From: Candidatus Nitrosocosmicus franklandus | Lineage (GTDB): Archaea > Thermoproteota > Nitrososphaeria > Nitrososphaerales > Nitrososphaeraceae | Reading direction: 5' to 3' | Length of the DNA stretch: 64,000 bases | Assembly: GCF_900696045.1 (NCBI RefSeq) | Contig: NZ_LR216287.1 | Location: 682,001-746,000, forward strand | Shown: piece by piece, positions 1-64,000 of the stretch | Numbering within the stretch: the stretch's first letter is position 1 | Layout of the letters: each line of letters begins with the position of its first letter | Program-made: the position numbers and the translations under genes | Notes under the pieces: generated by a model | What the model was told of the DNA's origin: nothing | The model's database searches: none | Seen by the model: only the letters and a program-made list of their open reading frames with translations

Positions 1-404
1 ATAACCATAACTGAACCCTTCTTGCTAGCTTTTAGCAGAGATTCAAAATTGCCATCTAGATCAGTGATAACAAAATCAGGTATAATTTCCAAGTCCAAAA
101 TCAATTCCGAAGCACCATCTGCGACCATGACTACTAGATTTGTTTCTTTTGATTGGTTATTTTTGGGACTAAACTTTTGATAAACATCGAGAATAAATTG
201 TTGAATTTGTTTATCTTCAATACTTGGACCAGCACCTATTGCCATAACTTTGCTTTGACAAATCTTACTAAAATAGTGTAGATTCGTGTTAATATTACCC
301 AAATGTTGTGAGAGATAAATACTACTCAGAAAATCTTTGTCTATTCGCAGATCTAAATATTTTGCAATAATTTGGTAATGACGATACCAATAACTAAATC
401 TCAA
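1..404 (-). CDS. MptE-like 6-hydroxymethylpterin diphosphokinase (DUF115), partial
   Basis: The 3' end runs off the left edge of the window. The visible N-terminal part contains MAIGAGPSIED and then VADGASELILDLEIIPDFV followed by ITDLDG, which are hallmarks of the archaeal DUF115/MptE family. MptE diphosphorylates 6-hydroxymethyl-7,8-dihydropterin in tetrahydromethanopterin-type cofactor synthesis. No ATG fits: in-frame stops lie upstream, and a TTG at 402-404 gives an N-terminus (LRFSYWYRHYQIIAKYL) suited to the family's helical start. The family call comes from motifs; the start codon is inferred. It is divergent from the CoA-binding gene, with a spacer of about 120 bases. Confidence 0.72.
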   Translation of the reverse strand, partial: MRFSYWYRHYQIIAKYLDLRIDKDFLSSIYLSQHLGNINTNLHYFSKICQSKVMAIGAGPSIEDKQIQQFILDVYQKFSPKNNQSKETNLVVMVADGASELILDLEIIPDFVITDLDGNFESLLKASKKGSVMV

Positions 405-523
405 GAGGCTATGTTGAAAGCAAGAAAGTAGTATATATTTTCTCTTTCTAGTTACCTTTCTTCATAACTACCAATATTTTAAGAAAGTATTAACTACAAG
501 ATAGAGTAAGATTAATTCAGGTT

Positions 524-943
524 ATGGAAGAAATGGATAATACACCAGATAATCGACTCAAAGAAATTTACAAATTAAAGAACATAGCTGTAGTAGGAAT
601 GTCTCCCACAGAAGGCAAGCCTGCCAATTATGTTCCAAAATACTTAATCGAAAAAGGATACAAAGTTATTCCTGTCAATCCAGTATATGATAGTGTATTA
701 GGATTAAAATCATATCCTAAAGTGTCTGAAATCCCTGATCCTGTAGACATTGTAGACATTTTTAGAAAATCAGAAGATATTCCCCCAATTGCTAAAGACG
801 CGGTCAAGAAAAAAGGAATTAAAGTTTTTTGGATGCAGTTGGGCATTTATAACTCAGAAGCAAAGGAAATTGCAGAGAGAAATGGTATGGAAGTTGTCTA
901 TAATAGATGTATGTTGAGAGAACATCAAAGACTATTACTATAA
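524..943 (+). CDS. CoA-binding domain protein (YccU-like)
   Basis: This is a 139-residue single-domain Rossmann protein. It has the family opening KNIAVVGMSPTEGKPANYV, the middle GYKVIPVNP, the DIVDIFRKSEDIP strand-turn, and KVFWMQLGIYN near the end, closing with NRCMLREHQRL. These are the standard landmarks of the CoA_binding_2 family, whose members bind CoA and resemble the N-terminal part of succinyl-CoA synthetase alpha; their cellular role is not settled. The length is normal. ATG at 524 or at 533 (MDNTPDN) could start it. It stands alone, with about 95 bases before the DUF373 gene. Confidence 0.85.
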   Translation: MEEMDNTPDNRLKEIYKLKNIAVVGMSPTEGKPANYVPKYLIEKGYKVIPVNPVYDSVLGLKSYPKVSEIPDPVDIVDIFRKSEDIPPIAKDAVKKKGIKVFWMQLGIYNSEAKEIAERNGMEVVYNRCMLREHQRLLL

Positions 944-1037
944 AAAAGAATAAAACAGAGAAGATGAATTTATTGGGAGAATTTGTAAATTAAGCAACTT
1001 AATTAAATAGGAGAACTTCATATTTATTGAAACACTA

Positions 1038-2225
1038 ATGCCTAATTGGAGTCAGCTTGACAACAAAGTCGATTTACGAAAGAATAAAAATTACGACAAT
1101 TTGGGTCGATTTCAAAATTTTACAAAAGTCATCGTTATCTGTATAGATCGTGATGATGATATAGGCATCAAAGGTGGAATAGAAACCCCCATCATAGGAA
1201 AAGAAGCTTGCATAAACGCAGGGACACGCCTGGCGATAGAAGATCCAGAAGATTCGGATTGTAATGCGATCTTTGGAGCAGTAAAGTCTTATGACGAATT
1301 TAAAATGAAGGGATACGATGTCGAGATAGCTTTAGTTGCAGGTAAGTATAATCGAGGTATTGAAGGAGATATAAAAATTGCACAGGAAATTGACAAAGTC
1401 TTAGAAGCATATGCAGCAGATGGAGCAGTAGTGATATCAGACGGAGAAGATGATGAAACGGCCATTCCACTAATTCAAGGAAGAGTTCCAATCATATCAA
1501 TTCAAAGAATCATCGTACGGCAAAGTCGGAGTGTAGAATATTCCTACGCTGTACTAGCACGATACATAAAGATTCTTTTTTATGACCCCAGATATTCAAA
1601 ATTTTTTTTAGGCCTACCTGGAGCGCTGTTGGTTACAAGTGGATTATCAATTATATTTGGTTTTTCTAGAGAAGCATTTGCGCTAGGCATTAGTATTCTA
1701 GGGGCAGCATTCATATTGAGAGCATTTGATATCGATAAATCTCTTTCAACGTTGTCAAAGCCAAGCCCTTCCGCATTCATAAGGGTATTTTCGTACTTTG
1801 CAGGAACTATGATCATAATTGCATCAATTCTAAATGGAATCTCCCATATTCCTCCAGAAATCATCGAATCAAACAAAGAAATAACTTCTTTAATAACAAA
1901 CAAGATTGTTTTAAGCAATTTTGCCAACGGTACTATTACATTGCTCTGGATTGGAATTGCCACGATCTTTGCAGGAGTATTATTAAGCAATTGGTTTAAG
2001 GGTAGTATAAAGATAATATACGATATTTTGAGACTGGTAGTATTAGGATTATTTTACATCCCTATGCTACAGTTAACTTCATTGATCACAGAGCGTGGCA
2101 ACCCTTTTAATTTAATCTCATCGTTATTGATAGGTTTAGCAATAACCTTGATAGCAGCGACCTTTCTATTCCAATACTTTAGAAACAGAAAGGGAGGAGA
2201 GGCATTAAAACATGATGACCAGTAA
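1038..2225 (+). CDS. DUF373 family archaeal membrane protein
   Basis: This 395-residue protein begins with a soluble domain of about 170 residues containing VIVICIDRDDDIGIKGGIETPIIG, then ADGAVVISDGEDDETAIPLI and IQRIIVRQSRSVE. These are the characteristic motifs of DUF373, a family almost confined to archaea. Residues from about 185 to 385 are hydrophobic and hold roughly five to six membrane spans. No biochemical function is known to me; the acidic clusters suggest a metal or nucleotide site, but that is inference. It lies 41 bases upstream of the cis-prenyltransferase and may share its transcript. Confidence 0.85.
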   Translation: MPNWSQLDNKVDLRKNKNYDNLGRFQNFTKVIVICIDRDDDIGIKGGIETPIIGKEACINAGTRLAIEDPEDSDCNAIFGAVKSYDEFKMKGYDVEIALVAGKYNRGIEGDIKIAQEIDKVLEAYAADGAVVISDGEDDETAIPLIQGRVPIISIQRIIVRQSRSVEYSYAVLARYIKILFYDPRYSKFFLGLPGALLVTSGLSIIFGFSREAFALGISILGAAFILRAFDIDKSLSTLSKPSPSAFIRVFSYFAGTMIIIASILNGISHIPPEIIESNKEITSLITNKIVLSNFANGTITLLWIGIATIFAGVLLSNWFKGSIKIIYDILRLVVLGLFYIPMLQLTSLITERGNPFNLISSLLIGLAITLIAATFLFQYFRNRKGGEALKHDDQ

Positions 2226-2266
2226 GATATATTAAAACATTGAAGAGGCTATAAGTTATTCCCCCA

Positions 2267-3076
2267 ATGCCTTTAACGGACAAACTTCTAAAATTCCTGT
2301 ACGCAGCTTCAAGGCAGAATTTGATATATAGCATATATGAAAAACACCTAATGAAGGAAATCACCCAATTTCCTTTCCCACAGCATATTGGAATTATACT
2401 GGATGGAAACAGACGCTGGTCAAGAATCAAAGACATGGATAAAGTTATTGGTCATCAGATGGGTGCAGATATCGCTGAGGAGATGCTGAATTGGATTTAT
2501 GACTTGGGTATAAAGATCACAACCGTCTATGTGTTATCTAATGAAAATCTTGGTCGCGATCCCAATGAGTTGGAAAATATCTATTCATTGCTGGAAGAGA
2601 AATTAGAGAGCTTGTATAACGACAATCGTATACATAAAAAACGGATACGCATAAAATCGATAGGAGAATTCAATAAGATACCTGAAAATTTGCAGAAAAT
2701 ACTAAGGAAATTGGAAGACAGGACAGAAAAGTATGATAATATGTACCTAAACATTGCAATCGCTTATGGAGGACAAAGAGAATTGATCGATGCTATTAGA
2801 AAAATCGCTACCAGTGTTAAGGAGGAAAAAATCAAAGTTGAAGATATCGATGAGAAAGTAATTGAAGCCAATTTGTACACATCACACTTACCTCAGGCAG
2901 AGCCTGATCTAATACTAAGGACATCTGGAGAGAAGCGATTAAGTGGTTTCTTGTTATGGCAAAGCGCTTACAGCGAGCTTGTATTTGTAGACATATTTTG
3001 GCCTGAATTTAGAAAAATCGATCTGATGCGGGCAATTAGAACATTTCAGAAAAGGGCAAGAAGGTACGGAAAATAA
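2267..3076 (+). CDS. uppS: Cis-prenyltransferase (UppS/DHDDS family)
   Basis: The protein has 269 residues, a normal family length. It contains the catalytic signature HIGIILDGNRRWSR at about residues 40-53, with the essential Asp at about 46. Near the C-terminus it has LILRTSGEKRLSGFLLWQ, followed by YSELVFVDIFWPEF, the pyrophosphate-binding Arg/Ser/Glu region. The enzyme adds isoprene units in cis to make long polyprenyl diphosphates. In archaea these supply the dolichol-type lipid carriers for surface glycans and N-glycosylation. The first roughly 35 residues precede the core and are helical. It is probably cotranscribed with DUF373 upstream. Confidence 0.9.
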   Translation: MPLTDKLLKFLYAASRQNLIYSIYEKHLMKEITQFPFPQHIGIILDGNRRWSRIKDMDKVIGHQMGADIAEEMLNWIYDLGIKITTVYVLSNENLGRDPNELENIYSLLEEKLESLYNDNRIHKKRIRIKSIGEFNKIPENLQKILRKLEDRTEKYDNMYLNIAIAYGGQRELIDAIRKIATSVKEEKIKVEDIDEKVIEANLYTSHLPQAEPDLILRTSGEKRLSGFLLWQSAYSELVFVDIFWPEFRKIDLMRAIRTFQKRARRYGK

Positions 3077-3113
3077 ATTTAGATTTATAAAGTCATTAAA
3101 TTATTATGGGATT

Positions 3114-3254
3114 ATGCCTCAGCACGGCGAAATTGACAAGCGTACTAATCAAATTTATTGCGGTTATTGGATGAATCTGGATGAATGGGAAGAGATACAC
3201 AAATATTCACCAGATGCAGAGGAATTCGTAGAAACAAAAGAAGTAAGTGACTAA
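3114..3254 (+). CDS. Small hypothetical protein, 46 aa
   Basis: This short gene lies 37 bases after the cis-prenyltransferase, in the same direction. It starts at ATG 3114 and stops at 3252-3254. The product is acidic, with the segments DKRTNQIYCGYWMNLDEWEEI and YSPDAEEFVE, and its composition (Trp, Tyr, one Cys, balanced charge) looks like real protein. I do not recognise a family. Its place in a same-strand run between uppS and a Nudix gene supports its being translated, but its small size keeps confidence moderate. Confidence 0.5.
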   Translation: MPQHGEIDKRTNQIYCGYWMNLDEWEEIHKYSPDAEEFVETKEVSD

Positions 3255-3336
3255 AGGTGTTGATTTGATATATACATACCTGAACAAGCTGATCCCTTTA
3301 TTCAAGAACATATTTTTATAATCGTTAATTTTATTC

Positions 3337-3771
3337 ATGGCAATGTATGATGAAATTTCTGCCGGCGCTGTCTTGTATCTAAAGGAAGAGGGCCCAGAGA
3401 TAAAATACTTGATACTTAATTACAGTTATGGTCACTGGGACTTTCCAAAAGGAAATATCGAAGCAGGAGAAACTGAGCTTGAGACTGTTTTTCGAGAAGT
3501 ATCTGAAGAAACCGGAATAAAAGATATTCAAATTATAGAAGGATTCCGTCAGCAAATTGAATACAAGTATCGAAAGAAATCAAAATTAGTTAACAAGGCA
3601 GTAATCTACTATTTGGCAGAGACTAAATCAAGGCAAGTAGTATTGTCTTTTGAGCATAATGACTTTGGGTGGTTTTCCTTTGAACATGCTCTAATGAAAC
3701 TTTCGTTTGAAAACAGTAGGAAAGTATTACGAAATGCCAATAATGTGCTTACTTGTCTATACTCAAACTAG
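3337..3771 (+). CDS. Nudix hydrolase, diadenosine tetraphosphatase-like
   Basis: A 144-residue protein. The Nudix box reads GNIEAGETELETVFREVSEETGI, matching GX5EX7REUXEEXGU with every catalytic Glu kept. It is preceded by SAGAVLYLKEEGPEIKYLIL and YGHWDFPKG, typical of the Ap4A hydrolase (MutT/APAH) branch, which removes dinucleoside polyphosphates. The substrate is inferred from that pattern; other NDP-X compounds are possible. The start is ATG 3337, with ATG 3343 (MYDEIS) an alternative. It converges with the nuclease gene at 3786-4400, only 14 bases apart. Confidence 0.85.
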   Translation: MAMYDEISAGAVLYLKEEGPEIKYLILNYSYGHWDFPKGNIEAGETELETVFREVSEETGIKDIQIIEGFRQQIEYKYRKKSKLVNKAVIYYLAETKSRQVVLSFEHNDFGWFSFEHALMKLSFENSRKVLRNANNVLTCLYSN

Positions 3772-3785
3772 GAGAAATATGTAAT

Positions 3786-4400
3786 TCAGATTACAAAGAA
3801 CTCGTGATTATAAGTGTCAAAATCTAACAAGAAAGAATTAAAATTTTGAATTGGAACGATTGGAACTCCTTGAATGTTTTGAAACTCAGATTTAAGAAAC
3901 GTGACTATAATAGGATATAGACTTTGTACTCCAAGAATTTCTTTCCTCTCTCCAAGTCTTACGCTACGGTCCTTCTGTTTTATGACAACTTCCTGGAGCG
4001 AGGAAAAGGATGTATTCTTCCAATGTTTACAATCAATTACTAACGCAATCTTTGATTTTATTGCTATAATGTCTATCTGTCTAGTAGGATTCCTTATTCT
4101 ATAATTAAAATATACGACATAATCATGGAATTTCAAAATTTCAGAGGAAAGTATTTCAAAATCTTTCCAACTTAGTATCTTGCAAATTTCAAACACATCA
4201 GCACCGCAACTCAATGCGGCAATTCCCAAAGAAATTTTATTCGAAGAAGTGTTTTCAACAAAATTATTCTTAACGATTACCCCTTTAGATAAAAAAAGAT
4301 TATGGATTTCAGGATCTGTATCCTTGTTTATCTCTACCCCTGCAGGTGATGAACTCAGTTCACGTAGTATATGCACTAAGAAATTGGGATTTCTTATCAA
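3786..4400 (-). CDS. Predicted PD-(D/E)XK nuclease (Mrr/RecB-like)
   Basis: A 204-residue protein. Its second half holds a nuclease-type core: WKDFEILSSEIL (helix with the first Glu), RQIDIIAIK (catalytic Asp), ALVIDCKHWK (D-x-K variant), and a following helix with VIKQKDRSVRL. This order is typical of restriction-endonuclease-like enzymes of the Mrr_cat or archaeal Holliday-junction type. The first roughly 80 residues are helical and look like a winged-helix or targeting region (ILRELSSSPAGVEIN). No methyltransferase or restriction partner lies nearby, so a repair role is as likely as defence. It lies 24 bases after the downstream cupredoxin gene, on the same strand. Confidence 0.65.
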   Translation of the reverse strand: MIRNPNFLVHILRELSSSPAGVEINKDTDPEIHNLFLSKGVIVKNNFVENTSSNKISLGIAALSCGADVFEICKILSWKDFEILSSEILKFHDYVVYFNYRIRNPTRQIDIIAIKSKIALVIDCKHWKNTSFSSLQEVVIKQKDRSVRLGERKEILGVQSLYPIIVTFLKSEFQNIQGVPIVPIQNFNSFLLDFDTYNHEFFVI

Positions 4401-4424
4401 TAACCTAGAATGGAAATTCAGTGG

Positions 4425-4832
4425 TTAGGAAACTATGACTGTTCCGACCATTGCTGGATGTAATGTACAAAAGTATGGATACTCTCCTGCAGCATCAAAT
4501 GTATGTTCAAAAGTCTTGCCTTGGCCTGTAAGAGCAGTAGGTCCAGCCAAACCTGAATCAAATAGTTGACCTGCGTCTGGTGCACCTATACTTCCAGAAG
4601 TTACTGTATGAAATGCTGTATCATCATTTGTCCATACGACTGTTTGACCGACTGTGATTTCAATTGGATTTGGACTATAAGCGGTATCAGTAAGGGTAGA
4701 GGCTCCTGGAACTATGGATGCTTGCACCTTATCACCTTGAGCAAAAACACTATTCTCTGCGCTAGCTCCAATGGCTATTACACCAAAAATCGCAAGTAGA
4801 CTCGCTGTAAGATAAATTGTTTTACTTACCAT
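4425..4832 (-). CDS. Cupredoxin, plastocyanin-like (copy 1)
   Basis: A 135-residue secreted blue-copper protein. The signal peptide (MVSKTIYLTASLLAIFGVIAIG) ends near AENSVFAQ. The type-1 copper ligands are visible: His in DDTAFHTVTSG, then Cys, His and Met in YPYFCTLHPAMVG. Such proteins carry single electrons outside the membrane, and ammonia-oxidising archaea use many in place of cytochrome c. It is a tandem paralogue of the gene at 5130-5537. Long segments are identical even in DNA, and the differences sit in short blocks. A shared TATA-like element lies about 28 bases upstream, suggesting a leaderless transcript. Confidence 0.9.
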   Translation of the reverse strand: MVSKTIYLTASLLAIFGVIAIGASAENSVFAQGDKVQASIVPGASTLTDTAYSPNPIEITVGQTVVWTNDDTAFHTVTSGSIGAPDAGQLFDSGLAGPTALTGQGKTFEHTFDAAGEYPYFCTLHPAMVGTVIVS

Positions 4833-4859
4833 ATCTTACACAATAGTTTGATTAAACAG

Positions 4860-4870
4860 TAATAAATACC
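4860..4870 (-). promoter_or_regulatory. TATA-like promoter element of cupredoxin copy 1
   Basis: On the minus strand this reads GGTATTTATTA, 28-38 bases before the ATG. The same 11 bases stand at almost the same distance before the second cupredoxin gene, although the surrounding spacer differs. Position and sequence fit an archaeal TATA box with a leaderless transcript. Confidence 0.55.
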
Positions 4871-5129
4871 ATTTCTAGCATGTAGAATCTAAATTCGGAG
4901 TATGTGAAAATGTACTCAAGTGGAGGAGATCTTTGATACCATGATTTACAAATTTAGCAACCTTGTCTACGCCCAAAGTCTCGGCAAATTAACATTCCAG
5001 TCACTCGAAGATAAAAAATAGGCTTATTTGTATTGCCAGAATAAGACGTGACTAAAATATCTCAAATAGAATAACTCTAAGTTTGAGTCTTTAATTCTTA
5101 CAGAATTTTTAAAGGAAAAAAATAAGAGA

Positions 5130-5537
5130 TTATGTTACGATTATCTTGCCCACCATTGCAGGATGCAATGTACAGTGATAATCGATTTCGCCTGCAGCAT
5201 CAAATGTATGTTCAAAAGTCTTGCCTTGGCCTGTAAGAGCAGTAGGTCCAGCCAAACCTGAATCAAATAGTTGACCTGCGTCAGCAGCGCCAAATTTTCC
5301 AGAAGTTACTGTATGAAATGCTGTATCATCATTTGTCCATACGACTGTTTGACCAACTTTTACCTGAATAGGGTTTGGATCAACGGCTGTATCAGTAAGG
5401 GTAGAGGCTCCTGGAACTATGGATGCTTGCACCTTATCACCTTGAGCAAAAACACTATTCTCTGCGCTAGCTCCAATGGCTATTACACCAAAAATCGCAA
5501 GTAGACTCGCTGTAAGATAAATTGTTTTACTTACCAT
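5130..5537 (-). CDS. Cupredoxin, plastocyanin-like (copy 2)
   Basis: A 135-residue twin of the protein at 4425-4832. The signal peptide and residues 1-51 are identical, and the same copper ligands are present (FHTVTSG; YHCTLHPAM). The replacements are clustered: VDPNPIQVKVGQ against YSPNPIEITVGQ, KFGAAD against SIGAPD, EIDYHC against EYPYFC, and KIIVT against TVIVS. The change beside the copper Cys could shift redox potential or partner choice. The gene precedes copy 1 in the direction of transcription but has its own promoter element. Confidence 0.9.
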   Translation of the reverse strand: MVSKTIYLTASLLAIFGVIAIGASAENSVFAQGDKVQASIVPGASTLTDTAVDPNPIQVKVGQTVVWTNDDTAFHTVTSGKFGAADAGQLFDSGLAGPTALTGQGKTFEHTFDAAGEIDYHCTLHPAMVGKIIVT

Positions 5538-5565
5538 GCTAATCGTATAAGAATAATTTTCACTC

Positions 5566-5576
5566 TAATAAATACC
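5566..5576 (-). promoter_or_regulatory. TATA-like promoter element of cupredoxin copy 2
   Basis: GGTATTTATTA on the minus strand, 29-39 bases before the ATG, is identical to the element before copy 1. Its conservation within otherwise different spacers supports a functional TATA box. Confidence 0.55.
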
Positions 5577-5662
5577 ATAAGATTTTTTCTTTAGAAAAAT
5601 CTAGAATAATATGTGTTAAAATATTTTTATTCAATGGTTACAAGTATTCACAAAGACTTGAA

Positions 5663-6460
5663 GTGAATGACCTTATCTCCTTAGTTTGGGAAATGAAAAG
5701 TACCACGATTACAGAAGAAGAAAAAAGAATAATATACAGTATTTTGAATAACGAAGAAAAGAAATCAACCTTCAAGTATGAAAAAATAAGGAAATTCTTT
5801 AATATTTTTAAAAAAAATAAACTTCAGATTGAAGAATCAAAGGCTTCATATGATTTTACCGGTTTGCTAGACAAAGGTTTAATTGAATTAGAAGTACCGC
5901 CGGGCTCGCCGAGTCAAGATACCGATAACAAGCAAAATCAGCCCGGCAAAAACTACAAGTTAACAAATAAAGGTTTGCTTCATATTTTTAATGGCAAATT
6001 CATTTACTCACCAAGTCTTCTAGTAAAATACCATAATGAAATAGTTCTAAGTAACTCGTTGTACAAGTATTTTGAGCTAAAGACTATTAGATCATCTTCA
6101 GCCAAATTTTTCGTATTAATCAGTGAATATCTTTATGATATTGCAAGCTATTTGCTTGGATATCGTCATTCAACTACTATGCCATTTACAATTGAGATTC
6201 AAAAAGATATAGAACATAACTTGAACTTGATAGCATTATATTTAGGATTTAAAATAGCAATACAATATAAGGAATCGAATTTAATATCATCAACTATTGA
6301 TAACCCAAATGACAAGGCCGTATTAGCAATTTTTGATATGGAGATGTCCATGAAAAAGAAACTATCAAGAGATCCAAAATTACTCGATCTAATAGCGAAC
6401 GTATTTGATGAGCTTAGCAAAGGACGTGAAGAGCTCTTGAGTTTGAGCAGGGTTAACTGA
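5663..6460 (+). CDS. Hypothetical protein, 265 aa
   Basis: I do not recognise this protein. It starts with GTG at 5663. The first roughly 115 residues (TITEEEKRIIYSILNNEEKK; YDFTGLLDKGLIELEVPP; YKLTNKGLLHIFNGKF) have the helix-turn-sheet rhythm of a winged-helix domain, with a Pro/Gln/Asp-rich loop. The rest is mainly helical and without membrane spans (FFVLISEYLYDIASYLLGY; DIEHNLNLIALYLGF). A transcription-related role is possible but not shown. It is divergent from the cupredoxin pair, with a 125-base spacer. Confidence 0.7.
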   Translation: MNDLISLVWEMKSTTITEEEKRIIYSILNNEEKKSTFKYEKIRKFFNIFKKNKLQIEESKASYDFTGLLDKGLIELEVPPGSPSQDTDNKQNQPGKNYKLTNKGLLHIFNGKFIYSPSLLVKYHNEIVLSNSLYKYFELKTIRSSSAKFFVLISEYLYDIASYLLGYRHSTTMPFTIEIQKDIEHNLNLIALYLGFKIAIQYKESNLISSTIDNPNDKAVLAIFDMEMSMKKKLSRDPKLLDLIANVFDELSKGREELLSLSRVN

Positions 6461-6562
6461 AGATACTCACCGAATTAAAATTGATGGAAAAAATCGATAT
6501 TGTTAATAAAAGCGCGCAGAGCATATTTTTAGAATCCAAAGACAAAATATAATAAGCATAGG

Positions 6563-6829
6563 ATGCGTCAAGTTAATTTAGCAATGTCAAAAACATGTCT
6601 GAGATGTACTAAAGAATTTGATGAAAGTACAGTAGAAGATCCCTCTTCTCAGAAATATCCATCTTGTCCAGAGTGTTGGAAAGAGTGGACTACATATGCA
6701 GTAATGGTTATGAATGAAATGAGACTAGACATGTCTCTCCCAGAACACAGGAAAGCACTTAAAAAGTACGAGAAAGGATTTTTTGAGAAAACCATAGGAG
6801 AAATTGAAAAGAACCCCGAGAACAAATAA
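6563..6829 (+). CDS. YggX-like Fe(2+)-trafficking protein with an added zinc ribbon
   Basis: An 88-residue protein. The C-terminal half (WKEWTTYAVMVMNEMRLDM, then SLPEHRKALKKYEKGFF) lines up with bacterial Fe(2+)-trafficking protein YggX, whose core has W..W, then MLINEKRL, then PEHRK. The N-terminal half adds CLRCTKEF and CPECWKEW, two CxxC pairs that should bind zinc or iron; bacterial YggX has only a single N-terminal Cys. YggX-type proteins protect iron-sulfur clusters and handle labile iron. The likely start is ATG 6584 (MSKTCLRC) rather than 6563. The family match is from memory of motifs. Confidence 0.7.
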   Translation: MRQVNLAMSKTCLRCTKEFDESTVEDPSSQKYPSCPECWKEWTTYAVMVMNEMRLDMSLPEHRKALKKYEKGFFEKTIGEIEKNPENK

Positions 6830-6837
6830 TAGAAGGG

Positions 6838-7320
6838 TTAGTAAGTTTTAGTACCTTCCTCTATTATTATTGGAGGTATAACATTTATGAAAAGGTGTGG
6901 GTTAGGCACATTAAAGACTACTTCGAAGAAACAATGAAGGAGTCTAATTTTCTTCGTTTTTGGAAAGGAAATCAAGATCTTAGATAGTGAGTTTAGAAAG
7001 TCTTGATTGAAATTTTTCACCAAGTCAGGGTTTAAAGAAATTTCTAAAAGGTATTGGTAAAATATTGAGTTAATTTGGTCGGATCTCAGTTCAGATAATG
7101 AATCGAACCATGACTCAACTAGTTTTAGCAAAGATTGATTATTTATTTTACCATAGTTAGCCAAGATATCTTTAATTATAGTTTTTTTTTCGTCACAGTC
7201 AAACAACAAGAATTCATTTAATCTATTTTTGACTATTTGATTGCGTAATCCAGTAGGTAAATTAGACAATATATTCAAAATATTCTCCACAAAGGTAGAG
7301 GTTTGAATTTCTTTTGCCAC
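6838..7320 (-). CDS. Hypothetical helical protein, 160 aa
   Basis: I do not recognise this protein. It is rich in Leu, Ile, Asn and Lys and predicted to be almost all helix (FVENILNILSNLPTGLRNQI; LLKLVESWFDSLSEL; FLNSLSKILISF), resembling HEAT-like or other helical scaffold proteins. No membrane span or metal motif is seen. It converges with the YggX-like gene (8 bases apart) and diverges from purA with a 93-base promoter region. Confidence 0.65.
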   Translation of the reverse strand: MAKEIQTSTFVENILNILSNLPTGLRNQIVKNRLNEFLLFDCDEKKTIIKDILANYGKINNQSLLKLVESWFDSLSELRSDQINSIFYQYLLEISLNPDLVKNFNQDFLNSLSKILISFPKTKKIRLLHCFFEVVFNVPNPHLFINVIPPIIIEEGTKTY

Positions 7321-7380
7321 GACAAAATTGGATATATCTTCAATATTTCATCCTTTCTTACATATATTGAACTATTAAGA

Positions 7381-7389
7381 ATAAATAAT
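7381..7389 (+). promoter_or_regulatory. TATA-like element of purA
   Basis: ATAAATAAT lies 25-33 bases before the purA ATG. This is the spacing expected for an archaeal TATA box with a leaderless transcript, and supports ATG 7414 as the start. Confidence 0.4.
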
Positions 7390-7413
7390 CATTAACGGTT
7401 CTTTAACTGATAT

Positions 7414-8415
7414 ATGCCTTGCGTAGTAACTGTCGGTGGGTTTTATGGTGATGAGGGGAAGGGGAAGATAGTAGCTTACCTTTCAGTAAAAGATAATTTA
7501 GATCTTGCAGCTAGGGGAGGAGCCGGCCCCAATGCAGGTCACACATTCATACATCAGGGAAAAGAATATAAAGTCAGAATGCTCCCTAGTGCAGTACTTA
7601 ATAGCAATACAAGACTCTTGATAGGAGCAGGAGTCCTAGTAGAGCCTACAATTCTACAAAATGAAATCCAAACTTTTAATTCGACTGACCGTACTTTTGT
7701 TGATTTTCAATGTGGAATAATCGAAAAATCTCATCAGGACAGAGACAAGAACAATGATCATCTCAAAAAGACAATAGGCACCACAGGAAGTGGAACGGGC
7801 CCTGCCAATGCAGATAGAGCCCTGCGAAATATTAAACTTGCAAAGGATATACCCGAAATAGCATTGTATCTGGAAGACGTGAGTAATTCGATTAACCGTT
7901 CTATCGATAATAACGAAAAGGTCTTAATCGAGGGAACCCAAGGAACCTTTTTGTCACTTTTTCATGGAACCTATCCTTTTGTAACTTCAAAGGACGTTAC
8001 TGCTTCAGCTATATGTTCGGATGTTGGAGTGGGTCCGAAGAAGGTAGACGATGTCCTTGTAGTATTCAAATCATATGTTACTAGGGTAGGTGAAGGTCCA
8101 CTGAATTGTGAGATTACTTTAGAACAAGCACGTGAGAAAAATTGGTTGGAATTTGGAAGTGTTACAGGTAGACAAAGAAGAGCAGCTCCATTTGATTTTG
8201 ATCTTGCAAAGAAAGCTATTCAAATCAATAGTGCTACTCAAATAGCACTGACAAAACTGGATGTACTCTATCCCAAGGCAAAGGGGAAGAGAGAATTTTC
8301 AAGCTTACCAGACGAAGCAAAGAGCTTTATATCGAATATCGAATCTGAAACTGGTTTGCCTGTGACTATCATAGGTACCGGAGCAGAAATAATGGATACT
8401 ATTGATAGAAGATAG
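7414..8415 (+). CDS. purA: Adenylosuccinate synthetase
   Basis: The enzyme joins IMP and aspartate using GTP, the first committed step to AMP. The 333-residue length matches the short archaeal form; bacterial PurA is about 430. Visible motifs are the GTP loop GGFYGDEGKGK (residues 8-18), ARGGAGPNAGHT (33-44), GTTGSGTGPANADRALR (about 122-138), EGTQGTFLSLFHGTYPFVTS, the VGEGP strand, and TGRQRRAAPFD in the IMP/GTP region. The catalytic Asp and His of the two loops are present. It stands alone under its own promoter; guaB, the other IMP branch enzyme, converges 467 bases downstream. Confidence 0.95.
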   Translation: MPCVVTVGGFYGDEGKGKIVAYLSVKDNLDLAARGGAGPNAGHTFIHQGKEYKVRMLPSAVLNSNTRLLIGAGVLVEPTILQNEIQTFNSTDRTFVDFQCGIIEKSHQDRDKNNDHLKKTIGTTGSGTGPANADRALRNIKLAKDIPEIALYLEDVSNSINRSIDNNEKVLIEGTQGTFLSLFHGTYPFVTSKDVTASAICSDVGVGPKKVDDVLVVFKSYVTRVGEGPLNCEITLEQAREKNWLEFGSVTGRQRRAAPFDFDLAKKAIQINSATQIALTKLDVLYPKAKGKREFSSLPDEAKSFISNIESETGLPVTIIGTGAEIMDTIDRR

Positions 8416-8882
8416 GCAGTAGCAAAAAACTTTATTCTTTATCGTTTTGTAGATTCCACTTTTAATGACAACATAGCGTACTTTTTGTTAACTAAATGTT
8501 CTTGATTTAACCATCATTATTTTCAACTAGCAATATTTTCTTGGAATTTAGTGGAATCGTTTTATTATCTAGTCTTTTAAACAATACCGCATGAAATGAA
8601 AATAAAATTGGCAAAGAGAAGTAGATCATCTAAACAAAAAATACAACACGCCGATAATAATTTCTTTTACCTTACCATTCCTCAGAATAGAAATCTTTTA
8701 GGAGCCTTGCATATGGTGGTTTTATCCACAAAAGACATGACATGCAGTAGCAACGATGTCATCCAAAGAAATACATAGAATTCGCCCGGCCTCTATTTTG
8801 AGCTATCAACTTTCATGCTGTCCTAAGAAATCTGTTCAAGAATATATTACTTGTAGGGGTTGTAACATATAACAAAAATATT
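8416..8882. other. Intergenic gap between convergent purA and guaB
   Basis: AT-rich DNA between two convergent genes. The only open frame over 50 codons (8596-8778) has an unlikely composition and no recognisable motif. No RNA gene or repeat was seen. Confidence 0.5.
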
Positions 8883-10340
8883 CTATATCACATCCACATC
8901 GTGAGGATGGCTTTCTTTATACCCTGCGAGTGTAATCTTAATGAATTCAGCATTTTCTTGCATTTCGGGTATGGTGTTAGCACCACAGTAACTCAAACCA
9001 GATCTTACCCCTCCTACTAACTGCCTTATTATCTCAATCACGCTGCCTTTATATGGTACCATAGCCTCGACTCCCTCTGCAACATAATCATCTAAATCAT
9101 CATCGGCCGGACTAGATTCAGGGTTTTCGCGATATCTTCTTCCTAGTGCAGCATAGAAAGATGCCATTCCTCTATACATTTTGTACTTTTTACCGTTCTT
9201 CACAAGGGTCTTGCCAGGGCTTTCATCAGTGCCTCCAAAGAGACTACCTATCATAACTGTAGATGACCCAGCAGCTAAAGCTTTAGTTATATCGCCAGAC
9301 GTACGCGTTCCTCCATCAGAGATAACTGGGATATCATACTTTCTTGCTATCTTAACGCTATCTATTATCGCAGTAAGTTGAGGAACTCCAGAACCGGTAA
9401 CAACTCTTGTAATACATATCGAACCAGAACCTACACCCACTTTGACTGCATCTACTCCCGCTTTAATTAGATCTTCTGTTCCCTTACATGTAGCTACATT
9501 TCCAGCTATGAGTTCACATGTTGGAAATACCTTTTTTATCATCTTAACAGTGTTGATGGCATTGTCACTATGGCCATGTGCAATATCTACAACAATTACA
9601 TCTGCTCCATTATTTAGCAGAGCCTCAGTTCGTTCAAGATAATCTCCTTTTACTCCAACCGCTGCTCCTACAAGTAATCGACCCTTTTTATCCTTAGAAG
9701 CATTAGGAAATTCCTCCATTTTCAGGATATCCTTTCCTGTAATCAATCCATGGATTTCGCCTTTTTCATTTACAACAGGCAGTTTTTCGATCTTGTTTTT
9801 ATGAAGAATTTCTTTCGCCTGCTCTATTGTTGTACCTACTTTTGCAGAAATCACATCTCTAGTCATTAAATCTGAGACTAGAGTATCTAGATTGCGTTCA
9901 AAGACTGTATCTCGTCGTGTAAGGATACCACATAGCTTGTTTTCCTTATCTCTCACAAGGAGTCCTGAGATACCATTTTCCAACATTAAAGAATTGGCTT
10001 CGCGTATATTACTATCAGGACTTATAGTATGAGGTTGTTCAATAACTACAGACTCGCTTCTCTTAACTTTAAGGACTTGTTCCACTTGTTCGTTTATGGT
10101 CATAAACCTATGAATAATTCCTATCCCGCCTTCCCTCGCTAGTGCAATAGCCATTCGAGATTCGGTTACCGAATCCATATTCGCGCTTATAATAGGGATG
10201 TTCAAATTTACATTTGAAGATAATCGGGTTTTTAACTTAGTTTGAGCACGTGACACGATAGGGGATTTTTTAGGAACCAAGAGAACATCATCAAAGGTAA
10301 GGCCTTCTTTGAAGTACAATATTACCTTTATCCATAACAT
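8883..10340 (-). CDS. guaB: IMP dehydrogenase
   Basis: The enzyme oxidises IMP to XMP with NAD, the committed step to GMP. The 485-residue length is normal. A catalytic barrel ([20 protein letters not shown]) is interrupted by two CBS domains at about residues 99-210 ([36 protein letters not shown]). The active-site loop [15 protein letters not shown] carries the catalytic Cys at about 309, followed by [20 protein letters not shown]. The flap ([11 protein letters not shown]) and the C-terminal region [12 protein letters not shown] are intact. ATG 10340 adds about eight residues before KEGLTFDD; a slightly later start cannot be excluded. Confidence 0.95.
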
Positions 10341-10515
10341 GTTCTAGGATTATAAGCGTTTTCATTTGTGTATTTTACGACATCATCATCAAGTCATGAA
10401 ATCAAAAGAATATGGATTTCAATCCTGTGATTAGGCATCACAGAAAAAGTGTTTCTACACGACTTTCCTTTAATAAAAATAGGGATGAGAATGTTGTTCT
10501 TATCTATTGTGTTTG

Positions 10516-11604
10516 TTAGGGTGTAGGCGAGGTAGTGGAAGGCGTAGAGGATTGGCTCGAAGAGTTTGTAGAGCTATTAGAAGTAGCAGAAGCAGAATTA
10601 GCTGATTGTGAATTTGATTCAACACCTAACGGAATTTCAACGAAAGGAATTGCCCCTAAATTATTGGCTCCACCAGCACCGCCGCCGCCACCGCCGCCGG
10701 TAACAAGTGGTAGCTTTCCATCCCACTTTTGTGCATGTAGCCATTTAAGATATTCAGTACTATTTCTGAGCTGAGCATCAATAATTTTGACTGCTTCTGA
10801 TTCACCCTGAGCCCTGAGTATGTTAGCCTGTCTCTGACCTTCTGCTGAAGCAATATTGGCCTTTTGTTCTCCCAACGCTCGTGCTTCTGTTTGTTGTGCC
10901 TCTATCTGAATCCTTCTCAGTTCATTCTGTGCTTGGAGTGCCCGTTGTTCGGCTTGAACCTTAGCTTCTACTGCCTGAACGAACTGATCTGAAAACTGAA
11001 AGTCAGTTATAGAAATAGTATCTGTCAAGATATTGTAAGGTGTCAACCTAGCCTCGATTTGTTCTTGAATTTCAGATTTTACCTGATCCCTTTTAGTAAT
11101 CAATTCTTCGGCATTATATCTAGCGGTCACCTGTTTTACGGATTCCTGAATCGTAGGAACTATCACCCTGTTAGAATAATCAAGACCAATTTCTTTGTAT
11201 AATATTGGTACAGTATCAGGATTTAGACGATAATTTAACGCTACCTCAGTCGCGACATTCTGAAGGTCTTTTGAGGCAGACGTAGTACTCTCCACTATTT
11301 TTTGGGTTCTAACCTCTACAGGTACGATCGAGTCTCTAAAAGGTAATACAAAATGTAACCCCTCGCTTAAGGATACAGAGGTATCTACTGCTCCAAATTT
11401 GAGCAATACGCCCCTGTTACCGGCCTCCACGATCTTTAAACTTGAGGTCAAGACAACAAAAATTATTATAATAGCAATTATTGCAGGTATAGCGATTTTT
11501 AACGGACTAGAAAAACCAAATCCACCTCCACCACCGACATCTTCCAATGGTTCTCCATCTGGAGTAATCCTCCTATTTCGTTTAGATTTAAAAAAATCTA
11601 CCAT
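10516..11604 (-). CDS. Prohibitin-like SPFH/Band 7 membrane protein
   Basis: A 362-residue protein. A Gly-rich cytoplasmic start (VGGGGGFGF) is followed by one membrane helix (IAIPAIIAIIIIFVVLTSSL). Then comes the SPFH domain: VEAGNRGVLLKFGAV, GLHFVLPFRDSIVPVEVRTQ, and IVPTIQESVKQVTARYNAEE. A long Ala/Gln/Glu coiled coil (about 215-275) leads to LKWLHAQKWDGKLP, a prohibitin-type ending. After a Gly run (about 300-310) the tail is Ser/Thr/Asn-rich and probably disordered. SPFH proteins form large membrane rings that organise proteases or lipid domains. No NfeD or protease partner is adjacent. Confidence 0.88.
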   Translation of the reverse strand: MVDFFKSKRNRRITPDGEPLEDVGGGGGFGFSSPLKIAIPAIIAIIIIFVVLTSSLKIVEAGNRGVLLKFGAVDTSVSLSEGLHFVLPFRDSIVPVEVRTQKIVESTTSASKDLQNVATEVALNYRLNPDTVPILYKEIGLDYSNRVIVPTIQESVKQVTARYNAEELITKRDQVKSEIQEQIEARLTPYNILTDTISITDFQFSDQFVQAVEAKVQAEQRALQAQNELRRIQIEAQQTEARALGEQKANIASAEGQRQANILRAQGESEAVKIIDAQLRNSTEYLKWLHAQKWDGKLPLVTGGGGGGGAGGANNLGAIPFVEIPLGVESNSQSANSASATSNSSTNSSSQSSTPSTTSPTP

Positions 11605-11662
11605 GTTTATATTAAATTATGACTATACGTGATTTAAATATTTACAAATAACTGTTGTGTTT

Positions 11663-12010
11663 TTAAAATCTCCCAAACCTTTCGACAAATTCCTCTGAAA
11701 AATTTGCAGTATCAGATAATTCGGACTCGTGTTTCAAATTTTTCTCCTTAATCCATATGATATTGCCATCCAGATCTATGATGATTCCTTTTGATCTCTC
11801 CAAGTATCTCAAAATGGCATTAATCTTGTCAAGAGATAGAGCAGGACTCAATAGGCGTTTAAGATCTCTCAGTTTGGGAAATGGTTTCACATCTTTGATT
11901 TTATCGATAAAATATTCTACATCTGACTCGGTAAATTCATTTAACGCATGTAGTTTCCTTTTTTTATTGATTTTTTTCTTTTTAATACCAAAAATAATAC
12001 TAGAATACAA
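11663..12010 (-). CDS. Hypothetical protein, possible winged helix, 115 aa
   Basis: I do not recognise this protein. After a Lys-rich start (FGIKKKKINKKRK) it has two short helical segments (TESDVEYFIDKIKDVKPF; LRDLKRLLSPALSLDKINAILRYLERS) and a strand pair (GIIIDLDGNIIWIKE). This is the order expected of a small winged-helix DNA-binding domain. The region around 11980-12000 is A/T-run rich, so an internal start nearer LHALNEF is possible. It lies upstream of and on the same strand as the SPFH gene, 58 bases away. Confidence 0.55.
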   Translation of the reverse strand: MYSSIIFGIKKKKINKKRKLHALNEFTESDVEYFIDKIKDVKPFPKLRDLKRLLSPALSLDKINAILRYLERSKGIIIDLDGNIIWIKEKNLKHESELSDTANFSEEFVERFGRF

Positions 12011-12090
12011 CTATTTAACATTAATGACAAATTGGTTTTCGAAACTAAGGCAAATTGTTATAGTATTAGTAAGTAATTATAAACAAAGGA

Positions 12091-12100
12091 TTATTTATTA
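12091..12100 (+). promoter_or_regulatory. TATA-like element before the MntR-type gene
   Basis: TTATTTATTA lies 22-31 bases before TTG 12122. It would place the transcript start near 12118-12122, which either makes the TTG the true start or leaves a leader of about 120 bases before ATG 12242. Confidence 0.35.
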
Positions 12101-12121
12101 ACGGTCATAAATTGACATTGT

Positions 12122-12622
12122 TTGCCCTTAGATGTAGAAGATTACAAGTGCAAAAGGAAAAAAAACTATTTTGAAAATCGTCTAGACTTTATTCGTAATG
12201 CTCATAACGAAAAGAAAGGAGACGAAATTAGAACTGACAGAATGGAAGACTATTTGGAGGTAATCTATGAATTAATCCAGCAAAAGGGCTACGCAACTAC
12301 AGCGGATATATCTGACTACCTTAACGTAAGTTCTCCTAGTGTAACCAAAATGGTTAAAAAGTTAAGTGAAAATCGTTATTTGATTTATGAAAAGTATAGA
12401 GGATTGCAGCTAACTGCGGACGGAATTAATATTGCGAAAAACATACAGCAAAAGCACAGTTTATTCGCAGAATTTCTGAAGATGATAGGAGTCGAGGATA
12501 AAATAGCTCACCAAGATGCTGAAGGCATAGAACACCATCTTCATCCTCAAACAATAAAAAAGTTAGAGAGGTTAATAATTATTTTAAAGACAATCAATCA
12601 AAATGTCATCAAGGACTTGTAA
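12122..12622 (+). CDS. MntR/DtxR-family metal-dependent regulator
   Basis: From ATG 12242 the protein reads MEDYLEVIYELIQQKGYATT, very close to Bacillus MntR. It continues with the winged helix (DISDYLNVSSPSVTKMVKKL), LIYEKYRGLQLTADG, and the dimer/metal region KHSLFAEFL plus QDAEGIEHHL. All residues matching the MntR manganese ligands (Asp and Glu in MEDYLE, His of KHSLF, Glu/Glu/His of EGIEHH) are kept. There is no SH3-like third domain, as in MntR. If translation begins at TTG 12122, a basic 40-residue extension is added. The likely role is repression of Mn or Fe uptake when metal is plentiful. Confidence 0.88.
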   Translation: MPLDVEDYKCKRKKNYFENRLDFIRNAHNEKKGDEIRTDRMEDYLEVIYELIQQKGYATTADISDYLNVSSPSVTKMVKKLSENRYLIYEKYRGLQLTADGINIAKNIQQKHSLFAEFLKMIGVEDKIAHQDAEGIEHHLHPQTIKKLERLIIILKTINQNVIKDL

Positions 12623-12656
12623 GCGCGTATACTCTGCTTAATCTAAAACCTAAAAA

Positions 12657-12944
12657 TTATGGAAAGGGTAGATTTACATCTATCTTTAGATATGAAATAT
12701 CAACTATACCCTTACTATACGAATCTGATAGTCCATTGAGATTCGCTAGATTTTGTAGGTTGCATAAATTCAAAAAGTCACATTTGTATGCGTTTGTTTG
12801 ATTTACGTAATATTGATTTGAAGGAAGATTTTCAAATATGGATTGTGATTGGACGTATGGAAAAATATAATTGGAGTCATGTCCTGGTATATTTATTAAC
12901 ATCAATATTATACCGCTTAGAGCAAAGATCAGGTAATGACTCAT
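12657..12944 (-). CDS. Small secreted protein, 95 aa
   Basis: It has a clear signal peptide (MSHYLIFALSGIILMLINI) followed by a short Asn/Tyr/Ser-rich extracellular part with two Cys residues (YKCDFLNLCNLQN). I recognise no family. Its reality is supported by the signal peptide and by a 29-base near-palindrome 7-36 bases before the ATG, where an archaeal promoter and operator would be. It converges with the MntR-type gene, 34 bases from its end; regulation by that protein is an inference. Confidence 0.5.
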   Translation of the reverse strand: MSHYLIFALSGIILMLINIPGHDSNYIFPYVQSQSIFENLPSNQYYVNQTNAYKCDFLNLCNLQNLANLNGLSDSYSKGIVDISYLKIDVNLPFP

Positions 12945-12950
12945 TTTGTA

Positions 12951-12980
12951 TTATAACCTAAATTGCCAATTTAGTTATAA
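12951..12980. promoter_or_regulatory. Near-palindromic operator candidate
   Basis: The left arm TTATAA, one extra C, then CTAAATTG faces a right arm CAATTTAG then TTATAA around a central C. That is 14 paired bases on each side with one bulged base. It covers the region 7-36 bases before the start of the 95-residue secreted protein, so a bound regulator would block its promoter. DtxR/MntR-family proteins bind palindromes of about this size, and one is encoded next door. The operator role is inferred. Confidence 0.5.
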
Positions 12981-13533
12981 TTGGATTTCCACTAATAGTG
13001 CTATTAATTTAAACCTAATCGATTTACTAGAAAAATAAACACAAAAATTAGCAAAGAAGTATGAATCAAAAAATCTTCTAGCGACCGCAGTTCATTTTGA
13101 ATTCCCAGATTTTTCGATATATCGGAACATGACCAAAAAACTGACTTTCAAGATTATATCTTGTTGGCCTCATCATCATTATTATTATCGCCGTCGTCTT
13201 GTTCATCTCATTTAGCTTAGCAACATAAAGTGATATAATAAGCGAACCTTGGGTAGTTGTTGTAAGAACGTAATTTCCATTATTTTGAGACACTCATACA
13301 GTTAAAAAAGCTAAAGGAAATAGACTAACAAGATCCCTCGGCAATTAATTTGGGTTGCAAAGCCAAGTGAAATTTCCATATCGTTCAAAGCATAACCTTG
13401 TAGAGTCTATTATTCACCACGATCTAAAATATAGAAAATCAACATGCCCAGCCTTGATCACGTATAACCATTTTATTTCATTCTTTATTATAGATTACAG
13501 ATTTACCAGTTCAAAAAACCTTCAATAGTCCTC
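12981..13533. other. Intergenic gap, AT-rich
   Basis: This holds a 71-codon open frame on the minus strand (13078-13293) that looks non-coding by composition. I see no RNA gene or clear repeat. The right part should hold the promoter of the gene at 13534. Confidence 0.45.
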
Positions 13534-14370
13534 TTGATAGGAAAAATTAAATGTTTGAACAAGAGAATGATTTTAACAGGAGAAAATTTTCACATGACAC
13601 CTATCCCTAATTGGAAACGCTGGATAATATATAATTTGATTGGAGAAGGTGTTCACAATGTTCTTTTTGATGATCAGTTGAAAAAATTGTGTGGGAACAA
13701 TTATGATGAAAACTTTGAAATCGCACTAAATAGTCTTGTCGATAATGGAATACTTCTTAAGCTAGAGACGAACAGACGAAAAAAATACATTGTAAACTAT
13801 GACAAGTTAATAGAGGCAAAAAAGATACTAAATGACAATCGAAACTGGAAATTAAGCAGAGAAATTCAAAAGACAGGATGGAGATCGGATCAAAGGGGAG
13901 AAGGGGGTTCTGATGACATACACCGCTTTTATTCAGAACCAGAAGGATATTCGTTTTGGTTCAATTTAGAAGAAAACCCAAGGAAGAAGAAAAGTATTTA
14001 CAATATTTATAGGAGAAAAACAGATGACCTAGAGTTTGCAGCACAAATTCTAACCCAAAAGCACTCAAAGATATTATATTTGGGATCACTTAGACACAAT
14101 CATTCAGTAATTTCGATTCTTTGGCGTGCATGCGTAGATCTATCAACAGGTACAGATCCCAAAAGAAACAGGAATTTCATCTTGCAGGATTTGCAAGATA
14201 AAGAAAGGAAAGCTTGTGGAAATAATCGTCAAAGAGGAAAAATTGCTTTGGCCATATTTAAGAAACTGGAATTTATAACTGAACAAGGTAGGAAAGGGAA
14301 CTCAACATTGTATACCATTACCGGCAAGTCTCCACCTTTTTCGACACTGGATGATGTAATCAACGTTTGA
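13534..14370 (+). CDS. Hypothetical protein with winged-helix-like start, 278 aa
   Basis: I do not recognise this protein. Near the start, WKRWIIYNLIGEGVHNVLFD, then a helix, then SLVDNGILLKLETNRRKKYIV resembles a winged-helix domain. The centre holds HRFYSEPEGYSFWFNLEENP, and the C-terminal part (KIALAIFKKLEFITEQGRKGNSTLYTI) looks like a second winged helix. It is basic, with no membrane span or Cys cluster. TTG 13534, ATG 13567 and ATG 13594 (MTPIPNW) are all possible starts; the last gives the most compact domain. It is followed on the same strand by two more genes. Confidence 0.65.
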   Translation: MIGKIKCLNKRMILTGENFHMTPIPNWKRWIIYNLIGEGVHNVLFDDQLKKLCGNNYDENFEIALNSLVDNGILLKLETNRRKKYIVNYDKLIEAKKILNDNRNWKLSREIQKTGWRSDQRGEGGSDDIHRFYSEPEGYSFWFNLEENPRKKKSIYNIYRRKTDDLEFAAQILTQKHSKILYLGSLRHNHSVISILWRACVDLSTGTDPKRNRNFILQDLQDKERKACGNNRQRGKIALAIFKKLEFITEQGRKGNSTLYTITGKSPPFSTLDDVINV

Positions 14371-14438
14371 TCTATATAGTCAGAGTGAAAACTGTGTAAA
14401 ACGTAATCCTATTATTAAATGAAAGATAATTTAGAAAC

Positions 14439-14987
14439 ATGGAAATTCTGGAGGAAAAGTCTCTTGCCAAACAAATATTTAAAAAGTATTCAGCAAATCC
14501 CAAAAACTGGAATTTTATAATCTCCACAAACCCAATAAAGGACGGATTTTATGATGCGACCATATTCAGTCCGGAAGATTCTTGGAAACTAAAGATAGAT
14601 TCTATTTATAAACCATCACCAATTATTACAGGTACAAGGCTAGACCTAGATAAGAGGATAGTAGAAAGAGAATTCAATGAAACTTTGATTCCTTTTGGAT
14701 ACAGAAAAATAGATCCTCCGGTTTTTGTGAACATTCTTAAGAGACTGTATGAAGAGCACAATTCCATTGCAAGAAAGAACAGCGATTATCTAAATCAAGA
14801 GCTAGCTTCCCTTTTGAATTCCACCGAACCTACGGTACCAACGCAAGGTACAGAGTATCTCTATGGACCATTCTTGTATACTAACAGAAACCTAAATGGT
14901 AAGAGCAGATATGAAGACATGGTTTCAGAAAAATTGTCACAGAGTATTAAGAAAAAGATCAAAGAGCGATATCCAGGTTATGGATAA
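14439..14987 (+). CDS. Hypothetical protein, 182 aa
   Basis: I do not recognise this protein. It is soluble and mixed alpha/beta (WNFIISTNPIKDGFYDATIF; WKLKIDSIYKPSPIITGTRLD), with a helical second half (VFVNILKRLYEEHNSIARKN) and a basic C-terminus. Its stop is only 5 bases before the TTG of the esterase gene, so the two are almost certainly cotranscribed and may act in one pathway. Confidence 0.7.
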   Translation: MEILEEKSLAKQIFKKYSANPKNWNFIISTNPIKDGFYDATIFSPEDSWKLKIDSIYKPSPIITGTRLDLDKRIVEREFNETLIPFGYRKIDPPVFVNILKRLYEEHNSIARKNSDYLNQELASLLNSTEPTVPTQGTEYLYGPFLYTNRNLNGKSRYEDMVSEKLSQSIKKKIKERYPGYG

Positions 14988-14992
14988 GAAAA

Positions 14993-15982
14993 TTGAATGG
15001 AAAGTTAGAGTACCGATCCTTTGAGAGCAAAGCGTTACAAGGAAATCCACTAGGAGATCCCATAAGAAGAGATATCATAATTTATACAAGTGAAAACTAT
15101 AAGGCTAGCAATTCAGCAGGGTATCCGACCATTTTCTTCCTCCCTGCTTTTGGTAACGATGGCTATTCTGCGGTTAAACACGACCCGTTTTCAATCTCAA
15201 TATACGAAAGGCTTGACAGACTAGTCAAAAGTGGTAAATGCGGGGATATGATATTAACTATTGTAAATTGCTTTAATAGATTAGGTGGAAGTCAATACAT
15301 TAATTCGCAAGCCATTGGAAATTATGAGAACTACATGATAGATGAGATTATTCCTTTTATTGATTCCAACTATAATGTTTCAAAACGAGCGGTCTTGGGC
15401 AAGTCTTCTGGAGGTTATGGTGCGCTTTCATTAGGTATGCGTTATCCCCAGTTATTTAAGGCAATCGCAGCACATTCGTTTGATTCATGTTTTGAATATT
15501 GTTACTTACCTGACTTTCCCGTTGCTATTAAGACGCTGAAAAATTATCAAGATCCACAACATTGGTTAGATGTGTTTTGGAGCAATGAATTTAGTCGAAC
15601 CAAGGATGATTTTATAACGCTTAACATACTGTCCATGGCAGCGCATTACTCTCCCGATACTGAAAACAAAGGATTGAAAATAGAGTTACCATTTGATAGT
15701 GTCTCAGGGAACTTTAGAGACAATGTATGGTCCAGGTGGAAACAATATGATCCTGTTAATTTAGTCCCTAAATATACAGAAAGCTTGAAAAAAATGGATT
15801 CAATATATTTTGATTGTGGTATTTCTGATGAATTTAATTTGCAAATCGGAACAAGAGTAGTCAGCGAAAAGTGTAGGAGCTTGGGTGTTGTACACGAATA
15901 CGAGCAGTATAAAGGGGGACATTTTAATACAAATCATAGATATGACATTTCGCTTAGAAAAATTTATGAGGCACTGGGTTAA
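14993..15982 (+). CDS. Putative esterase (esterase D / PF00756 type)
   Basis: A 329-residue alpha/beta hydrolase. Visible features are the oxyanion-side strand YPTIFFLPAFGNDG, the helix NYENYMIDEIIPFIDSNYNV, and the nucleophile elbow VLGKSSGGYGALSLGMRYP (G-K-S-S-G). The acid lies in YFDCGISDEFNL and the His in YKGGHFNTNHRY. The family includes S-formylglutathione hydrolases, feruloyl esterases and mycolyltransferases; the substrate cannot be told from sequence. There is no signal peptide, so it is probably cytoplasmic. The start is TTG 14993; the ATG at 14997 is out of frame. Confidence 0.82.
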   Translation: MNGKLEYRSFESKALQGNPLGDPIRRDIIIYTSENYKASNSAGYPTIFFLPAFGNDGYSAVKHDPFSISIYERLDRLVKSGKCGDMILTIVNCFNRLGGSQYINSQAIGNYENYMIDEIIPFIDSNYNVSKRAVLGKSSGGYGALSLGMRYPQLFKAIAAHSFDSCFEYCYLPDFPVAIKTLKNYQDPQHWLDVFWSNEFSRTKDDFITLNILSMAAHYSPDTENKGLKIELPFDSVSGNFRDNVWSRWKQYDPVNLVPKYTESLKKMDSIYFDCGISDEFNLQIGTRVVSEKCRSLGVVHEYEQYKGGHFNTNHRYDISLRKIYEALG

Positions 15983-16321
15983 TAAATAATTCAAAATTAA
16001 GCAATATTGCATAAAACCAATCAGGTTTGAGGTACCAAAGAAGTATCTTTAAATCTTTGATTCATCTAAAATACTATATCTGACAAATATAGTAGTGGTT
16101 ACTTAAGACAAGTACATTATTGGTTGGCCAGTAAATCCAATGTGTATGAAAATACCTTATGGGTACTTGATTAAAATTACTTCAATTAATAAAAAATATC
16201 TAACAAAATAATTAGTTGTTGAATTTCTTTTGTGTATTTATAAAAAACATATTTCTGAATACAACCATCCTGTTTGCGATTGGACAATAAGTTCTTTTGA
16301 GAATTTAAAAAAGTCTTAAAA
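15983..16321. other. Intergenic gap between convergent genes
   Basis: AT-rich spacer between the esterase and ilvE ends. No open frame of note, RNA gene or strong hairpin was seen. Confidence 0.5.
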
Positions 16322-17236
16322 TCAGAGGTATGTTAACCAATCTTGATAAGATTTTTCTCGTCCAGTTACTATTTTGGCAAATTGTTCTCTAATTAGTGAC
16401 GTCATATATCCCATATGACCATGACCAATTTTTCTATGATCGATATATCCGACAGGAACTATCTCAGAGGCTGTTCCTGTCAGAAATATCTCATCAAAGT
16501 AATAAAGTTCGTCCCTTGAAATATTATCGAATATTACTTTTATATTGTTTTTTTGAGCAATAGCAATAACAGTATCTCTAGTTATACCTTCAAGAGCACC
16601 GCTTGAAATTGGAGGGGTATACAAAACACCATTCTTTGCCAAAAATATATTTTCGGCACTAGCTTCTACCACGTGACCATTAGAGTTTAGCAGGATAGCT
16701 TCATCGAAGCCAGATTTTAATGCCTCCATTCTTGCAAGTGCAGAATTTGCATAGTTTGCTACTCCTTTAGCATGGGTTGGAAGGCTTTTGGATCCTACCT
16801 TTTCCCATGATGACACCATCATATGAATTCCTTGCTCAAGGTCTTCCTTTCTAATGTGTTCTGTCCATTTCCAAGCTGTAATTGCTATTGAAACTTTATT
16901 AGGTAATGGATTGACTCCCAACTTGCCATATCCATAAAAGGCGATTATTCTAACATAGCAGTCACCTAGTCTATTGGCTTTTACAACATTGATAGTCGCT
17001 TTTTTTATTTCATCAGGTGTGAAATCAAATTGCATAAAGTATGCCTTTCCGCTATTGTATAATCGTTTGATATGATCATCCAATCTAAATATAGCATGCC
17101 CACTTTCGGTTGCATAGGAACGAATACCTTCAAAAATTCCAGTACCATAATGCAATCCATGAGTTAAAACATGAACTTTTGCATCATTATAGTCTATTGA
17201 CTGACCGTCCAGCCAAATTTTATCACTTTCCAGCAT
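16322..17236 (-). CDS. ilvE: Branched-chain amino acid aminotransferase
   Basis: A PLP enzyme of fold type IV that interconverts Val, Leu and Ile with their 2-oxo acids. The 304-residue length is normal. Motifs are GTGIFEGIRSY (about 31-41), YVRIIAFYGYGKLGVNP, the PLP lysine in HAKGVANYANSALARMEA (Lys about 157), DEAILLNSNGHVVEASAENIF, and FLTGTASEIVPV near the end. The gene lies 22 bases after lysC on the same strand, consistent with a transcript running from the glycosyltransferase through lysC. Confidence 0.93.
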   Translation of the reverse strand: MLESDKIWLDGQSIDYNDAKVHVLTHGLHYGTGIFEGIRSYATESGHAIFRLDDHIKRLYNSGKAYFMQFDFTPDEIKKATINVVKANRLGDCYVRIIAFYGYGKLGVNPLPNKVSIAITAWKWTEHIRKEDLEQGIHMMVSSWEKVGSKSLPTHAKGVANYANSALARMEALKSGFDEAILLNSNGHVVEASAENIFLAKNGVLYTPPISSGALEGITRDTVIAIAQKNNIKVIFDNISRDELYYFDEIFLTGTASEIVPVGYIDHRKIGHGHMGYMTSLIREQFAKIVTGREKSYQDWLTYL

Positions 17237-17258
17237 CGAGAACCCCTAAAATCTTTTA

Positions 17259-18674
17259 TTAGTTGATTATCGTGCCTTTTGAGTGTATTGATCGGATTAC
17301 TTCCTCTACATTATGGTCTTCTACTAGAATCAAAATACGTGAAGTCTCTTCCTGTGCGTCAATATTTAGTATGTTTATATCTTGTTGACTTACAATGCTG
17401 CTAGTTTCGGAAACTATTTTTGGAATCTTCCACATAGAATCGCCAATTAGTGTTACTACCCCTCTGCCATATACCATTTCTACTTTAGGATAAAAGGCGC
17501 GAAATATCTTTTCGTGTCTTCTTACATAATCGCCATCCAAAAATAGAAACCTTGTTATCTCCACATTATCTTTTTTGTATGGAGACAATTTAACAAAATC
17601 ATGGTATTGTCGCTGTTTCTCAAACAAAGCTGCAATATGCGAAGCAGCAATTGATTCCATTCTAACAATGGCACAATTCTTTTTGCCAGTAACAATCTTT
17701 ATTTTAGGTTCTATCTCATTCTCATCTTCTGATACTTTTTTTACAATTTGAGTATAATTTTCTGGATTAGATATATTAGTAACTAAAATAAGTAAATCAA
17801 GTCCATGATCGTCAATGTCTTTTATGGCAATCGGATCCAAGATTTTCATTCCAAACATCCCAGCGAGTTTGGCCTCATTATATGAGAGAATCTTTACATT
17901 GTGAAGGTTTTTGGAGACTATTTTTGGATCAGCACTCAAAACAGAGTTGTCTTTCTCAAAATCAAGATTTACTTTGAAATTCGAGGATAACAATATTCCC
18001 AAGTCTGCAGCTGACCTATCTGATCCACCCCTTTCGTAAGTAGTTTCAAGCCCGTCTACAGTTTTTCCGATAAATCCTCCAATACACACAACATCATTAT
18101 TATTGATTAGGTCCACCAAGTGTCCTAGTTTTTTTTTGGATTCGTCTAACATAAAATTTGCAGCTTCAAAGTTATCATCTGTTATAATAGGCCACTCGTC
18201 AATGTTTACACTTGAGGAATTAATATTATTAGTTCTCAAGATATAGTTCATCAGGCTCGATATTACAATCTCACCACTATAGGCAAGAATACGTGAACGG
18301 CTTACATCTACAAACCGTCTATTTTCTGCAACTTGTTTTAGCGAGATAATAACTGTCTTGTAGAATTGATCTAATTCGCTTTCAAATTTTTTTTGATTTT
18401 CTATAGAAAGATATTTTTTTGAAATTTCAAGATATACGTTCTTTAAGATATCAACATCTACAGGGTTTGAAGTCGCATAATTTCGAGAGATTCGAATTGC
18501 CACATCGGTCATTGACAAGTTTTTTCCTTCATAGTTTGTAAGTGGAGCAGAAAAAACACAAATTATCTTGGACTTTTTTTTCAATTCCTTAATTCTCTCA
18601 ATAATTACTGGAATTTTTACACCATCCACTCCTAACGCAGAACCACCGAACTTTGCTATTACTAGTTGCTCCAA
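17259..18674 (-). CDS. lysC: Aspartate kinase
   Basis: The enzyme phosphorylates aspartate, feeding Lys, Thr, Met and Ile synthesis. The 471 residues match the archaeal monofunctional form. The kinase start VIAKFGGSALG replaces the usual KFGGSSV pattern. The regions IGGFIGKTVDGLETTYERGG, SDRSAADLGILL and LSYNEAKLAGMFGMKILDP are intact. Two ACT domains occupy about residues 320-470 (CAIVRMESIA; INILNIDAQEETSRILILV), implying allosteric feedback. It lies 28 bases downstream of the glycosyltransferase gene and 22 upstream of ilvE; the amino acid link with ilvE makes biosynthetic sense. Confidence 0.92.
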   Translation of the reverse strand: MEQLVIAKFGGSALGVDGVKIPVIIERIKELKKKSKIICVFSAPLTNYEGKNLSMTDVAIRISRNYATSNPVDVDILKNVYLEISKKYLSIENQKKFESELDQFYKTVIISLKQVAENRRFVDVSRSRILAYSGEIVISSLMNYILRTNNINSSSVNIDEWPIITDDNFEAANFMLDESKKKLGHLVDLINNNDVVCIGGFIGKTVDGLETTYERGGSDRSAADLGILLSSNFKVNLDFEKDNSVLSADPKIVSKNLHNVKILSYNEAKLAGMFGMKILDPIAIKDIDDHGLDLLILVTNISNPENYTQIVKKVSEDENEIEPKIKIVTGKKNCAIVRMESIAASHIAALFEKQRQYHDFVKLSPYKKDNVEITRFLFLDGDYVRRHEKIFRAFYPKVEMVYGRGVVTLIGDSMWKIPKIVSETSSIVSQQDINILNIDAQEETSRILILVEDHNVEEVIRSIHSKGTIIN

Positions 18675-18702
18675 TACTAAGGTCTATTGTGCTAACCGCT
18701 TA

Positions 18703-19809
18703 TTATTCATTAAGATATTCAGATATTATTTGAGCAGCTTCAGAGACTCCATTTTTAACCTGAGATTTTTTTCTAACACCAATATTTGAGAGATATTCTT
18801 CTAGTATTATCTGGAGTCTATGAATGTCCTCAAAGGAAAATCCCAAGCTCTTTGCTCTCTCTACCTGTTCAAAGTGATTCTTGATAGGAATAAAAATACC
18901 AGGCGTTCCATACACATTGCACTCGTCGATAGTGGATTTGCCTGCCAAAGAAATTACCAAATCTACTGCAAATATATATTCATGAATATTTTGCACAAAG
19001 CCTATGCTTCTAAAATTAATTGCTTCAATCCCTGAAACGTTTAATTCGTAAGGATATGAAAGGATCAATTCAAAATCAAATTTGCTCTTTAAAGAACGAA
19101 GAACCTTGAGCACGTTTTCAATCAAATAGTGTCCAGCATGAGTCCCACCTGTAGTAATCAAAATCGTTTTTCTGCTAAGCAAAAGTCTGCATCTTAATTC
19201 TTCTCTAGTGAATAAAGTTTCTCTTACGATTGGTCCAACATACACAATGTTATTCTTATTGTCTCCTAATTCTGGAACAATGACGCAATTAGATGACGAT
19301 ATGAGTTTACACATGGAATTATTCAGAAAGGTTTCCATTCGTGATAATAATTTGGAGTTAACGAAATGGGTAGACAAAATGTCAGTTATGAGAATACGGG
19401 ATCTCCTCAGATCCTGTGCTACAGATATGGATGCAAAATCCTCGTCAGAGATAATCGTTCCTGATCTTGTCTTAGGAGAATCAAGAGAAGTTGTTGTTAG
19501 TAATTTTCTTATCAGAGTTTTTGAATTTCTAAAGTACAATAAATATCTAAGAAGCCAGAGAAAGTTGTGTTTTAATACTCCATTCGAGACAGAAAACCTT
19601 GGAGAGTTAAATAGATTTAAAACCTTGATATTTAATTTATCGCTATTGACTTGGGCATATGTTGTTGCGAAATCATATGCTTTTAGACCCGTTATCAATT
19701 TTAACTCGAGGTTCATATTTTTTTTATGAATATTAACCATTTTTTCTAATATCGCAATATCACGTGTTATGTGTCCAAGGCCAATTGGACTTGTAAAGAA
19801 TAAGACCAT
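18703..19809 (-). CDS. Glycosyltransferase, MurG/GT28-like
   Basis: A 368-residue protein of GT-B fold. The N-terminal loop VLFFTSPIGLGHITRDIAIL matches the GxGH acceptor loop of MurG and MGD-type enzymes. The C-terminal donor half has TILITTGGTHAGHYLIENVL, FVQNIHEYIFAVDLVISLAGKSTIDEC and GTPGIFIPIKNHFEQVERAKSLG, the usual GT28 nucleotide-sugar site. In archaea such enzymes are thought to glycosylate lipids or polyprenyl carriers; donor and acceptor are unknown. It leads the lysC-ilvE run, though the functional link is unclear. Confidence 0.82.
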   Translation of the reverse strand: MVLFFTSPIGLGHITRDIAILEKMVNIHKKNMNLELKLITGLKAYDFATTYAQVNSDKLNIKVLNLFNSPRFSVSNGVLKHNFLWLLRYLLYFRNSKTLIRKLLTTTSLDSPKTRSGTIISDEDFASISVAQDLRRSRILITDILSTHFVNSKLLSRMETFLNNSMCKLISSSNCVIVPELGDNKNNIVYVGPIVRETLFTREELRCRLLLSRKTILITTGGTHAGHYLIENVLKVLRSLKSKFDFELILSYPYELNVSGIEAINFRSIGFVQNIHEYIFAVDLVISLAGKSTIDECNVYGTPGIFIPIKNHFEQVERAKSLGFSFEDIHRLQIILEEYLSNIGVRKKSQVKNGVSEAAQIISEYLNE

Positions 19810-20032
19810 TTCTGCACTAGAATATAAAGAGAAAACGCTTAAAGTACTATATTAAAGTATGACATTTGTATACTTACATTAGTATCAATAGTAATATCGA
19901 TCTTTTTAATTGTAACACTGGTATCTAAATACTTGATAAACATGTCGGTTCTTATAACCTACAAATTAAAAATAGTATCATTCAAATATTAAAACCAAAG
20001 TTAAATAATTGTATAAACTAAAAAAAGGTAGA

Positions 20033-20308
20033 TTAGGGACAGCCTTCCATTTTTTGTATATAATACCCAGATTTCTCTATTTCTTGAGCAACAACTGGTG
20101 GTGCCTCTTGTATATGACAGAATTGACATTCCTCTTGAGTCATTTTTTGGCCCCCTTGGTCTACGCTTTCCAGATATTTTTTTCCATATTCTATCGCCTT
20201 TTCATGAGGAGTGCTTGCCTCCACGATAACATCAAAATGCATTATTCTTCCATCCTTTTTTGTTACATATGTATCATAAACTGCACATTCCATACAATCA
20301 TTTTGCAA
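20033..20308 (-). CDS. DUF2024 family protein
   Basis: A small protein of 86-91 residues with the DUF2024 pattern: AVYDTYVTKKDGRIMHFDVIVE, AIEYGKKYLESV, then ECQFCHIQEAPP and SGYYIQKMEGCP. The true start is probably ATG 20293 (MECAVYDTYV). The Cys and His residues in ECQFCH and GC are a possible metal site. The function of the family is not known to me. The gene stands alone between longer AT-rich spacers. Confidence 0.8.
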   Translation of the reverse strand: MQNDCMECAVYDTYVTKKDGRIMHFDVIVEASTPHEKAIEYGKKYLESVDQGGQKMTQEECQFCHIQEAPPVVAQEIEKSGYYIQKMEGCP

Positions 20309-20456
20309 TAAGGATATTTAATTTATTACATCTTTATCTAAGGCGAAATTGAGTCGTTGATACTACTTAATTAAATTGATTAGTTTTAAGCATCTTTTTT
20401 TCGACATTTGGTAGAATCCTGTTTTTGAATAAATAAAGTAATGATGTATTAAAAGG

Positions 20457-22844
20457 CTATGGTAGTGTATTAGTAATTGCAATAGGCTCTTGTGACTGAA
20501 TGTCTATGGAATAAATTAATGGCTCTCGATGATAATTCTGAACGTCTTCAAAGTGACCATGGCTTGATCCAGCACAAGTAACGGTGTAGGGTATGCTAGA
20601 ATCAAGCAGTGCAGAAATTACTTGTTCTGAGGTAGCATTAGGATAAAAGCTCTTGTAAACTGCGGCCTGACCGGCAACTATAGGTGCTGCCATGCTAGTA
20701 CCACTGTTAAACGCATAACTCTGTCCCAAATAAGTTGAGAAAATATCCACACCAGGAGCAGCAAAATCTATGTTATTCCCGTAGTTGCTAAATGAAGCGG
20801 CAAAGTCGTCCGGACCTCCAATGGTGCTATTTCCTCGACCTCCGCATTCACCATCGCTATCAGATATTGCAGACACGGTAATCACGCCTGGTACTCTAGC
20901 AGGAGACGTTGATGAAATATTGGCATTACTATTACCAGCCGCAACAACGTAGATTACGCCTTTTGATATTGATTCTGTAACGGCCTTGTCCAATTTGTCA
21001 GAGGGAGGATTCTCGATACTGAGATTTACTATATCGATTTCATCTGCATGTTGATTGACATACTGGATAGCTTTGATCTGAGACGAAAGTGGACAATTCC
21101 CATTTACATCGCAAACTTTGATTGCCCACAATTTTGCGCCCGGTGCTACCCCCAAGACTCCAAACGAATTATCCATCGCCGCAGCTATGCCCGCAATGTG
21201 AGTGCCATGACCTAAATCATCATCACCATTAGGAACACCCTCTACAAAGGAAATGTTCCTATAGACATTTAAATCAGGATGAGTGAGACTTATTCCAGTA
21301 TCGATTATCGCGATATCAACATTTGAAAAGTTCACATTTTGATTCATTTCGGTGGTTAGATTATTTTCGGAAGGAGTGCCATATACCGTTAAATTCAATA
21401 CATTGGCGTTGATTCTCTCTAGACTACTTGGTATAGTTTGATTCTTATATTTTAGAGAAGATATTTTACCATACACATCTTGGTTTATTGCAAATATTCT
21501 TGGATCGTTTGCAAGTTTGCTTACCAACTCCCTTTCATTAGATAATCCACTTCCATACATATTAATTGTAAATCCTGGAGGATTTTCAAAAACATGTAAG
21601 ATTCTACCATTCTGAGAATAGTCTTCAGAAACAGCAACTGCATCTGTGGTAACATCCTCATTTAACCAGACTATGTATTGAGAAGGAATAGGTTCATAAA
21701 CCAAATTTGGCTCAAAAACCTTCTCAAACAAGTAAATGAGTGGAGACGGCAGTGCTTGGTTGATGGAAATATTGAAGACTTTGTTATTATCGGGATTATT
21801 TTCATCAAATACTTCTATTTGATACCAACCAAAGTCCAAACTATCTAGTGAAATTATTGATGGATCAGTTAGACAATCAAAAAAATCATTATCCACAAAG
21901 TATAATGAATCCCCAAATCCGTAGGGATCAGGTGTTATTTTAAACACCTGGGTAAAAATTTGATCAGTAGCTATTGTTAATGTTCCCTGATCAATAGCCT
22001 CATAAGAGTCGTTGCAAGTTTCAATCATAGTCTGAAGCTCAATAGGATTGGGTGTTTCAGGTTCAGGTTCAGTTTGTGGTTGCTCGTCGCCAGTTGAATT
22101 ATCAGGTGTTTCAGGTTCAGGTTCTGGTTCTGGTTCGGGTTCTGGTTCGGGTTCTGGTTCAGTTTGTGGTTGCTCGTCGCCAGTTGAATTATCAGGTGTT
22201 TGAGTCGTAACGGAAGGGATAACAAATACTGTTACATAATCTGGATCGCTTGTGGCATAATCAGTACTCACTATTAATTGGAATGAAAGTCGTGTCTCGT
22301 CTTGCACCTGTGGAGAGATAAAGTCTGGAGTTGCTGTATTAGGATTGTTTAATATAACTTTTGGACCCTCAGTCTGGCTCCACTCGTAGTTCAAATAAAT
22401 ACTAACATCATCACTATCAGAAGTATTAGGATCATAGCTTTTGCTTCCATCTAAATAAGTTAATGTTTGACCCTGAACAGTAACGTCTGGTCCTGCATCG
22501 GCGACGGGAGCTAGAAAATCAACAGGACTAGATGGAGGAGCTGAATTGGTTTCACTATCATCATTTTGATTTGATCCTTCATTACTAGAATCCTCATCAG
22601 GAGATTCCTGTTCGCTAGGATCGTCATCAGAAGGCGGCTCTTCTGTAGGCGAGACCAATATGGAGGGGGAACTGGCTTCACTGCTAACATCTAGTGAGGA
22701 ACGCTCTGTGGTACCGAATACACTTAAGAATGTAATGCCATGATAGTTATGATATAAATAAGGTAACGATTGAGAAAAAAAAGAGCCGACAATTACTAGA
22801 AAAATCAAAGGAATTAGCAGGACTTTAACTTTCATGTTGCTCAA
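20457..22844 (-). CDS. Secreted subtilisin-like protease with PKD-type domain
   Basis: A 795-residue secreted S8 protease. A signal peptide (VLLIPLIFLVIVGSFFSQSL) is followed by a Ser/Asp/Glu-rich linker. A PKD/REJ-like domain follows at about 113-210 (VADAGPDVTVQGQTLTYLDGS; YEWSQTEGPKVIL), then a Pro-Glu repeat spacer (about 215-270). An I9-like propeptide region comes next (QYIVWLNEDVTTDAV; KLANDPRIFAINQD), then the catalytic domain. The triad lies in AIIDTGISLTHPDL, DLGHGTHIAGIAA and NSGTSMAAPIVAGQAA; the oxyanion Asn is in VVAAGNSNA. It probably acts outside the cell in degradation or matrix processing. The gene 40 bases upstream encodes a small secreted protein. Confidence 0.9.
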   Translation of the reverse strand: MSNMKVKVLLIPLIFLVIVGSFFSQSLPYLYHNYHGITFLSVFGTTERSSLDVSSEASSPSILVSPTEEPPSDDDPSEQESPDEDSSNEGSNQNDDSETNSAPPSSPVDFLAPVADAGPDVTVQGQTLTYLDGSKSYDPNTSDSDDVSIYLNYEWSQTEGPKVILNNPNTATPDFISPQVQDETRLSFQLIVSTDYATSDPDYVTVFVIPSVTTQTPDNSTGDEQPQTEPEPEPEPEPEPEPEPETPDNSTGDEQPQTEPEPETPNPIELQTMIETCNDSYEAIDQGTLTIATDQIFTQVFKITPDPYGFGDSLYFVDNDFFDCLTDPSIISLDSLDFGWYQIEVFDENNPDNNKVFNISINQALPSPLIYLFEKVFEPNLVYEPIPSQYIVWLNEDVTTDAVAVSEDYSQNGRILHVFENPPGFTINMYGSGLSNERELVSKLANDPRIFAINQDVYGKISSLKYKNQTIPSSLERINANVLNLTVYGTPSENNLTTEMNQNVNFSNVDIAIIDTGISLTHPDLNVYRNISFVEGVPNGDDDLGHGTHIAGIAAAMDNSFGVLGVAPGAKLWAIKVCDVNGNCPLSSQIKAIQYVNQHADEIDIVNLSIENPPSDKLDKAVTESISKGVIYVVAAGNSNANISSTSPARVPGVITVSAISDSDGECGGRGNSTIGGPDDFAASFSNYGNNIDFAAPGVDIFSTYLGQSYAFNSGTSMAAPIVAGQAAVYKSFYPNATSEQVISALLDSSIPYTVTCAGSSHGHFEDVQNYHREPLIYSIDIQSQEPIAITNTLP
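22066..22201 (-). repeat. Exact 46-bp repeat flanking (Pro-Glu)n coding DNA
   Basis: Positions 22066-22111 and 22156-22201 are identical and encode PDNSTGDEQPQTEPE-type sequence. Between them lie short Pro-Glu codon repeats of the form GGTTCT/GGTTCG. It forms the spacer between the PKD-like and protease parts and can expand or contract by recombination without changing frame (offset 90 bases). Confidence 0.85.
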
Positions 22845-22884
22845 GCAGATTCAACTCAGAAGGGATTCATGATTTCCAAGGTTA

Positions 22885-23151
22885 TTAAACTGGCATGTGT
22901 CGACGATCACTGTCAATAGATCCGGGGAACGATGCAATTGTTCCATTTTGATTATCTGGATCTGAAGTCATATTGGCTGCGAGATTAGTAGAGTTGGATA
23001 TTGTATTAGTAGAGTTGGATATTGTATTTGCATAAAGTTCGTCAAATGTTGGTACAATTACCATTGAAAATACGACCATGCTAATGGATAATAGCAATGG
23101 AATTTTGATTCGATTATTGTGCCAAAGCGGGGTTTTTTTCATAGATCTCAT
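22885..23151 (-). CDS. Small secreted or anchored protein, 88 aa
   Basis: A basic start (MKKTPLWHNNRIK) leads to one hydrophobic segment (IPLLLSISMVVFSMVIVPTF). The rest is Asn/Ser/Thr-rich with several N-glycosylation sequons (ISNSTN twice, NMTSD, NQNGT). The 7-residue unit NTISNST is directly duplicated. I recognise no family. It lies 40 bases upstream of the subtilase on the same strand and is probably cotranscribed, so a role as partner, substrate or chaperone is possible. Confidence 0.6.
   Translation of the reverse strand: MRSMKKTPLWHNNRIKIPLLLSISMVVFSMVIVPTFDELYANTISNSTNTISNSTNLAANMTSDPDNQNGTIASFPGSIDSDRRHMPV
22984..23025 (-). repeat. Tandem 21-bp duplication
   Basis: Two identical 21-base units (22984-23004 and 23005-23025) encode NTISNST twice within the small secreted protein. 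This is a recent in-frame slippage product that doubles an N-glycosylation sequon. Confidence 0.8.
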
Positions 23152-23246
23152 TCCTTGAGTAAATAGATAAATTTTGTCTCAGAACTATTATACTCCTAGG
23201 TTCTTAAATTCTAAAAGTATAAGAATAATAGAAAATATTTGAGATC

Positions 23247-23945
23247 ATGAAGAATTATTTTGAAGGATATTATTGCAGAGACGACCTTCATTTACAAGTA
23301 ATTAACAAGGATAGTAACCGTAAAATTCTAAACGCTCTGAGAGATGCCTATCCTACAGGATTATCGGTAGAAGAATTAAGTGAAGTGACTAAATTACCAA
23401 TAAAAACAGTTTACGCACAAAAGGCCGAGCTTTATCGAGAGTATTACATTAATCATGTAGAAGAAGAGAAAAAGAGTCAAAGAGGCAGACCATCTAAGAG
23501 ACAAGATCCTTTTATTTTTCGAAAGAGGGCCAGATTGGTTATAGAAGAATTGTTTGGTATTCATGATGTTTATGAAGGCAGTAAACCGGTTCCTTTACCT
23601 CCAGGTCACAGCATTTTCAGTGAGGGGTTTGCTGAGACGTTGTCAAAGCTCACGTTAAAAGAAGAGAAAAAGGAAATTTTTGTTACACTATTAGATTATG
23701 TGAGGAAGGTGCTGTCAAGAGCTTACAATAATGAAGAAATCAAGGAAAAATGGGCTCCAAGCAATGACGGTAGTTATTGTTGTACACAATGTGGACTCAA
23801 TCATGAGGCAAGAGATTTTTTCAGAGCAATCTTAATGAATTTGATTGATGAATTTGAACAAAGCAAGTATTTTATCGATTTCCTGAGGGACCAAAATATG
23901 CTAACCCAGCAATCCTATGAAAAAATTGAATCTTTAACGAAGTAA
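23247..23945 (+). CDS. Probable winged-helix regulator with Cys cluster, 232 aa
   Basis: The first 70 residues (NRKILNALRDAYPTGLSVEE; LPIKTVYAQKAELYREYYI) form a typical winged helix, followed by a basic wing (KKSQRGRPSKRQDP). The C-terminal half has helices and a cluster GSYCCTQCGLNHEARDFF, which could bind zinc or an iron-sulfur group. I do not recognise the family by name. It diverges from the subtilase operon with a 95-base spacer, so it may control it; this is inference from position. Confidence 0.72.
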   Translation: MKNYFEGYYCRDDLHLQVINKDSNRKILNALRDAYPTGLSVEELSEVTKLPIKTVYAQKAELYREYYINHVEEEKKSQRGRPSKRQDPFIFRKRARLVIEELFGIHDVYEGSKPVPLPPGHSIFSEGFAETLSKLTLKEEKKEIFVTLLDYVRKVLSRAYNNEEIKEKWAPSNDGSYCCTQCGLNHEARDFFRAILMNLIDEFEQSKYFIDFLRDQNMLTQQSYEKIESLTK

Positions 23946-24140
23946 ATGAAAGCACAATAATAGTTTTCACCGACCTCTCCCCTCTTTCTTCTAATTGAAA
24001 GTATGTAAATCCATCACCAAGCTCTAGATATCAAAGAAGTTTCAAAGAAGAACCAAAACGGATTTTAAATATGAGTAAAATAGATTACCTACTTTCAACA
24101 TATAACGTGAACTATCTTGTTGATGATGATGATGATCATC

Positions 24141-24380
24141 TCAGTTAGACGTATTGATTTCGAGTAAAGTTAAAGTAGACTTTATATCGTCTAATCGTCT
24201 TATGAGAAGAACCTTTCTCTGTAGATCTTCCTTATCATTCGCATTTACCTTTACGATAATATCGTAAACACCATATACACGATATGCTTTTTCTACATAT
24301 TCCAAATCTTGTATATGGTCCATTACCTTTGCTTCTGATCCAAGTGTACAATTTATCAAAACAAAGGCATTATGTTTCAT
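24141..24380 (-). CDS. Stand-alone Lrp/AsnC effector domain (RAM), 79 aa
   Basis: The whole protein is one AsnC_trans_reg/RAM domain: AFVLINCTLGSEAKVMDHIQ, VEKAYRVYGVYDIIVKVNAN, and IRRLDDIKSTLTLLEI. The DNA-binding part of Lrp is absent. Such stand-alone domains are common in archaea and assemble as dimers or larger rings that bind amino acids. They may modulate full-length Lrp proteins. The length matches other single-domain members. It has its own promoter region upstream, at 24381-24434. Confidence 0.88.
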   Translation of the reverse strand: MKHNAFVLINCTLGSEAKVMDHIQDLEYVEKAYRVYGVYDIIVKVNANDKEDLQRKVLLIRRLDDIKSTLTLLEINTSN

Positions 24381-24434
24381 ATTCTACTAATAATAGGTAT
24401 TAAATAAAACTGTTATCTTTTTAAAAGAAAAATA

Positions 24435-24710
24435 CTATTTTCGTCGTGCAATAATCGTGTGAGTATGGTCTACATACCATCTAATACTATCTTTGAAGCT
24501 CGACCACCAATCCATAAAACCATCGCTGGTTTCAGATTCAAAAAGCAAAAAGCCATTGTATTCAGTTCCCCACGCATGACTATATTCACCCATCAATTCG
24601 ATACCCTGTGGTAAACTTCGCTTCATTTCTTTCCATTGCTCATTTGCTTTTTTTGCCTCTTCCGGTGTCATAGTCTTGAATCTATAGAAAACTAAGAAGG
24701 TAGCACTCAT
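24435..24710 (-). CDS. DUF3303-like small protein, 91 aa
   Basis: A compact alpha/beta protein, FLVFYRFKTMTPEEAKKANE, ELMGEYSHAWGTEYNGFLLF, then DGFMDWWSSFKDSIRWYV and HTHTIIARR. This strand-helix-strand order and the late aromatic helix resemble DUF3303 and related dimeric ferredoxin-like domains. The function is unknown. It lies 54 bases upstream of the RAM-domain gene on the same strand. The family assignment is from pattern only. Confidence 0.7.
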   Translation of the reverse strand: MSATFLVFYRFKTMTPEEAKKANEQWKEMKRSLPQGIELMGEYSHAWGTEYNGFLLFESETSDGFMDWWSSFKDSIRWYVDHTHTIIARRK

Positions 24711-24892
24711 GTTCTTAGTTAGAACGATTACATTTTAAGTTTTACTATGCGATTTTGTATTCAAGGATATCACGAGTTTAATACTAGATAACCAATTCTT
24801 TCCGTTCTTGTTCTATTACGGAGAGCCTATTACTCGCCAAATTGAAAATAGATCAAATCTTCTTATTTTGAGAAGGAACAGATTGAATGCTA

Positions 24893-25155
24893 CTACAAGT
24901 CAGAAATTCCGAATTTGGCGTAGCATGAATTACATTTGAATTTTTCCTTCCCTGGAACACTAGAAACTACATCCAATTGTCCTTTTGCTCTACAATTAGG
25001 ACATTTTCCATAGATTGTTTTTTTCGTAATAAGTTAAAACAGATCTGATTATATAAATTATTTGAGCGTGATGTTCTATTATTACAATCAGATTGAACCG
25101 CTTCAAATTGTTTAAGGTAATACAATCTTCTGGCCTCGGTAGATGAGGGAATCAA
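24893..25155 (-). pseudogene. Broken or non-canonically started zinc-ribbon gene
   Basis: The minus strand at 24893-25033 encodes IYGKCPNCRAKGQL, then KFKCNSCYAKFGISDL and a stop, a convincing CxxC-x20-CxxC ribbon. However, the frame has a stop just upstream and no ATG, GTG or TTG before the first Cys pair. A second frame, open from ATG 25155, meets it at a run of seven A (minus strand, 25018-25024). One extra A there would join the two into an 87-residue protein. It may be a frameshifted pseudogene, a slippage site, a sequence error, or a gene using an ATT start. Confidence 0.45.
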
Positions 25156-25368
25156 ATGATCTAGTGTACAGCATGATCTATAGATCTAACACTTATTTTG
25201 CTAGCCATGCTAATTTATTTGGGTAGAAGGAAACAACTGTAAAACAGTTGTGATACAAGTATTCAGACACTATCATTTTATTCCTAGTAATGATATCAAT
25301 AACCAATATCTAGCAAATTAGGTTATAATGACTAGGCATCGTTAGAACTAAGATGTGGTTTATGTTTA
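25156..25368. other. Intergenic DNA before the GT2 gene end
   Basis: AT-rich spacer downstream of the GT2 gene and upstream of the zinc-ribbon remnant. I see no open frame, RNA gene or strong repeat. Confidence 0.4.
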
Positions 25369-26703
25369 TCAAATGTTACCTGACTTGGTGGTAAAGCCAT
25401 GTGTTGTTTTCGTTGCCCCCCAAGACTTTATGGTGAATGCCCTCACAAAAACCACAAAAACGTATAACACAAAAGAATTGTAAATCGGTACAAATAGTGC
25501 ATACTTTAGCCCTTTCCACCCATATTCTTTTATTAATACAGTTATTTGTAAGATCCAAATGAAAGCAGTAAGCAAAAGCCATTGATTAATTGTTATTGCT
25601 GCGTAATTAAAAGGAAAGTATCCAAATATTAGATTAAATATCATCCCAAATCCAATGGTCAAGAACAACCCTAATGCTGCTAATATAACTAAAGGACTCA
25701 ACCAAAAAATGATACCTAGGATATCAGTAGGTTCGCAGGCTTGATGTTTCAAGAGATCAATAAAACCCTTAGCCCACCTGGCTCTTTGTTTTAATAAAAT
25801 TTCTACGGTGGGAGGCTTTTCGTCATAGTTAATACAATAAGGTGCAAAAACTATTCTATAGCCTTTTTTCAATAATCTTGAAGTAAGTTCATAATCATCT
25901 ACTAAATGGTTCTTAAATCCACCAACTTCTTGCAAGATCTCCTTTTTCAAAATGTAACCCGTTCCACCAAGGCCACCTCGTTTATCCAACGCAGTTCTAG
26001 TAGTCATATATGGAGTTGACCACAGGTCACCTTCTATTGACAATAGTCTAGTCACAAAACTATAATTCCTGTTGCTAGGTACATATCTTCCTTGTACAGC
26101 AGCATATTTTTCTAATAGTGGAAGCCCTTTTTCTACAAAGTCATGACTTAAAATACCATCTGCGTCAAGGACTAAAATGTAATCGCCTTTCGATTTTGAA
26201 ACTCCAAAATTGAGTGCGATTCCTTTACCCGAATCCTTTGTTCTATAATCTAAAGCCCTTACTCGTGGATCTTCGACGGAAGCTTCAGCAAAAGTATTGT
26301 CACTGCAGTTATGGCATACGACAACAATTTCTATATTCTGATATGTTTGTTTTAGAAGCTCTGTTACTGTCCTTTTTATAACGGTGTCTTCATTATGTGC
26401 TGCTATAATTATAGAGCACAATACATTCTTTTTGATAATGGCATCTTTAAAATCTTCACAAGCTTTTTCTTGAATCGATCTCACCTTTTTATCCATTATA
26501 AGATATGTCACGAGAATGAAACACGTTACTGCAATATACAAGACAATAATCACTAAAGGTGGCAAAGTTACATAATAGAGATTTACATCGGTATCAATAA
26601 GAATCTCGTTTCCTGTATACCAATAATAAATTGTACTAAAAATTACAGTAAGCCATATTGCCAATAATACAGCGTACATTATTTTCCATTTCTTGTCTTT
26701 CAA
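25369..26703 (-). CDS. Processive family 2 glycosyltransferase, membrane-bound
   Basis: A 444-residue protein with two N-terminal membrane spans (about 8-28 and 45-70), a GT-A catalytic domain and about three C-terminal spans. The catalytic motifs are SIIIAAHNEDTVIKRTV, the DxD in LVLDADGILSHDF, GGFKNHLVDDYELTSRL and QRARW (the Q-x-x-R-W of processive beta-glycan synthases such as poly-GlcNAc, hyaluronan and cellulose synthases). It probably polymerises and exports a surface polysaccharide. Its TTG start overlaps the stop of the upstream gene (TTGA), indicating translational coupling; ATG 26682 is an alternative. Confidence 0.88.
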   Translation of the reverse strand: MKDKKWKIMYAVLLAIWLTVIFSTIYYWYTGNEILIDTDVNLYYVTLPPLVIIVLYIAVTCFILVTYLIMDKKVRSIQEKACEDFKDAIIKKNVLCSIIIAAHNEDTVIKRTVTELLKQTYQNIEIVVVCHNCSDNTFAEASVEDPRVRALDYRTKDSGKGIALNFGVSKSKGDYILVLDADGILSHDFVEKGLPLLEKYAAVQGRYVPSNRNYSFVTRLLSIEGDLWSTPYMTTRTALDKRGGLGGTGYILKKEILQEVGGFKNHLVDDYELTSRLLKKGYRIVFAPYCINYDEKPPTVEILLKQRARWAKGFIDLLKHQACEPTDILGIIFWLSPLVILAALGLFLTIGFGMIFNLIFGYFPFNYAAITINQWLLLTAFIWILQITVLIKEYGWKGLKYALFVPIYNSFVLYVFVVFVRAFTIKSWGATKTTHGFTTKSGNI

Positions 26704-27218
26704 CGGATTTCCCCAAAAGGATTGATTATTTTCAATATGGGATTGTTTGCAATGGAGGAAAGCACCGTGTCAAACCAATTGACCACCTTTATTTGTTGAA
26801 CCAATCTGGCAGCATTATCATTCACATCTACAGCTCTAACCTGTATTTCTGTAACCGGAGGAATCGCTTTAATTAGCGCAATATATTCTTGGTTCTGTTC
26901 TTTTGCTAAATAGGTTTCAATATTCCTATCTCCTTGAGTAAAATTTATTCCTCGAAGTTTTAACGGGGATTCATCCTCTATTTTCAACTTTAAAACGTTA
27001 TTACCTTCATATAGTATATCGTTTAAAATAGTAATTTTTGGAGGAGTAGTGTCATTCTCTACAGTACCAGTACAGCAAGCTGGTTGCACAGGACCAGGAA
27101 GAGGCAAGGGTTGCATCACCCACTGAGCATTTGCCAAACGCTCATTATAGAAATTAATTAGAATGATTAAAACATAAAGAGTAGAAATTAAAAACAAAAG
27201 ATACAGGATACGATTCAC
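26700..27218 (-). CDS. Secreted or anchored Ig-like protein, 172 aa
   Basis: An N-terminal hydrophobic segment (ILYLLFLISTLYVLIILINF) is followed by a Pro-rich stretch with a Cys pair (PVQPACCTGTV). Then comes a beta domain (PPKITILNDILYEGNNVLKL; TEIQVRAVDVNDNAARLVQQ) whose DVNDNAA strand resembles cadherin/Ig-like surface domains. Its stop overlaps the start of the GT2 gene, so the two are made together. It may be an accessory subunit of the synthase or hold the glycan. This is inference from coupling. Confidence 0.72.
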   Translation of the reverse strand: MNRILYLLFLISTLYVLIILINFYNERLANAQWVMQPLPLPGPVQPACCTGTVENDTTPPKITILNDILYEGNNVLKLKIEDESPLKLRGINFTQGDRNIETYLAKEQNQEYIALIKAIPPVTEIQVRAVDVNDNAARLVQQIKVVNWFDTVLSSIANNPILKIINPFGEIR

Positions 27219-27450
27219 TTTACTATGAGAAAGGGAATGTCATATATTTAGGTACCTTTTTTGGAACCTATTTAACAGTTCGTGTTTTTGTTTGATGTTA
27301 TTACAATATTACAACATTTCGATAAAATTCAAAGTCTAAATCAGGATGAGGAAATGGGAGTTATTGACATAACAATAAAGTAATAAATCGCTCGATTGAA
27401 GAAAGAAGGTTAAAAAGATTCAGATCAAATCATCACGTCGGTTTGTTTGT
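27219..27450. other. Divergent intergenic region
   Basis: AT-rich spacer between the Ig-like/GT2 pair and the GH26-like gene. It should carry promoters for both directions. I see no repeat or RNA gene. Confidence 0.4.
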
Positions 27451-27579
27451 ATGTCGTCAATATCAAAAGAGACACAACTCACATTAGATTATTTTTATTG
27501 GATCTTACCCTGTCCGTCATGCCTTGATTTCTTGTTTTACTCCAAACCAAAAGCAGAGACTTTTGTCTGCAATTACTAA
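27451..27579 (+). CDS. Possible microprotein with CPSC motif, 42 aa
   Basis: ATG 27451 opens a frame of 42 codons with LDYFYWILPCPSCLDF and a later Cys (ETFVCNY). The Cys spacing suggests half a zinc ribbon. It is very short, has no second CxxC, and could be chance; I include it only as a candidate. Confidence 0.22.
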   Translation: MSSISKETQLTLDYFYWILPCPSCLDFLFYSKPKAETFVCNY

Positions 27580-27773
27580 TTTATCCTTCATAATTAGATA
27601 TGCAAACACAATAAGAAATGACCCGAAAGGAGATATCAAAAGGAAAATCCTTAATGAAAATACATTTCTTACGTGCTGAGATATATCTATGTTGCATTCT
27701 TAAATGTAAATGAGTAAATAAGGTTAAGCAATAATATATATAATTGTTCGAATCTCCACCAGCATTACAACTG

Positions 27774-28952
27774 ATGGCCTTTAGACCCTTTGCAACAATA
27801 TTATTAATTTTAGTTGTCTTGTCATCAATTTTTACCTCAGTATTTTATTTTCATCAATCAATTCCACGAGCTAATATGGTAGCATACGGTACTACTACCA
27901 CCACTATTAGCGAAGCTAATGAGAATTCTTCTGAATACATGATAAAAATCGCGCCTCCTGAAATTGGAGTATACCATGGGGCCAACCCTGGTTTTGGGGG
28001 TTCTGAAGATGAAGTAACAGCAGATAGAATAATAGATTATCAAGAGATAAGCGGAAAGAAATTAGCTTGGGCTTATTTTTCTAATAATTGGATAGAGGAC
28101 ATTGAATTTCCACAAGAGTCTGTGGAAACTATAGATAGTTTGGACGTAGTCCCATTTATTAGAATGATGCCCAGGACTACATTTGATCAGCAAGAAGAGG
28201 ATCCGGTCTTTACCCTTCAAGGAATAATTGATGGAGATTTTGATGAAAGCCTTATTGATTGGGCACATGCTGCTAAAAGTACCAATATACCGCTGATGGT
28301 TGAATTCGGCACAGAGGTTAATGGTGACTGGTTTCCATGGAGTGGTCTGCTCAATGGCGGTGGAGAGACAGATGAATATGGCGATCCAAATATTGCTGAC
28401 GGTCCAGAAAGATTCCGTGATGCATATAGACACATTATAGATTTATTCAGAAATGAAGAAGTAAATAATATAACATGGGTATTCCACGTTTTTCCCTTTC
28501 TTGAAGATAGTACTATAAACCAAGATGAAGAGTCATGGAATAATGTAGAAAACTATTATCCTGGAGATGATTATATAGATTGGATAGGTACAAGCGTGTA
28601 TGGATCAATTGAACCAGAAAAGGAATGGAATTCGTTCAGAGAGATCATGGATAGGGCATACAAAGAATTAGAATCTATATCCGATAGTAAACCATTTGCA
28701 ATATTGGAGCTAGGAATAATTGAAGACCCAGAAATGGGAAACAAAAGCGAATGGATACAAGAGGCCCTACATTTGATCGAGAATGGAACTTATCCCAGAG
28801 TCAAGGCAATAAGCTATTGGAATGAAAAATGGGAAAATGATGGCGATATCATAGATTTAACTATTGATTCAACCTCAGACTCATTAAGTACATACAGAGA
28901 ATTAATATCGTCACCATTCTTTATATCATCTGCGCGTTCCGAGTACAATTAA
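27774..28952 (+). CDS. Secreted GH26-like glycoside hydrolase
   Basis: An upstream in-frame TTG (27744) exists, but ATG 27774 gives a clean signal peptide (MAFRPFATILLILVVLSSIF). The catalytic (beta/alpha)8-like domain has HGANPGFGGSE, LAWAYFSNNW, and PLMVEFGTEVNGDWFPWSG (acid/base Glu). WVFHVFPF follows, then DYIDWIGTSVYG and PFAILELGI (nucleophile Glu). These strand motifs fit clan GH-A, closest to GH26 (mannanase and related beta-glycanases). It probably trims an extracellular beta-glycan. It lies in a run of polysaccharide genes, divergent from the GT2 synthase. Confidence 0.8.
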   Translation: MAFRPFATILLILVVLSSIFTSVFYFHQSIPRANMVAYGTTTTTISEANENSSEYMIKIAPPEIGVYHGANPGFGGSEDEVTADRIIDYQEISGKKLAWAYFSNNWIEDIEFPQESVETIDSLDVVPFIRMMPRTTFDQQEEDPVFTLQGIIDGDFDESLIDWAHAAKSTNIPLMVEFGTEVNGDWFPWSGLLNGGGETDEYGDPNIADGPERFRDAYRHIIDLFRNEEVNNITWVFHVFPFLEDSTINQDEESWNNVENYYPGDDYIDWIGTSVYGSIEPEKEWNSFREIMDRAYKELESISDSKPFAILELGIIEDPEMGNKSEWIQEALHLIENGTYPRVKAISYWNEKWENDGDIIDLTIDSTSDSLSTYRELISSPFFISSARSEYN

Positions 28953-29331
28953 TGATTAAACATTTCCCTATACTTTACATCACAATTCTAGTTGGATAAC
29001 ACTCGAGATGTTATTAATATCATGGTAAAGATAGAATAAGTAGAAGTCCATGATGGCTTCATCAAAAGTCGAAAAAATGCTTTTTATTGATTTTTTGGTA
29101 TACAGATATAAAAATAGTTTATGAGGTTAGATTACCAATATTGGATAATTTGTATCCCCTCCTAATTTGCTAATTTATAAAATATCAACTTAACATTCAA
29201 AAGTGCGGATTTAAATTAAGATCCTGTAACACTAGGTTAATCTAAAATTTTGGATTACAAAATTTAACTAAAATTAGATTTGTCCTAGATGTAGGAGTGG
29301 CCAGCTGTACTTTTTGCAACACTTATGTTAA
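28953..29331. other. Intergenic gap between convergent genes
   Basis: AT-rich spacer between the GH26-like and wecB genes. No coding frame, RNA gene or strong hairpin was seen. Confidence 0.45.
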
Positions 29332-30366
29332 TCAAGTGAGCTCTGTTTTCAGAATTTCAACTATTTTTTGGGCAACATTTTCACCGTAAGGATTCTTGTT
29401 TATTTTTGCGTTGATCATTGCTTTTATTACTTCGTGTAAGTTATCTTCTCTGTCGGGCGGGAACAAAATATTTGCTTTAAGTAAAATGGTTTCCCATCTT
29501 GCTGATGTGTGTCTCAACGTAATGCAAGGCTTCTTAATGGTAATAGATTCCTCTTGAATACCTCCAGAGTCTGTTAGGATCAGTTTTGAGTTTGACATCA
29601 AAGCAAGGAAATCCATGTATCCAAGAGGATTCATAATTGTCACATTTGAAGGAACCTGAATATTAAAATTCTCCAAGTTCTTTCTAGTTCTTGGATGAAC
29701 TGGAAACATAACAGGATAATCAGTAGACGAAATATGATTCATTAATAATTTTAGATTTTGTTGGTTGTCCACGTTTTCTGGTCTATGTAGAGTCAGTAAC
29801 AGATATTCCTTTGGCATAGAATCCGAGATTTTTCTTGAGTTAGCAATTTTTGAAAGATCCTTGCAAACATCCACTACTAAATTCCCAGTAGTAAATATTT
29901 TCCCCCTCGTATTTTCATATGATAATACAGTTGTACAGAAGTTAGAAGGAGAAAATAAATAATCAGACATCTCATCTATTTGAATCCTAAGTGGTTCTTC
30001 AGGTACATGTAAGTCAAAATCCCTGACTCCTGCCTCAACGTGAATAATTTTACTATTGATATCCCTGGCTGCCAAGGCTGCAGCCATGCTAGAGTTAGTG
30101 TCTCCATAGACTACTACATAATCTGGATTTAAATCGCGCAACAGAGAGAATAACTTATCTCTTATGATTGGAATATCTGAGGTATTGGACTGAAGATCAT
30201 AATCAGGTTTTACGTTTAATTCATCTATAAATATGTCACTCATATTTGGGGAAAAATGTTGACCCGTGTAAACAAATTTATGGTCAAAATGGGTATTTAA
30301 CAATGGGACCAAATATGCTAGTTTGATTATTTCAGGTCTAGTCCCTGCAATAGTAACTAACTTCAT
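29332..30366 (-). CDS. wecB: UDP-N-acetylglucosamine 2-epimerase (non-hydrolysing)
   Basis: The enzyme converts UDP-GlcNAc to UDP-ManNAc, a precursor of surface glycans and of N-glycans in archaea. The 344-residue length is typical of archaeal forms. Motifs are IAGTRPEIIKLAYLVPLL at the start, VVVYGDTNSSMAAALAA, HVEAGVRDFDLHVPEEPLRI, LLTLHRPENVDN, TDSGGIQEESITI and LRHTSARWETI. All match the GT-B-fold epimerase, including the Asp, Glu and His residues of the active cleft. It is flanked by long AT-rich gaps and appears monocistronic. Confidence 0.94.
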   Translation of the reverse strand: MKLVTIAGTRPEIIKLAYLVPLLNTHFDHKFVYTGQHFSPNMSDIFIDELNVKPDYDLQSNTSDIPIIRDKLFSLLRDLNPDYVVVYGDTNSSMAAALAARDINSKIIHVEAGVRDFDLHVPEEPLRIQIDEMSDYLFSPSNFCTTVLSYENTRGKIFTTGNLVVDVCKDLSKIANSRKISDSMPKEYLLLTLHRPENVDNQQNLKLLMNHISSTDYPVMFPVHPRTRKNLENFNIQVPSNVTIMNPLGYMDFLALMSNSKLILTDSGGIQEESITIKKPCITLRHTSARWETILLKANILFPPDREDNLHEVIKAMINAKINKNPYGENVAQKIVEILKTELT

Positions 30367-31032
30367 TTCATTGGTAACTAATAAGGTCTATAAGAATTTT
30401 TCTTTATTAGAATACAAAAATTGGCTTTAATGCAACAACCATTCAAGAAAATAGAATACCAATACATAAATCCTTCCGCCGTCTAATGTTTAGGATTCGA
30501 CGTCATAACATACAACGTATCTAGTCATTGCTCGAGTCCCAATAATAAAGCCATCAAGGCTTTTAGAAAGAAAATTCCTAAACTAGTTGTATAACCAAAT
30601 CAACTCATAAACGAGATTTCACACGTCTCTCAAGTTTGGCATATACACCAAATTAATAAGGTGACGAGTTCTCACCTGACAACAAACATCTAGTTATCAG
30701 GCTACAATTAACTGATTTGATAGTATCTAAATGGTCAGGCAAAATTTGTTATGTAGTATCATATGATTGAAAATTGTATATAAACAATATCGGCAAAATA
30801 GTAAGACAAAGATGTAAGACTACTGAATTCAATTCTTGATGTCCTACGCTTCTTGAATTCCATAAGTAATGATCTCAAACTGATATCAAGTAAACAGAAA
30901 AAGGATCACGATCGTGTATTAAGAAATACTTTAGTTTTGCAAAGAACAAAACTATTCATCTATATCTAAAGGAGATCTCAATTTCTTGAAATAGTTCATC
31001 TTTTTTGATTACTTTTAAGGACAAAAAATGCT
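30367..31032. other. Long intergenic gap upstream of wecB
   Basis: About 700 bases of AT-rich DNA between divergent genes. A few short stem-loops are visible (for example AAAGCC-loop-GGCTTT near 30547-30563 and AGGTGA-loop-TCACCT near 30659-30677), none strong. No coding frame or RNA gene was recognised. Confidence 0.4.
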
Positions 31033-31040
31033 TAAATACA
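31033..31040 (+). promoter_or_regulatory. TATA-like element of the propeller gene
   Basis: TAAATACA lies about 24-31 bases before TTG 31064, which supports that TTG as the start of a leaderless transcript. Confidence 0.35.
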
Positions 31041-31063
31041 AATAATTTGCTAAATTCTGTAAA

Positions 31064-31807
31064 TTGAAAATATTGATTATTAGCGGTCTCTTAGTATTTG
31101 TTTGTTTATTTTTTATAAAACCAATTGAAAGTCTAGCAATACCATCAGACCAAAATATAGTGGTAACCAAGAGTTGGAATCTCCCCATGCCTAACAATCA
31201 AAATGACCGCACTGCTATTACCAGTTCATTTAGTGGTAACGAAATATATTTCATAGAAAGTAATTCAAATACGATTGGAAGACTTGTTCCAGAAACTAAT
31301 ACAATTACAGAATGGACCATACCTACTCCCAATGGTTATCCTACTTCAGTAATGTATCATCCGTCCGGTAATGTATATTTCATAGAAAGTAATTCAAATA
31401 CGATTGGAAGACTTGTTCCAGAAACTAATACAATTACAGAATGGACCATACAGTCAAATACCTCCAGTTTAGACTCTATTGCACTTGGTTTCACTGGGAG
31501 CGATGAAATTTATTTTGCTGACAGCAATTCAAATACGATCGGAAGACTTGCCCCAACGACCAACCTTGTTACCCAGTGGGATGTACCTACTCCAAACAGT
31601 CATCCGACTTCAATCAAGTTTGATCGTACTACCGGTAATGTATATTTCATAGAAAGTAATTCAAATACGATTGGAAGACTTGCCCCATTTTCTAGCGAAT
31701 TTACTGAATGGAAATTACAGGAAAAACCTGTAGCTCTTGAAGTTGACTCGGCCGGAAATGTACATTATATCAACGAGAATGGTACTAAAATTGTCAGAAT
31801 GGATTAA
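31064..31807 (+). CDS. Secreted Vgb-like beta-propeller protein
   Basis: Starting at TTG 31064 it has a signal peptide (ILIISGLLVFVCLFFIKPI), then about five blades built on the unit YFIESNSNTIGRLVPETNT, ITEWTIPTPNGYPTS. This is the virginiamycin B lyase/streptogramin-lyase type of propeller. In archaea these folds usually bind ligands rather than cleave streptogramin, so no enzyme activity is claimed. Two blades are identical over 77 bases of DNA. It is followed after 6 bases by another secreted protein and is probably cotranscribed with it. Confidence 0.8.
   Translation: MKILIISGLLVFVCLFFIKPIESLAIPSDQNIVVTKSWNLPMPNNQNDRTAITSSFSGNEIYFIESNSNTIGRLVPETNTITEWTIPTPNGYPTSVMYHPSGNVYFIESNSNTIGRLVPETNTITEWTIQSNTSSLDSIALGFTGSDEIYFADSNSNTIGRLAPTTNLVTQWDVPTPNSHPTSIKFDRTTGNVYFIESNSNTIGRLAPFSSEFTEWKLQEKPVALEVDSAGNVHYINENGTKIVRMD
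31245..31450 (+). repeat. Exact 77-bp repeat encoding propeller blades
   Basis: Positions 31245-31321 and 31374-31450 are identical, offset by 129 bases (43 codons). A third copy matches for 42 bases from 31641. This marks recent blade duplication or conversion within the gene. Confidence 0.88.
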
Positions 31808-31813
31808 GACAAA

Positions 31814-32230
31814 ATGACTAACGCCAGAAATAAAATATATTCGATGAGACTGGTATTTTTAGTATTTTTTGTCTTTGTTACTCTGACCTTACCAAAACCA
31901 TTTGTTGATACTAGTCTCGCACAGACTGTATCTTTGTCTAAAACTTTTCAGGCAATAGAAGCTACCTATACAACTAATTCCACATTAGGAGCAAATCAAT
32001 TCAGCGAAAACGAATCAGTTGTAAAGGATTACCCAGTTATGAATAATTCATTTGCGCCCAATCCGATTACAAATAACCCCACATATAGTGTTACCAATGC
32101 TACTACATCAGTTAAAATAGGTACTGTAGAGGGCGATGACAGTAATAAAGCAGCCCTAAGAAATCAGAGTATAACTTTGCCGAATATAGGAGTATTAACT
32201 GGACAGAATTCATTTCAGGAAATAAGATAA
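31814..32230 (+). CDS. Secreted hypothetical protein, 138 aa
   Basis: A basic start (NARNKIYSMR) and signal peptide (LVFLVFFVFVTLTLPKPFV) are followed by a Ser/Thr/Asn-rich mature part with several sequons (TTNSTLG, FSENESV, VMNNSFAP, LRNQSI). I recognise no domain. It lies 6 bases after the propeller gene, so the two proteins are probably made together and may interact at the surface. Confidence 0.68.
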   Translation: MTNARNKIYSMRLVFLVFFVFVTLTLPKPFVDTSLAQTVSLSKTFQAIEATYTTNSTLGANQFSENESVVKDYPVMNNSFAPNPITNNPTYSVTNATTSVKIGTVEGDDSNKAALRNQSITLPNIGVLTGQNSFQEIR

Positions 32231-32476
32231 ACTCATTAGGTAGGTATCGTGACTTGCTAGCAAATGGGAACTTTAAATTACAAGTCCTTAACTCTTCTTT
32301 TTAAGGAACTCTAAGCAACACGCACAGCAAAATTTTTAATTGGCTTTCTAGAATTCATATATCTCGCTTAATCTGATTCCAAAAAACCTTTAGAATATCT
32401 TTTGTTTTATAATATTACTATTCCCACATAGTGATAGAATCATTGTTTTTATAGACAAAAATTCTATGTATCAGGT

Positions 32477-33421
32477 ATGACTATTGACGTCAGTAAAGAG
32501 TTAAATGATTTAGGATATGAGTTTGAATCAAAAGGTAGTTCCAAAGTATACGAAGCCAAATTTTCTTCGATTACAGATGCAAATCCAACGGACATTAGTT
32601 TTTGTTATTATGACGGAGATAAAGCTATAAATTATATATCCAGATCAAACGCAGGGATTATTTTATGCAAGAATTCAATAAGAGACAAAATCAATCCCAA
32701 GGATGGGCAATGTCTTTATTTTTTGGAAAACCCTCGTCTTGCCTTTGTTCAGTTATTTCATAAATACAATGATACGAAAGATGTACGGCAAATTTCTCAA
32801 TGCGCAATATTGCATGAATCAGCAAAGGTAGGTAAAGATTGTACCATTGGAGCTTATTCTGTAGTTGACAAAGACTGCATTGTCGGTGATAATTGTATTA
32901 TAGGCAATAGAGTAAGTTTAAGGAATTGTGTTATTGGAAACAACTGTATTATACAATCCGGAACTGTTATCGGAGAAGATGGATTTGCCTATGAAAGATA
33001 CGAGAATAATGAATTGTTACAATTTCCTCACATTGGTAAAGTCATAATAGGCGATAATGTAGAAATTTGTGCGAATTGCTCTATTGCAAGGGGATCCTTG
33101 TCAAATACAATTATCGATGATGGAACCAAATTAGATGCTTTAGTGCATATAGCACACAATGTGAAAATAGGTAAGAACTGCGAACTCACAGCTGGCACAG
33201 TAATTGGAGGCAGTACAGTGGTAGGTAATTCAACTTGGACCGGCCTAAATTCAACGCTTAAAGACAATATAAGAGTAGGTAATAATGTAATAGTTGGTGC
33301 TGGTGCTATGGTGATAAAGGATGTTGAGGACAAAGATATCGTTGCTGGAGTTCCTGCAAAGTCCATAAAGAATAAAACAAGCACCAATTTGACTTTTCTA
33401 ATGGCGGGTCAAAAAGATTAA
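32477..33421 (+). CDS. LpxD-like N-acyltransferase (left-handed beta-helix)
   Basis: A 314-residue protein. The N-terminal domain (about 1-110) resembles the LpxD uridine-binding part (TDANPTDISFCYYDGDKAIN; YFLENPRLAFVQLFHKY). From about 112 to 300 come hexapeptide repeats (AKVGKDCTIGAYSVV; IGDNVEICANCSIARGS). The LpxD catalytic His lies in LVHIAHNVKIGKNCEL, and the end reads DIVAGVPAKSIKNK. LpxD acylates UDP-GlcN derivatives in bacterial lipid A. Archaea lack lipid A, so here it probably acylates a nucleotide-linked amino sugar for a surface glycan. The substrate is inferred. Confidence 0.82.
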   Translation: MTIDVSKELNDLGYEFESKGSSKVYEAKFSSITDANPTDISFCYYDGDKAINYISRSNAGIILCKNSIRDKINPKDGQCLYFLENPRLAFVQLFHKYNDTKDVRQISQCAILHESAKVGKDCTIGAYSVVDKDCIVGDNCIIGNRVSLRNCVIGNNCIIQSGTVIGEDGFAYERYENNELLQFPHIGKVIIGDNVEICANCSIARGSLSNTIIDDGTKLDALVHIAHNVKIGKNCELTAGTVIGGSTVVGNSTWTGLNSTLKDNIRVGNNVIVGAGAMVIKDVEDKDIVAGVPAKSIKNKTSTNLTFLMAGQKD

Positions 33422-33652
33422 GATATTGTATTTTTCTACATATTTCTGATCTTACATTTTCGACTATATCTAGTAGCATTCTAGCGAATAGTTCAAAAGA
33501 TATTACAATCGATCCTGTACCCAATGATAATTTTGTTTGAGCATTTTTGGGTTATGTTAAAGTAAAAATAGAAGGGTTAAATGATATTTAGTATTACGAA
33601 TGAACATTTAATTAACAAATAGTATTTATAGGTTAATGGATAATCTTCAATC

Positions 33653-35917
33653 TTGCCCAAATCAAATAATACTCAATATATCTACTTGACACTGATCATA
33701 TCATTCTCTTTTATGTTATCGCCATTATTTTCAGATTCTTATGCTAGTAACGCCATTAGCCAAGTTAATGAATCATCAAACACTAAAACAACTGTATTTG
33801 GATGCGAACCTACACCTAATCCCGGAGTTCTTCATTGCGATCCATTTAGAAGCGAATTTGAAAGTAACACTACTACCTACACTAGTAATAAGATAAGCGA
33901 TATAACAAGAGAACCCATCTATGTAGATGGAAAAGATGGAAAAGCGATACATTTTATTGATTTATACAGAGAATATGTAGAAATCCCTCAAAGCGAATTA
34001 TTTAACTCCTCTGAAATCACTGTTTCCTTTTGGATGAAGGAGACTGATAGGGATAAGCCGCATGTAGACCAAAACGTTCAAGAAAGTCCTAACGCCCATG
34101 TTATTTCTCATACAAACATAGATGGCGATAATGGATGGTATTTTGATTATAATTATGATGATCAGTCTGTTCACTTTGTTGTAACTGATACGTCTGGCGG
34201 TTTGACGACTTCAGATAGCATACCTGTTTCAAATGCGTCGTTTACTCAAATTGCGGCTACCTTTGACGGCTCGCAAATCGGGATTTACAGAGATGGAGAG
34301 TTGCTACAAACTTTGAGTTATAGCGGAAATTACAGTGCTGCGCACCCCCTTCCTATACACATTGGATCAGCATCGCATTGTAATTCATGCAATGAATTGT
34401 CTGGAAACGTAGATGATGTTCAATTATTCAATCGTGCACTTTCTGAGGACGAAGTTAAGCAAATATACTTAGAAATGGAAAATGGTGAAACGCAGGTTAG
34501 TAATTCAAATTCGCCTACAGGTCTTGTAGGACATTGGTCATTTGATAATACTTTGGATGATCTCTCTATCCACAAGAACAATGCGAAAATGTTTACTTTA
34601 CTTTCAAGTTTGGCAACTACTCCTGATGATAGGATCTTGATTTCTGAAAAGAATACGGGAAAGATAAGAATAATTCAGGGGGGTATACTATTAGAGAGAC
34701 CTTTTGCAGTAATTAATGATTCATATATTGGATGGGAACAAGGATTATTAGGTATCGTTGTAGATCCTGATTTCAAAGAAAATCATTATGTCTATTTGTA
34801 TTATACATCTACTTCGGGAGAAGGAAGCAATCCCGTCAACAAGGTAATCAGATTTACCGAGAAAGATAACATTGCAGTTAATAGTACAGTAATAATAGAT
34901 GGATTGCCGGCCGGCATAGGTTATCATTCTGGTGGTGCAATGGCCTTTGGTCCAGACGGCAAGCTATACATCACAGTTGGAGATGCAACAGAGGAAGAAA
35001 AAACCCAGGATATTTCTTCCCTCTTGGGCAAAGTACTTCGAATAAATAAGGATGGCTCTATACCGGCGGACAATCCCTTTCCAGACTCCCCTATTTTCAC
35101 CATAGGGCATAGGAATATGTATGGTATTGCTTTTGATCATAAAGACGGAATAGGTATAGTTACTGAGAATGGTGATGAACTCTATGATGAAATTAACATA
35201 CTAAAGAAGGGGGGTAATTATGGATATCCTACATATCAACTACCAAATACACCGCCAGAACTCTCAGAGTCCAATTGGGATATTAAACCTTTAAGGGCAT
35301 ATTTGTATCCACAAGGCCCCACTCAAGCCATTTACTATGACCACGATAAATTTCCATCCTTGAAAGATAATTTTATTTTTGGAACTTATACGGGAGACAT
35401 ATACGGTATTCACATAAACGAGACATCTGAAACCATAGATTCCGAACGACGGATCTTATTGGATCACTATCCGTTCGAAGCTATTAATGGCATAGCACAG
35501 ACTAGTGATGGAAATATCTTTTTTGGGGCACATCACTTGTACATGTTGAACTCGATTTCAAAAGAAGATGACATCGTACAAGAATTGTTTCCAATAACTA
35601 TAACGAGACCCATTAACATAGATATTGACAAGGTATATGCATCCATAAATGCCTCGGTAGAATTACAGATGAGCTCTACACCTAGCGATTCTGAATCAAA
35701 TAATACCCAGTATGTCAAAATAAAGATGCCTAAGGCGATTATTAATAAAATAGAAAATGTAGTCTATGGGTCATTGTCAGAAAGAGAGAATAGTCAAGGG
35801 ATCCCATTCTATGTAGCCGATATTGACGCCAAGTATATCGAAATAACCATACCTCTGGAGTTCAATGTTTCAAATACCAGATTGACTATTAATAGTGAAG
35901 ATATCGGGGTAACATAA
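33653..35917 (+). CDS. Secreted LamG plus PQQ-type sugar dehydrogenase-like protein
   Basis: A 754-residue protein starting at TTG 33653 with a signal peptide (YLTLIISFSFMLSPLF). Residues about 85-275 form a LamG/concanavalin-like domain (ITVSFWMKE; NGWYFDYNY; VDDVQLFNRALSEDEVKQI). A fragment of a second LamG start (GLVGHWSFDNTLDDLS) runs straight into a six-bladed GSDH propeller (about 315-620). The propeller has WEQGLLGIVVDPDF, YHSGGAMAFGPDGKLYITVGD, GHRNMYGIAFD and GGNYGYPTY, and a beta tail closes the protein. GSDH enzymes oxidise sugars with PQQ; PQQ supply is not evident here. A role in binding and oxidising matrix sugars is inferred. Confidence 0.83.
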   Translation: MPKSNNTQYIYLTLIISFSFMLSPLFSDSYASNAISQVNESSNTKTTVFGCEPTPNPGVLHCDPFRSEFESNTTTYTSNKISDITREPIYVDGKDGKAIHFIDLYREYVEIPQSELFNSSEITVSFWMKETDRDKPHVDQNVQESPNAHVISHTNIDGDNGWYFDYNYDDQSVHFVVTDTSGGLTTSDSIPVSNASFTQIAATFDGSQIGIYRDGELLQTLSYSGNYSAAHPLPIHIGSASHCNSCNELSGNVDDVQLFNRALSEDEVKQIYLEMENGETQVSNSNSPTGLVGHWSFDNTLDDLSIHKNNAKMFTLLSSLATTPDDRILISEKNTGKIRIIQGGILLERPFAVINDSYIGWEQGLLGIVVDPDFKENHYVYLYYTSTSGEGSNPVNKVIRFTEKDNIAVNSTVIIDGLPAGIGYHSGGAMAFGPDGKLYITVGDATEEEKTQDISSLLGKVLRINKDGSIPADNPFPDSPIFTIGHRNMYGIAFDHKDGIGIVTENGDELYDEINILKKGGNYGYPTYQLPNTPPELSESNWDIKPLRAYLYPQGPTQAIYYDHDKFPSLKDNFIFGTYTGDIYGIHINETSETIDSERRILLDHYPFEAINGIAQTSDGNIFFGAHHLYMLNSISKEDDIVQELFPITITRPINIDIDKVYASINASVELQMSSTPSDSESNNTQYVKIKMPKAIINKIENVVYGSLSERENSQGIPFYVADIDAKYIEITIPLEFNVSNTRLTINSEDIGVT

Positions 35918-36162
35918 GTAGAAAGCATCATTTTATTTCTTTCCTAACCTTCCATTCCAGTAATTCGAGAGTGTTAAACCAATAGTGTGAAAGGGAAAGT
36001 ACAAAAAATAGCCAGTAGTATTTACAAACTCTCAAGTGCAGGTACCAAATAAAGTTCTGCGATAAACAATATGATTTTATGAAATTTATAATAAATCTAC
36101 GCATACAAAAAGATTCGTAAATTACATCTTCGAGATTTCTCTGAGATATAGCGATTATTAAT

Positions 36163-36768
36163 ATGAAATTTTCTTTTGTAAATATAACTTTTTATAATTT
36201 ACTAATTGTTTTACTTTGTATGACTGAAAATAGGAATGGAGACAATAATCCATCAAAGAATTCAAACCAAAAATATTCTAGGGAGATACTATTGGCTAAA
36301 TGGGAAGATAGATTCGTGGCCTGGCTAATTGATTTTATAATAATTTCAATAGTTGCAAACATATTGTTCTATATTTTTACGGCACATTATTCCTTTCCAT
36401 TTTGGGGGATTTATATTAACGGCGAAAATGGGATCGGTATAAGACAACCATATGAATACTTTGCAGCAAGTTCAATTTTCTTCGTATATTGGGTGATACT
36501 AGAATTTTTGACAGGACAAACAATAGGAAAAAGAGTTGTCAACATTAAAACCACGAATTTATTTGGCGAAAGAGCCAATATTACGAACATTGCAATAGAA
36601 GTATTCGGGAAATCATTTCTTTTACCTATTGATATAATCTTAGGATTGATCTTTTCAAGTAAAAGAAGGCAACGGATATTCAGCAAGGTAAGTGGAACTA
36701 TAGTAATAAAATTGAAAAAGACTGATGAAGATGAAAACGAATCTATAAGATATGTGAAGGACCACTAG
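36163..36768 (+). CDS. RDD family membrane protein
   Basis: The RDD signature is at the start of the core: LLAKWEDRFVAWLIDFIIISIVANILFYIF, with the Arg and Asp in membrane span 1. YWVILEFLTGQTIGKRVVNI follows, then a third segment near SFLLPIDIILGLIF. Some RDD proteins are Na+/H+ exchangers, but the family's roles are varied. ATG 36163 adds a hydrophobic segment (FSFVNITFYNLLIVLLC); ATG 36220 (MTENRNGD) gives the more usual N-terminus. It converges with the gene at 36858-37400. Confidence 0.82.
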   Translation: MKFSFVNITFYNLLIVLLCMTENRNGDNNPSKNSNQKYSREILLAKWEDRFVAWLIDFIIISIVANILFYIFTAHYSFPFWGIYINGENGIGIRQPYEYFAASSIFFVYWVILEFLTGQTIGKRVVNIKTTNLFGERANITNIAIEVFGKSFLLPIDIILGLIFSSKRRQRIFSKVSGTIVIKLKKTDEDENESIRYVKDH

Positions 36769-36857
36769 TAGGACCAATAAATTACACAGCAGACACACTC
36801 ACATACATCTATATCCCATTTTCAAAGAATCGATCAACTAAATCCTGTGCTTCTACT

Positions 36858-37400
36858 TTATGGACCGGTCAGATTTTTTAAATCCAATGTAATTATAGCG
36901 TTATTCTGCAACGGAATATCAGGCACTGGAGTGGTTGGCTCCACAAATGATGAATTTTCTAATAGTATTGAAGCATCGACTTGGACCTTATCTTGTAGAA
37001 TCTCTTCTATTATAGACGACTGGTTAAATGAATTCCACACTTGCAAGAATTGACCCAAGGAGAACGAAATCTCAGAAGGGGATTCTATATGAATAATCCC
37101 AGAATCATCATGAGTATGTAACCAAAATATGCATTCATTAGGAACAATTCCAATGCCCGCTGGAATAGTTAACGAATGATTTTGATCCTTAATTATCAAT
37201 TTTGTATGGTTATGAAAAGTAAGATGTTCAACTGCGTCACATGTTATTCCAGAAATTTTAGAAGAGAGACCTATTTCATCAACCGGGTTTGGAGAACTAT
37301 TCTGACCAAAGATCTCGTAATTTAGTGTTTTATCTGAATTGAATATCAATGCCAGCGAAAATGTAAAAAAAATGACAACTATCATGTGATAAGATATCAT
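36858..37400 (-). CDS. Secreted hypothetical protein with His-rich cupredoxin- or cupin-like core, 180 aa
   Basis: A signal peptide (MIVVIFFTFSLALIF) precedes a beta-rich domain. Recognisable segments are LTFHNHTKLIIKDQNHSLTI, PAGIGIVPNECIFWLHTHDD, and SGIIHIESPSEISFSLGQFL. I recall similar proteins from other ammonia-oxidising archaea and some bacteria, annotated hypothetical. The His and Cys residues (FHNH, ECIFWLHTHDD, IIHIE) are placed as a metal site might be, possibly copper. The function is unknown. It is divergent from the gene at 37433, with a 32-base spacer. Confidence 0.72.
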   Translation of the reverse strand: MISYHMIVVIFFTFSLALIFNSDKTLNYEIFGQNSSPNPVDEIGLSSKISGITCDAVEHLTFHNHTKLIIKDQNHSLTIPAGIGIVPNECIFWLHTHDDSGIIHIESPSEISFSLGQFLQVWNSFNQSSIIEEILQDKVQVDASILLENSSFVEPTTPVPDIPLQNNAIITLDLKNLTGP

Positions 37401-37432
37401 TAGTATGAGATGATTCCCTTCTGTTATTAAAG

Positions 37433-37858
37433 TTGCTTATTATTTACTCTTCAGCTGCGATTGAAAATTATGAAAACAATTGGAACTTGAAATTTACTCA
37501 AACCAAAATGATTAAAAATAAAAACCTCATTCAAAAGATAATACAATTGAACAAAAATTATCCTACATGGCCATTTTGGACAGGAATTGGCTTCACTTTA
37601 TTTGGAATATTATTGATAGCACTAAGGGCAAATGTTAGGATCTCATTTGTTTTCTTTGTAGTTGCTTTGGTTTTATTCATAATTTGGATATATATGATAT
37701 TAAAAACCGACAGAAAAAGGAAGTCACAACAATTAGCAAATCAACCATGTTTGTGCCAAATTTGCAATCACGAATTGACAAGTATGTGTGTGAAACAAAA
37801 ATGCCCATGTTGTATAGAAATGAAGGATAATACTGTTATCGGACACGATATTCATTAG
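37433..37858 (+). CDS. Small membrane protein with Cys-rich tail
   Basis: From ATG 37508 (MIKNKNLIQKI) the protein has two membrane spans (WTGIGFTLFGILLIALRA; ISFVFFVVALVLFIIWIYMIL), a basic loop and a C-terminal metal-binding tail CLCQICNHELTSMCVKQKCPCC with six Cys and one His. A TTG at 37433 would add 25 residues. The topology suggests the Cys tail faces the cytoplasm, where it could sense or hold zinc or copper. I know no named family for it. Confidence 0.65.
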   Translation: MLIIYSSAAIENYENNWNLKFTQTKMIKNKNLIQKIIQLNKNYPTWPFWTGIGFTLFGILLIALRANVRISFVFFVVALVLFIIWIYMILKTDRKRKSQQLANQPCLCQICNHELTSMCVKQKCPCCIEMKDNTVIGHDIH

Positions 37859-38001
37859 TTTTGTATCCATCGGCAGATTAGATTAGTATTCAAAAGTAAT
37901 TAAAGAAACCATATCAGGAAATTTGATATCAACAGAAAGGTCACTTAAACAAGAAATGTACAGATGAAGAATTGAGCAATTTTGTCAATTAAAAACTGGG
38001 C

Positions 38002-38036
38002 GTCTACTAGAAGTAGGTTTGGAACTTCTAGTAGAC
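38002..38036. repeat. Perfect 13-bp inverted repeat, hairpin 1
   Basis: GTCTACTAGAAGT at 38002-38014 and its exact complement at 38024-38036 enclose a 9-base loop (AGGTTTGGA). It lies between convergent genes, about 145 bases after the Cys-tail membrane protein gene. It could be a transcription end, an RNA structure or a mobile-element remnant. Confidence 0.8.
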
Positions 38037-38050
38037 TTGAAATACCGACT

Positions 38051-38084
38051 TAATTATAATTTGTGCTAATTCAAATTATAATTA
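38051..38084. repeat. Perfect 13-bp inverted repeat, hairpin 2
   Basis: TAATTATAATTTG at 38051-38063 and its exact complement at 38072-38084 enclose an 8-base loop (TGCTAATT). It follows hairpin 1 by 14 bases. The stem is nearly all A/T, unlike hairpin 1. The region to 38125 continues as AATTATAA-like repeats. Confidence 0.75.
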
Positions 38085-38255
38085 GTAATTATAATGATAT
38101 TCAAATATTTAAATTTAATTATAACACAATAATACTTCAATTTGAATTCATGATGTATTGTGTAATCATATCCAAGAGCGTAGGTATGATACGCTTTACC
38201 TACTGGCAATTTTGACAACTATCATGCAAAAAAATAAAAGAATTTTTAAAAGTAA

Positions 38256-38438
38256 TCAGGTACTTATATTACATTCCTTGTTTGTCGTCAGTTTGCAACT
38301 GTTATCATGTCTCCAGCTTCCATTATAAAAAATTTGTAGATGGAGCGAATTATCAGAACTCTTTTGTATTCTAGTTGTACCGTTCTCTGGATTAGTCTCT
38401 TTATTTCTATCACCAAAAGTTTCTAGGAATTTTCGCAT
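38256..38438 (-). CDS. Possible small protein, 60 aa
   Basis: A polar frame of 60 codons (MRKFLETFGDRNKETNPENG; LQIFYNGSWRHDNSCKL) with two Cys near the end. I recognise nothing in it. It lies 86 bases beyond the membrane protein gene in the same direction. It could be real, but its composition is only weakly protein-like. Confidence 0.25.
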   Translation of the reverse strand: MRKFLETFGDRNKETNPENGTTRIQKSSDNSLHLQIFYNGSWRHDNSCKLTTNKECNIST

Positions 38439-38524
38439 ACTATTAATGAAAATTTGTTCAATAATAAGTATTGGGTTTTGTATTTAACAAAGGAATAATA
38501 AAATAAATCATTGAAAAAAGAGGG

Positions 38525-38992
38525 TTATTGTCTAAAAAATGCTTTTACATGAGGCCGAAACATATAGAAGACAATTATACCACCGATTATTATTCCAATA
38601 ATGTGACTAGTTAATCCCACTAGAACCGAAGAAGTAACAGATCCGATTACTATGGCAGATACGATTTGTATGACAAGACCAATTATTGTTACTATTACTG
38701 TAATAGCCCATGCCCAGCCTTTGCCCTTAAGCAATCCATAGGACACAACTAAATATATAATTCCCAAGACTAACATTATAATTCCCATGATAACAGGGAC
38801 CATTCCCAATTCTGCAATTGCTGCAATGTCAGCTGCATTCGAACCTGTTTGAACCACCTCTGTGGAACTTAATGACAATATCGTCCCAAGCCCAACTAAA
38901 GAAATTCCACCGATTAGGAGGAAAATTCCACCGATTATTATCAAGATTGCAATTATAGTAACACCCATAGGTCGTTTTGTATTTGTATTCAA
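38525..38992 (-). CDS. Integral membrane protein, four spans, 155 aa
   Basis: After MNTNTKRPMG the protein consists of four hydrophobic segments: VTIIAILIIIGGIFLLIGGI, LGMVPVIMGIIMLVLGIIYLV, AWAITVIVTIIGLVIQIVSA, and LTSHIIGIIIGGIIVFYMFR. A short loop GLLKGKGWAWA resembles small membrane families such as DUF2127, but I cannot name it firmly. Just upstream of the start are two adjacent near-identical 10-base units (GTAACTATAT, GTAACTATAA; 39005-39024), placed as promoter or operator elements. Confidence 0.72.
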   Translation of the reverse strand: MNTNTKRPMGVTIIAILIIIGGIFLLIGGISLVGLGTILSLSSTEVVQTGSNAADIAAIAELGMVPVIMGIIMLVLGIIYLVVSYGLLKGKGWAWAITVIVTIIGLVIQIVSAIVIGSVTSSVLVGLTSHIIGIIIGGIIVFYMFRPHVKAFFRQ

Positions 38993-39004
38993 AATAAAAC
39001 CAAA

Positions 39005-39024
39005 GTAACTATATGTAACTATAA
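39005..39024. promoter_or_regulatory. Tandem 10-base direct repeat before the membrane protein gene
   Basis: GTAACTATAT followed directly by GTAACTATAA, 13-32 bases before the ATG at 38992. About 15 bases further out, CAATTGTC (39039-39046) and GACAATTG (39068-39075) form a spaced inverted repeat. These may be regulator sites; in AT-rich DNA chance is also possible. Confidence 0.3.
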
Positions 39025-39046
39025 TATATTAATTATGGCAATTGTC

Positions 39047-39672
39047 TAATAGATGGTCAGCTTAAAGGACAATTGATAATACTTTTAGAGGTATTTTTGA
39101 GATTTACAAGAAAGAGAATCAGCTATTGATGGATGTAAGACCTCAGGCGACCGTCTCAAAAATATATGCGATGGTTTAACACAAATATTAACCCGTACTT
39201 ATTCTTGCATATCCAGATTATGTGGTTTTCCATACTAAGTTATCAGAGCACTTGCAGCCTAATTGGCTCATTACTTCTATACATACATAAAATGTGACAA
39301 CGCATTGACCAAAAATCGCAAATTCTATTATCAAAATTTGCGGTACTTTTAGATTATCAGAATGGTTTTCTATCCATATAAACAATATAAGCATCCTACA
39401 GTTGGGCCTTAACTTCTATATTCTTTCTAACCATCGATAAAAGTTAATTAAATGTTGTTATTTTCACGTCAACTCCCATCAAATGAGAATATAACGCATA
39501 AAAGTTGGTACAAAAAATTATCAAATGCCATAACATACCCCGGCTGTGCTAACCATTGAATATTATAAATAAATTTTTCTTTATAAGTTCAAATAATTTT
39601 GAATAGATAAAGTTATACTTGTAAATTCATATTATACCACAAGATTAATATATTTGCTTATTAATTCAAGTA
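39047..39672. other. Long intergenic gap
   Basis: AT-rich DNA between divergent genes. Apart from the sites near 39005-39075 I see no coding frame, RNA gene or repeat. The last roughly 35 bases (TTAATATATTTGC region) should hold the promoter of the next gene. Confidence 0.4.
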
Positions 39673-41076
39673 TTGATCATGCAATGGAGTTTAACTGAAA
39701 TCAATTTAAATGCTGTTGAATTAGATAAAATAAGGGTACTTATTGTAGATGAACAGCATGTCGAATTATCGCATACACAAGATTCCGTTGAGGGCATGGA
39801 ATTTACATTATGCAATTCATTATCAAATGCATTTGATGTTATAGATAATCAACAGGTTGACGTCGTATTATGCAATATGAATGCACCGCCAAAGTTCCTA
39901 AGAGAATTTTTCCAAAAATATAATCAGAGAGTACCAATAGTAGCATTTTCATCCATTGACGATCCGAAATTAGCTTATTTGGCGGCCATGCTAAAAGCTA
40001 GAGACATCGTATTCTCAAAACAACTAAATTATAAAGACATCTCTCAAACGTTGAAAAAAGTTAGATCGGAATGGATCGAGGAACAGCAAGGAAAAATGAT
40101 AGATGGCTTTCTGCAAGAACCACAGAATAGAGTAATTTTGAGAGAATTATTAGTTTCAGATTTACCCATCAGTCAAAGGATTGTATCAAAGTGTGTTAAT
40201 GAAATTCCAATCGATGATTCAATAAGAAAAGCATATGGAATAAAATCTAATGAAATATTAACTAAAAATCCAGAAATCTTAGAAAAAATGGTCAAAATGA
40301 AAATTGTAGTCAAGGAGAATATCGGTCAAACTATTGCGTGTGCTAACTGTGATTCTGTAAATATTTATGCCAATTATCATTGCCCTAATTGTAATAATAG
40401 TAGATTCAAAAGAAAGGAACTATTCTTCCACAAACTATGCAATCTAATGATCACATTAAAAAAGTATTCCAATTCTGGCGAGATCTTTTGCCCTAATTGT
40501 ATGATCTATTTCGAAAATACCAACTCTAACTCTTATACCGTTCTGGGATTCGAATGTGTACATTGCAATAAGAAATTCGCTACTCCTTCTATACTTTATA
40601 ATTGCAATGACTGTAATTACGAAAAATTTACTCTGAATTCAGCCAAATGGATTGATCTCTACAGTTTTAAGATACGTGATGAGCACATCAACAAACTGAA
40701 GAATAATTTCTTCTCATTAATGCAACTAGAGGATTTCTTGACGCAATCAGGATTTGCCGTGAAACATTATGATCGGTACACCGAAAATCACGACTCTTTT
40801 GGCCCCTTTGATTTAATTGCATATTCTCCGATGAGGATGCTCATATTCATTACATTAGGCAATGACCTCACTCGCAACATAGAGAAGATCCTTGAAATTG
40901 AAAAGTTATCTACAGTGTCGAAAAAGAACATAAAAACATTTGCAATATCTAAAATACGTCCCGTAAATTCGATTCAGAATTTATTAAAGAAATTTAACAT
41001 AGATTCGATATGCGAAGATGAAAACAAGGATATAAAGAGCATTCTGATCAAAAGTTTAACTCCGCGTATTTTTTAA
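39673..41076 (+). CDS. Degenerate receiver plus zinc-ribbon protein (TackOD1-like)
   Basis: A 467-residue protein. TTG 39673 or, more likely, ATG 39679 starts it. Residues about 18-130 form a receiver-like domain: IRVLIVDEQH (acidic pair), VDVVLCNMNAP, VAFSS and IVFSKQ (Lys). The phospho-acceptor Asp is replaced by Asn, so phosphorylation is unlikely. The middle has several CxxC pairs (CANC, CPNC, CPNC, CVHC, CNDC) making two or three zinc ribbons, like the TackOD1 output domain described for these archaea. The last roughly 110 residues (FFSLMQLEDFLTQSGF; FDLIAYSPMRMLIFITLG) form an alpha/beta nuclease-like or sensing domain. Confidence 0.75.
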   Translation: MIMQWSLTEINLNAVELDKIRVLIVDEQHVELSHTQDSVEGMEFTLCNSLSNAFDVIDNQQVDVVLCNMNAPPKFLREFFQKYNQRVPIVAFSSIDDPKLAYLAAMLKARDIVFSKQLNYKDISQTLKKVRSEWIEEQQGKMIDGFLQEPQNRVILRELLVSDLPISQRIVSKCVNEIPIDDSIRKAYGIKSNEILTKNPEILEKMVKMKIVVKENIGQTIACANCDSVNIYANYHCPNCNNSRFKRKELFFHKLCNLMITLKKYSNSGEIFCPNCMIYFENTNSNSYTVLGFECVHCNKKFATPSILYNCNDCNYEKFTLNSAKWIDLYSFKIRDEHINKLKNNFFSLMQLEDFLTQSGFAVKHYDRYTENHDSFGPFDLIAYSPMRMLIFITLGNDLTRNIEKILEIEKLSTVSKKNIKTFAISKIRPVNSIQNLLKKFNIDSICEDENKDIKSILIKSLTPRIF

Positions 41077-41729
41077 AAGTACCTTTAGGAGTTTCTAACA
41101 TTTCTGAATAACAAAATCAATTCATTTACAAGTAATCATTTTGGTTTGTTTGATGGGTTTTTACTTTTCACCAAATATGCCAAAATCATTAATATTTATT
41201 AAAAATAGACAACTAAAAAATAACACTGATTGTATTTCTATGGCCTTGTAATTTTCAATAAACAGTCAAGTTAATTAAGAATTAAAATACTGGTTTTCAT
41301 ACGATTATACCAAGGTATTCTACTTGCAAATAGTAATAATACGGTACGGCAGCGAGATTGTTTTAATAATTGGCATGTTAATGTGAAAAAGCGTATCTTG
41401 TTGACGGCACACATGATATTAATGGTTATTTCTCAAATTTAAGAGGCACTACTAGGACACATAACAAAATTGAGCAAATTAAATTATTATCGGTGTTATT
41501 TTCATATGTCCCTATAAGATAAAGAGAGATAAAGAATTAAATTTGATATATAAGATCTAATGAGGGGGCATTTTAGTACTAATTTTCCTTGAATAAGAAC
41601 AGACTATTGTAGAATAATTTAATAAACTTATTCTAAACTTTTTTTTGGAGGATAACACTGTTCCCAGTGATAAGTTGAATAGCACTCTTCTTGCATTAAA
41701 TTAAAATAAGGACTTTAAACAATATTCAT
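41077..41729. other. Long intergenic gap
   Basis: AT-rich DNA between same-strand genes. I see no coding frame, RNA gene or repeat unit. The T-run near 41641 and the AATATTC just before 41730 suggest a separate promoter for the deacetylase gene. Confidence 0.4.
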
Positions 41730-42419
41730 GTGAATATTCTAGCGATTGGAGCACATCCGGACGATATTGAACTTGGATGTGGAGGAACGTTACTAAAAGC
41801 AGCTAGAAGTGGTGTCAATGTCTTCATGTATATAGTAACACGTGGTTCAAGTGCTGGATCAGTAGTTAAACGCTCCAATGAGATCATAAGTTCGGCAAAG
41901 TACATTGGAGCCAAAGCAATATGGATTGATGACTATGAAGATTCGGCAGTCTATTTAACCAAGGAATTGATTAATTCTATCGAGTTTTTTATCCGTAAAA
42001 CTCAGGCAGATGTCATCTATACACATCCAATAAAAGACAACCATCACGACCATAGAGCAATTTGTGAAGCAACTGTTGAGGCAGGACGATTTACCCCCAA
42101 TATTTTTGCATATGAGAATCCATCAACAAAGAATTTTGCACCAGTCTTGTATAGTGACATCTCTGATGTTATACTTGAAAAGATTAGGTTAATCGAGCTT
42201 TATGGATCTCAAAAATCAAAGGTATTTCTCAGTTCGAATTCAGTCAAGGCGGTAGCTGAACATAGAGCAATACAAACACGTCTTGATCCTAAATTGACTC
42301 ACGTGGAAGCATTCGAAGTCTTAAAAATGATGATGAACACGGATCATACTTTGTTACCTACAAGACGGCTTGCAGAAGATCTCAAACCTTCTCGAGATAT
42401 TATAGAATATATATCATAA
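41730..42419 (+). CDS. PIG-L/LmbE family N-deacetylase
   Basis: A 229-residue protein starting at GTG 41730. The zinc site AIGAHPDDIELGCGGTLLK lies at the N-terminus, with the catalytic Asp in HPDD, and the later zinc His is in HPIKDNHHDHRAICEA. The typical segment ALRDP is replaced by IQTRLDPKLTHVEAFEV. These enzymes remove acetyl groups from GlcNAc-linked substrates (GlcNAc-PI, mycothiol precursors, bacillithiol, glycans). With wecB and a GT2 synthase nearby, action on a surface GlcNAc compound is plausible but inferred. Confidence 0.88.
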   Translation: MNILAIGAHPDDIELGCGGTLLKAARSGVNVFMYIVTRGSSAGSVVKRSNEIISSAKYIGAKAIWIDDYEDSAVYLTKELINSIEFFIRKTQADVIYTHPIKDNHHDHRAICEATVEAGRFTPNIFAYENPSTKNFAPVLYSDISDVILEKIRLIELYGSQKSKVFLSSNSVKAVAEHRAIQTRLDPKLTHVEAFEVLKMMMNTDHTLLPTRRLAEDLKPSRDIIEYIS

Positions 42420-42794
42420 ATCAATCAATACTTGTTCCTTCTACGATTTTATGATACACTATTCCGTTCCAATGATCTGCTTGCAAGCAGTTTTTCCAAT
42501 TTATTTATCAATAAAGGGTTATAATTTGTAAAGCCTATTTTAGCAAATTGGGAATCCATCATCTGTTCTTTTGGAAGCGATAGAGATCAGTTCTTATAAG
42601 TTGTTTGGGGAATGTAATTTTCATTGCAAGTCGATTTTCTCATCTATCTAGATAGAAGGAAAACATAAATTTTCTTCTACTTGCGGTAATGACGAAAAAC
42701 GAAAAGAACTTAAGTTCAAGTTAAAAATCTTTCTTTGATAGCTACTGCCATTATAGCATAGAGTATATGAACAAAGTCATCATTTTAGAAAAGT
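42420..42794. other. Intergenic gap
   Basis: AT-rich spacer between same-strand genes. No coding frame, RNA gene or notable repeat was recognised. Confidence 0.4.
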
Positions 42795-43943
42795 GTGGAT
42801 CATTATATTAATGAAAGTGTGTATGAAACTTGTATGCATTCATTTCAAAGGAAAAAAACCTTCAATGTGTTTAATTCTCTGATTGTTGCATTTGTGCTTT
42901 TCTCAGTCGTTCAAATGTTAAGTATACTGAACCCAAATACTGCATTTTCGTCACATCTTCCAGAATCCTCGACTTCCCATAATGAAAAAAAAAGAATTGC
43001 ACTAATAGAGAATACTTTTACATATGCCGCATATCAAAATGGATCATTCTATAATTTCTATGACTTGCATAGTCCCGAAATGTACACCCGTGAGGGTCAA
43101 GGACTTAATACAACCATAACAGAAAATTTGTATTTATTAAAAGATCGGCCTATTCCCCAGGGACCGTTTCCATTTTATCTCCATCCCGAGTATAAAGATA
43201 TTCCCTATATTACATACGCCTACCTCATCCTAGACCTAGTCCATAAAAACAACCAATCCATTGTTAATCTTACCGATGCTGATGTAGACCAAGGCAAGAT
43301 TTTCTTTGCAGATGGTGAAAATGCATACGACGTATTAATTCTCCTTCATAATGAATATGTATCTCAAAAAGAATATGACAATCTCAAAAGATTTGTAGCC
43401 AATGGCGGGACTATACTATTTACGGAAGGAAATGTTTTGTATGCAGAGGTTGACTACAACAGTACAACTAATACCATATCGCTAGTAAAGGGACATGATT
43501 GGGAATTCGACGGAAAATCCGCAAGAAATAGTATTAATGAAAGATGGCTTAAAGAAAATAAAGAATGGATGGGCAGTAATTTCCTAGATTATTCTTCTTC
43601 CAAGCCATTGCATTTTGGATTCAATCCATTTAACTATACTCATTATGAGGAACAATACCTAACAAACCCAAATGCTACAATACTTATAGATTATGAAGCA
43701 TATGGTTTCCCTGAAGAGTACGAAAATGCTACAATAGCTACTTATTATATGGATTACGGATTGGGTAGAGTAATTCATTTATCCCTTTGGGGTCACACAA
43801 TAGACGAGAATCCAATATTTGTTGAGTATTTTGAGAAGATTTTGCTGCCATTGGCACTAGGCAAAAATGTAACGGAAGAAAACAAACACTTTACAGATGA
43901 AAGAAAATTGCACTTAGGAAATTCTACTGACACCGCGAGCTAA
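42795..43943 (+). CDS. Secreted GATase-like-fold protein (paralogue A)
   Basis: A 382-residue protein starting at GTG 42795. A membrane or signal segment (LIVAFVLFSVVQMLSILNP) is followed by an extracellular domain: KRIALIENTFTYAAYQNGSF, LLKDRPIPQGPFPF, NLTDADVDQGKIFFADGENA, LILLHNEYVSQKEYDNLKRF and VANGGTILFTEGNVLYAEV. The strand-HNEYV-helix-NGGTI order resembles class I glutamine amidotransferase/ThuA-like folds, but the catalytic Cys nucleophile is not evident. Many N-glycosylation sequons are present. It is a close paralogue of 44712-45821, with a 768-base gap between them. The function is unknown. Confidence 0.75.
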   Translation: MDHYINESVYETCMHSFQRKKTFNVFNSLIVAFVLFSVVQMLSILNPNTAFSSHLPESSTSHNEKKRIALIENTFTYAAYQNGSFYNFYDLHSPEMYTREGQGLNTTITENLYLLKDRPIPQGPFPFYLHPEYKDIPYITYAYLILDLVHKNNQSIVNLTDADVDQGKIFFADGENAYDVLILLHNEYVSQKEYDNLKRFVANGGTILFTEGNVLYAEVDYNSTTNTISLVKGHDWEFDGKSARNSINERWLKENKEWMGSNFLDYSSSKPLHFGFNPFNYTHYEEQYLTNPNATILIDYEAYGFPEEYENATIATYYMDYGLGRVIHLSLWGHTIDENPIFVEYFEKILLPLALGKNVTEENKHFTDERKLHLGNSTDTAS

Positions 43944-44711
43944 TGAACTTTTAGGTTATTCATATACATGAAGAATATCTTGTAACCAAAACCAATACTA
44001 CCAAGAACGAAAAATTTCCAACCTTTCTTTTTGTTCTTTTTAGATCTTTGGAAAAAATTATTTTTGGCTAATCGGCCTAATCTAAATAATTTACAAAATC
44101 GAACATTAATCTTCCTGTAGTTCGTACTATCCACAATACAATTATTTTTGGCTCGCCGCAACTTACATCCAAATAATTGAAAAATAAATATTCTAATAAC
44201 ATGCAGGACAAATGATGTCATTTCGCTAATGAAGGAATAATACTGACAATATTCCAATCAAAAGAATAGGAGATGCTCTTTGTTGGTTAAATGATCCTAT
44301 ATATTCAGCACTTCGTAACCAGATTCGTATCTAAGTGTCAGAAATAAAACAGCTGATCTAAAATATTGTATTCATTATCACCATTAGGCTTGAATGATTA
44401 TAATTGAAATTCATCATAATGACCAGCGTATTTGTTATAAATACATACTGTCTTTATAATATGAGCAAACATAAAAAGGAAATGTTGTTTTCGATAAACG
44501 GATGGTCTCAGTATTATCTTGAACTTTGTTGCATGCACAATCCAGCATATTGATCGTGTCAAATTTTTATACTATATTACTAAAAGGATAATTTACCCGT
44601 CACAATAAAACAACATGAGTATTTCAACATTATTTTTGCGAATTCAACGCGATCAAAAATTCTGTTATACGAGAGGGCCAGTAAAATTTAATATGAACGC
44701 CTAAACTCATT
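43944..44711. other. Gap between tandem paralogues
   Basis: AT-rich DNA. A 105-codon minus-strand frame (43940-44257) is Lys/Phe-rich and lacks protein character. No RNA gene or mobile element was seen that would explain the duplication. Confidence 0.4.
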
Positions 44712-45821
44712 TTGATGATGCTTAGGGCTTTAAATCAAACCACATTTATAAAATCTTTAAATGGAATCATAAATAAATTGAGTTTTTCTAATAAAGTACT
44801 ATTATCTTCATTTATTTTTATATCTATCACTGTCTTTGCTATCTTCCAATTATCAACAATTCCTATTATATCAGCTAGCTTGGAAAACTACGGTGTTGAC
44901 ACCAACGTATCAAGCAGCTCAGATAACAAAAAAGTTGCGCTAGTGTTACCATCTTTTACTTGGGCAGCATATCAAACCGGGTCCTTCTACGATTTTTATG
45001 CATTATATAGCTACATCCAATTTGCCAACAGAGAAGTTAACATCACAATCACAAATAACACACATCTACTAAAGGATAGACCTATTCCTGAAGGACCCTT
45101 TGTCTATTATACCGATCTCGAAGAAGAACCATACACCCCTTACATCAATTTTATAAATCTTGCAAAAGACCTTTACAGAGAACATGGTATTAATCCCACT
45201 AATCTCACAGATGCAGATGTGGATCAAGGCAAGATCTTTAACGCAGACGGTACTAACGCGTACGACATCTTATTTCTCTTTCATAACGAGTATGTAACCC
45301 AAGCTGAATACGATAATTTGAAAAAATTCGTCACCAATGGTGGGACCATAGTATTTGGGGATGGAAATGTATTATATGCAGAAGTTGCCTATAACCAAGA
45401 CAACAATACAATATCACTTGTGAGCGGGCATAATTGGAATTTTGATCAAAAGAATACTGCGTGGAAAGGTCCAGCCGAAAGATGGTTGGATGAAACAAGA
45501 GAGTGGGTCGGAAGCAATTTCCTAGATATCCCTGCAAACTACCCATTGAGATTTAATAACAATCCATTTAACTATACCCATTCAGAGGAAAATTATGTTG
45601 CCAACCCGAATGTAAAGATATTAATAGACTATGAGCTTGACAACGTCCCTAGGTACTCTGGCCAGTATCTAGGTGCTAAAGTGGCAACTTATGAAATGGA
45701 CTACGGGAAAGGGAAAGTCATTCATTTGGGCTTATGGGGTCATATGTTGGCACTAAATGAAGATTTTGCAGAATATCTAAATAATGTAATTATACCACTG
45801 TCACTTAATAAGACGTCATGA
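44712..45821 (+). CDS. Secreted GATase-like-fold protein (paralogue B)
   Basis: A 369-residue protein; TTG 44712, ATG 44715 and ATG 44718 are possible starts. The hydrophobic segment (VLLSSFIFISITVFAIFQL) precedes a domain matching paralogue A block for block: KVALVLPSFTWAAYQTGSFY, LLKDRPIPEGPF, NLTDADVDQGKIFNADGTNA, LFLFHNEYVTQAEYDNLKKF, NGGTIVFGDGNVLYAEV and GKGKVIHLGLWGH. Differences concentrate in the N-terminal anchor and in the segment after NYVANPN. Both copies keep the WVGSNFLD/WMGSNFLD and NPFNYTH motifs, suggesting a shared functional surface. Many sequons imply glycosylation. Confidence 0.77.
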   Translation: MMMLRALNQTTFIKSLNGIINKLSFSNKVLLSSFIFISITVFAIFQLSTIPIISASLENYGVDTNVSSSSDNKKVALVLPSFTWAAYQTGSFYDFYALYSYIQFANREVNITITNNTHLLKDRPIPEGPFVYYTDLEEEPYTPYINFINLAKDLYREHGINPTNLTDADVDQGKIFNADGTNAYDILFLFHNEYVTQAEYDNLKKFVTNGGTIVFGDGNVLYAEVAYNQDNNTISLVSGHNWNFDQKNTAWKGPAERWLDETREWVGSNFLDIPANYPLRFNNNPFNYTHSEENYVANPNVKILIDYELDNVPRYSGQYLGAKVATYEMDYGKGKVIHLGLWGHMLALNEDFAEYLNNVIIPLSLNKTS

Positions 45822-47016
45822 CCAAGATCAATTTTGATCGATAGACAAACAACCAATACCATTTAGTAGACTTTTCCTCCCGGGTCGTAATTTGATTGAT
45901 CCAAATATACAAACTAGATAACAAATCTCAATCATTGGTAGTCACATTGAAAATGTTAACTAAAACATAATTTACAATAATATTCTATTTGTCACTATTT
46001 CCGACCAAAACTGCACTTATTCTGAAAGTAAATATTTGATCATTGTCCATAATTATCTATTTGATTGGTTATATTACTATTCTTTGATTTAAGCTTGTTC
46101 GGGGATTATACTTTAAAGGGCTTTGTTTCCAATTAGGAGAATAAATATATGTAAGAGGTACAATATCCACCATGAAAGTATAGATAGCGTTATTAAAGCA
46201 CATATATTTATTGGATTTTATGGGGTCGAAAATTGTCTTTTAATCGGAAAAGGATCAAACATTATAATTCAGTTTCGTTAGCTTTCTATAATATTTCCAA
46301 CATAATCAAAGATTATCAATTAAGTGATCATAATGGACATTAAAAATACGAAACCATCATATTTACATCGAATAATGCAACTGATTATAAAAGAATTATC
46401 GTTAAAGGACAAGACTAATTATTAATTCCAAAGTCACACATGCATCTATATTCTTACAATTGGAAATAATATTCATACAGGCTATTACGAACTATCGTTC
46501 CGCAATGGGTACGTTGAGATAATTTTAGTTTCATCTAAAATTGTTTGATTAAATGTTTTGAGAATATTTTTTGGTGCAATTTTCGGTGTCTCATATGCAT
46601 ATATTTTTCTCTCGCTACCACTCGTTTATTATTTCCCTGTGTATTAGTTACTCAGTATAGACCCTACTAGTCAGTTTTAGATCAGGATTTGCTCAGGCGT
46701 AATAAAATAGGTTCCCTTTAATCAAGGGCTTTTTAAAGATGTTACTTAAAACAGAACACATACAAAAAAAATAACATCTAGATTGGACCTAACACTGCAT
46801 TCATACAATGAAAAATGACTTATGACCAACAAAGATTGTTTATGATTGTCTTATACTTCGTAATACAAGTTCAATTACTCTTGGTAGAATTATGGAGTTT
46901 CTTTATCTTCGCTATCATTTGGTATGTGAATGTTTAAATAACCTATCTATGAAATAAGGGTCAAATTTTTTTTGATAATTAAAAGTACTTTATCAGGCCA
47001 AAAAAATAAGGTTGAT
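45822..47016. other. Longest intergenic gap, about 1.2 kb
   Basis: AT-rich, with no frame above about 30 codons that looks coding. Seen here: a small stem CCCTT-loop-AAGGG followed by CTTTTT (46713-46735), which is terminator-like, and a spaced inverted repeat AGATGTTA/TAACATCT (46737-46744, 46772-46779). No RNA gene was recognised. Confidence 0.4.
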
Positions 47017-47643
47017 CTAAGGTCTAGATAAAAACTTGGAAAACTCGTTGACCAAGTTACCAAAATCAGTTTCCAATTGGGTTAATAATTGACTTGCATT
47101 TGTATCATTTTTAATTAAACTTGCTGCTTGGTTTACAAGTTCCATGGAAGTGTTTTTGGCTTGGTTATATGCGCCTTTCAATGCATCAGGAGCTTGGTTT
47201 ACAAGTTCCATGGAAGTGTTTTTGGCTTGGTTATATGCGCCTTTCAATGCATCAGGAGCTTGGTTTACAAGTTCCATGGAAGTGTTTTTGGCTTGGTTAT
47301 ATGCGCCTTTCAATGCATCAGGAGCTTGGTTTACAAGTTCCATGGAAGTGTTTTTGGCTTGGTTATATGCGCCTTTCAATGCATCAGGAGCTTGGTTTAC
47401 AAGTTCCATGGAAGTGTTTTTGGCTTGGTTATATGCGCCTTTCAATGCATCAGGAGCTTGGTTTACAAGTTCCATGGAAGTGTTTTTGGCTTGGTTATAA
47501 AGACCACTAATGTTTGAAGCATTTGAGGAATTTTGAGCGAAAGCCGTATTCCCGACAGATAACAAGGTTGTAAAAATTGCTGCCAGAGCTAAATATCTTG
47601 CTGATCTTGACACAATTTTTTTTGTATTCAATTTAATATACAA
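47017..47643 (-). CDS. Secreted tandem-repeat protein, 208 aa
   Basis: A signal peptide (YLALAAIFTTLLSVGNTAFAQ) is followed by 22-residue units AYNQAKNTSMELVNQAPDAL-KG, five complete plus partial ends, then a unique C-terminus (QLLTQLETDFGNLVNEFSKFL). Each unit is amphipathic helix with a sequon (NTS), so the protein is likely a rod-like helical bundle or coiled array, possibly glycosylated at regular steps. The DNA repeats are perfect. It may be a surface or matrix spacer protein. No family is known to me. Confidence 0.8.
   Translation of the reverse strand: MYIKLNTKKIVSRSARYLALAAIFTTLLSVGNTAFAQNSSNASNISGLYNQAKNTSMELVNQAPDALKGAYNQAKNTSMELVNQAPDALKGAYNQAKNTSMELVNQAPDALKGAYNQAKNTSMELVNQAPDALKGAYNQAKNTSMELVNQAPDALKGAYNQAKNTSMELVNQAASLIKNDTNASQLLTQLETDFGNLVNEFSKFLSRP
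47126..47498 (-). repeat. Five perfect 66-bp tandem repeats plus a partial sixth
   Basis: Units start at 47126, 47192, 47258, 47324 and 47390, with a partial unit from 47456 to 47498. The five full units are identical, with no synonymous differences. This implies very recent expansion or continuous homogenisation, and copy number probably varies between strains. Confidence 0.95.
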
Positions 47644-47907
47644 TGTATTGTCGCATCATTAAAGCTATTGCTTTAAAAATCAGCTTTGTATGCGTATCAA
47701 AAATGTAAATGATATCGAGATTTAGTGGAAAGATACTATATTTGACATTTTTCATTGTATTTGAACATTTAGCATCAAGTTAATCGATCCAAATCACATA
47801 GTCAAATGAATGATAAAATCTTTGAACATGTTAAAATTTCAATAAAATATGCAGACTTTCTTGTAAATTATTAAATGTTGATATAACATTGTCTGCTATA
47901 TATAATT

Positions 47908-48165
47908 GTGGAGCTAGAGAATAATAATGTTAGTACCGAATCTGAAGAAGAGTACTTTAGAAAATCCTATGCTTTAGAATTGCAAAAGAAAAGACAGCAA
48001 ATAAATGATTATCAAAGAGGTTTTAATGAACTTGAAGAAGAAAGACGACAGGTCAATCAACAGGCCATAAGAACGCCAGGCCGAAGGGGCGAAATAATCA
48101 AGAAAGAAGAAATTGAAAAAGAATTCGCTAGACGTTATAAAGAAAATTACAATAAAAGAACATAG
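47908..48165 (+). CDS. Small charged helical protein, 85 aa
   Basis: It starts at GTG 47908, with a TATA-like TGATATAACA about 28 bases upstream. The product is almost entirely a charged helix (EEEYFRKSYALELQKKRQQI; FNELEEERRQVNQQAI; KKEEIEKEFARRYKENY) and should form a coiled coil. I recognise no family. Nothing membrane-bound or metal-binding is visible. It precedes the CBS protein by about 195 bases on the same strand. Confidence 0.6.
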   Translation: MELENNNVSTESEEEYFRKSYALELQKKRQQINDYQRGFNELEEERRQVNQQAIRTPGRRGEIIKKEEIEKEFARRYKENYNKRT

Positions 48166-48359
48166 ATTTCTTTAAAAGTTCATCAGCATTATAAGGAATA
48201 GAAGAATATTAGAATCTATGTAAATATTAGCGAGATATGGTTTAATATTTAGATTCGAGTTGAGAATTTTTAAAATAGGATAAAATATAGTATATTTTTA
48301 ATCTCCGGGTACTTTAAGTTTGCATAAATATAAAATAACATTAGATTCATATCTTTATA

Positions 48360-49580
48360 ATGATTTCACAAGAGGTAAGCAGGCAATTATATAGCCACCT
48401 GAAGGATGTCCGTGGTCAAGTAATTGAAGATCTAATGGAGAAAGCAACACTGGTCAAAGAAGACATTCATGTATCTAAAATCATCGGTATTATGCTCAAA
48501 GATAATTCGCATGAGGTTTTTGTTCAACATCCTGATAAGACAATAATTTGTCTCAACATGAGAGATACTTTAGTTGCTAGAGACATTAATACTATGAAAG
48601 CATCAACAATTGGAAAGAGAATACCGAGTCTAACTTCTAAAGAGTCCATTGGAAATGCTGCAAGAATAATGAGTCTCCATAGATTACGGGCCTTGCCTAT
48701 TGTAGACGGAAAAAATCATGAAGTCATAGGACAATTATCATCTAAGAGAATTTTGCAGTATATCTTTGAAACCTTTGTAAAAAAGAAAATAAACTTTGAT
48801 AAGAGAATAATAGCTTCAGACCTGATGACTCCCGAACTGGTAACAATCGGTCCAGAGGATAAAGTTGCAACTGCAAGAAACATCATGGTAAAAGACATGA
48901 TCGATCATTTACCCATTGTAGAACAAACGAAAGATGGCAAGAATATGGTTATTGGAATTCTTACGTCAAGTGATATATTAAAGACCTTGATGCCTTCTGA
49001 TAGAATAGCAAGAGACGCCCTTATATCAGATCATGAACAACATAGACTAGAACTTGCTGCTAGAGGATTAGCAGATAAAAACCTAATAACTATCAGTCCA
49101 AATGAAACAATTAATTCAGTTATTGACCTTATGCTAAAATCGAACTCAACCTATGCATTAGTCAAATCAATGGACAGTGTTTTGGGCATAATTACTTTTA
49201 GAGATGTAATTGCTCTTCTTGGTGAGCAAGTTGAGAGTGAGATTCCTGCATACATAATAGGTCTGCCAGAAGATCCTTTTGAAGCAGAATTGGTTAAATC
49301 AAAATTCACAAATACGATCAAATTACTGTATAAAATCTTCCCAGAGATTGTCGAGGCAAGATGCAAGATCAAGATTAAAGATGTTACCGGTGAACGTAAA
49401 AGATATGAAATATCTGCTAATATAATTTCACCATATAGAAGATATACCTATACATCCAAGAATGAGTACGATATTGCAAGGATCTTTGACGAAATGAGTG
49501 ACAGTTTTAAGAATCAGATTTCGCGTAAAAAGTCGTCAGATAAGCAAAGAGAATCGGTAAGGTTTTCACCCAAGGAATAA
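48360..49580 (+). CDS. Four-CBS-domain protein with HPF/RaiA-like C-terminus
   Basis: A 406-residue protein. Four CBS domains sit at about 20-75, 80-133, 148-212 and 233-285 (TSKESIGNAARIMSLHRLRALP; MTPELVTIGPEDKVATARNIM; ISPNETINSVIDLMLKS), arranged as two Bateman pairs that should bind adenine nucleotides. Residues about 295-385 (YIIGLPEDPFEAELVKSKF; EIVEARCKIKIKDVTGERKR; YEISANIISPYRRYTY) resemble the ribosome-hibernation HPF/RaiA fold. The architecture suggests ribosome binding or silencing controlled by energy state. The CBS call is firm; the hibernation link is from pattern. Confidence 0.8.
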   Translation: MISQEVSRQLYSHLKDVRGQVIEDLMEKATLVKEDIHVSKIIGIMLKDNSHEVFVQHPDKTIICLNMRDTLVARDINTMKASTIGKRIPSLTSKESIGNAARIMSLHRLRALPIVDGKNHEVIGQLSSKRILQYIFETFVKKKINFDKRIIASDLMTPELVTIGPEDKVATARNIMVKDMIDHLPIVEQTKDGKNMVIGILTSSDILKTLMPSDRIARDALISDHEQHRLELAARGLADKNLITISPNETINSVIDLMLKSNSTYALVKSMDSVLGIITFRDVIALLGEQVESEIPAYIIGLPEDPFEAELVKSKFTNTIKLLYKIFPEIVEARCKIKIKDVTGERKRYEISANIISPYRRYTYTSKNEYDIARIFDEMSDSFKNQISRKKSSDKQRESVRFSPKE

Positions 49581-49740
49581 CATTCTCAATTTAGATAGAA
49601 CCTAATCACAAAGTGGATTCGATTCTTTATTCTTATTTTTTCCGTTCTACCCCCACTTTACTCGAATCCATATGCTATTTGGATTCTTAAAATATAATTT
49701 GCTGTCATCAAAATATAAAAAATTCGTGATAGTTTTGCAC

Positions 49741-50178
49741 CTAATTATACTTCGAGATAGTGGCCAGTATTTGCGCTTTGGAAGCTGCGCCTAGGATCCC
49801 ATCCACTGCTATTCCGTTCTTAAATATTATAAGTGTAGGAATACTTTGAATGCCAAATAAACTAGCAACAGTAGGGTTCTCATCAACATTTAGTTTTCCA
49901 AATACAACTTTTCCACAAAGTTCAAAGGCTAGTTGATCAATGATGGGTGAGACCATTCTACACGGTCCACACCAAGGTGCCCAAAAATCAACAACCAAAG
50001 TGCTATACTTTCTAGTCATTTCATCAAAATTATAATCTGTTAAAGTAATAGGAGTATTGATAGAAGTATCAAAAGCAGAAGGAGTATTGCCCTGAGTATT
50101 TCTTGTTTCAACGATGTTCTGATATTGTTTGAGCCTTTTTTCCATTAATTTTGCTAATTCTTCATCCCAATTTTGCAT
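49741..50178 (-). CDS. trxA: Thioredoxin
   Basis: A 145-residue protein. The core has LVVDFWAPWCGPCRMVSPII with the redox CGPC, then GKLNVDENPTVASLFGIQSI and PTLIIFKNGIAVDGILGAAS. All catalytic landmarks (buried Asp, cis-Pro in SIPT) are kept. A 45-residue N-terminal extension (MQNWDEELAKLMEKRLKQYQ and a Thr/Asn linker) precedes the core; it is longer than in classical 105-residue thioredoxins and is helical and charged. The protein is cytoplasmic, with no signal peptide. Confidence 0.93.
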   Translation of the reverse strand: MQNWDEELAKLMEKRLKQYQNIVETRNTQGNTPSAFDTSINTPITLTDYNFDEMTRKYSTLVVDFWAPWCGPCRMVSPIIDQLAFELCGKVVFGKLNVDENPTVASLFGIQSIPTLIIFKNGIAVDGILGAASKAQILATISKYN

Positions 50179-50428
50179 TGAATATATATCATTAGTATGA
50201 GCAACGTAATAAATTTTGGCTATTTGATAAATGAAAGGATTCTACTAGTATCTGTTTATCGTAATGATCCAATTTTCCGATTAGTTGTAAAGCACAGTAT
50301 GTATGTATACCATACATAGAAGTTTTCATAGAGTATTTGTTATTGCTTTGCAATTTACACTACCTGAAATTACAGTATAAATCCCAATATAGTGTGTTTA
50401 TTTTACTACCAATGCTCAAAGGTATCAA

Positions 50429-51604
50429 TTATAAAATATCGACAGTACACTCTATAGGAAAATGATCGCTATAGCCAGTAAGAATTGTTCTACCAGGAGA
50501 TAATTCTTCAAGCTCACCACTCGAACGAATCCGTTGATATTCAAATCTCATAGGAATTTGTTTAAATGATGGGTGAATCTTGTTTCTATCCTCAATATCA
50601 AAACTATCCTCAGGTAAAATACGACCAAGTTGAGTACTCTTATTAATTTGAACTTCACTCAAGTTCATTTTCAGATTTTGTGAGCCATATAGGAGACCTC
50701 TCGATATAATAAATTGGTCAAAGAGATCAAAACCATCGTTATAGTGTATGGTCCCGTCAGGGATTAATGACCACATGCAATTAAATAAGTACCCCTGATA
50801 AAACAAATAATTATGTTTATCAGTCTGTTTGTTAGTAGGCCATTTCTTTAAACTTGGATGTCCGAAGATCTCGTCCCAGTTTAGAAGTTTATTTCTGTCG
50901 GGGGTAGCGCGTAAGTGGTTCAAGACACTCTTATCATAAGGATTATCGTTAAAATCACCCATTAATAGAATATTCCTGTTCCATTTTTGATTTAAGAGTG
51001 AAAGTGATTCTTTGTCATTTCTCAAATCTATAGGTAGTGTTTCTAAATCCCTTTGATCAATTTTTAATATATCCTCAATCGCTCTTGCACAATTTTCTGC
51101 TACTGCTATTCTCAAAGGTTCGGTTTCATACCGACCACCTGATCTCGAAGGCCAATGATTCACGATAACTGTCAGATCCGCATTGTTCTCTAATACGGTA
51201 AAATTAACAACCAGTATATCTCTTGTAGGATATCGCAAGCTAATATTATATCCCCTTACGGAGTTAAGTTTGAACTTCTTCTTAGAATACAATAAGCAGG
51301 TATCAATTCCTCGAACGTCTGGTCCGTTCAAGTATTCTGCAATAGCATAGTCTTTTTCAGGGTTTAATTTATCCATCAGATCAACGACCAATGCTTCAGT
51401 TTCCACCTCACAGAGACCTAGAAGATCAGGCCCATGAGTATTATGAAGTGAATTAATTATACTGGCCAAATTTTCAATTTTTTTATTTTTCACTACATTA
51501 TTCCAACCTCTGGGAGGGGTAAATTCGATGTCAGATCCAAAAACTGAGGGTACAGTATCAAATAAGTTATTTACATTCCAAAAGCTTGTATAAAATTTAC
51601 CCAT
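50429..51604 (-). CDS. Endonuclease/exonuclease/phosphatase family protein
   Basis: A 391-residue protein of the EEP superfamily. Catalytic segments are FWNVNNLFD at the start, LLGLCEVETEALVVDLM (metal Glu), TVIVNHWPSRSGG, ILLMGDFNDNPYDKSVL (GDFN) and the C-terminal YSDHFPIECTV (SDH). The enzyme may cleave DNA, RNA or phosphoesters; the NHWPSRSGG motif is common in the DUF-type bacterial and archaeal EEP enzymes. There is no signal peptide, so it is probably intracellular. The substrate is unknown. Confidence 0.87.
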   Translation of the reverse strand: MGKFYTSFWNVNNLFDTVPSVFGSDIEFTPPRGWNNVVKNKKIENLASIINSLHNTHGPDLLGLCEVETEALVVDLMDKLNPEKDYAIAEYLNGPDVRGIDTCLLYSKKKFKLNSVRGYNISLRYPTRDILVVNFTVLENNADLTVIVNHWPSRSGGRYETEPLRIAVAENCARAIEDILKIDQRDLETLPIDLRNDKESLSLLNQKWNRNILLMGDFNDNPYDKSVLNHLRATPDRNKLLNWDEIFGHPSLKKWPTNKQTDKHNYLFYQGYLFNCMWSLIPDGTIHYNDGFDLFDQFIISRGLLYGSQNLKMNLSEVQINKSTQLGRILPEDSFDIEDRNKIHPSFKQIPMRFEYQRIRSSGELEELSPGRTILTGYSDHFPIECTVDIL

Positions 51605-52198
51605 ATAACGCAGAGTAAATCTGACAGTTTAATAGTTTTGTATATTGTTTTAATGTGTTTATTGACTGTTTAGGATTTACAATATATCGCAAAGAGTAGT
51701 TTAAAATAATATCAAACAATCTTATTTGTCGAACAAATACCTCAATATTATGTAAGGTAACATGTTAGCAAATGCATATATGGACAAATAAAATTGTAAT
51801 TAAGACGTGTTACTACGCAAATTAAACCACATTCTTAAACCAAGCTAACAGTAATTTGATCCCAGTGTCAACAATATTTTCCCTAAGTGTGATCATTTTA
51901 TAAAATTCAACTTTATTAATTGTGTCCAGCAAATATGATCTCAAATTTCTCCGCAAGTAGCCAGTGCTATTATAATGTTATGTTCCCTAAATCAAAATGT
52001 CCAATACTTTGAGTCAAAATATGGTTAAAAAATACAACCAAGAGATAATTGCAGCAGTCATCAAGATCTTACGAAATAACTCTATAGAATCGGTTTAGAA
52101 AAGATTTATTTTGTCTAAGAGAACAATGTATGCATAATTTTCGGATATATTTATTTGAAATTCAGATAACAAATCACAGGTCCTTGTAGATTAATTAA
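51605..52198. other. Intergenic gap
   Basis: AT-rich DNA between same-strand genes. I see no plausible coding frame (the best is 25 codons at 52020), RNA gene or repeat. Confidence 0.4.
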
Positions 52199-53905
52199 TC
52201 ATTCATCAGGCTCTGCATGTACGATTACTCTAGAAGCTTTAGTATTTTGCAATAGTAAATTTTGTACCATTGTTGAAATAGAATGTGCCTTTTCAACAGA
52301 AATTTCACTTCTTTGGCTGCGACTGTTGTTGCTGTTACTGTCATAATGATCACCGGTTTTATTAATACTACTACTATCATCACCACTGCTATTGCTAAAG
52401 TTACCTAAATGCAGACTTCCTTCCAGCCCACCTTCTTCAGATGATTTCAAATGATTCGGGTTTATTTTTATTGTTAAAGTTATGTGTAATTCTCCTTTAA
52501 TGTAAACAAGAGAAATATCGTTACACTCGGTAACGCCCTTTACGGATAGGGCGATTCCTTTAATTTTGTCTAAAAATGTCTTATCTGCAAATTCTTCTTG
52601 ACCAACTGAGGATTCAATATCCATATCGGTTTCTATGTGTGTAGTGACACGTATTATGTTTGGTATTTCTGTTTTTATCTTTTTTTCAAAATCGTCAACT
52701 ACGCCATGTGCAATCTTAAAATCCAATTTATCATCCATTTGAACATCTAAATAAAGATGCAAGGGTCGGAACTTCAAATTAAGGTCTTCATTTTGTCCGC
52801 CGGCATTGAGTTCTGTGTCTGATACAACTTTTGAGATGTAAAGAGAATGTATATTCTTCACCGCAGGAAAGTCTTCGGATATTAGTCTGACTTTGTCTTT
52901 AATAGTTTCAGACATTTCATCCTCCACTGCATCCACATGAACAACAACATCGCAATTTGGAAGAAGTTCATTCTTAATCTTGTCCTCAACGTTAGTGGCT
53001 ATCCGATGCGCTTTGTCATGAGTATAGGTTCTAGGAACCTCGATATGAAGATCTACAAATGTTTCTTGTCCCACTTTTCTTACTCTAATACTATGTACTT
53101 TTTTAATGCCTTCAAAACCAATTATAGATTCATGGATTCGACCTTGAATGCCTTTAGGAGCTTTATCCAACAACACATCCAAAGTTCTTCGACCTAGGCC
53201 CAAAGAAGTATACACTATCAGGATAGCCACAACAATAGCAGCATACGCATCCACATTAGGGATTTGGAAGATGAAAACTATAGCTAATCCTACCAAAACT
53301 ACTGAAGATGTTATCATATCAACACGGAAATGCAAAGCGTCAGCTTCGATGGCTTGACTACCATACTTGTTAGCCACTTTATAGAGAGCTCTAGAGCGCC
53401 AGTAGTCAACTATGATAGAAGCTATCAAGACACCGAATGAAACTACTGTTACTTCTGGATTTACGTGCTTAAATAAGATACGTTCAAATCCCTCATAGAG
53501 GATCCACCCGGCCACTACGAATAATAAAAGTACTGCACCGAGGCTAGCCAAGCTTTCAAATTTAGCATGACCATAATTATGATCGACATCTGGCGGTTTA
53601 CGCGAAATCCTTACAGCATAAAGAGTCATCATGGCTGCAAAGACATCTAAACCCGAATGCATTCCTTCAGATAATAAACCCAAGCTGTTTGTTAAAATAG
53701 CAATAATAAATTTTGAGATAGTTAATGCCGAGGAAGCTATAATGGAAGAAATGGCAATCTGAAATTTTTCTCTATAAGCTTTCTGGGGGATTGAATATCG
53801 ATCAACAGAATCCACTATACCCTTATTGTCACTTTCATCCAGATTATTAGAGGGGATGTCTTTATCACGAAATGATTCATCTCCAGATTTCTTCCTATTT
53901 ACCAC
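52199..53905 (-). CDS. Cation diffusion facilitator with triple C-terminal domain
   Basis: A 568-residue protein, against about 300 for normal CDF transporters. Six membrane spans lie at about 50-235, with transport-site pairs SEGMHSGLDV (span 2) and ADALHFRVDM (span 5), each H-x3-D, a zinc-like set. DHNYGHAKFESLASLGA follows span 2. The C-terminal part has three ZT_dimer-like repeats: KVHSIRVRKVGQETFVDLHI, IHSLYISKVVSDTEL with LHLYLDVQMDD, and TECNDISLVYIKGELHITLT. Each is followed by AHRIA, AHGVV or AHSIS helices. A Ser/Asn/Asp loop interrupts the third. It exports Zn, Mn or Fe. Confidence 0.87.
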   Translation of the reverse strand: MVNRKKSGDESFRDKDIPSNNLDESDNKGIVDSVDRYSIPQKAYREKFQIAISSIIASSALTISKFIIAILTNSLGLLSEGMHSGLDVFAAMMTLYAVRISRKPPDVDHNYGHAKFESLASLGAVLLLFVVAGWILYEGFERILFKHVNPEVTVVSFGVLIASIIVDYWRSRALYKVANKYGSQAIEADALHFRVDMITSSVVLVGLAIVFIFQIPNVDAYAAIVVAILIVYTSLGLGRRTLDVLLDKAPKGIQGRIHESIIGFEGIKKVHSIRVRKVGQETFVDLHIEVPRTYTHDKAHRIATNVEDKIKNELLPNCDVVVHVDAVEDEMSETIKDKVRLISEDFPAVKNIHSLYISKVVSDTELNAGGQNEDLNLKFRPLHLYLDVQMDDKLDFKIAHGVVDDFEKKIKTEIPNIIRVTTHIETDMDIESSVGQEEFADKTFLDKIKGIALSVKGVTECNDISLVYIKGELHITLTIKINPNHLKSSEEGGLEGSLHLGNFSNSSGDDSSSINKTGDHYDSNSNNSRSQRSEISVEKAHSISTMVQNLLLQNTKASRVIVHAEPDE

Positions 53906-54058
53906 AAATACAAATAATTAGAATATCGTTCTATATATTGGATTTGAAATGATTCATGAAAATAAAAAAGATTTTGTTGTTCTATAGAATTTTATTGAGA
54001 AAAAGCCCTCTTATATTTAAAAATAGATTAGAAGAGTTACCACATATAGATAAAAGAT

Positions 54059-55039
54059 TTAATCCATATGGTTAACCAATGTTAATGGGATTTGACCGCG
54101 CATCATTCTTTCAATATTAATGCGTATAATATCGGAAATAGAATCAATTGCTTCGTAGGTCCATCCCGCAATATGAGGAGTCAGAAGAAAATTATCAAGC
54201 TGTAGAAGGGGATCGCTTTGATCTGCAGGTTCTTTCCAGAATACATCAAATGCGGCTCCAGCAATAGTTCTTTCCCGTAAAGAGTCCAAGAGAGAACCAT
54301 AATTGACAATAGGGGCCCTGGCTACATTAACTAGATATGCAGACCTTTTCATCAGATCCAATTCATTCTTGCCAATCATATTTTCTGTTTCAGTATTTAA
54401 GGGAGTATGTATAGAAACAATATCAGCGCTAGGAATAATATCCCTGAGCTTTTCAACTCCAAATATACTATCTACAAAGTATTTCTTATCTCCCCCGGCG
54501 GTTTTAGTATACGGATGCTTTGTTACTGTCACAACTTTCATACCAAATGCTTTTGCTCTTTTGGCAACTTCAATTCCAGTAACTCCCAAACCCAAAATCA
54601 GTATTGTTTTGCCAGAAAGTTCGATCCCCATCTGGTTAGGCATTCTTCTGGAAAATAAGCCAGAATTGGAAGAGGAAGGAAAGGCATTTAATTTAATATT
54701 CTTACATAAATAAAGAATCAAGAAAAATGTATGCTCTGCAACGGATACCGCGTTTGCCATAGGCACGTTGGCAACATATATGCCTTTTTCTGAGCAATAG
54801 TTAATATCAATACCATCAACACCAATACCCGATTGTTGAACTAGCTTGAGATTGGGACAAGAATCTATCAAGTGTCTATCAATCTTGTCGCCACTGTTTA
54901 TCAATATTTCAGAATCTTGAATTTGAGGTATCAAGGACTCTTTATGATTGACAAATTGTAGATGTATGTCAGATTGTTTCAATTTCTCAGAAATTCGTTG
55001 CTTGAATTCTGAATTTTGAATAAGTGCTTTTATTTTCAA
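54059..55039 (-). CDS. D-isomer-specific 2-hydroxyacid dehydrogenase
   Basis: A 326-residue NAD-dependent enzyme. The Rossmann motif is ILGLGVTGIEVAKRAKAFGM. The catalytic residues are Arg in YLVNVARAPIVNYG, Glu in FWKEPADQSDPL and His in LLTPHIAGWTYEA. The N-terminal part (LVQQSGIGVDGIDINYCSEKGI) is typical of the phosphoglycerate/glycerate dehydrogenase branch. No ACT domain follows, so it is less likely to be the SerA of serine synthesis; hydroxypyruvate, glyoxylate or another 2-oxo acid is possible. Its promoter region lies in the long gap upstream. Confidence 0.88.
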   Translation of the reverse strand: MKIKALIQNSEFKQRISEKLKQSDIHLQFVNHKESLIPQIQDSEILINSGDKIDRHLIDSCPNLKLVQQSGIGVDGIDINYCSEKGIYVANVPMANAVSVAEHTFFLILYLCKNIKLNAFPSSSNSGLFSRRMPNQMGIELSGKTILILGLGVTGIEVAKRAKAFGMKVVTVTKHPYTKTAGGDKKYFVDSIFGVEKLRDIIPSADIVSIHTPLNTETENMIGKNELDLMKRSAYLVNVARAPIVNYGSLLDSLRERTIAGAAFDVFWKEPADQSDPLLQLDNFLLTPHIAGWTYEAIDSISDIIRINIERMMRGQIPLTLVNHMD

Positions 55040-55843
55040 AATTTATAGTTCATAATTTCTAATGATTTCACCTATCTATAAGAGTTAGGAAGAAAATTCC
55101 AATGTTTTAATCGCTAATTGGTAGATACAAAAACAGAATAAAGCATACTCTTCGTTCATAAATTCCTCGAGTGTATTGTAAACGTTGGTGTTGCACATAA
55201 ATAAATACAGACATTTAATCATATATAATTAATACCTCATGTAAAGGATCCCATCTCAAATAAAATTACCTAAACCTGAGCTCGTGAAACAACATGAGTA
55301 TATTTGTATTTAAGTTACTTTTCGCTTTATGAATAAGAGATTATGAATGTCTTGCCACTTTACATTTTCACTTTTTTCTTTAGTTAATTCTTTTCTAAGG
55401 ATTGTTCCATTCTTACAGTCGCCTATCCCGTCATGTTTTACTTAATTCTCTAGATGATAGCACCTTTATGATCCCTTATATAGTTACATATTTACTTCAT
55501 ATCGGTCATGCCTGGCATGGGATATGATCCCAAATCACTGAACAATATTGCATCAAGTACTCGTGGGGTAAGAATCCGCATCATCATTGTAATATCATAA
55601 TTAAGGGTCCGAGAAGGTCATTAAAATGAGACAAATCAAAAACTTTATTGTTTGAGTTTTAATTAGTCCTAGTACATGGAACATAATTATATAAAACTTG
55701 ATTATTATTTGTATATATACTAATTCGAATCCTGGTAATACTTGAATATGTTAATCCCTCCAAACTAAGGTTACCCGAGGCTGTAATGATCTATTATATC
55801 CTTGATAGTCTAGATATATTCCGAGATTTAAAAAGATTTAGAG
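55040..55843. other. Long intergenic gap
   Basis: About 800 bases of AT-rich DNA. A 30-codon frame at about 55508 (MPGMGYDPKSLNNIA) and a T-arm-like TTCGAATCC near 55724 were noted, but neither extends into a gene or tRNA fold. No repeat was seen. Confidence 0.4.
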
Positions 55844-56149
55844 CTATTTGTTTCCACTATCAAGTTTTACTACTCGAGGACGTTTATAATTTCCTATATC
55901 ATACCCCATTTGCCTAAAATATTTCAAGATTAGTTTATATACTATTTCATCATGATTGGCTATTTCCAAAATTTGATTCCATGTTATTTCCTTGTTGTCA
56001 TTAGTAGCGGTAGTAACAGCATTAGTTGATGTTACTGATTCATTTATCAACTTTGTTACAAGGGCGCGGGCTTCGGTTCTGCACTGATCAAAGGTTTTAC
56101 CATTCTTGTATGCCTTAACCCTAGGATCACAACTTGAATGATCGATCAA
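55844..56149 (-). CDS. Hypothetical protein, 101 aa
   Basis: I do not recognise this protein. It opens with SSCDPRVKAYKNGKTFDQCR, has an Asn/Thr-rich middle, then a helical C-terminal part (ITWNQILEIANHDEIVYKLI; YFRQMGYDIGNYKRPRV). The two Cys near the start could form a disulfide or bind metal. No signal peptide is visible. Composition and the helical C-terminus make it likely to be real. Confidence 0.5.
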   Translation of the reverse strand: MIDHSSCDPRVKAYKNGKTFDQCRTEARALVTKLINESVTSTNAVTTATNDNKEITWNQILEIANHDEIVYKLILKYFRQMGYDIGNYKRPRVVKLDSGNK

Positions 56150-56368
56150 TTATTTTATCTTATGAATTATATTATTTAATAGTATGTAAGAAGTTTTCTT
56201 CAGAAAATCAAGTATTATGAAATATTTGCAAATCGTCGTTATCTAAATGTTATTACGAATCTTTGGGTCCAGAGTCAGAACAAAATAATGACCAGATATC
56301 AAATAGGACAATCATTTAAGATTTCAGCAGATTTTTATTAATGTTATGTATTAGATCAATTGCAGTAA

Positions 56369-57172
56369 TTGTATAAAACCGTCAATGGTATGAACATAAA
56401 ATATGATGAATATGGTACTAACAATAAAGATCATATTTTGTTTATCCATGGTTTAGGATCCTCATCGTTAGTTTGGCGAGATATTCCTGAAGCATTATCA
56501 AGTAAGTTTCACTCCATTGTCATAGATTTGGTTGGATCTGGTGAAAGTGACAAGCCTAAAGAAAACTATACGATTAGCTTTTTTAGCAAATTTGTCAAGG
56601 ATTTCATAAACGAGATTAGTATAAGTGCGGGGGAAAAAATCTCGATCATAGGTCATTCTCTTGGAGGTTATATTGCTCTTGACTTTGCCTTAAGAAATAA
56701 AGAAAAGATTGACAAGCTTATTCTTTTTGATTCGTCTGGATTATTAAGCAGTCCAACACCCCTATTAGTAGAGTATCATAATGCAGTAAAGACAGCTGAT
56801 GCGAATTTACGCCGTAAGAAAATTACCAAGGTATTAGGAGATTTATATGCACATCCCTCAAGGCTATTGCCCATAGTCGTAGACCTTTTTATTTATTTTA
56901 TCGAAAAAAAAGGTGCGGTAGAAGCTTTTGAATCTGCATATGCATATAGTACATCAAATATCATCGATGTAAAACAAATGCACAAGCTTAGTGACCTGCG
57001 TTGTTTGATACTATGGGGAGAGAAAGATAAGCTTATTCCTATTTCGTATGCTGAACAGTTTAAGAAACATTTGGCATCAGCAGAGCTTGAAATAATTAAG
57101 GATGCTGGTCATGCACCCTTTGTTGAAAAACCAGCAATAGTCTACCAAATATTGATTGATTTCCTAAAATGA
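56369..57172 (+). CDS. Alpha/beta hydrolase
   Basis: A 267-residue protein from TTG 56369 (or ATG 56390, MNIKYDEYG). The fold markers are HILFIHGLGSSSLVWRDIPE (HG oxyanion motif), IVIDLVGSGESDKP, the nucleophile SIIGHSLGGYIALDFAL (G-H-S-L-G), the acid in LILWGEKDKLIPISYA and the His in IKDAGHAPFVEKPA. The complete triad makes it an active esterase/lipase-type or C-C hydrolase enzyme; the substrate is unknown. It is cytoplasmic and appears monocistronic. Confidence 0.88.
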   Translation: MYKTVNGMNIKYDEYGTNNKDHILFIHGLGSSSLVWRDIPEALSSKFHSIVIDLVGSGESDKPKENYTISFFSKFVKDFINEISISAGEKISIIGHSLGGYIALDFALRNKEKIDKLILFDSSGLLSSPTPLLVEYHNAVKTADANLRRKKITKVLGDLYAHPSRLLPIVVDLFIYFIEKKGAVEAFESAYAYSTSNIIDVKQMHKLSDLRCLILWGEKDKLIPISYAEQFKKHLASAELEIIKDAGHAPFVEKPAIVYQILIDFLK

Positions 57173-57309
57173 GAACTTCCTATATTTTTGTATAATAATC
57201 AAAAAAAAGGATAGATAAATTTTATATAAAAAAATACTACAATATTAAACTATTACAAAGAGTTCCAAAAAATATGTTAAATAGTATAGCTAATATATTA
57301 TAGTATAAA

Positions 57310-57993
57310 ATGAAAGGTTCCTCTAGGTTACTCCTTGTTTCTTTATTTGCAGTAATCCTTCTCGCAAGCCTATATTATACGAATACAATCTTTGCACGAG
57401 GTGACGATGACGATGATGACGATGATGACGATGATGACGATAAGAGTGATTTTTCTGATAAAGATGTGATACAGATTTGCTGTACTTGGGGATACGAACT
57501 GGCAGACGGGGTTCTTACTTATGCTATTGATATAGATGACGATGATGACGATGATCTTGTGGACCCAGTAAGAAGTGCTATAAAGACATGGAATAGAGAA
57601 TTAACGGGGATCAAATTTGTTGAAACAGATGATGACAACGAGGACATCAAAATATCATTTAAGAATGATGGAAAGAAAATAGCAGGAAAGACAGTAAACT
57701 ACTTTGATCGTTATGGATTTATCCGCCAGTCAGAAATCATAGTGTCCAAAGAATCATACAACAGAGACTTTAGCTCTGCTCATATCGAACAAATCACACT
57801 TCATGAGCTAGGTCATGTATTAGGTCTAGACCATGCCAATTTTAGAGGTAATCTCATGGCAGAGAGAGTAGATTTGGGAAGCACTTCAATATCTCCATGC
57901 GAAATTCAAGCAGTGAACATCGCGAATGCGTGGAAATTGAATGGGGGTAATACCATGTATTTACCTAAACAACAGTATATTGAGTGTCAATAA
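57310..57993 (+). CDS. Secreted matrixin-type zinc metalloprotease
   Basis: A 227-residue protein. A signal or anchor segment (LLLVSLFAVILLASLYYT) is followed by a run of about 14 Asp (residues 32-44), a CC pair (IQICCTWGYEL) and a second Asp run (76-82). The catalytic helix TLHELGHVLGLDHANF gives HExxHxxGxxH (His 165, Glu 166, His 169, His 175), with the Met-turn in NLMAERVD. DPVRSAIKTWNRELTGIKFVE is the usual matrixin start. It should cleave proteins outside the cell; the Asp runs probably bind calcium. Confidence 0.87.
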   Translation: MKGSSRLLLVSLFAVILLASLYYTNTIFARGDDDDDDDDDDDDDKSDFSDKDVIQICCTWGYELADGVLTYAIDIDDDDDDDLVDPVRSAIKTWNRELTGIKFVETDDDNEDIKISFKNDGKKIAGKTVNYFDRYGFIRQSEIIVSKESYNRDFSSAHIEQITLHELGHVLGLDHANFRGNLMAERVDLGSTSISPCEIQAVNIANAWKLNGGNTMYLPKQQYIECQ

Positions 57994-58210
57994 TTAATGT
58001 AAAAGTTTGAGCAGATGAGATTTTCTATCTCTTTCCCCCCCCCCTTTTCATTATTTCAAAAAGCTATTTTAGAACATTATCGCTTCAAGATTATTTATTG
58101 TTATTTTTTACAAGACGGTCATTAATAAATTCTAATAAAATTGATATTTCTTATAAAATTATCACAATAGAATTGTTTTAATCTAAAATATCAATGAATT
58201 TAATAATATC

Positions 58211-58420
58211 TTGCAATTAAAATTCAATGTGAGTATACTACAAAAGAAATTCAAGTGTGAAAAAGATGGAGAAAAATTTAGCTCTTACGACAAGTTCATT
58301 GAACACGGAAGAAAAGTTCATCGTTTTGTGGTTTTAAAATGCAATCGATGTGGAAAGCAATTTATTCATGAAAAAGATAGGTTACACCACGTTAGAGACC
58401 AACACAAGGATAATCGATAA
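58211..58420 (+). CDS. Small C2H2 zinc-finger protein
   Basis: A 69-residue protein from TTG 58211, or 63 from GTG 58229. The second half is a canonical C2H2 finger: LKCNRCGKQFIHEKDRLHHVRDQH. The first half, FKCEKDGEKFSSYDKFIEHGRKVH, has the same frame but Asp where the second Cys should be, so that finger is degenerate or uses Asp as ligand. Such small C2H2 proteins occur in archaea and may bind DNA, RNA or protein. The 217-base spacer upstream holds a run of ten C. Confidence 0.75.
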   Translation: MQLKFNVSILQKKFKCEKDGEKFSSYDKFIEHGRKVHRFVVLKCNRCGKQFIHEKDRLHHVRDQHKDNR

Positions 58421-58948
58421 TTCCGATAAAAGGGGACGTCAGGATTACACATGGTGCTATTAAATTTAATCTGAATAGAATTATTAGCCTTTTAAGGATA
58501 GAATCTCAAAGACAAGAAGGCAAGATTACGATTTAGTTTTTACACCTTTCTTGAGATTTTGCCAGTTTTTCTATTTATCAACATGTTTTGCTTCGTCGAT
58601 AGCTATTAAATCTCAAGATAAAACTCAACAGTTAAGTGTCGAACTAGTGTAGATCAGACAGGTTGGGATAGCCCCTCATATTTTCGAGCATAATGGCTTG
58701 CGCGGTGTATGAAGTAGCTTACACGTAAGAGAGAGCGATATACCTATTCCGCGGAGTTTGCCTATTTTGTCTTACTGTTACTTGTCATTAAATTATTTAA
58801 ATAAAAGACTTATATCAAAAATAATACTTTTTTGTCGAAATAAACTAAGTCATTAGATTTGGTTGAATAGCTACCAAAAAATTGACAAGAAAATTATCAG
58901 TTATTTGCTAGATAAAATTAAAGGTCTGGGAAGGAGAAGTTAATTCTA
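58421..58948. other. Intergenic gap with a GC-richer island
   Basis: Mostly AT-rich, but about 58630-58760 is clearly richer in G and C, with short stems (GTGTA-loop-TACAC near 58706-58725; AGCC/GGCT around 58669-58697; CCGCGG at 58750). No open frame covers it. It could be a structured RNA; I recognise no known class. Confidence 0.3.
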
Positions 58949-60949
58949 TTATTCTCCTTCGTCGTCGTTGTCATCATCGTCGTTGTCATCATCGTCGTTG
59001 TCATCATCGTCGTTGTCATCATCGTCGTTGTCATCATCGTCGTTGTCATCATCGTCGTTGTCACCGCTTTCGCTGTTGTCACCGCTTTCGCTGTTGTCAC
59101 CGCTTTCGCTGTTGTCACCGCTTTCGCTGTTGTCACCGCTTTCGCTGTTGTCACCGCTTTCGCTGTTGTCACCGCTTTCGCTTGCACTTAGTGTTGTGAT
59201 TTCTTCTGCACCAGATTCATCGCCACTATTTCCGTTGCTTCCTTCGGTTCCTGCTGCTTGTGCTTCAGTTCCAGATTCTTGTGCTTGAGATATTCCTTGT
59301 CCAGCTGAATTGCCACCATTACTGCCTCCACTCTGTGCTGCTACATTGCTGCCCTCATTCTCCTGGTTTTGGATATTTATGTTATTACCAGATAAGAAGG
59401 AGCTTTCAGGTGTAACTACGCTGCTTCTTTGGTTAGAGGATTGTGATTGGCCGATGCCTTGAGCTGCGGAGTTGCCACCGCTACCTTTCTTTCCATAGTA
59501 ATAACCATCGTATGAAGATCCGCTTTCATCATCCAAACCAAACTGTGCCAAGACATTGCTTCCACTGTTGACTTGGTTTTGGAAGGATACATTGTTGCAA
59601 GAAACAATTGCATCTTCTCCAGAGACACATTGGCTTCTTTGGTTAGAGGATTGTGATTGGCCGATGCCTTGAGCTGCGGAGTTGCCACTACCCTTTCCAC
59701 TGCCATCAGATTGGAGAGCAACATTGCTGCCCTCATTCTCTTGGTTTTGGAAAGACAAATTGTTGCAAGAGGCCTCGATGCTACCACCTGCTACACATTG
59801 GCTGCTCTGACTGGAAGATTGTGATTGGCCGATGCCTTGAGCTGCGGAGTTGCCACTACCCTTTCCACTGCCACCATCCTGTGCTAATACGTTGCTTCCT
59901 TCATTAACCTGGTTTTGAATGCTTAAATTATTGCAAGAGTTGCTTACATCGCCACCTGAAACACATTGGCTTCTTTGGTTAGAGGATTGTGATTGGCCGA
60001 TGCCTTGAGCTGCGGAGTTGCCACTACCCTTTCCACTGCCACCATCCTGTGCTAATACGTTATTTCCATCGTTGAATTGGTTCTGAACGCTGATATTGTT
60101 ACACGATTGATCCACGTCGTTTGCTGCTACACATTGGCTGCTCTGACTGGAAGATTGTGATTGGCCGATGCCTTGAGCTGCGGAGTTGCCACTACCCTTT
60201 CCACTGCCACCAATTTGGCCTGCTGCATTATTTCCAAGATTTACTTGGTTTTGTATATTTAGATTATTGCATGACTCGTTCACATCGCCACCTGAAACAC
60301 ATCCACCGTATTGGTTAGAGGATTGTGATTGGCCGATGCCTTGAGCTGCGGAGTTGCCACTACCCTTTCCACTGCCACCATCCTGTGCTAATACGTTATT
60401 TCCATCGTTGAATTGGTTTTGTAGGTTTAGGTTATTTCCGGATAATATGGTATCATCACCAGAGACTACAAGTGCGCCCTGAGTTGAAGATTGTTCTTGG
60501 CCGATTGCTTGGAATGCGGTATTACCACTGTACTTTCCATAACCTCCTGATTGAGCTAATACATTATTGCCCAAGTTTACTTGGTTTTGGAGATTTAGGT
60601 TATTACAAGATAAGAAAGTCCCGTCTGCGCTAACACATACTGCAAGTTGTCTAGAATCCTGTTCTTGTCCGATTGCTTGTTCAGCAGAGTTGCCGCTGCC
60701 TTTGCCACTGCCACCGCTTTGTGCTGCAACATTATCACCAGAGTTAAATTGGTTTTGTAGGTTTAGGTTATTACAAGAGATAAATGTGCCAACTCCCGAC
60801 AAACAAATTCCGAGTTGAACAGCCCCTTGAATCTGGCCTATGGATTGAGATAATTCATTTTGTGCGTATACATTACTTGGCATGGCCATCATAGCCGGAG
60901 CCAAAGTTAACATAATGAATATGGGTAAAATAGCTAATAGGTATTTCAT
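58949..60949 (-). CDS. Secreted Cys-paired repeat protein with acidic tail, 666 aa
   Basis: A signal peptide (YLLAILPIFIMLTLAPAMM) is followed by about nine repeats of 50-60 residues. Each has CNNLNLQNQVNLGNNVLAQ, a Gly/Ser turn (SGGSGKGSGNSA), AQGIGQSQSSNQ and CVSGGDVSNSC. The spaced Asn/Gln pattern (QNQ, GNN, AQ, GNSA, GQ) resembles curlin and other amyloid-like beta-solenoids. Seven repeats carry a C-x9-C-type pair; repeats 3 and 9 lose both Cys together. The tail is (SESGDN)x7 then (DDDDN)x6. I infer a surface or matrix fibre with calcium-binding ends. A TATA-like element lies 29-37 bases upstream. Confidence 0.85.
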   Translation of the reverse strand: MKYLLAILPIFIMLTLAPAMMAMPSNVYAQNELSQSIGQIQGAVQLGICLSGVGTFISCNNLNLQNQFNSGDNVAAQSGGSGKGSGNSAEQAIGQEQDSRQLAVCVSADGTFLSCNNLNLQNQVNLGNNVLAQSGGYGKYSGNTAFQAIGQEQSSTQGALVVSGDDTILSGNNLNLQNQFNDGNNVLAQDGGSGKGSGNSAAQGIGQSQSSNQYGGCVSGGDVNESCNNLNIQNQVNLGNNAAGQIGGSGKGSGNSAAQGIGQSQSSSQSSQCVAANDVDQSCNNISVQNQFNDGNNVLAQDGGSGKGSGNSAAQGIGQSQSSNQRSQCVSGGDVSNSCNNLSIQNQVNEGSNVLAQDGGSGKGSGNSAAQGIGQSQSSSQSSQCVAGGSIEASCNNLSFQNQENEGSNVALQSDGSGKGSGNSAAQGIGQSQSSNQRSQCVSGEDAIVSCNNVSFQNQVNSGSNVLAQFGLDDESGSSYDGYYYGKKGSGGNSAAQGIGQSQSSNQRSSVVTPESSFLSGNNINIQNQENEGSNVAAQSGGSNGGNSAGQGISQAQESGTEAQAAGTEGSNGNSGDESGAEEITTLSASESGDNSESGDNSESGDNSESGDNSESGDNSESGDNSESGDNDDDDNDDDDNDDDDNDDDDNDDDDNDDDDNDDEGE
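58967..59056 (-). repeat. Six tandem 15-bp repeats (DDDDN)
   Basis: Six uninterrupted 15-base units encode DDDDN at the C-terminal end of the repeat protein. The unit is close to perfect, so length can change by slippage in whole pentapeptides without frame loss. Confidence 0.9.
59057..59182 (-). repeat. Seven tandem 18-bp repeats (SESGDN)
   Basis: Seven 18-base units encode SESGDN directly before the DDDDN array. Both arrays keep the reading frame. They are coding minisatellites, not CRISPR, since no spacers separate the units. Confidence 0.9.
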
Positions 60950-60977
60950 TATAGTGTTTTTTCTATGTTTATTTTCA

Positions 60978-60986
60978 ATATTTAAA
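60978..60986 (-). promoter_or_regulatory. TATA-like element of the repeat protein gene
   Basis: TTTAAATAT on the minus strand, 29-37 bases before the ATG at 60949, at leaderless spacing. Confidence 0.4.
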
Positions 60987-61392
60987 CTTTATTCAAATTA
61001 ACCGCAATATTGTTCAATAACAATCGTAGATAAAATTATTCTAATATTTTTTTATAGTGTTAAGTAAGGCAATCAAATGCTTGCTATTAATTTCTGTATC
61101 ATACCCAAAAGAGTATCAATATTCATAGAAATTCTATCTTTATTCCATATATTATTTTACTAACAATATAAATGTTCCAGTGAATGGAATTATATATAAA
61201 ATATAATTTGAAACCAAAACATTTCGGTTAATCTTGTCTATTTGCTCAAGACTTCAATAAGATAATGATAGAAAATTGAAAAAAGTTAGCCATTATTCGT
61301 ATAAGAAAAATACTTGGACGGGATGGATGTGAATTTCATCATTCTTGTTGTTTTTAAAATAATTTGTATGAACTCACAAAAGTTGAGACTGA
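60987..61392. other. Divergent intergenic region
   Basis: AT-rich spacer between the repeat protein gene and the secreted 114-residue protein gene. No coding frame, RNA gene or strong hairpin was recognised. Confidence 0.4.
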
Positions 61393-61402
61393 ATATTTAA
61401 AA
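61393..61402 (+). promoter_or_regulatory. TATA-like element of the gene at 61432
   Basis: ATATTTAAAA lies about 30-39 bases before the ATG, a plausible archaeal TATA box. Confidence 0.35.
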
Positions 61403-61431
61403 ACCCTAACGATCAAGATATACAAAACCGA

Positions 61432-61776
61432 ATGAATCACAATATCATTTCAAAAAAAATTTACGCCATATTTGGACTCACTTTAGCCACTACACTGGGA
61501 TTCCTACTGATGCTCAATGGCTATGGATCTGCGATTGGACAATCAACTTCGGAAATAAACATAGGAAATACAACAAGTGAGGCAAGTGATACATTTTTTG
61601 AACTAGAAGACTCGATTGAAACAATGAAATCAATAGTAAACGATACTCAGACAGCTATTGACAACGGAAACACTGCTGAAGCTCACGACCTCTTGAATCA
61701 ATTGTATGATGAACTGATACAAATTTCAGACAACTCAAACAATCTAATTTGGGACCTATCTAACGAAGGAAATTAG
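61432..61776 (+). CDS. Secreted helical protein, 114 aa
   Basis: A signal peptide (IYAIFGLTLATTLGFLLML) is followed by a Ser/Thr stretch with a sequon (GNTTS) and an acidic helical domain (FFELEDSIETMKSIVNDTQT; AEAHDLLNQLYDELIQISDN). The helical pair resembles small periplasmic or surface helical hairpins, but I can name no family. It diverges from the large repeat protein and might be an accessory of it. Confidence 0.7.
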   Translation: MNHNIISKKIYAIFGLTLATTLGFLLMLNGYGSAIGQSTSEINIGNTTSEASDTFFELEDSIETMKSIVNDTQTAIDNGNTAEAHDLLNQLYDELIQISDNSNNLIWDLSNEGN

Positions 61777-62389
61777 TGCGGTCAATCTACTAACCGTCCC
61801 AAATCTCAGGAAAGTGTATAGGAGGAAATGTATCAAAAGAACTACCTCATAGCCCAAAACAAACCTTTTTTTAGTTGTGAAATGCCCGTAACTGACATCA
61901 CTAATACCTGAACAACGATTATTAAATATAGATTATTCATGGATCACCCTGATATGGTTTTATCAATGATTTTGGAGTAGTAGTAGTCAAACATAGAGTG
62001 GTATCTATCTATAGAGAATGAATAAGGTTTTTTAAGTCAATACAGATGACCGAAGATTTGATTACTTGTCGTATAAAAAACATGAATATTCCCTTACAAA
62101 TCTTATATAAGAGATATATCACGAATCACCGAAATCCTAGTAGAAGAGAAGAAGCTTTATCAAAATAATTATTATCATAGCAATGAAAATATTTAACAAA
62201 TTATTTTTTGCTTGAATTTTTCTTCAAAAAAATGATATTACCTAAGATACCACTATCTTTCTAGTTCGAGCTAAAGATTTTCATATGATCTAAAATTGAT
62301 AGGATCCAAAAAATTCCAATTAAAAAAATCATTATAAGTGCTTTTTTAGTCTCAATAAACTTTACATATGATCAAGTAGCACTATAATT
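61777..62389. other. Intergenic gap
   Basis: AT-rich DNA between same-strand genes. No coding frame, RNA gene or notable repeat was recognised. Confidence 0.4.
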
Positions 62390-62557
62390 ATGGTTTTGAT
62401 AACATGCCCAAAATGCGGGGAATCCTACTCTGCTTCTCCCCCAGACCCGGACCACAGGAAGTTAGCCAAATATCCGGATAGGGACACATTTCCTCATACA
62501 ATCGAATGTAAAATGTGTGGCAACATCATTACGATTTACTGGAAACCTACTCAATAA
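62390..62557 (+). CDS. Small zinc-ribbon protein, 55 aa
   Basis: From ATG 62390 the frame encodes ITCPKCGESYSASPPDPDHR, then TIECKMCGNIITIYWKPTQ and a stop at 62555-62557. Two CxxC pairs (CPKC and CKMC) separated by about 30 residues make a classical zinc ribbon. Such one-domain ribbons are frequent in these archaea and often unannotated. Partner and function are unknown. It converges with the histidine kinase gene. Confidence 0.68.
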   Translation: MVLITCPKCGESYSASPPDPDHRKLAKYPDRDTFPHTIECKMCGNIITIYWKPTQ

Positions 62558-62687
62558 CCTATTTCAAGGTTCTTACTTTAGAAACTATAGATTTATTTTA
62601 TGACCTCTAGATAATTCAGACTTGTAATTAAAAAATTCTTACAATTCGAAACGATCTAAAATAAAATAAAATAAAAGAACAAAAAAT

Positions 62688-63980
62688 CTATTTCTGAGGA
62701 ATGTTTGGCAAAGTAAATGTAAATGTAGCACCCTTACTCTCTTTATTATTTTCTGCCCATATTCTCCCACCATGAGCTTCTATTATGTTTCTACAGATAT
62801 ATAGACCAAGTCCTGTTCCTGACGGAGAGCTGGTATTAAATTTATTAAAGAGCCTAGACAAAACATTCTTGTTTATTCCCTCACCTGAATCCCTCACTCT
62901 GATAAATATTCGGTCCTCTCCTCTTTTTACGCCGACTTCGATATTGCCTTTTTCAGTAAATTTTATTGCATTTATCAAAATATTTGATAGTACCTGATGA
63001 ATCCTATCTTTATCGGCATAAACAACCAAACTATGTTTTGAGCCGTTCACGCCCTTATTTAGATCAATTTGTACGTTTTCATAATATAGATCTATGGTAA
63101 CGTTGGTGTCACCTATTTGATTTGTATAATCTCTAATCATTGTGTGTAAAACTGGAATAATATCGAATTTTTCTAGATTTAAGCTTAAAGTACGACTCTC
63201 GATTCTGGCAGCATCCAATATTTCCTCAGATAATTTTTGAAGTCTCTTAGAATTCTTAATGATTATCTCAAGATGTTCCTTATACTCATCTATATTACCA
63301 TTCTTTTTGTAGAGAAAAATGGAAAGAGCTAAAATAGGCTGGATAGGTGTTCGTAATTCATGAGCTGCTATATTTATGAATTCGTCTTTCAGCTTTTCTG
63401 ATTCTTTGATCTTCTCATATTGCTTCTGAATCAACTCGTTTCTTTCCTTCAGGTTAAGGGTAAATCGGATACCAGAAATCGCTAACGCAATTATATTTAC
63501 AAAGTATCCCAAATCCTTTAATACGTGGGCCACATTATGGGCAGTGTCAAAAGATTGTATCGAGTATGACATTATTATTTGTGAAAAAATATCTATAACA
63601 AGATAAAGCAAAATTCCTTTATAAATAACGTCTTTTTTCAAATACAACTTCTTTTTATAAAAAAAGAACAAGGCTAGCAAAAAAATGACAAGTGGAGGAA
63701 TTTCATATGGCCTATGAATAGAATATTCATCTACAACGCTTGCAGGAAAAATCATTATGAATGAGACTCCGGCTATGGATCCTGCTATGGCAGCCAGAAG
63801 GATCAAATAAATGATCAAATTCTTTTGTAGTTTCTCTTCATACTTCTTCTTTCGGTCATTGTCCAGAAATGATTTTGTATTTGTATTATTATCAGTTTTA
63901 CTTGCTTTAGTATCAACTTTGTGCGTTACTAGCTCATCTGGGAACAAAAAAGAATACTTTGCAATTGCGACCAATAACAT
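62688..63980 (-). CDS. Membrane sensor histidine kinase
   Basis: A 430-residue protein. About five or six hydrophobic spans lie at residues 55-175 (LIIYLILLAAIAGSIAGVSF; PPLVIFLLALFFFY; GILLYLVIDIFSQIIMSYSI), then a short coiled linker. The H-box is FINIAAHELRTPIQPI (His about 207). The catalytic domain has VLSNILINAIKFTEKG (N-box), VRDSGEGINKNVL (G1) and GTGLGLYICRNIIEAHGG (G2). There is no PAS domain, so the membrane part is the probable sensor. No response regulator gene lies in the window; only 20 bases remain upstream. Confidence 0.92.
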   Translation of the reverse strand: MLLVAIAKYSFLFPDELVTHKVDTKASKTDNNTNTKSFLDNDRKKKYEEKLQKNLIIYLILLAAIAGSIAGVSFIMIFPASVVDEYSIHRPYEIPPLVIFLLALFFFYKKKLYLKKDVIYKGILLYLVIDIFSQIIMSYSIQSFDTAHNVAHVLKDLGYFVNIIALAISGIRFTLNLKERNELIQKQYEKIKESEKLKDEFINIAAHELRTPIQPILALSIFLYKKNGNIDEYKEHLEIIIKNSKRLQKLSEEILDAARIESRTLSLNLEKFDIIPVLHTMIRDYTNQIGDTNVTIDLYYENVQIDLNKGVNGSKHSLVVYADKDRIHQVLSNILINAIKFTEKGNIEVGVKRGEDRIFIRVRDSGEGINKNVLSRLFNKFNTSSPSGTGLGLYICRNIIEAHGGRIWAENNKESKGATFTFTLPNIPQK

Positions 63981-64000
63981 GCTACTTAGAAATATTCTCC

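Follow-up and report, generated by a model that had tools for sequence, protein, structure and literature searches.

Gene content of the locus

The window is a 64,000-nt stretch of the genome of Candidatus Nitrosocosmicus franklandus, a soil ammonia-oxidising archaeon (AOA) (contig NZ_LR216287.1, positions 682,001 to 746,000), and coordinates are given from its first letter. Open reading frames, together with Pfam and NCBIfam matches, confirm the position of every gene that a preliminary description had assigned to a dispersed exopolysaccharide region:

25369-26703, minus strand: GT2, processive-type membrane-embedded synthase, 444 aa (PF13641, E 8.8e-30; PF13632; QRARW); core
26700-27218, minus strand: SEC, secreted partner with a single transmembrane segment, 172 aa (no Pfam family); core in Nitrososphaeraceae
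27744-28952, plus strand: secreted GH26 glycoside hydrolase (PF02156, E 1.4e-9); local accessory, outside the conserved cassette
29332-30366, minus strand: WecB, non-hydrolysing UDP-GlcNAc 2-epimerase (TIGR00236, 272.6 bits); core
31064-31807, plus strand: secreted Vgb-like beta-propeller (PF24684); lineage accessory
32477-33421, plus strand: LpxD-like hexapeptide N-acyltransferase (PRK00892, 226.4 bits); modifier
33653-35917, plus strand: secreted LamG + GSDH protein, PQQ sugar dehydrogenase-like (PF07995, PF13385); core, extracellular
41730-42419, plus strand: PIG-L/LmbE-type de-N-acetylase-like protein (PF02585, E 6.7e-23); modifier
42795-43943, plus strand: secreted DMFA2_C paralogue 1, 382 aa (PF20254, E 3.8e-15); extracellular
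44712-45821, plus strand: secreted DMFA2_C paralogue 2, 369 aa (PF20254, E 1e-15); extracellular

The GT2 and SEC reading frames overlap by 4 bp. The genes occupy both strands, with long gaps between them, and their lineage-specific neighbours in the window include GH26, RDD and a 155-aa protein. We rejected the idea that the scatter reflects decayed second copies, as a tblastn search of the window with the cassette families finds no remnants. Another genome (G006) contains second copies of GT2 and WecB, both broken.

The synthase and its partner

GT2 carries the DxD, DDxEL and QRxRW motifs, all invariant in 15 homologues, and residues D180, D182, D270, E272, Q306, R307, R309 and W310 show no variation in two sets, of 15 and of 18 homologues. 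In its AF2 model (pLDDT 88.9), residues 32-444 align with hyaluronan and cellulose synthases, and this alignment covers the transmembrane channel of HAS (Z 27.1, 358 aligned, rmsd 3.3) and BcsA (Z 27.2, 363 aligned, rmsd 3.4). By its motifs and by the GT domain/channel fold of the predicted structure, GT2 groups with the membrane-embedded processive synthases. It resembles the hyaluronan, cellulose and PgaC-type enzymes in motifs, in transmembrane helices on both sides and in full-length fold, but is only about 15% identical to the solved processive synthases, and differs from processive GT2 synthases in being paired with WecB and an unclassified secreted partner. The model also fits PcManGT, a Pyrobaculum membrane mannosyltransferase (Z 27.6, 328 aligned, rmsd 3.8), so that the fold does not prove processivity. 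The best NCBIfam model is PgaC_IcaA, aligned over the full length, with GT2 scoring below every NCBIfam equivalog cut-off. SEC has one transmembrane segment and matches no Pfam or NCBIfam model.

Putative sugar supply and the candidate modifying pair

WecB passes the TIGR00236 equivalog (cut-off 210.15 bits), matches PDB entry 4neq with an E value of 3e-71, and adjoins GT2 in many relatives. It points to ManNAc, a sugar that poly-GlcNAc does not contain. A uronic polymer made by way of a UDP-ManNAc dehydrogenase is not suggested by the neighbourhood, since the only UDP-sugar dehydrogenase C-terminal domain in the genome sits at 2,455 kb.

The PIG-L protein scores 82 bits against PF02585 (cut-off 28.2). 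Its AHPDD and HHDH motifs (H9, D12, H105, D107, H108) are invariant in 17 homologues and align with BshB (6p2t); they are the zinc motifs of this family. Bacillithiol BshB1 itself was rejected as an identity because the TIGR04001 equivalog fails (86.7 against 182.5). The PDB relatives found with its profile include diacetylchitobiose deacetylase, a PIG-L enzyme active on GlcNAc2. The LpxD-like protein passes the PRK00892 subfamily cut-off of 207 and fails the lipid A LpxD equivalog (TIGR01853, 213.9 against 242.5). As in E. coli LpxD, with which it aligns, this archaeal enzyme retains the IAHN histidine, which is invariant in 11 homologues and which we assume to be catalytic.

A de-N-acetylase candidate beside an N-acyltransferase recalls the LpxC/LpxD pair of lipid A synthesis and the NodB/NodA pair of Nod factors. 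The differences are that the deacetylase candidate is PIG-L rather than an LpxC or NodB, and that the pair is linked to a GT2 synthase. No transmembrane segments are predicted in PIG-L, the LpxD-like protein or WecB, and no signal is found in the first two, which would therefore act before export, unlike PgaB/IcaB; the suggested parallel to deacetylation in bacterial poly-GlcNAc systems is not supported on this point.

In relatives, 8/27 PIG-L rows (G009 fragments excluded) have an LpxD homologue no more than 5 kb away, among them tandem pairs in two genomes on contigs with no detected synthase. The AU test rejects (p 3.7e-37) a single cross-genus clade for the cassette-linked or PIG-L-paired LpxD copies, a result that is weak because some tree labels are unsure where contigs end, and some rows classed as other (G022, G001, G067, all on short contigs) could belong to the cassette. 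In Nitrosocosmicus itself, the copies from the cassettes of G000, G005, G006 and G007 form a fully supported clade with that of G017, apart from the genus's 15 other copies in the tree.

Secreted proteins

The LamG/GSDH protein has 3a9g as its nearest PDB entry. The DMFA2_C proteins are secreted paralogues, as had been described (52% identical), and calling them large was generous for 382 and 369 aa. Homologues of paralogue 1 sit near GT2 in other genomes. The model of paralogue 2 comes closest in fold to iron-dependent amidases, namely dimethylformamidase and the acylase for N-acetyl-(R)-beta-phenylalanine (6lve, 8huy; Z about 18), and a profile search of the PDB gives no match. Y87 and E193 are invariant in 9 homologues. 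DMFase-type amidases carry a Tyr-Tyr-Glu iron site, and an equivalent site in the DMFA2_C proteins is a lead; a literature search for the names of the iron-ligand residues found none. The Vgb-like propeller is a neighbour of the cassette in 6 genomes, from 2 genera.

GH26 scores 38.2 bits against PF02156 (cut-off 20.2). Its closest relative is C. thermocellum Lic26A, a lichenase, with which the glutamates of ENGDW and AEF align; these are presumably the catalytic pair. It occurs in 6/70 genomes with no association with GT2 (Fisher p = 0.20), and 4144/20000 within-genus shuffles give an overlap as high. GH26 was accordingly dropped from the core, given this distribution and its resemblance to a lichenase.

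Conservation among relatives

GT2 is patchily distributed, being present in 19/70 Nitrososphaeraceae genomes, 5/15 genomes of Nitrosocosmicus and 21/400 of the class. All of the 16 genomes (of 70) with SEC are GT2-positive (16/16), as are 16/19 carriers of LamG/GSDH among the 70. For close WecB, defined as at least 48% identity after a gap was seen in the table (48 to about 40%), 18/20 carriers are GT2-positive; for close PIG-L, set at 45% or more in the same way (gap 48 to about 34%), the count is 16/22, again among the 70 Nitrososphaeraceae genomes. None of 20000 within-genus shuffles (0/20000) reaches the overlap with GT2 of SEC, WecB, GSDH or PIG-L, in a test that includes the G009 fragments. 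Within 25 kb of GT2, the 19 positive genomes have SEC in 15, WecB in 14, GSDH in 13, and LpxD and PIG-L in 9 each, where random placing predicts at most 0.75 genomes for any of the five. Coordinates and presence lists for these tests and for the PIG-L/LpxD count were transcribed by hand from search tables.

In several relatives GT2, SEC, WecB, GSDH, PIG-L and the LpxD-like gene all lie inside about 5 kb, and three loci (L019, L021, L022) share the compact layout SEC-GT2-WecB / PIG-L / LpxD. GT2 and WecB are also adjacent in three Nitrosopumilaceae loci, where no PIG-L, LpxD or SEC is found near GT2. The neighbourhood is therefore conserved across relatives, as the preliminary description would require, and this supports a linked gene set: GT2, SEC, WecB, LpxD-like, PIG-L and GSDH form a conserved cassette that is compact in other genera. 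Of the archaeal polymer system originally suggested, these members hold together, and GH26 falls outside. Literature searches covering article text found no description of the cassette.

Proposed pathway and alternatives

We consider the region to be a dispersed copy of an AOA accessory cassette whose products assemble an amino-sugar surface polymer, modify it and bring it out of the cell, with a probability of roughly 0.55. WecB would convert UDP-GlcNAc to UDP-ManNAc, and GT2, with the overlapping SEC, would polymerise one or more UDP-HexNAc sugars on the cytoplasmic side, the growing chain being threaded through the synthase's own transmembrane channel. In Nitrososphaeraceae, the PIG-L and LpxD-like pair probably swaps the N-acyl group in the cytoplasm, and would replace N-acetyl by another acyl group before or during polymerisation. 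Outside the cell, the LamG/GSDH, DMFA2_C and propeller proteins may bind or trim the polymer. This pathway rests on genes, motifs, folds, co-occurrence and neighbourhood, from which we infer the polymer, its sugar and linkage, the N-acyl swap and a role in the coat. A more specific version, in which the polymer is of mannosamine type, PIG-L and LpxD exchange N-acyl groups in the cytoplasm, and the DMFA2_C paralogues replace PgaB as extracellular de-N-acylases, is distinctly doubtful.

The alternative that survives best, although we still think it unlikely, is that the cassette builds a glycolipid or a lipid-linked or N-glycan precursor, with a non-processive GT2 and with PIG-L and LpxD exchanging the acyl group of a lipid-linked amino sugar in the manner of GPI- or lipid A-type chemistry. 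The fit of the GT2 model to PcManGT, as good as that to the synthases, is consistent with such a role, and in known pathways PIG-L proteins and LpxD work on lipid-linked or nucleotide amino sugars. Against it are the invariant QRxRW and DDxEL motifs, the match over the HAS/BcsA channel, and the secreted LamG, GSDH and DMFA proteins that accompany GT2 in other genomes and suit an extracellular polymer.

It is improbable that there is no system, and that unrelated surface genes have collected in a flexible island. The use of both strands, the long gaps and the lineage-specific GH26, RDD and 155-aa genes would fit this in N. franklandus, but co-occurrence and proximity across genera argue against it.

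Somewhat less probable again is a lipo-oligosaccharide resembling Nod factors, in which PIG-L would deacetylate one end of a short HexNAc chain and the LpxD-like enzyme would N-acylate it in the cytoplasm, following the NodC/NodB/NodA logic with other families. Synthase, cytoplasmic deacetylase and N-acyltransferase are indeed co-located, and diacetylchitobiose deacetylase is related to PIG-L; however, GT2 scores only 49.1 against 550 bits for the NodC equivalog (TIGR04242), the Nitrosopumilaceae loci lack PIG-L and LpxD, and WecB and the secreted proteins are left unexplained.

Least probable is true poly-GlcNAc (PNAG/dPNAG), made by a system in which archaeal proteins stand in for PgaB and PgaA: the likeness to pgaABCD/icaADBC that had been pointed out holds for a synthase with deacetylase-type and secreted proteins and for PgaC_IcaA as nearest model, but GT2 falls far short of membership in TIGR03937 (90.9 bits, cut-off 422.3), WecB implies ManNAc, GH26 resembles a lichenase rather than a PNAG hydrolase, the deacetylase candidate is a cytoplasmic PIG-L, and WecB and LpxD-like are additions. 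The NodB-fold family of PgaB/IcaB and NodB (PF01522) has 0 matches in the whole N. franklandus genome (control positive in 11/14), and on this absence and the synthase score we rejected a Pga/Ica identity. PgaA and PgaD find no match among the cassette proteins scanned; SEC, with its one transmembrane segment, may or may not be a small partner of the PgaD/IcaD type. PF01522 is present in 52/70 genomes of the family, and one match lies directly beside GT2 in G066 (G066:C267:5183-5509); both observations count against a simple story.

Possible relation to the cell coat

Nitrosocosmicus is reported to have no S-layer, and the nature of its coat is described as an open question for which an amino-sugar glycocalyx has been proposed (PMC11559005). 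The cassette agrees with that proposal in the amino-sugar coat expected; the main text of that study names no such cassette (PMC11559005). N. franklandus is described there as having thick walls and hair-like filaments, and strain MY3 as having the same hair-like coat (PMC11559005). The Nitrosocosmicus genome G008 (3,430,706 bp) lacks both GT2 and SEC. G008 matches strain MY3 in size; if it is that strain, the lack of these genes despite the hair-like coat counts against the proposed pathway.

The cassette provides a short, testable gene list for the Nitrosocosmicus coat. If the polymer reading is true, it would be an archaeal synthase-dependent amino-sugar polymer pathway with deacetylation and re-acylation by PIG-L and LpxD-like enzymes, and an archaeal LpxD-like N-acyltransferase tied to a deacetylase raises the question of the acyl donor. 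Were the mannosamine/DMFA2_C version true, LpxC/LpxD-like logic would operate without lipid A, in a coat chemistry not seen in bacteria and in a genus reported to lack an S-layer. The patchy spread makes carriers and non-carriers a natural comparison.

Conservation and layout of the gene set

The scattered genes of the window form a real, conserved set, so that the observation made in the preliminary description holds true. The best reading of this cassette, to which we give a probability of about 0.55, is a synthase-dependent pathway that makes a surface polymer of amino sugars and swaps their N-acyl groups in the cytoplasm. All of the genes in that description are present and were correctly typed (ORF calls, Pfam/NCBIfam matches). 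The host genome is a single contig of 2,836,447 bp (window at 682001-746000), and its sequence-similar relatives are Nitrosocosmicus, Nitrososphaera and other Nitrososphaeraceae. The synthase and its partner are:

25369-26703, minus strand, GT2 synthase
26700-27218, SEC, secreted partner, overlapping GT2 by 4 bp

WecB exceeds the curated NCBIfam cut-off for non-hydrolysing UDP-GlcNAc 2-epimerases. The LpxD-like protein scores above the LpxD subfamily cut-off and below that of the lipid A equivalog, and PIG-L, a de-N-acetylase-like protein, above the Pfam cut-off and far under the BshB1 equivalog. By hydropathy, no TM segment is predicted in these three proteins, and one N-terminus-proximal segment is predicted in each of SEC, GH26, the Vgb-like protein, GSDH (LamG plus sugar dehydrogenase-like) and both DMFA2_C paralogues.

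Each protein was used as a query against 70 Nitrososphaeraceae genomes, 19 of which contain GT2.

Co-occurrence with GT2 among 70 genomes (identity thresholds set after seeing gaps in the match tables)
Protein; genomes; GT2-positive; Fisher p
SEC; 16; 16; 3.9e-13
WecB (close, >=48%); 20; 18; 1.5e-13
GSDH; 19; 16; 3.2e-10
PIG-L (close, >=45%); 22; 16; 2.1e-8
GH26; 6; 3; 0.20

Within-genus shuffling, which removes genus-level ancestry and leaves finer kinship in, matched the observed overlap in 0/20000 trials for SEC, WecB, GSDH and PIG-L, and in 4144/20000 for GH26. GH26 is thus a local addition and not, as had been proposed, part of the system. The conservation of neighbourhood called for in the preliminary description is found: homologues lie near GT2 far above random placing. 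Within 25 kb of GT2 are SEC in 15, WecB in 14, GSDH in 13, and LpxD and PIG-L in 9 each of the 19 genomes (≤0.75 expected for each), and these counts are lower bounds because many contigs are short.

Loci L019, L021 and L022 share the arrangement SEC-GT2-WecB; PIG-L and LpxD adjoin SEC, and the whole set occupies about 5 kb. WecB is followed by GSDH in L020, L021 and L022. The Nitrosocosmicus cassette, which spans 20 kb in the window, is spread apart by extra genes. In one relative, GT2 and WecB each have a further copy, broken and with several stops, near the intact one (G006:C13:33871-34626 and 49056-49838), and so the cassette was duplicated there and then partly lost.

The synthase

Residues D180, D182, D270, E272 and the QRxRW motif are invariant in two GT2 alignments (15 and 18 homologues). 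The best Foldseek match of the predicted model (pLDDT 88.9, pTM 0.86) is Chlorella virus hyaluronan synthase (E 2.9e-15), and a second structural comparison, covering residues 32-444, gave a three-way tie.

Structural matches to the GT2 model
Protein; Z; rmsd; aligned residues
PcManGT; 27.6; 3.8; 328
BcsA; 27.2; 3.4; 363
Hyaluronan synthase; 27.1; 3.3; 358

PgaC_IcaA is the top NCBIfam model, yet at 90.9 bits GT2 stays well below its cut-off of 422.3. On these results the enzyme is likely to be processive.

Proposed N-acyl modification

The AHPDD and HHDH motifs of PIG-L, which align with those of bacillithiol deacetylase and archaeal diacetylchitobiose deacetylase, are kept in 17/17 aligned sequences, and the IAHN histidine of the LpxD-like protein in 11/11. 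Of 27 PIG-L rows, 8 have an LpxD homologue no more than 5 kb away (~0.15 expected), and in G029 and G041:C3 the two ORFs are in tandem (gaps of ~6 and 15 bp), with no synthase detected on those contig stretches. This proximity suggests, at the sequence level, a deacetylate-then-reacylate pair. Because both proteins are without signal or TM segment, the swap would occur inside the cell, on a nucleotide sugar, a lipid-linked sugar or the nascent chain.

PF01522 deacetylases, found in 52/70 family genomes, number 0 in the host genome, and none occur in G007 or G009. This and the PgaC_IcaA score leave the poly-GlcNAc identity raised earlier unsupported. In G066 a PF01522 polysaccharide deacetylase (L035:5183-5509, C267) is encoded immediately upstream of a GT2 that is divergent, and deacetylation in that lineage may be by a NodB-type enzyme.

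A TackOD1-type (thaumarchaeal output domain) protein adjoins PIG-L in the cassette (39673-42419), in G007 (L011:12357-14639), and beside a 78% identical PIG-L paralogue of the host genome (L042:9890-12612), and may regulate what PIG-L does. The paralogue is flanked by two equal-length, secreted-looking 96-aa ORFs (L042:5077-5367 and 14160-14450) with residues 1-45 identical, which may reflect recent duplication or a mobile unit.

Wider distribution

When 84,980 species genomes were scanned for GT2, 79 loci were retained. The best 18 of these (41-82% identity) are all from ammonia-oxidising archaea, and the others have ≤31%. Three of the 18 are Nitrosopumilaceae (L058, L061, L063); L064, with a Nitrosopumilales title, was counted with Nitrososphaeraceae, since it probably corresponds to G020:C110. 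WecB adjoins GT2 in all three, flanked in L058 by GSDH and a DMFA2_C protein, and no SEC, PIG-L or LpxD was seen in the stretches examined around them. At class level, 21/400 sampled genomes carry GT2. From this adjacency and spread, GT2 and WecB are the oldest core, to which GSDH and DMFA2_C are frequently attached; PIG-L, LpxD and SEC are the Nitrososphaeraceae form.

Relation to the Nitrosocosmicus surface

According to PMC11559005, S-layer genes are missing from Nitrosocosmicus, the walls of both strain MY3 and N. franklandus are thick and bear hair-like filaments, and a glycocalyx of amino sugars is suspected, its composition being called unknown. The cassette fits as a candidate for this glycocalyx. 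Protein searches of the 70 genomes found neither GT2 nor SEC in G008 (3,430,706 bp), which we take to be MY3, and the cassette therefore cannot be the sole source of the filaments. PMC7554672 describes, in general terms, how the order gained genes for EPS and acetamidosugars; our literature search found no description of the cassette in open-access main texts.

Secreted proteins

The nearest PDB relative of GSDH is 3a9g, the Pyrobaculum PQQ sugar dehydrogenase. GH26 appears catalytically intact and lichenase-like, judging from its residues. The modelled DMFA2_C paralogues (pLDDT 72) have a fold like that of the C-terminal part of two amide hydrolases (Z ~18), dimethylformamidase and N-acetyl-(R)-beta-phenylalanine acylase, and are candidate enzymes or binders. 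In Nitrosopumilus (L058:11376-15788) and a Nitrososphaeraceae MAG (L059:6230-8677), DMFA2_C and a right-handed beta-helix (PF13229/PF05048) are joined in one protein, an unusual secreted architecture that sits beside the synthase. In Nitrosopumilaceae, secreted proteins of family PF06439 (3-keto-disaccharide hydrolase-like) come after GT2-WecB (L061:12505-13404; L058:493-1341), and in G007 a PF06439 protein is encoded ~7 kb from GT2 (L011:17294-18208).

Follow-up and report, generated by a model that had tools for sequence, protein, structure and literature searches.

A genus-confined family of exported repeat proteins with paired cysteines, a candidate component of the Candidatus Nitrosocosmicus coat

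What kind of structure is built by a long repeat protein in which the two cysteines of a repeat are present or absent together, and what such a protein does for an archaeon, are the questions raised by one gene in the window analysed here, a stretch of 64,000 nucleotides from the genome of Candidatus Nitrosocosmicus franklandus. The coat material of Nitrosocosmicus, and the aggregation and sticking of its cells, are treated as open questions in papers of 2024–2025 (PMC11559005, PMC12448741). The genus has been reported to have neither slp nor slaB and to be without an S-layer, and in N. oleophilus MY3 and N. franklandus a wall of about 18 nm has been described whose hair-like filaments are of unknown composition; for this layer the published authors favour a glycocalyx (PMC11559005). 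Biofilm formation in N. franklandianus begins with aggregation, and homologues of adhesins were not found (PMC12448741). By the terms searched, the main texts of these two papers do not mention the proteins described here, and in a search for literature on Nitrosocosmicus and amyloid the word was met in PMC12448741 in a reference only. The reading that we favour, with a probability of about 0.5, is that the gene belongs to a family whose members are secreted into the cell coat or biofilm matrix as beta-arch proteins, curli/FapC-like and stapled by disulfides.

The protein (Table 1) is the longest member of the family in its own genome, and orthologues with conserved gene neighbours are found in three other members of the genus. 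It opens with a hydrophobic leader ending in VYA before Q, judged by eye from the sequence, and similar leaders are seen by eye on other family members, which supports the description of a secreted archaeal repeat protein given by an initial sequence-only reading. Splitting at Q-x-I-x-Q divides the chain into seven units of 56 residues, one of 70 and one of 54, followed by the tail, so that the nine repeats of 50–60 residues first described are borne out with a period of 56 residues. All 14 cysteines fall in units 1, 2 and 4–8 as seven C-x9-C pairs, and unit 3 (VVSGDDTILSGNN) and unit 9 (VVTPESSFLSGNN) have V and G at the two cysteine positions; residue by residue, this agrees with the earlier statement that seven repeats hold two cysteines and that both are replaced in repeats 3 and 9. 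Rfam families and tRNAs were sought near the gene and none were found.

Table 1. Positions, within the window, of the repeat gene and of the parts of its product
Feature	Positions	Strand	Remarks
Exported repeat protein, 666 aa	58949..60949	minus	ATG start; ORF in window
Signal-peptide-like leader, residues 1-29	60863..60949	minus	...NVYA/Q, read from sequence
Unit 1	60680..60847	minus	Cys pair 49/59
Unit 2	60512..60679	minus	Cys pair 105/115
Unit 3	60344..60511	minus	Cys-less V/G type; Cys-less also in orthologues L009, L010, L011, L012
Unit 4	60176..60343	minus	Cys pair 217/227
Unit 5	60008..60175	minus	Cys pair 273/283
Unit 6	59840..60007	minus	Cys pair 329/339
Unit 7	59672..59839	minus	Cys pair 385/395
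Unit 8	59462..59671	minus	Cys pair 441/451; linker 14 residues longer (70 aa)
Unit 9	59300..59461	minus	Cys-less V/G type (54 aa)
Tail repeat (SESGDN)7	59057..59182	minus	
Tail repeat (DDDDN)6	58967..59056	minus	

The C terminus reads (SESGDN)7(DDDDN)6DDEGE, the two tail repeats being as first noted with DDEGE after them. Calcium binding by this tail, which had been proposed, is unsupported because the tail varies among orthologues (EGED, GDNGED or N/H/D-rich, with poor conservation) and is missing from most family members, and a calcium-binding tail was accordingly rejected as a feature of the family. A Pfam search with the whole protein, tail included, returned no family at E<=10 and no calcium-binding repeat of the RTX type.

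The sequence-only reading was right that a repeat protein is present and missed that it is one of many. The window protein matches 33 places in its own genome, a single contig of 2,836,447 bases, and a profile of 49 positions built from aligned family units finds 79 unit matches there in about 36 loci, a few of them apparently broken; in two further members of the genus with complete genomes the unit matches number 99 and 110. In a class sample of 400 genomes the family was found in all 15 belonging to the genus and in none of 384 others, with one genome (G036) set aside, and the positives in a phylum sample of 398 genomes are members of the genus only; the two named relatives with the family are both Candidatus Nitrosocosmicus. 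G036, from another genus, has its matches on contigs of about 5 kb (L203, L204, L205), and since a gene adjoining the match on one of these is closest to Nitrosocosmicus and absent from G024, a genome of the same genus as G036, contamination by Nitrosocosmicus-like contigs is likely and G036 was rejected as a true carrier. An origin in viruses or plasmids was likewise rejected, since the searches used, in which the query for viral contigs was one synthetic two-unit sequence, brought up no relatives among phages, plasmids or viral contigs. Searches with the window protein against Pfam, NCBIfam and the PDB gave no match, and the family appears to be previously undescribed and confined to the genus in the sampled genomes. 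That confinement and the leaders seen by eye can be read in the sequences, as can the alternation and the cysteine pairing described below, and we judge the family, its restriction to the genus as sampled, the strands and the paired cysteines, taken jointly, to be very highly probable.

The architecture of the unit can be read from an alignment of 455 distinct units taken from 173 distinct ORFs, each of which holds between 1 and 10 units. Q6 and G42 are invariant, and N2, I8, Q10, Q12, Q16, N32, N40 and Q48 are nearly so. Conservation alternates along two stretches: over positions 2–22 (strand 1) the mean entropy is 0.48 bits at even positions against 2.08 at odd ones (p 1.4e-4), and over positions 30–48 (strand 2) it is 0.54 against 1.86 bits (p 0.003). 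Couplings, computed as mutual information with average-product correction, follow the same rule: of the 25 strongest, 24 link even with even or odd with odd positions, and 13 of those are of the i/i+2 kind. Because conservation alternates in this way and couplings join equal-parity positions, the pattern is the mark of what would be a pair of extended beta-strands constrained on one face, a reading that is independent of structure predictors. Gln makes up 35% and Asn 23% of the residues at even positions, and both cysteines (positions 20 and 30) sit on this N/Q-lined face. Between units lie linkers of median 9 residues (range 5 to 32) that are 48% Gly, and 136 of the 173 ORFs have their end at most one residue from the last strand. 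A pairing of the two strands in the register i+j=50, which would face C20 with C30, V20 with G30 and I8 with G42 (the latter two setting a bulky residue opposite Gly), was attractive but was rejected, as no coupling apart from Cys20–Cys30 speaks for it.

On this basis we propose that each unit would form a strand–arc–strand beta-arch of about 47 residues, with two strands of about 19–21 residues each, in which every second strand residue, mostly Gln or Asn, would point inward and the variable polar residues outward. AlphaFold2 (AF2) gives a solenoid for residues 30–550 of the window protein (pLDDT 63.9, pTM 0.68, from three alignment rows) and a far less certain model for a less repetitive four-unit relative (pLDDT 42, pTM 0.29); both have two long strands per unit. 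AF2 is prone to unreal solenoids for repeat sequences (PMC11795689), and since it over-predicts them and the relative reached a pTM of just 0.29, the modelled solenoid is weak evidence, so that a beta-solenoid for the window protein is a suggestion only. Tertiary packing is confident in neither model, the four-unit relative showing low-confidence strand pairs only. A Foldseek search of the AF2 model against the PDB gave no significant match (best E 0.39); its weak matches are mostly beta-solenoids, and FapC (E 2.3) and CsgA (E 2.8) are among the non-significant ones. Of the beta-solenoid or amyloid-like fibre first suggested for this protein, the strand pattern and an inward N/Q face like that of curlin and FapC are supported, and there is no significant match of fold.

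Comparison with characterised functional amyloids shows a resemblance of design. The two short strands of a curlin repeat carry, as inward residues, N, a pair of small or hydrophobic residues and Q (PMC10192328), and CsgA, like the present family, is exported, consists of tandem strand–arc–strand repeats in variable number, and points every other residue inward, N and Q being conserved among these, and residues that are polar and variable outward. It differs in that its repeat is of about 23 residues, as against a unit of 56 here, and in that it has four inward residues per strand, as against about ten here which are mainly Q/N rather than hydrophobic. The cysteine pair across the arc and the Gly-rich linkers are features of the family described here, and export through an outer membrane of the CsgG type is not expected in an archaeon, which has no outer membrane. 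The curlin kernel N-$-Psi-$-Psi-$-Q with its repeat of 22–23 residues (PMC10192328) is not what is seen with a period of 56; N2-x-A4-x-Q6 and N44-x-A/L46-x-Q48 are look-alikes of a shortened kernel inside far longer strands. Membership of the curlin family was rejected, as the PF07012 (Curlin_rpt) profile gave no match over cut-off in the window gene and hhalign of the unit profile against E. coli CsgA/CsgB gave none either, the CsgA repeats reaching a probability of 11%. FapC, in which each cross-beta layer consists of one imperfect repeat, with linkers between repeats and a network of Asn and Gln (PDB 9u4u; PMC12392863), likewise resembles the family in its imperfect repeats, linkers and conserved Asn and Gln, the corresponding layering here being an AF2 suggestion. 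It is distinguished by a Greek key of five short strands, as opposed to two long strands here, and by the structure paper mentioning no Cys (PMC12392863), as opposed to the cysteine pair here. None of the PDB chains, those of FapC among them, was matched by the unit profile at E<=10. As these profile homology tests against curlin and FapC failed, the family is filed, from its sequences, as apparently curli/Fap-like in design and a member of neither.

How the units relate to one another in space bears most directly on the proposal. We think it somewhat probable that the units, joined by their linkers, would stack into a cross-beta rod like that of curli or FapC. The best-placed alternative, which we consider rather unlikely, is a hydrated and possibly glycosylated matrix with no cross-beta stacking, in which flexible Gly-rich linkers connect separate disulfide-closed beta-hairpins. 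The length range and Gly content of the linkers would suit it, as would the existence of single-repeat proteins and the failure of either AF2 model to pack its strands confidently. A conserved N/Q face backed by a variable polar one, however, leaves such a hairpin no usual hydrophobic core; near-invariant N/Q is typical of stacked solenoids and functional amyloids (PMC10192328, PMC12392863), and most chains end exactly at a strand edge. Against the stacked rod itself counts the lack of any sequence link, in the searches made, to a solved amyloid or solenoid.

The stapling of the proposed beta-arch depends on the two cysteines. Two are present in 282 of the 455 units, none in 173 and one in no unit at all, and since independence would predict about 57 single-cysteine units for the 127 clusters formed at 80% identity, where none is seen, the two-or-none pattern is not due to chance. 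The check in relatives that bears on the earlier argument for bonding therefore comes out in its favour, Cys20–Cys30 being also the strongest coupling in the unit (0.76, the next pair reaching 0.41). V/G stands at the cysteine positions in 169 of the 173 Cys-less units, and the sole unit out of register (L051:3566-3856) has its second cysteine one residue earlier. From the top coupling, the two-or-none pattern and the prevalence of V/G, the sequences argue that the pair is probably one structural element with two solutions, Cys/Cys or V/G. A unit tree made without the cysteine columns requires at least 15 switches of cysteine state, or 34 when columns 18–30 are left out; on its supported branches there are 5–6 independent switches, all of them joint (sign test p 0.06–0.03). 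The Cys-less V/G state thus seems to be largely an inherited unit type and not the product of 173 separate losses: the part of the first argument that held the pair to act as one stands, while what it took for losses is mostly inheritance. Joint gain and loss of the two residues, with no single-cysteine unit among 455 and every supported switch joint, is the behaviour looked for in an intra-repeat disulfide. Most single-repeat members have exactly two cysteines or none in their unit, and Cys-less units stand between Cys-bearing ones, for which reasons bonding within the unit is the simplest reading and, in our judgement, highly probable. The short arc would then be bridged by a Cys–Cys bond within the unit, or by Val/Gly packing in Cys-less units. 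The genome encodes two exported-looking DsbA-like thioredoxins (PF13462); VKOR was sought in it and not found, so that the disulfide pathway is incomplete.

A two-or-none pattern would also suit a site with two ligands, and the pair might in that case bind a metal, for which copper is the candidate in ammonia oxidisers, in place of forming a disulfide, the V/G units being a metal-free structural type. The fusion of one family unit with a NosD-like beta-helix would fit such a role. The unit profile, however, shows no His, Met or additional Cys conserved close to the pair, and oxidation of the pair is to be expected where an aerobe with DsbA-like thioredoxins exports the protein; we regard metal binding as improbable.

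Returning to the disulfide-stapled beta-arch, a family limited to a single genus and with dozens of exported, stackable members is an obvious candidate for the coat or matrix of that genus, and the rods would most likely be part of the Nitrosocosmicus filamentous coat or biofilm matrix, a role to which we give even odds. The bond, the stacking, the fibre and this role are the steps of the proposal that we infer. Members with one repeat, and fusion proteins, could dock on the same rods. In two fusions, both with a C-terminal domain, one unit is combined with a collagen-like G-x-y stretch (L058:950-1570 and L062:932-1534, near 2167 kb and near 45 kb of the genome), and a third (L213:1001-2023, near 456 kb) has the unit at its mature N terminus together with the NosD-like right-handed beta-helix; such fusions suggest a use of the unit as a module for assembly or docking. 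A wall anchor was not identified. An archaeal precedent is provided by MspA, which forms an amyloid-like cell covering in Methanospirillum and Methanosaeta (PMC6242892); compared by description, it shares imperfect repeats and several paralogues per genome, and differs in belonging to methanogens and in numbering from a handful to 15 paralogues per genome, as against about 36 loci here. The thaumarchaeal S-layer protein slp would hold the same place, that of an outer coat, whereas it is reported absent from Nitrosocosmicus (PMC11559005) and the family is, as sampled, confined to that genus. The bolder version, in which the S-layer has been replaced by a multi-gene functional-amyloid coat, seen as the hair-like layer and made of dozens of stapled N/Q beta-arch paralogues whose unit also serves as a docking tag for exported collagen-like and beta-helix domains, we find doubtful. 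Antifreeze solenoids have flat regular beta faces, and a protectant against desiccation, cold or ice surfaces, secreted and Q/N/G-rich, rather than a structural coat would accord with such faces and with an exported, very hydrophilic family amplified in a soil genus, but it is very improbable, no TxT-like ice-binding array being present in the unit profile.

Should the family prove amyloid-like, an archaeal type with a built-in disulfide staple would be added to curli, Fap and MspA, together with a natural non-disulfide alternative to that staple, which would be of interest for biomaterials too. As an exported, genus-only family whose tested members have no Pfam, NCBIfam or PDB match over the repeat, it supplies named genes for the question of the coat, and the genes for exported proteins at about 36 loci are a testable candidate for the hairy surface coat of Nitrosocosmicus.

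Several smaller observations concern the genes themselves. Three copies of one two-unit gene (L046, L047 and L048, at 1117 kb, 1097 kb and 2469 kb of the genome) are nearly identical, and two of them have at least 1.3 kb in common at 99.9% identity in opposite orientation, to judge from their sequences a recent segmental duplication. Two single-unit paralogues lie 9 kb apart (L055:998-1300 and 10081-10383) with identical leaders and upstream DNA and differing unit cores, as if the unit had undergone recombination or diversification. Upstream regions of family genes, inspected by eye, have blocks common to close paralogues only and no family-wide motif. Beside the window gene, a plus-strand ORF of 69 residues (58211-58420) with a C2H2-like zinc-finger pattern (KCEKDGEKF..., KCNRCGKQF...) is conserved alongside that gene in three further members of the genus. 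Also on the plus strand is an exported matrixin-type metallopeptidase with an Asp-rich stretch (57310-57993; PF00413, E 2.7e-13), and because DNA matching it adjoins the repeat gene in L064, L065 and L067 as well, this enzyme could process the secreted repeat protein.
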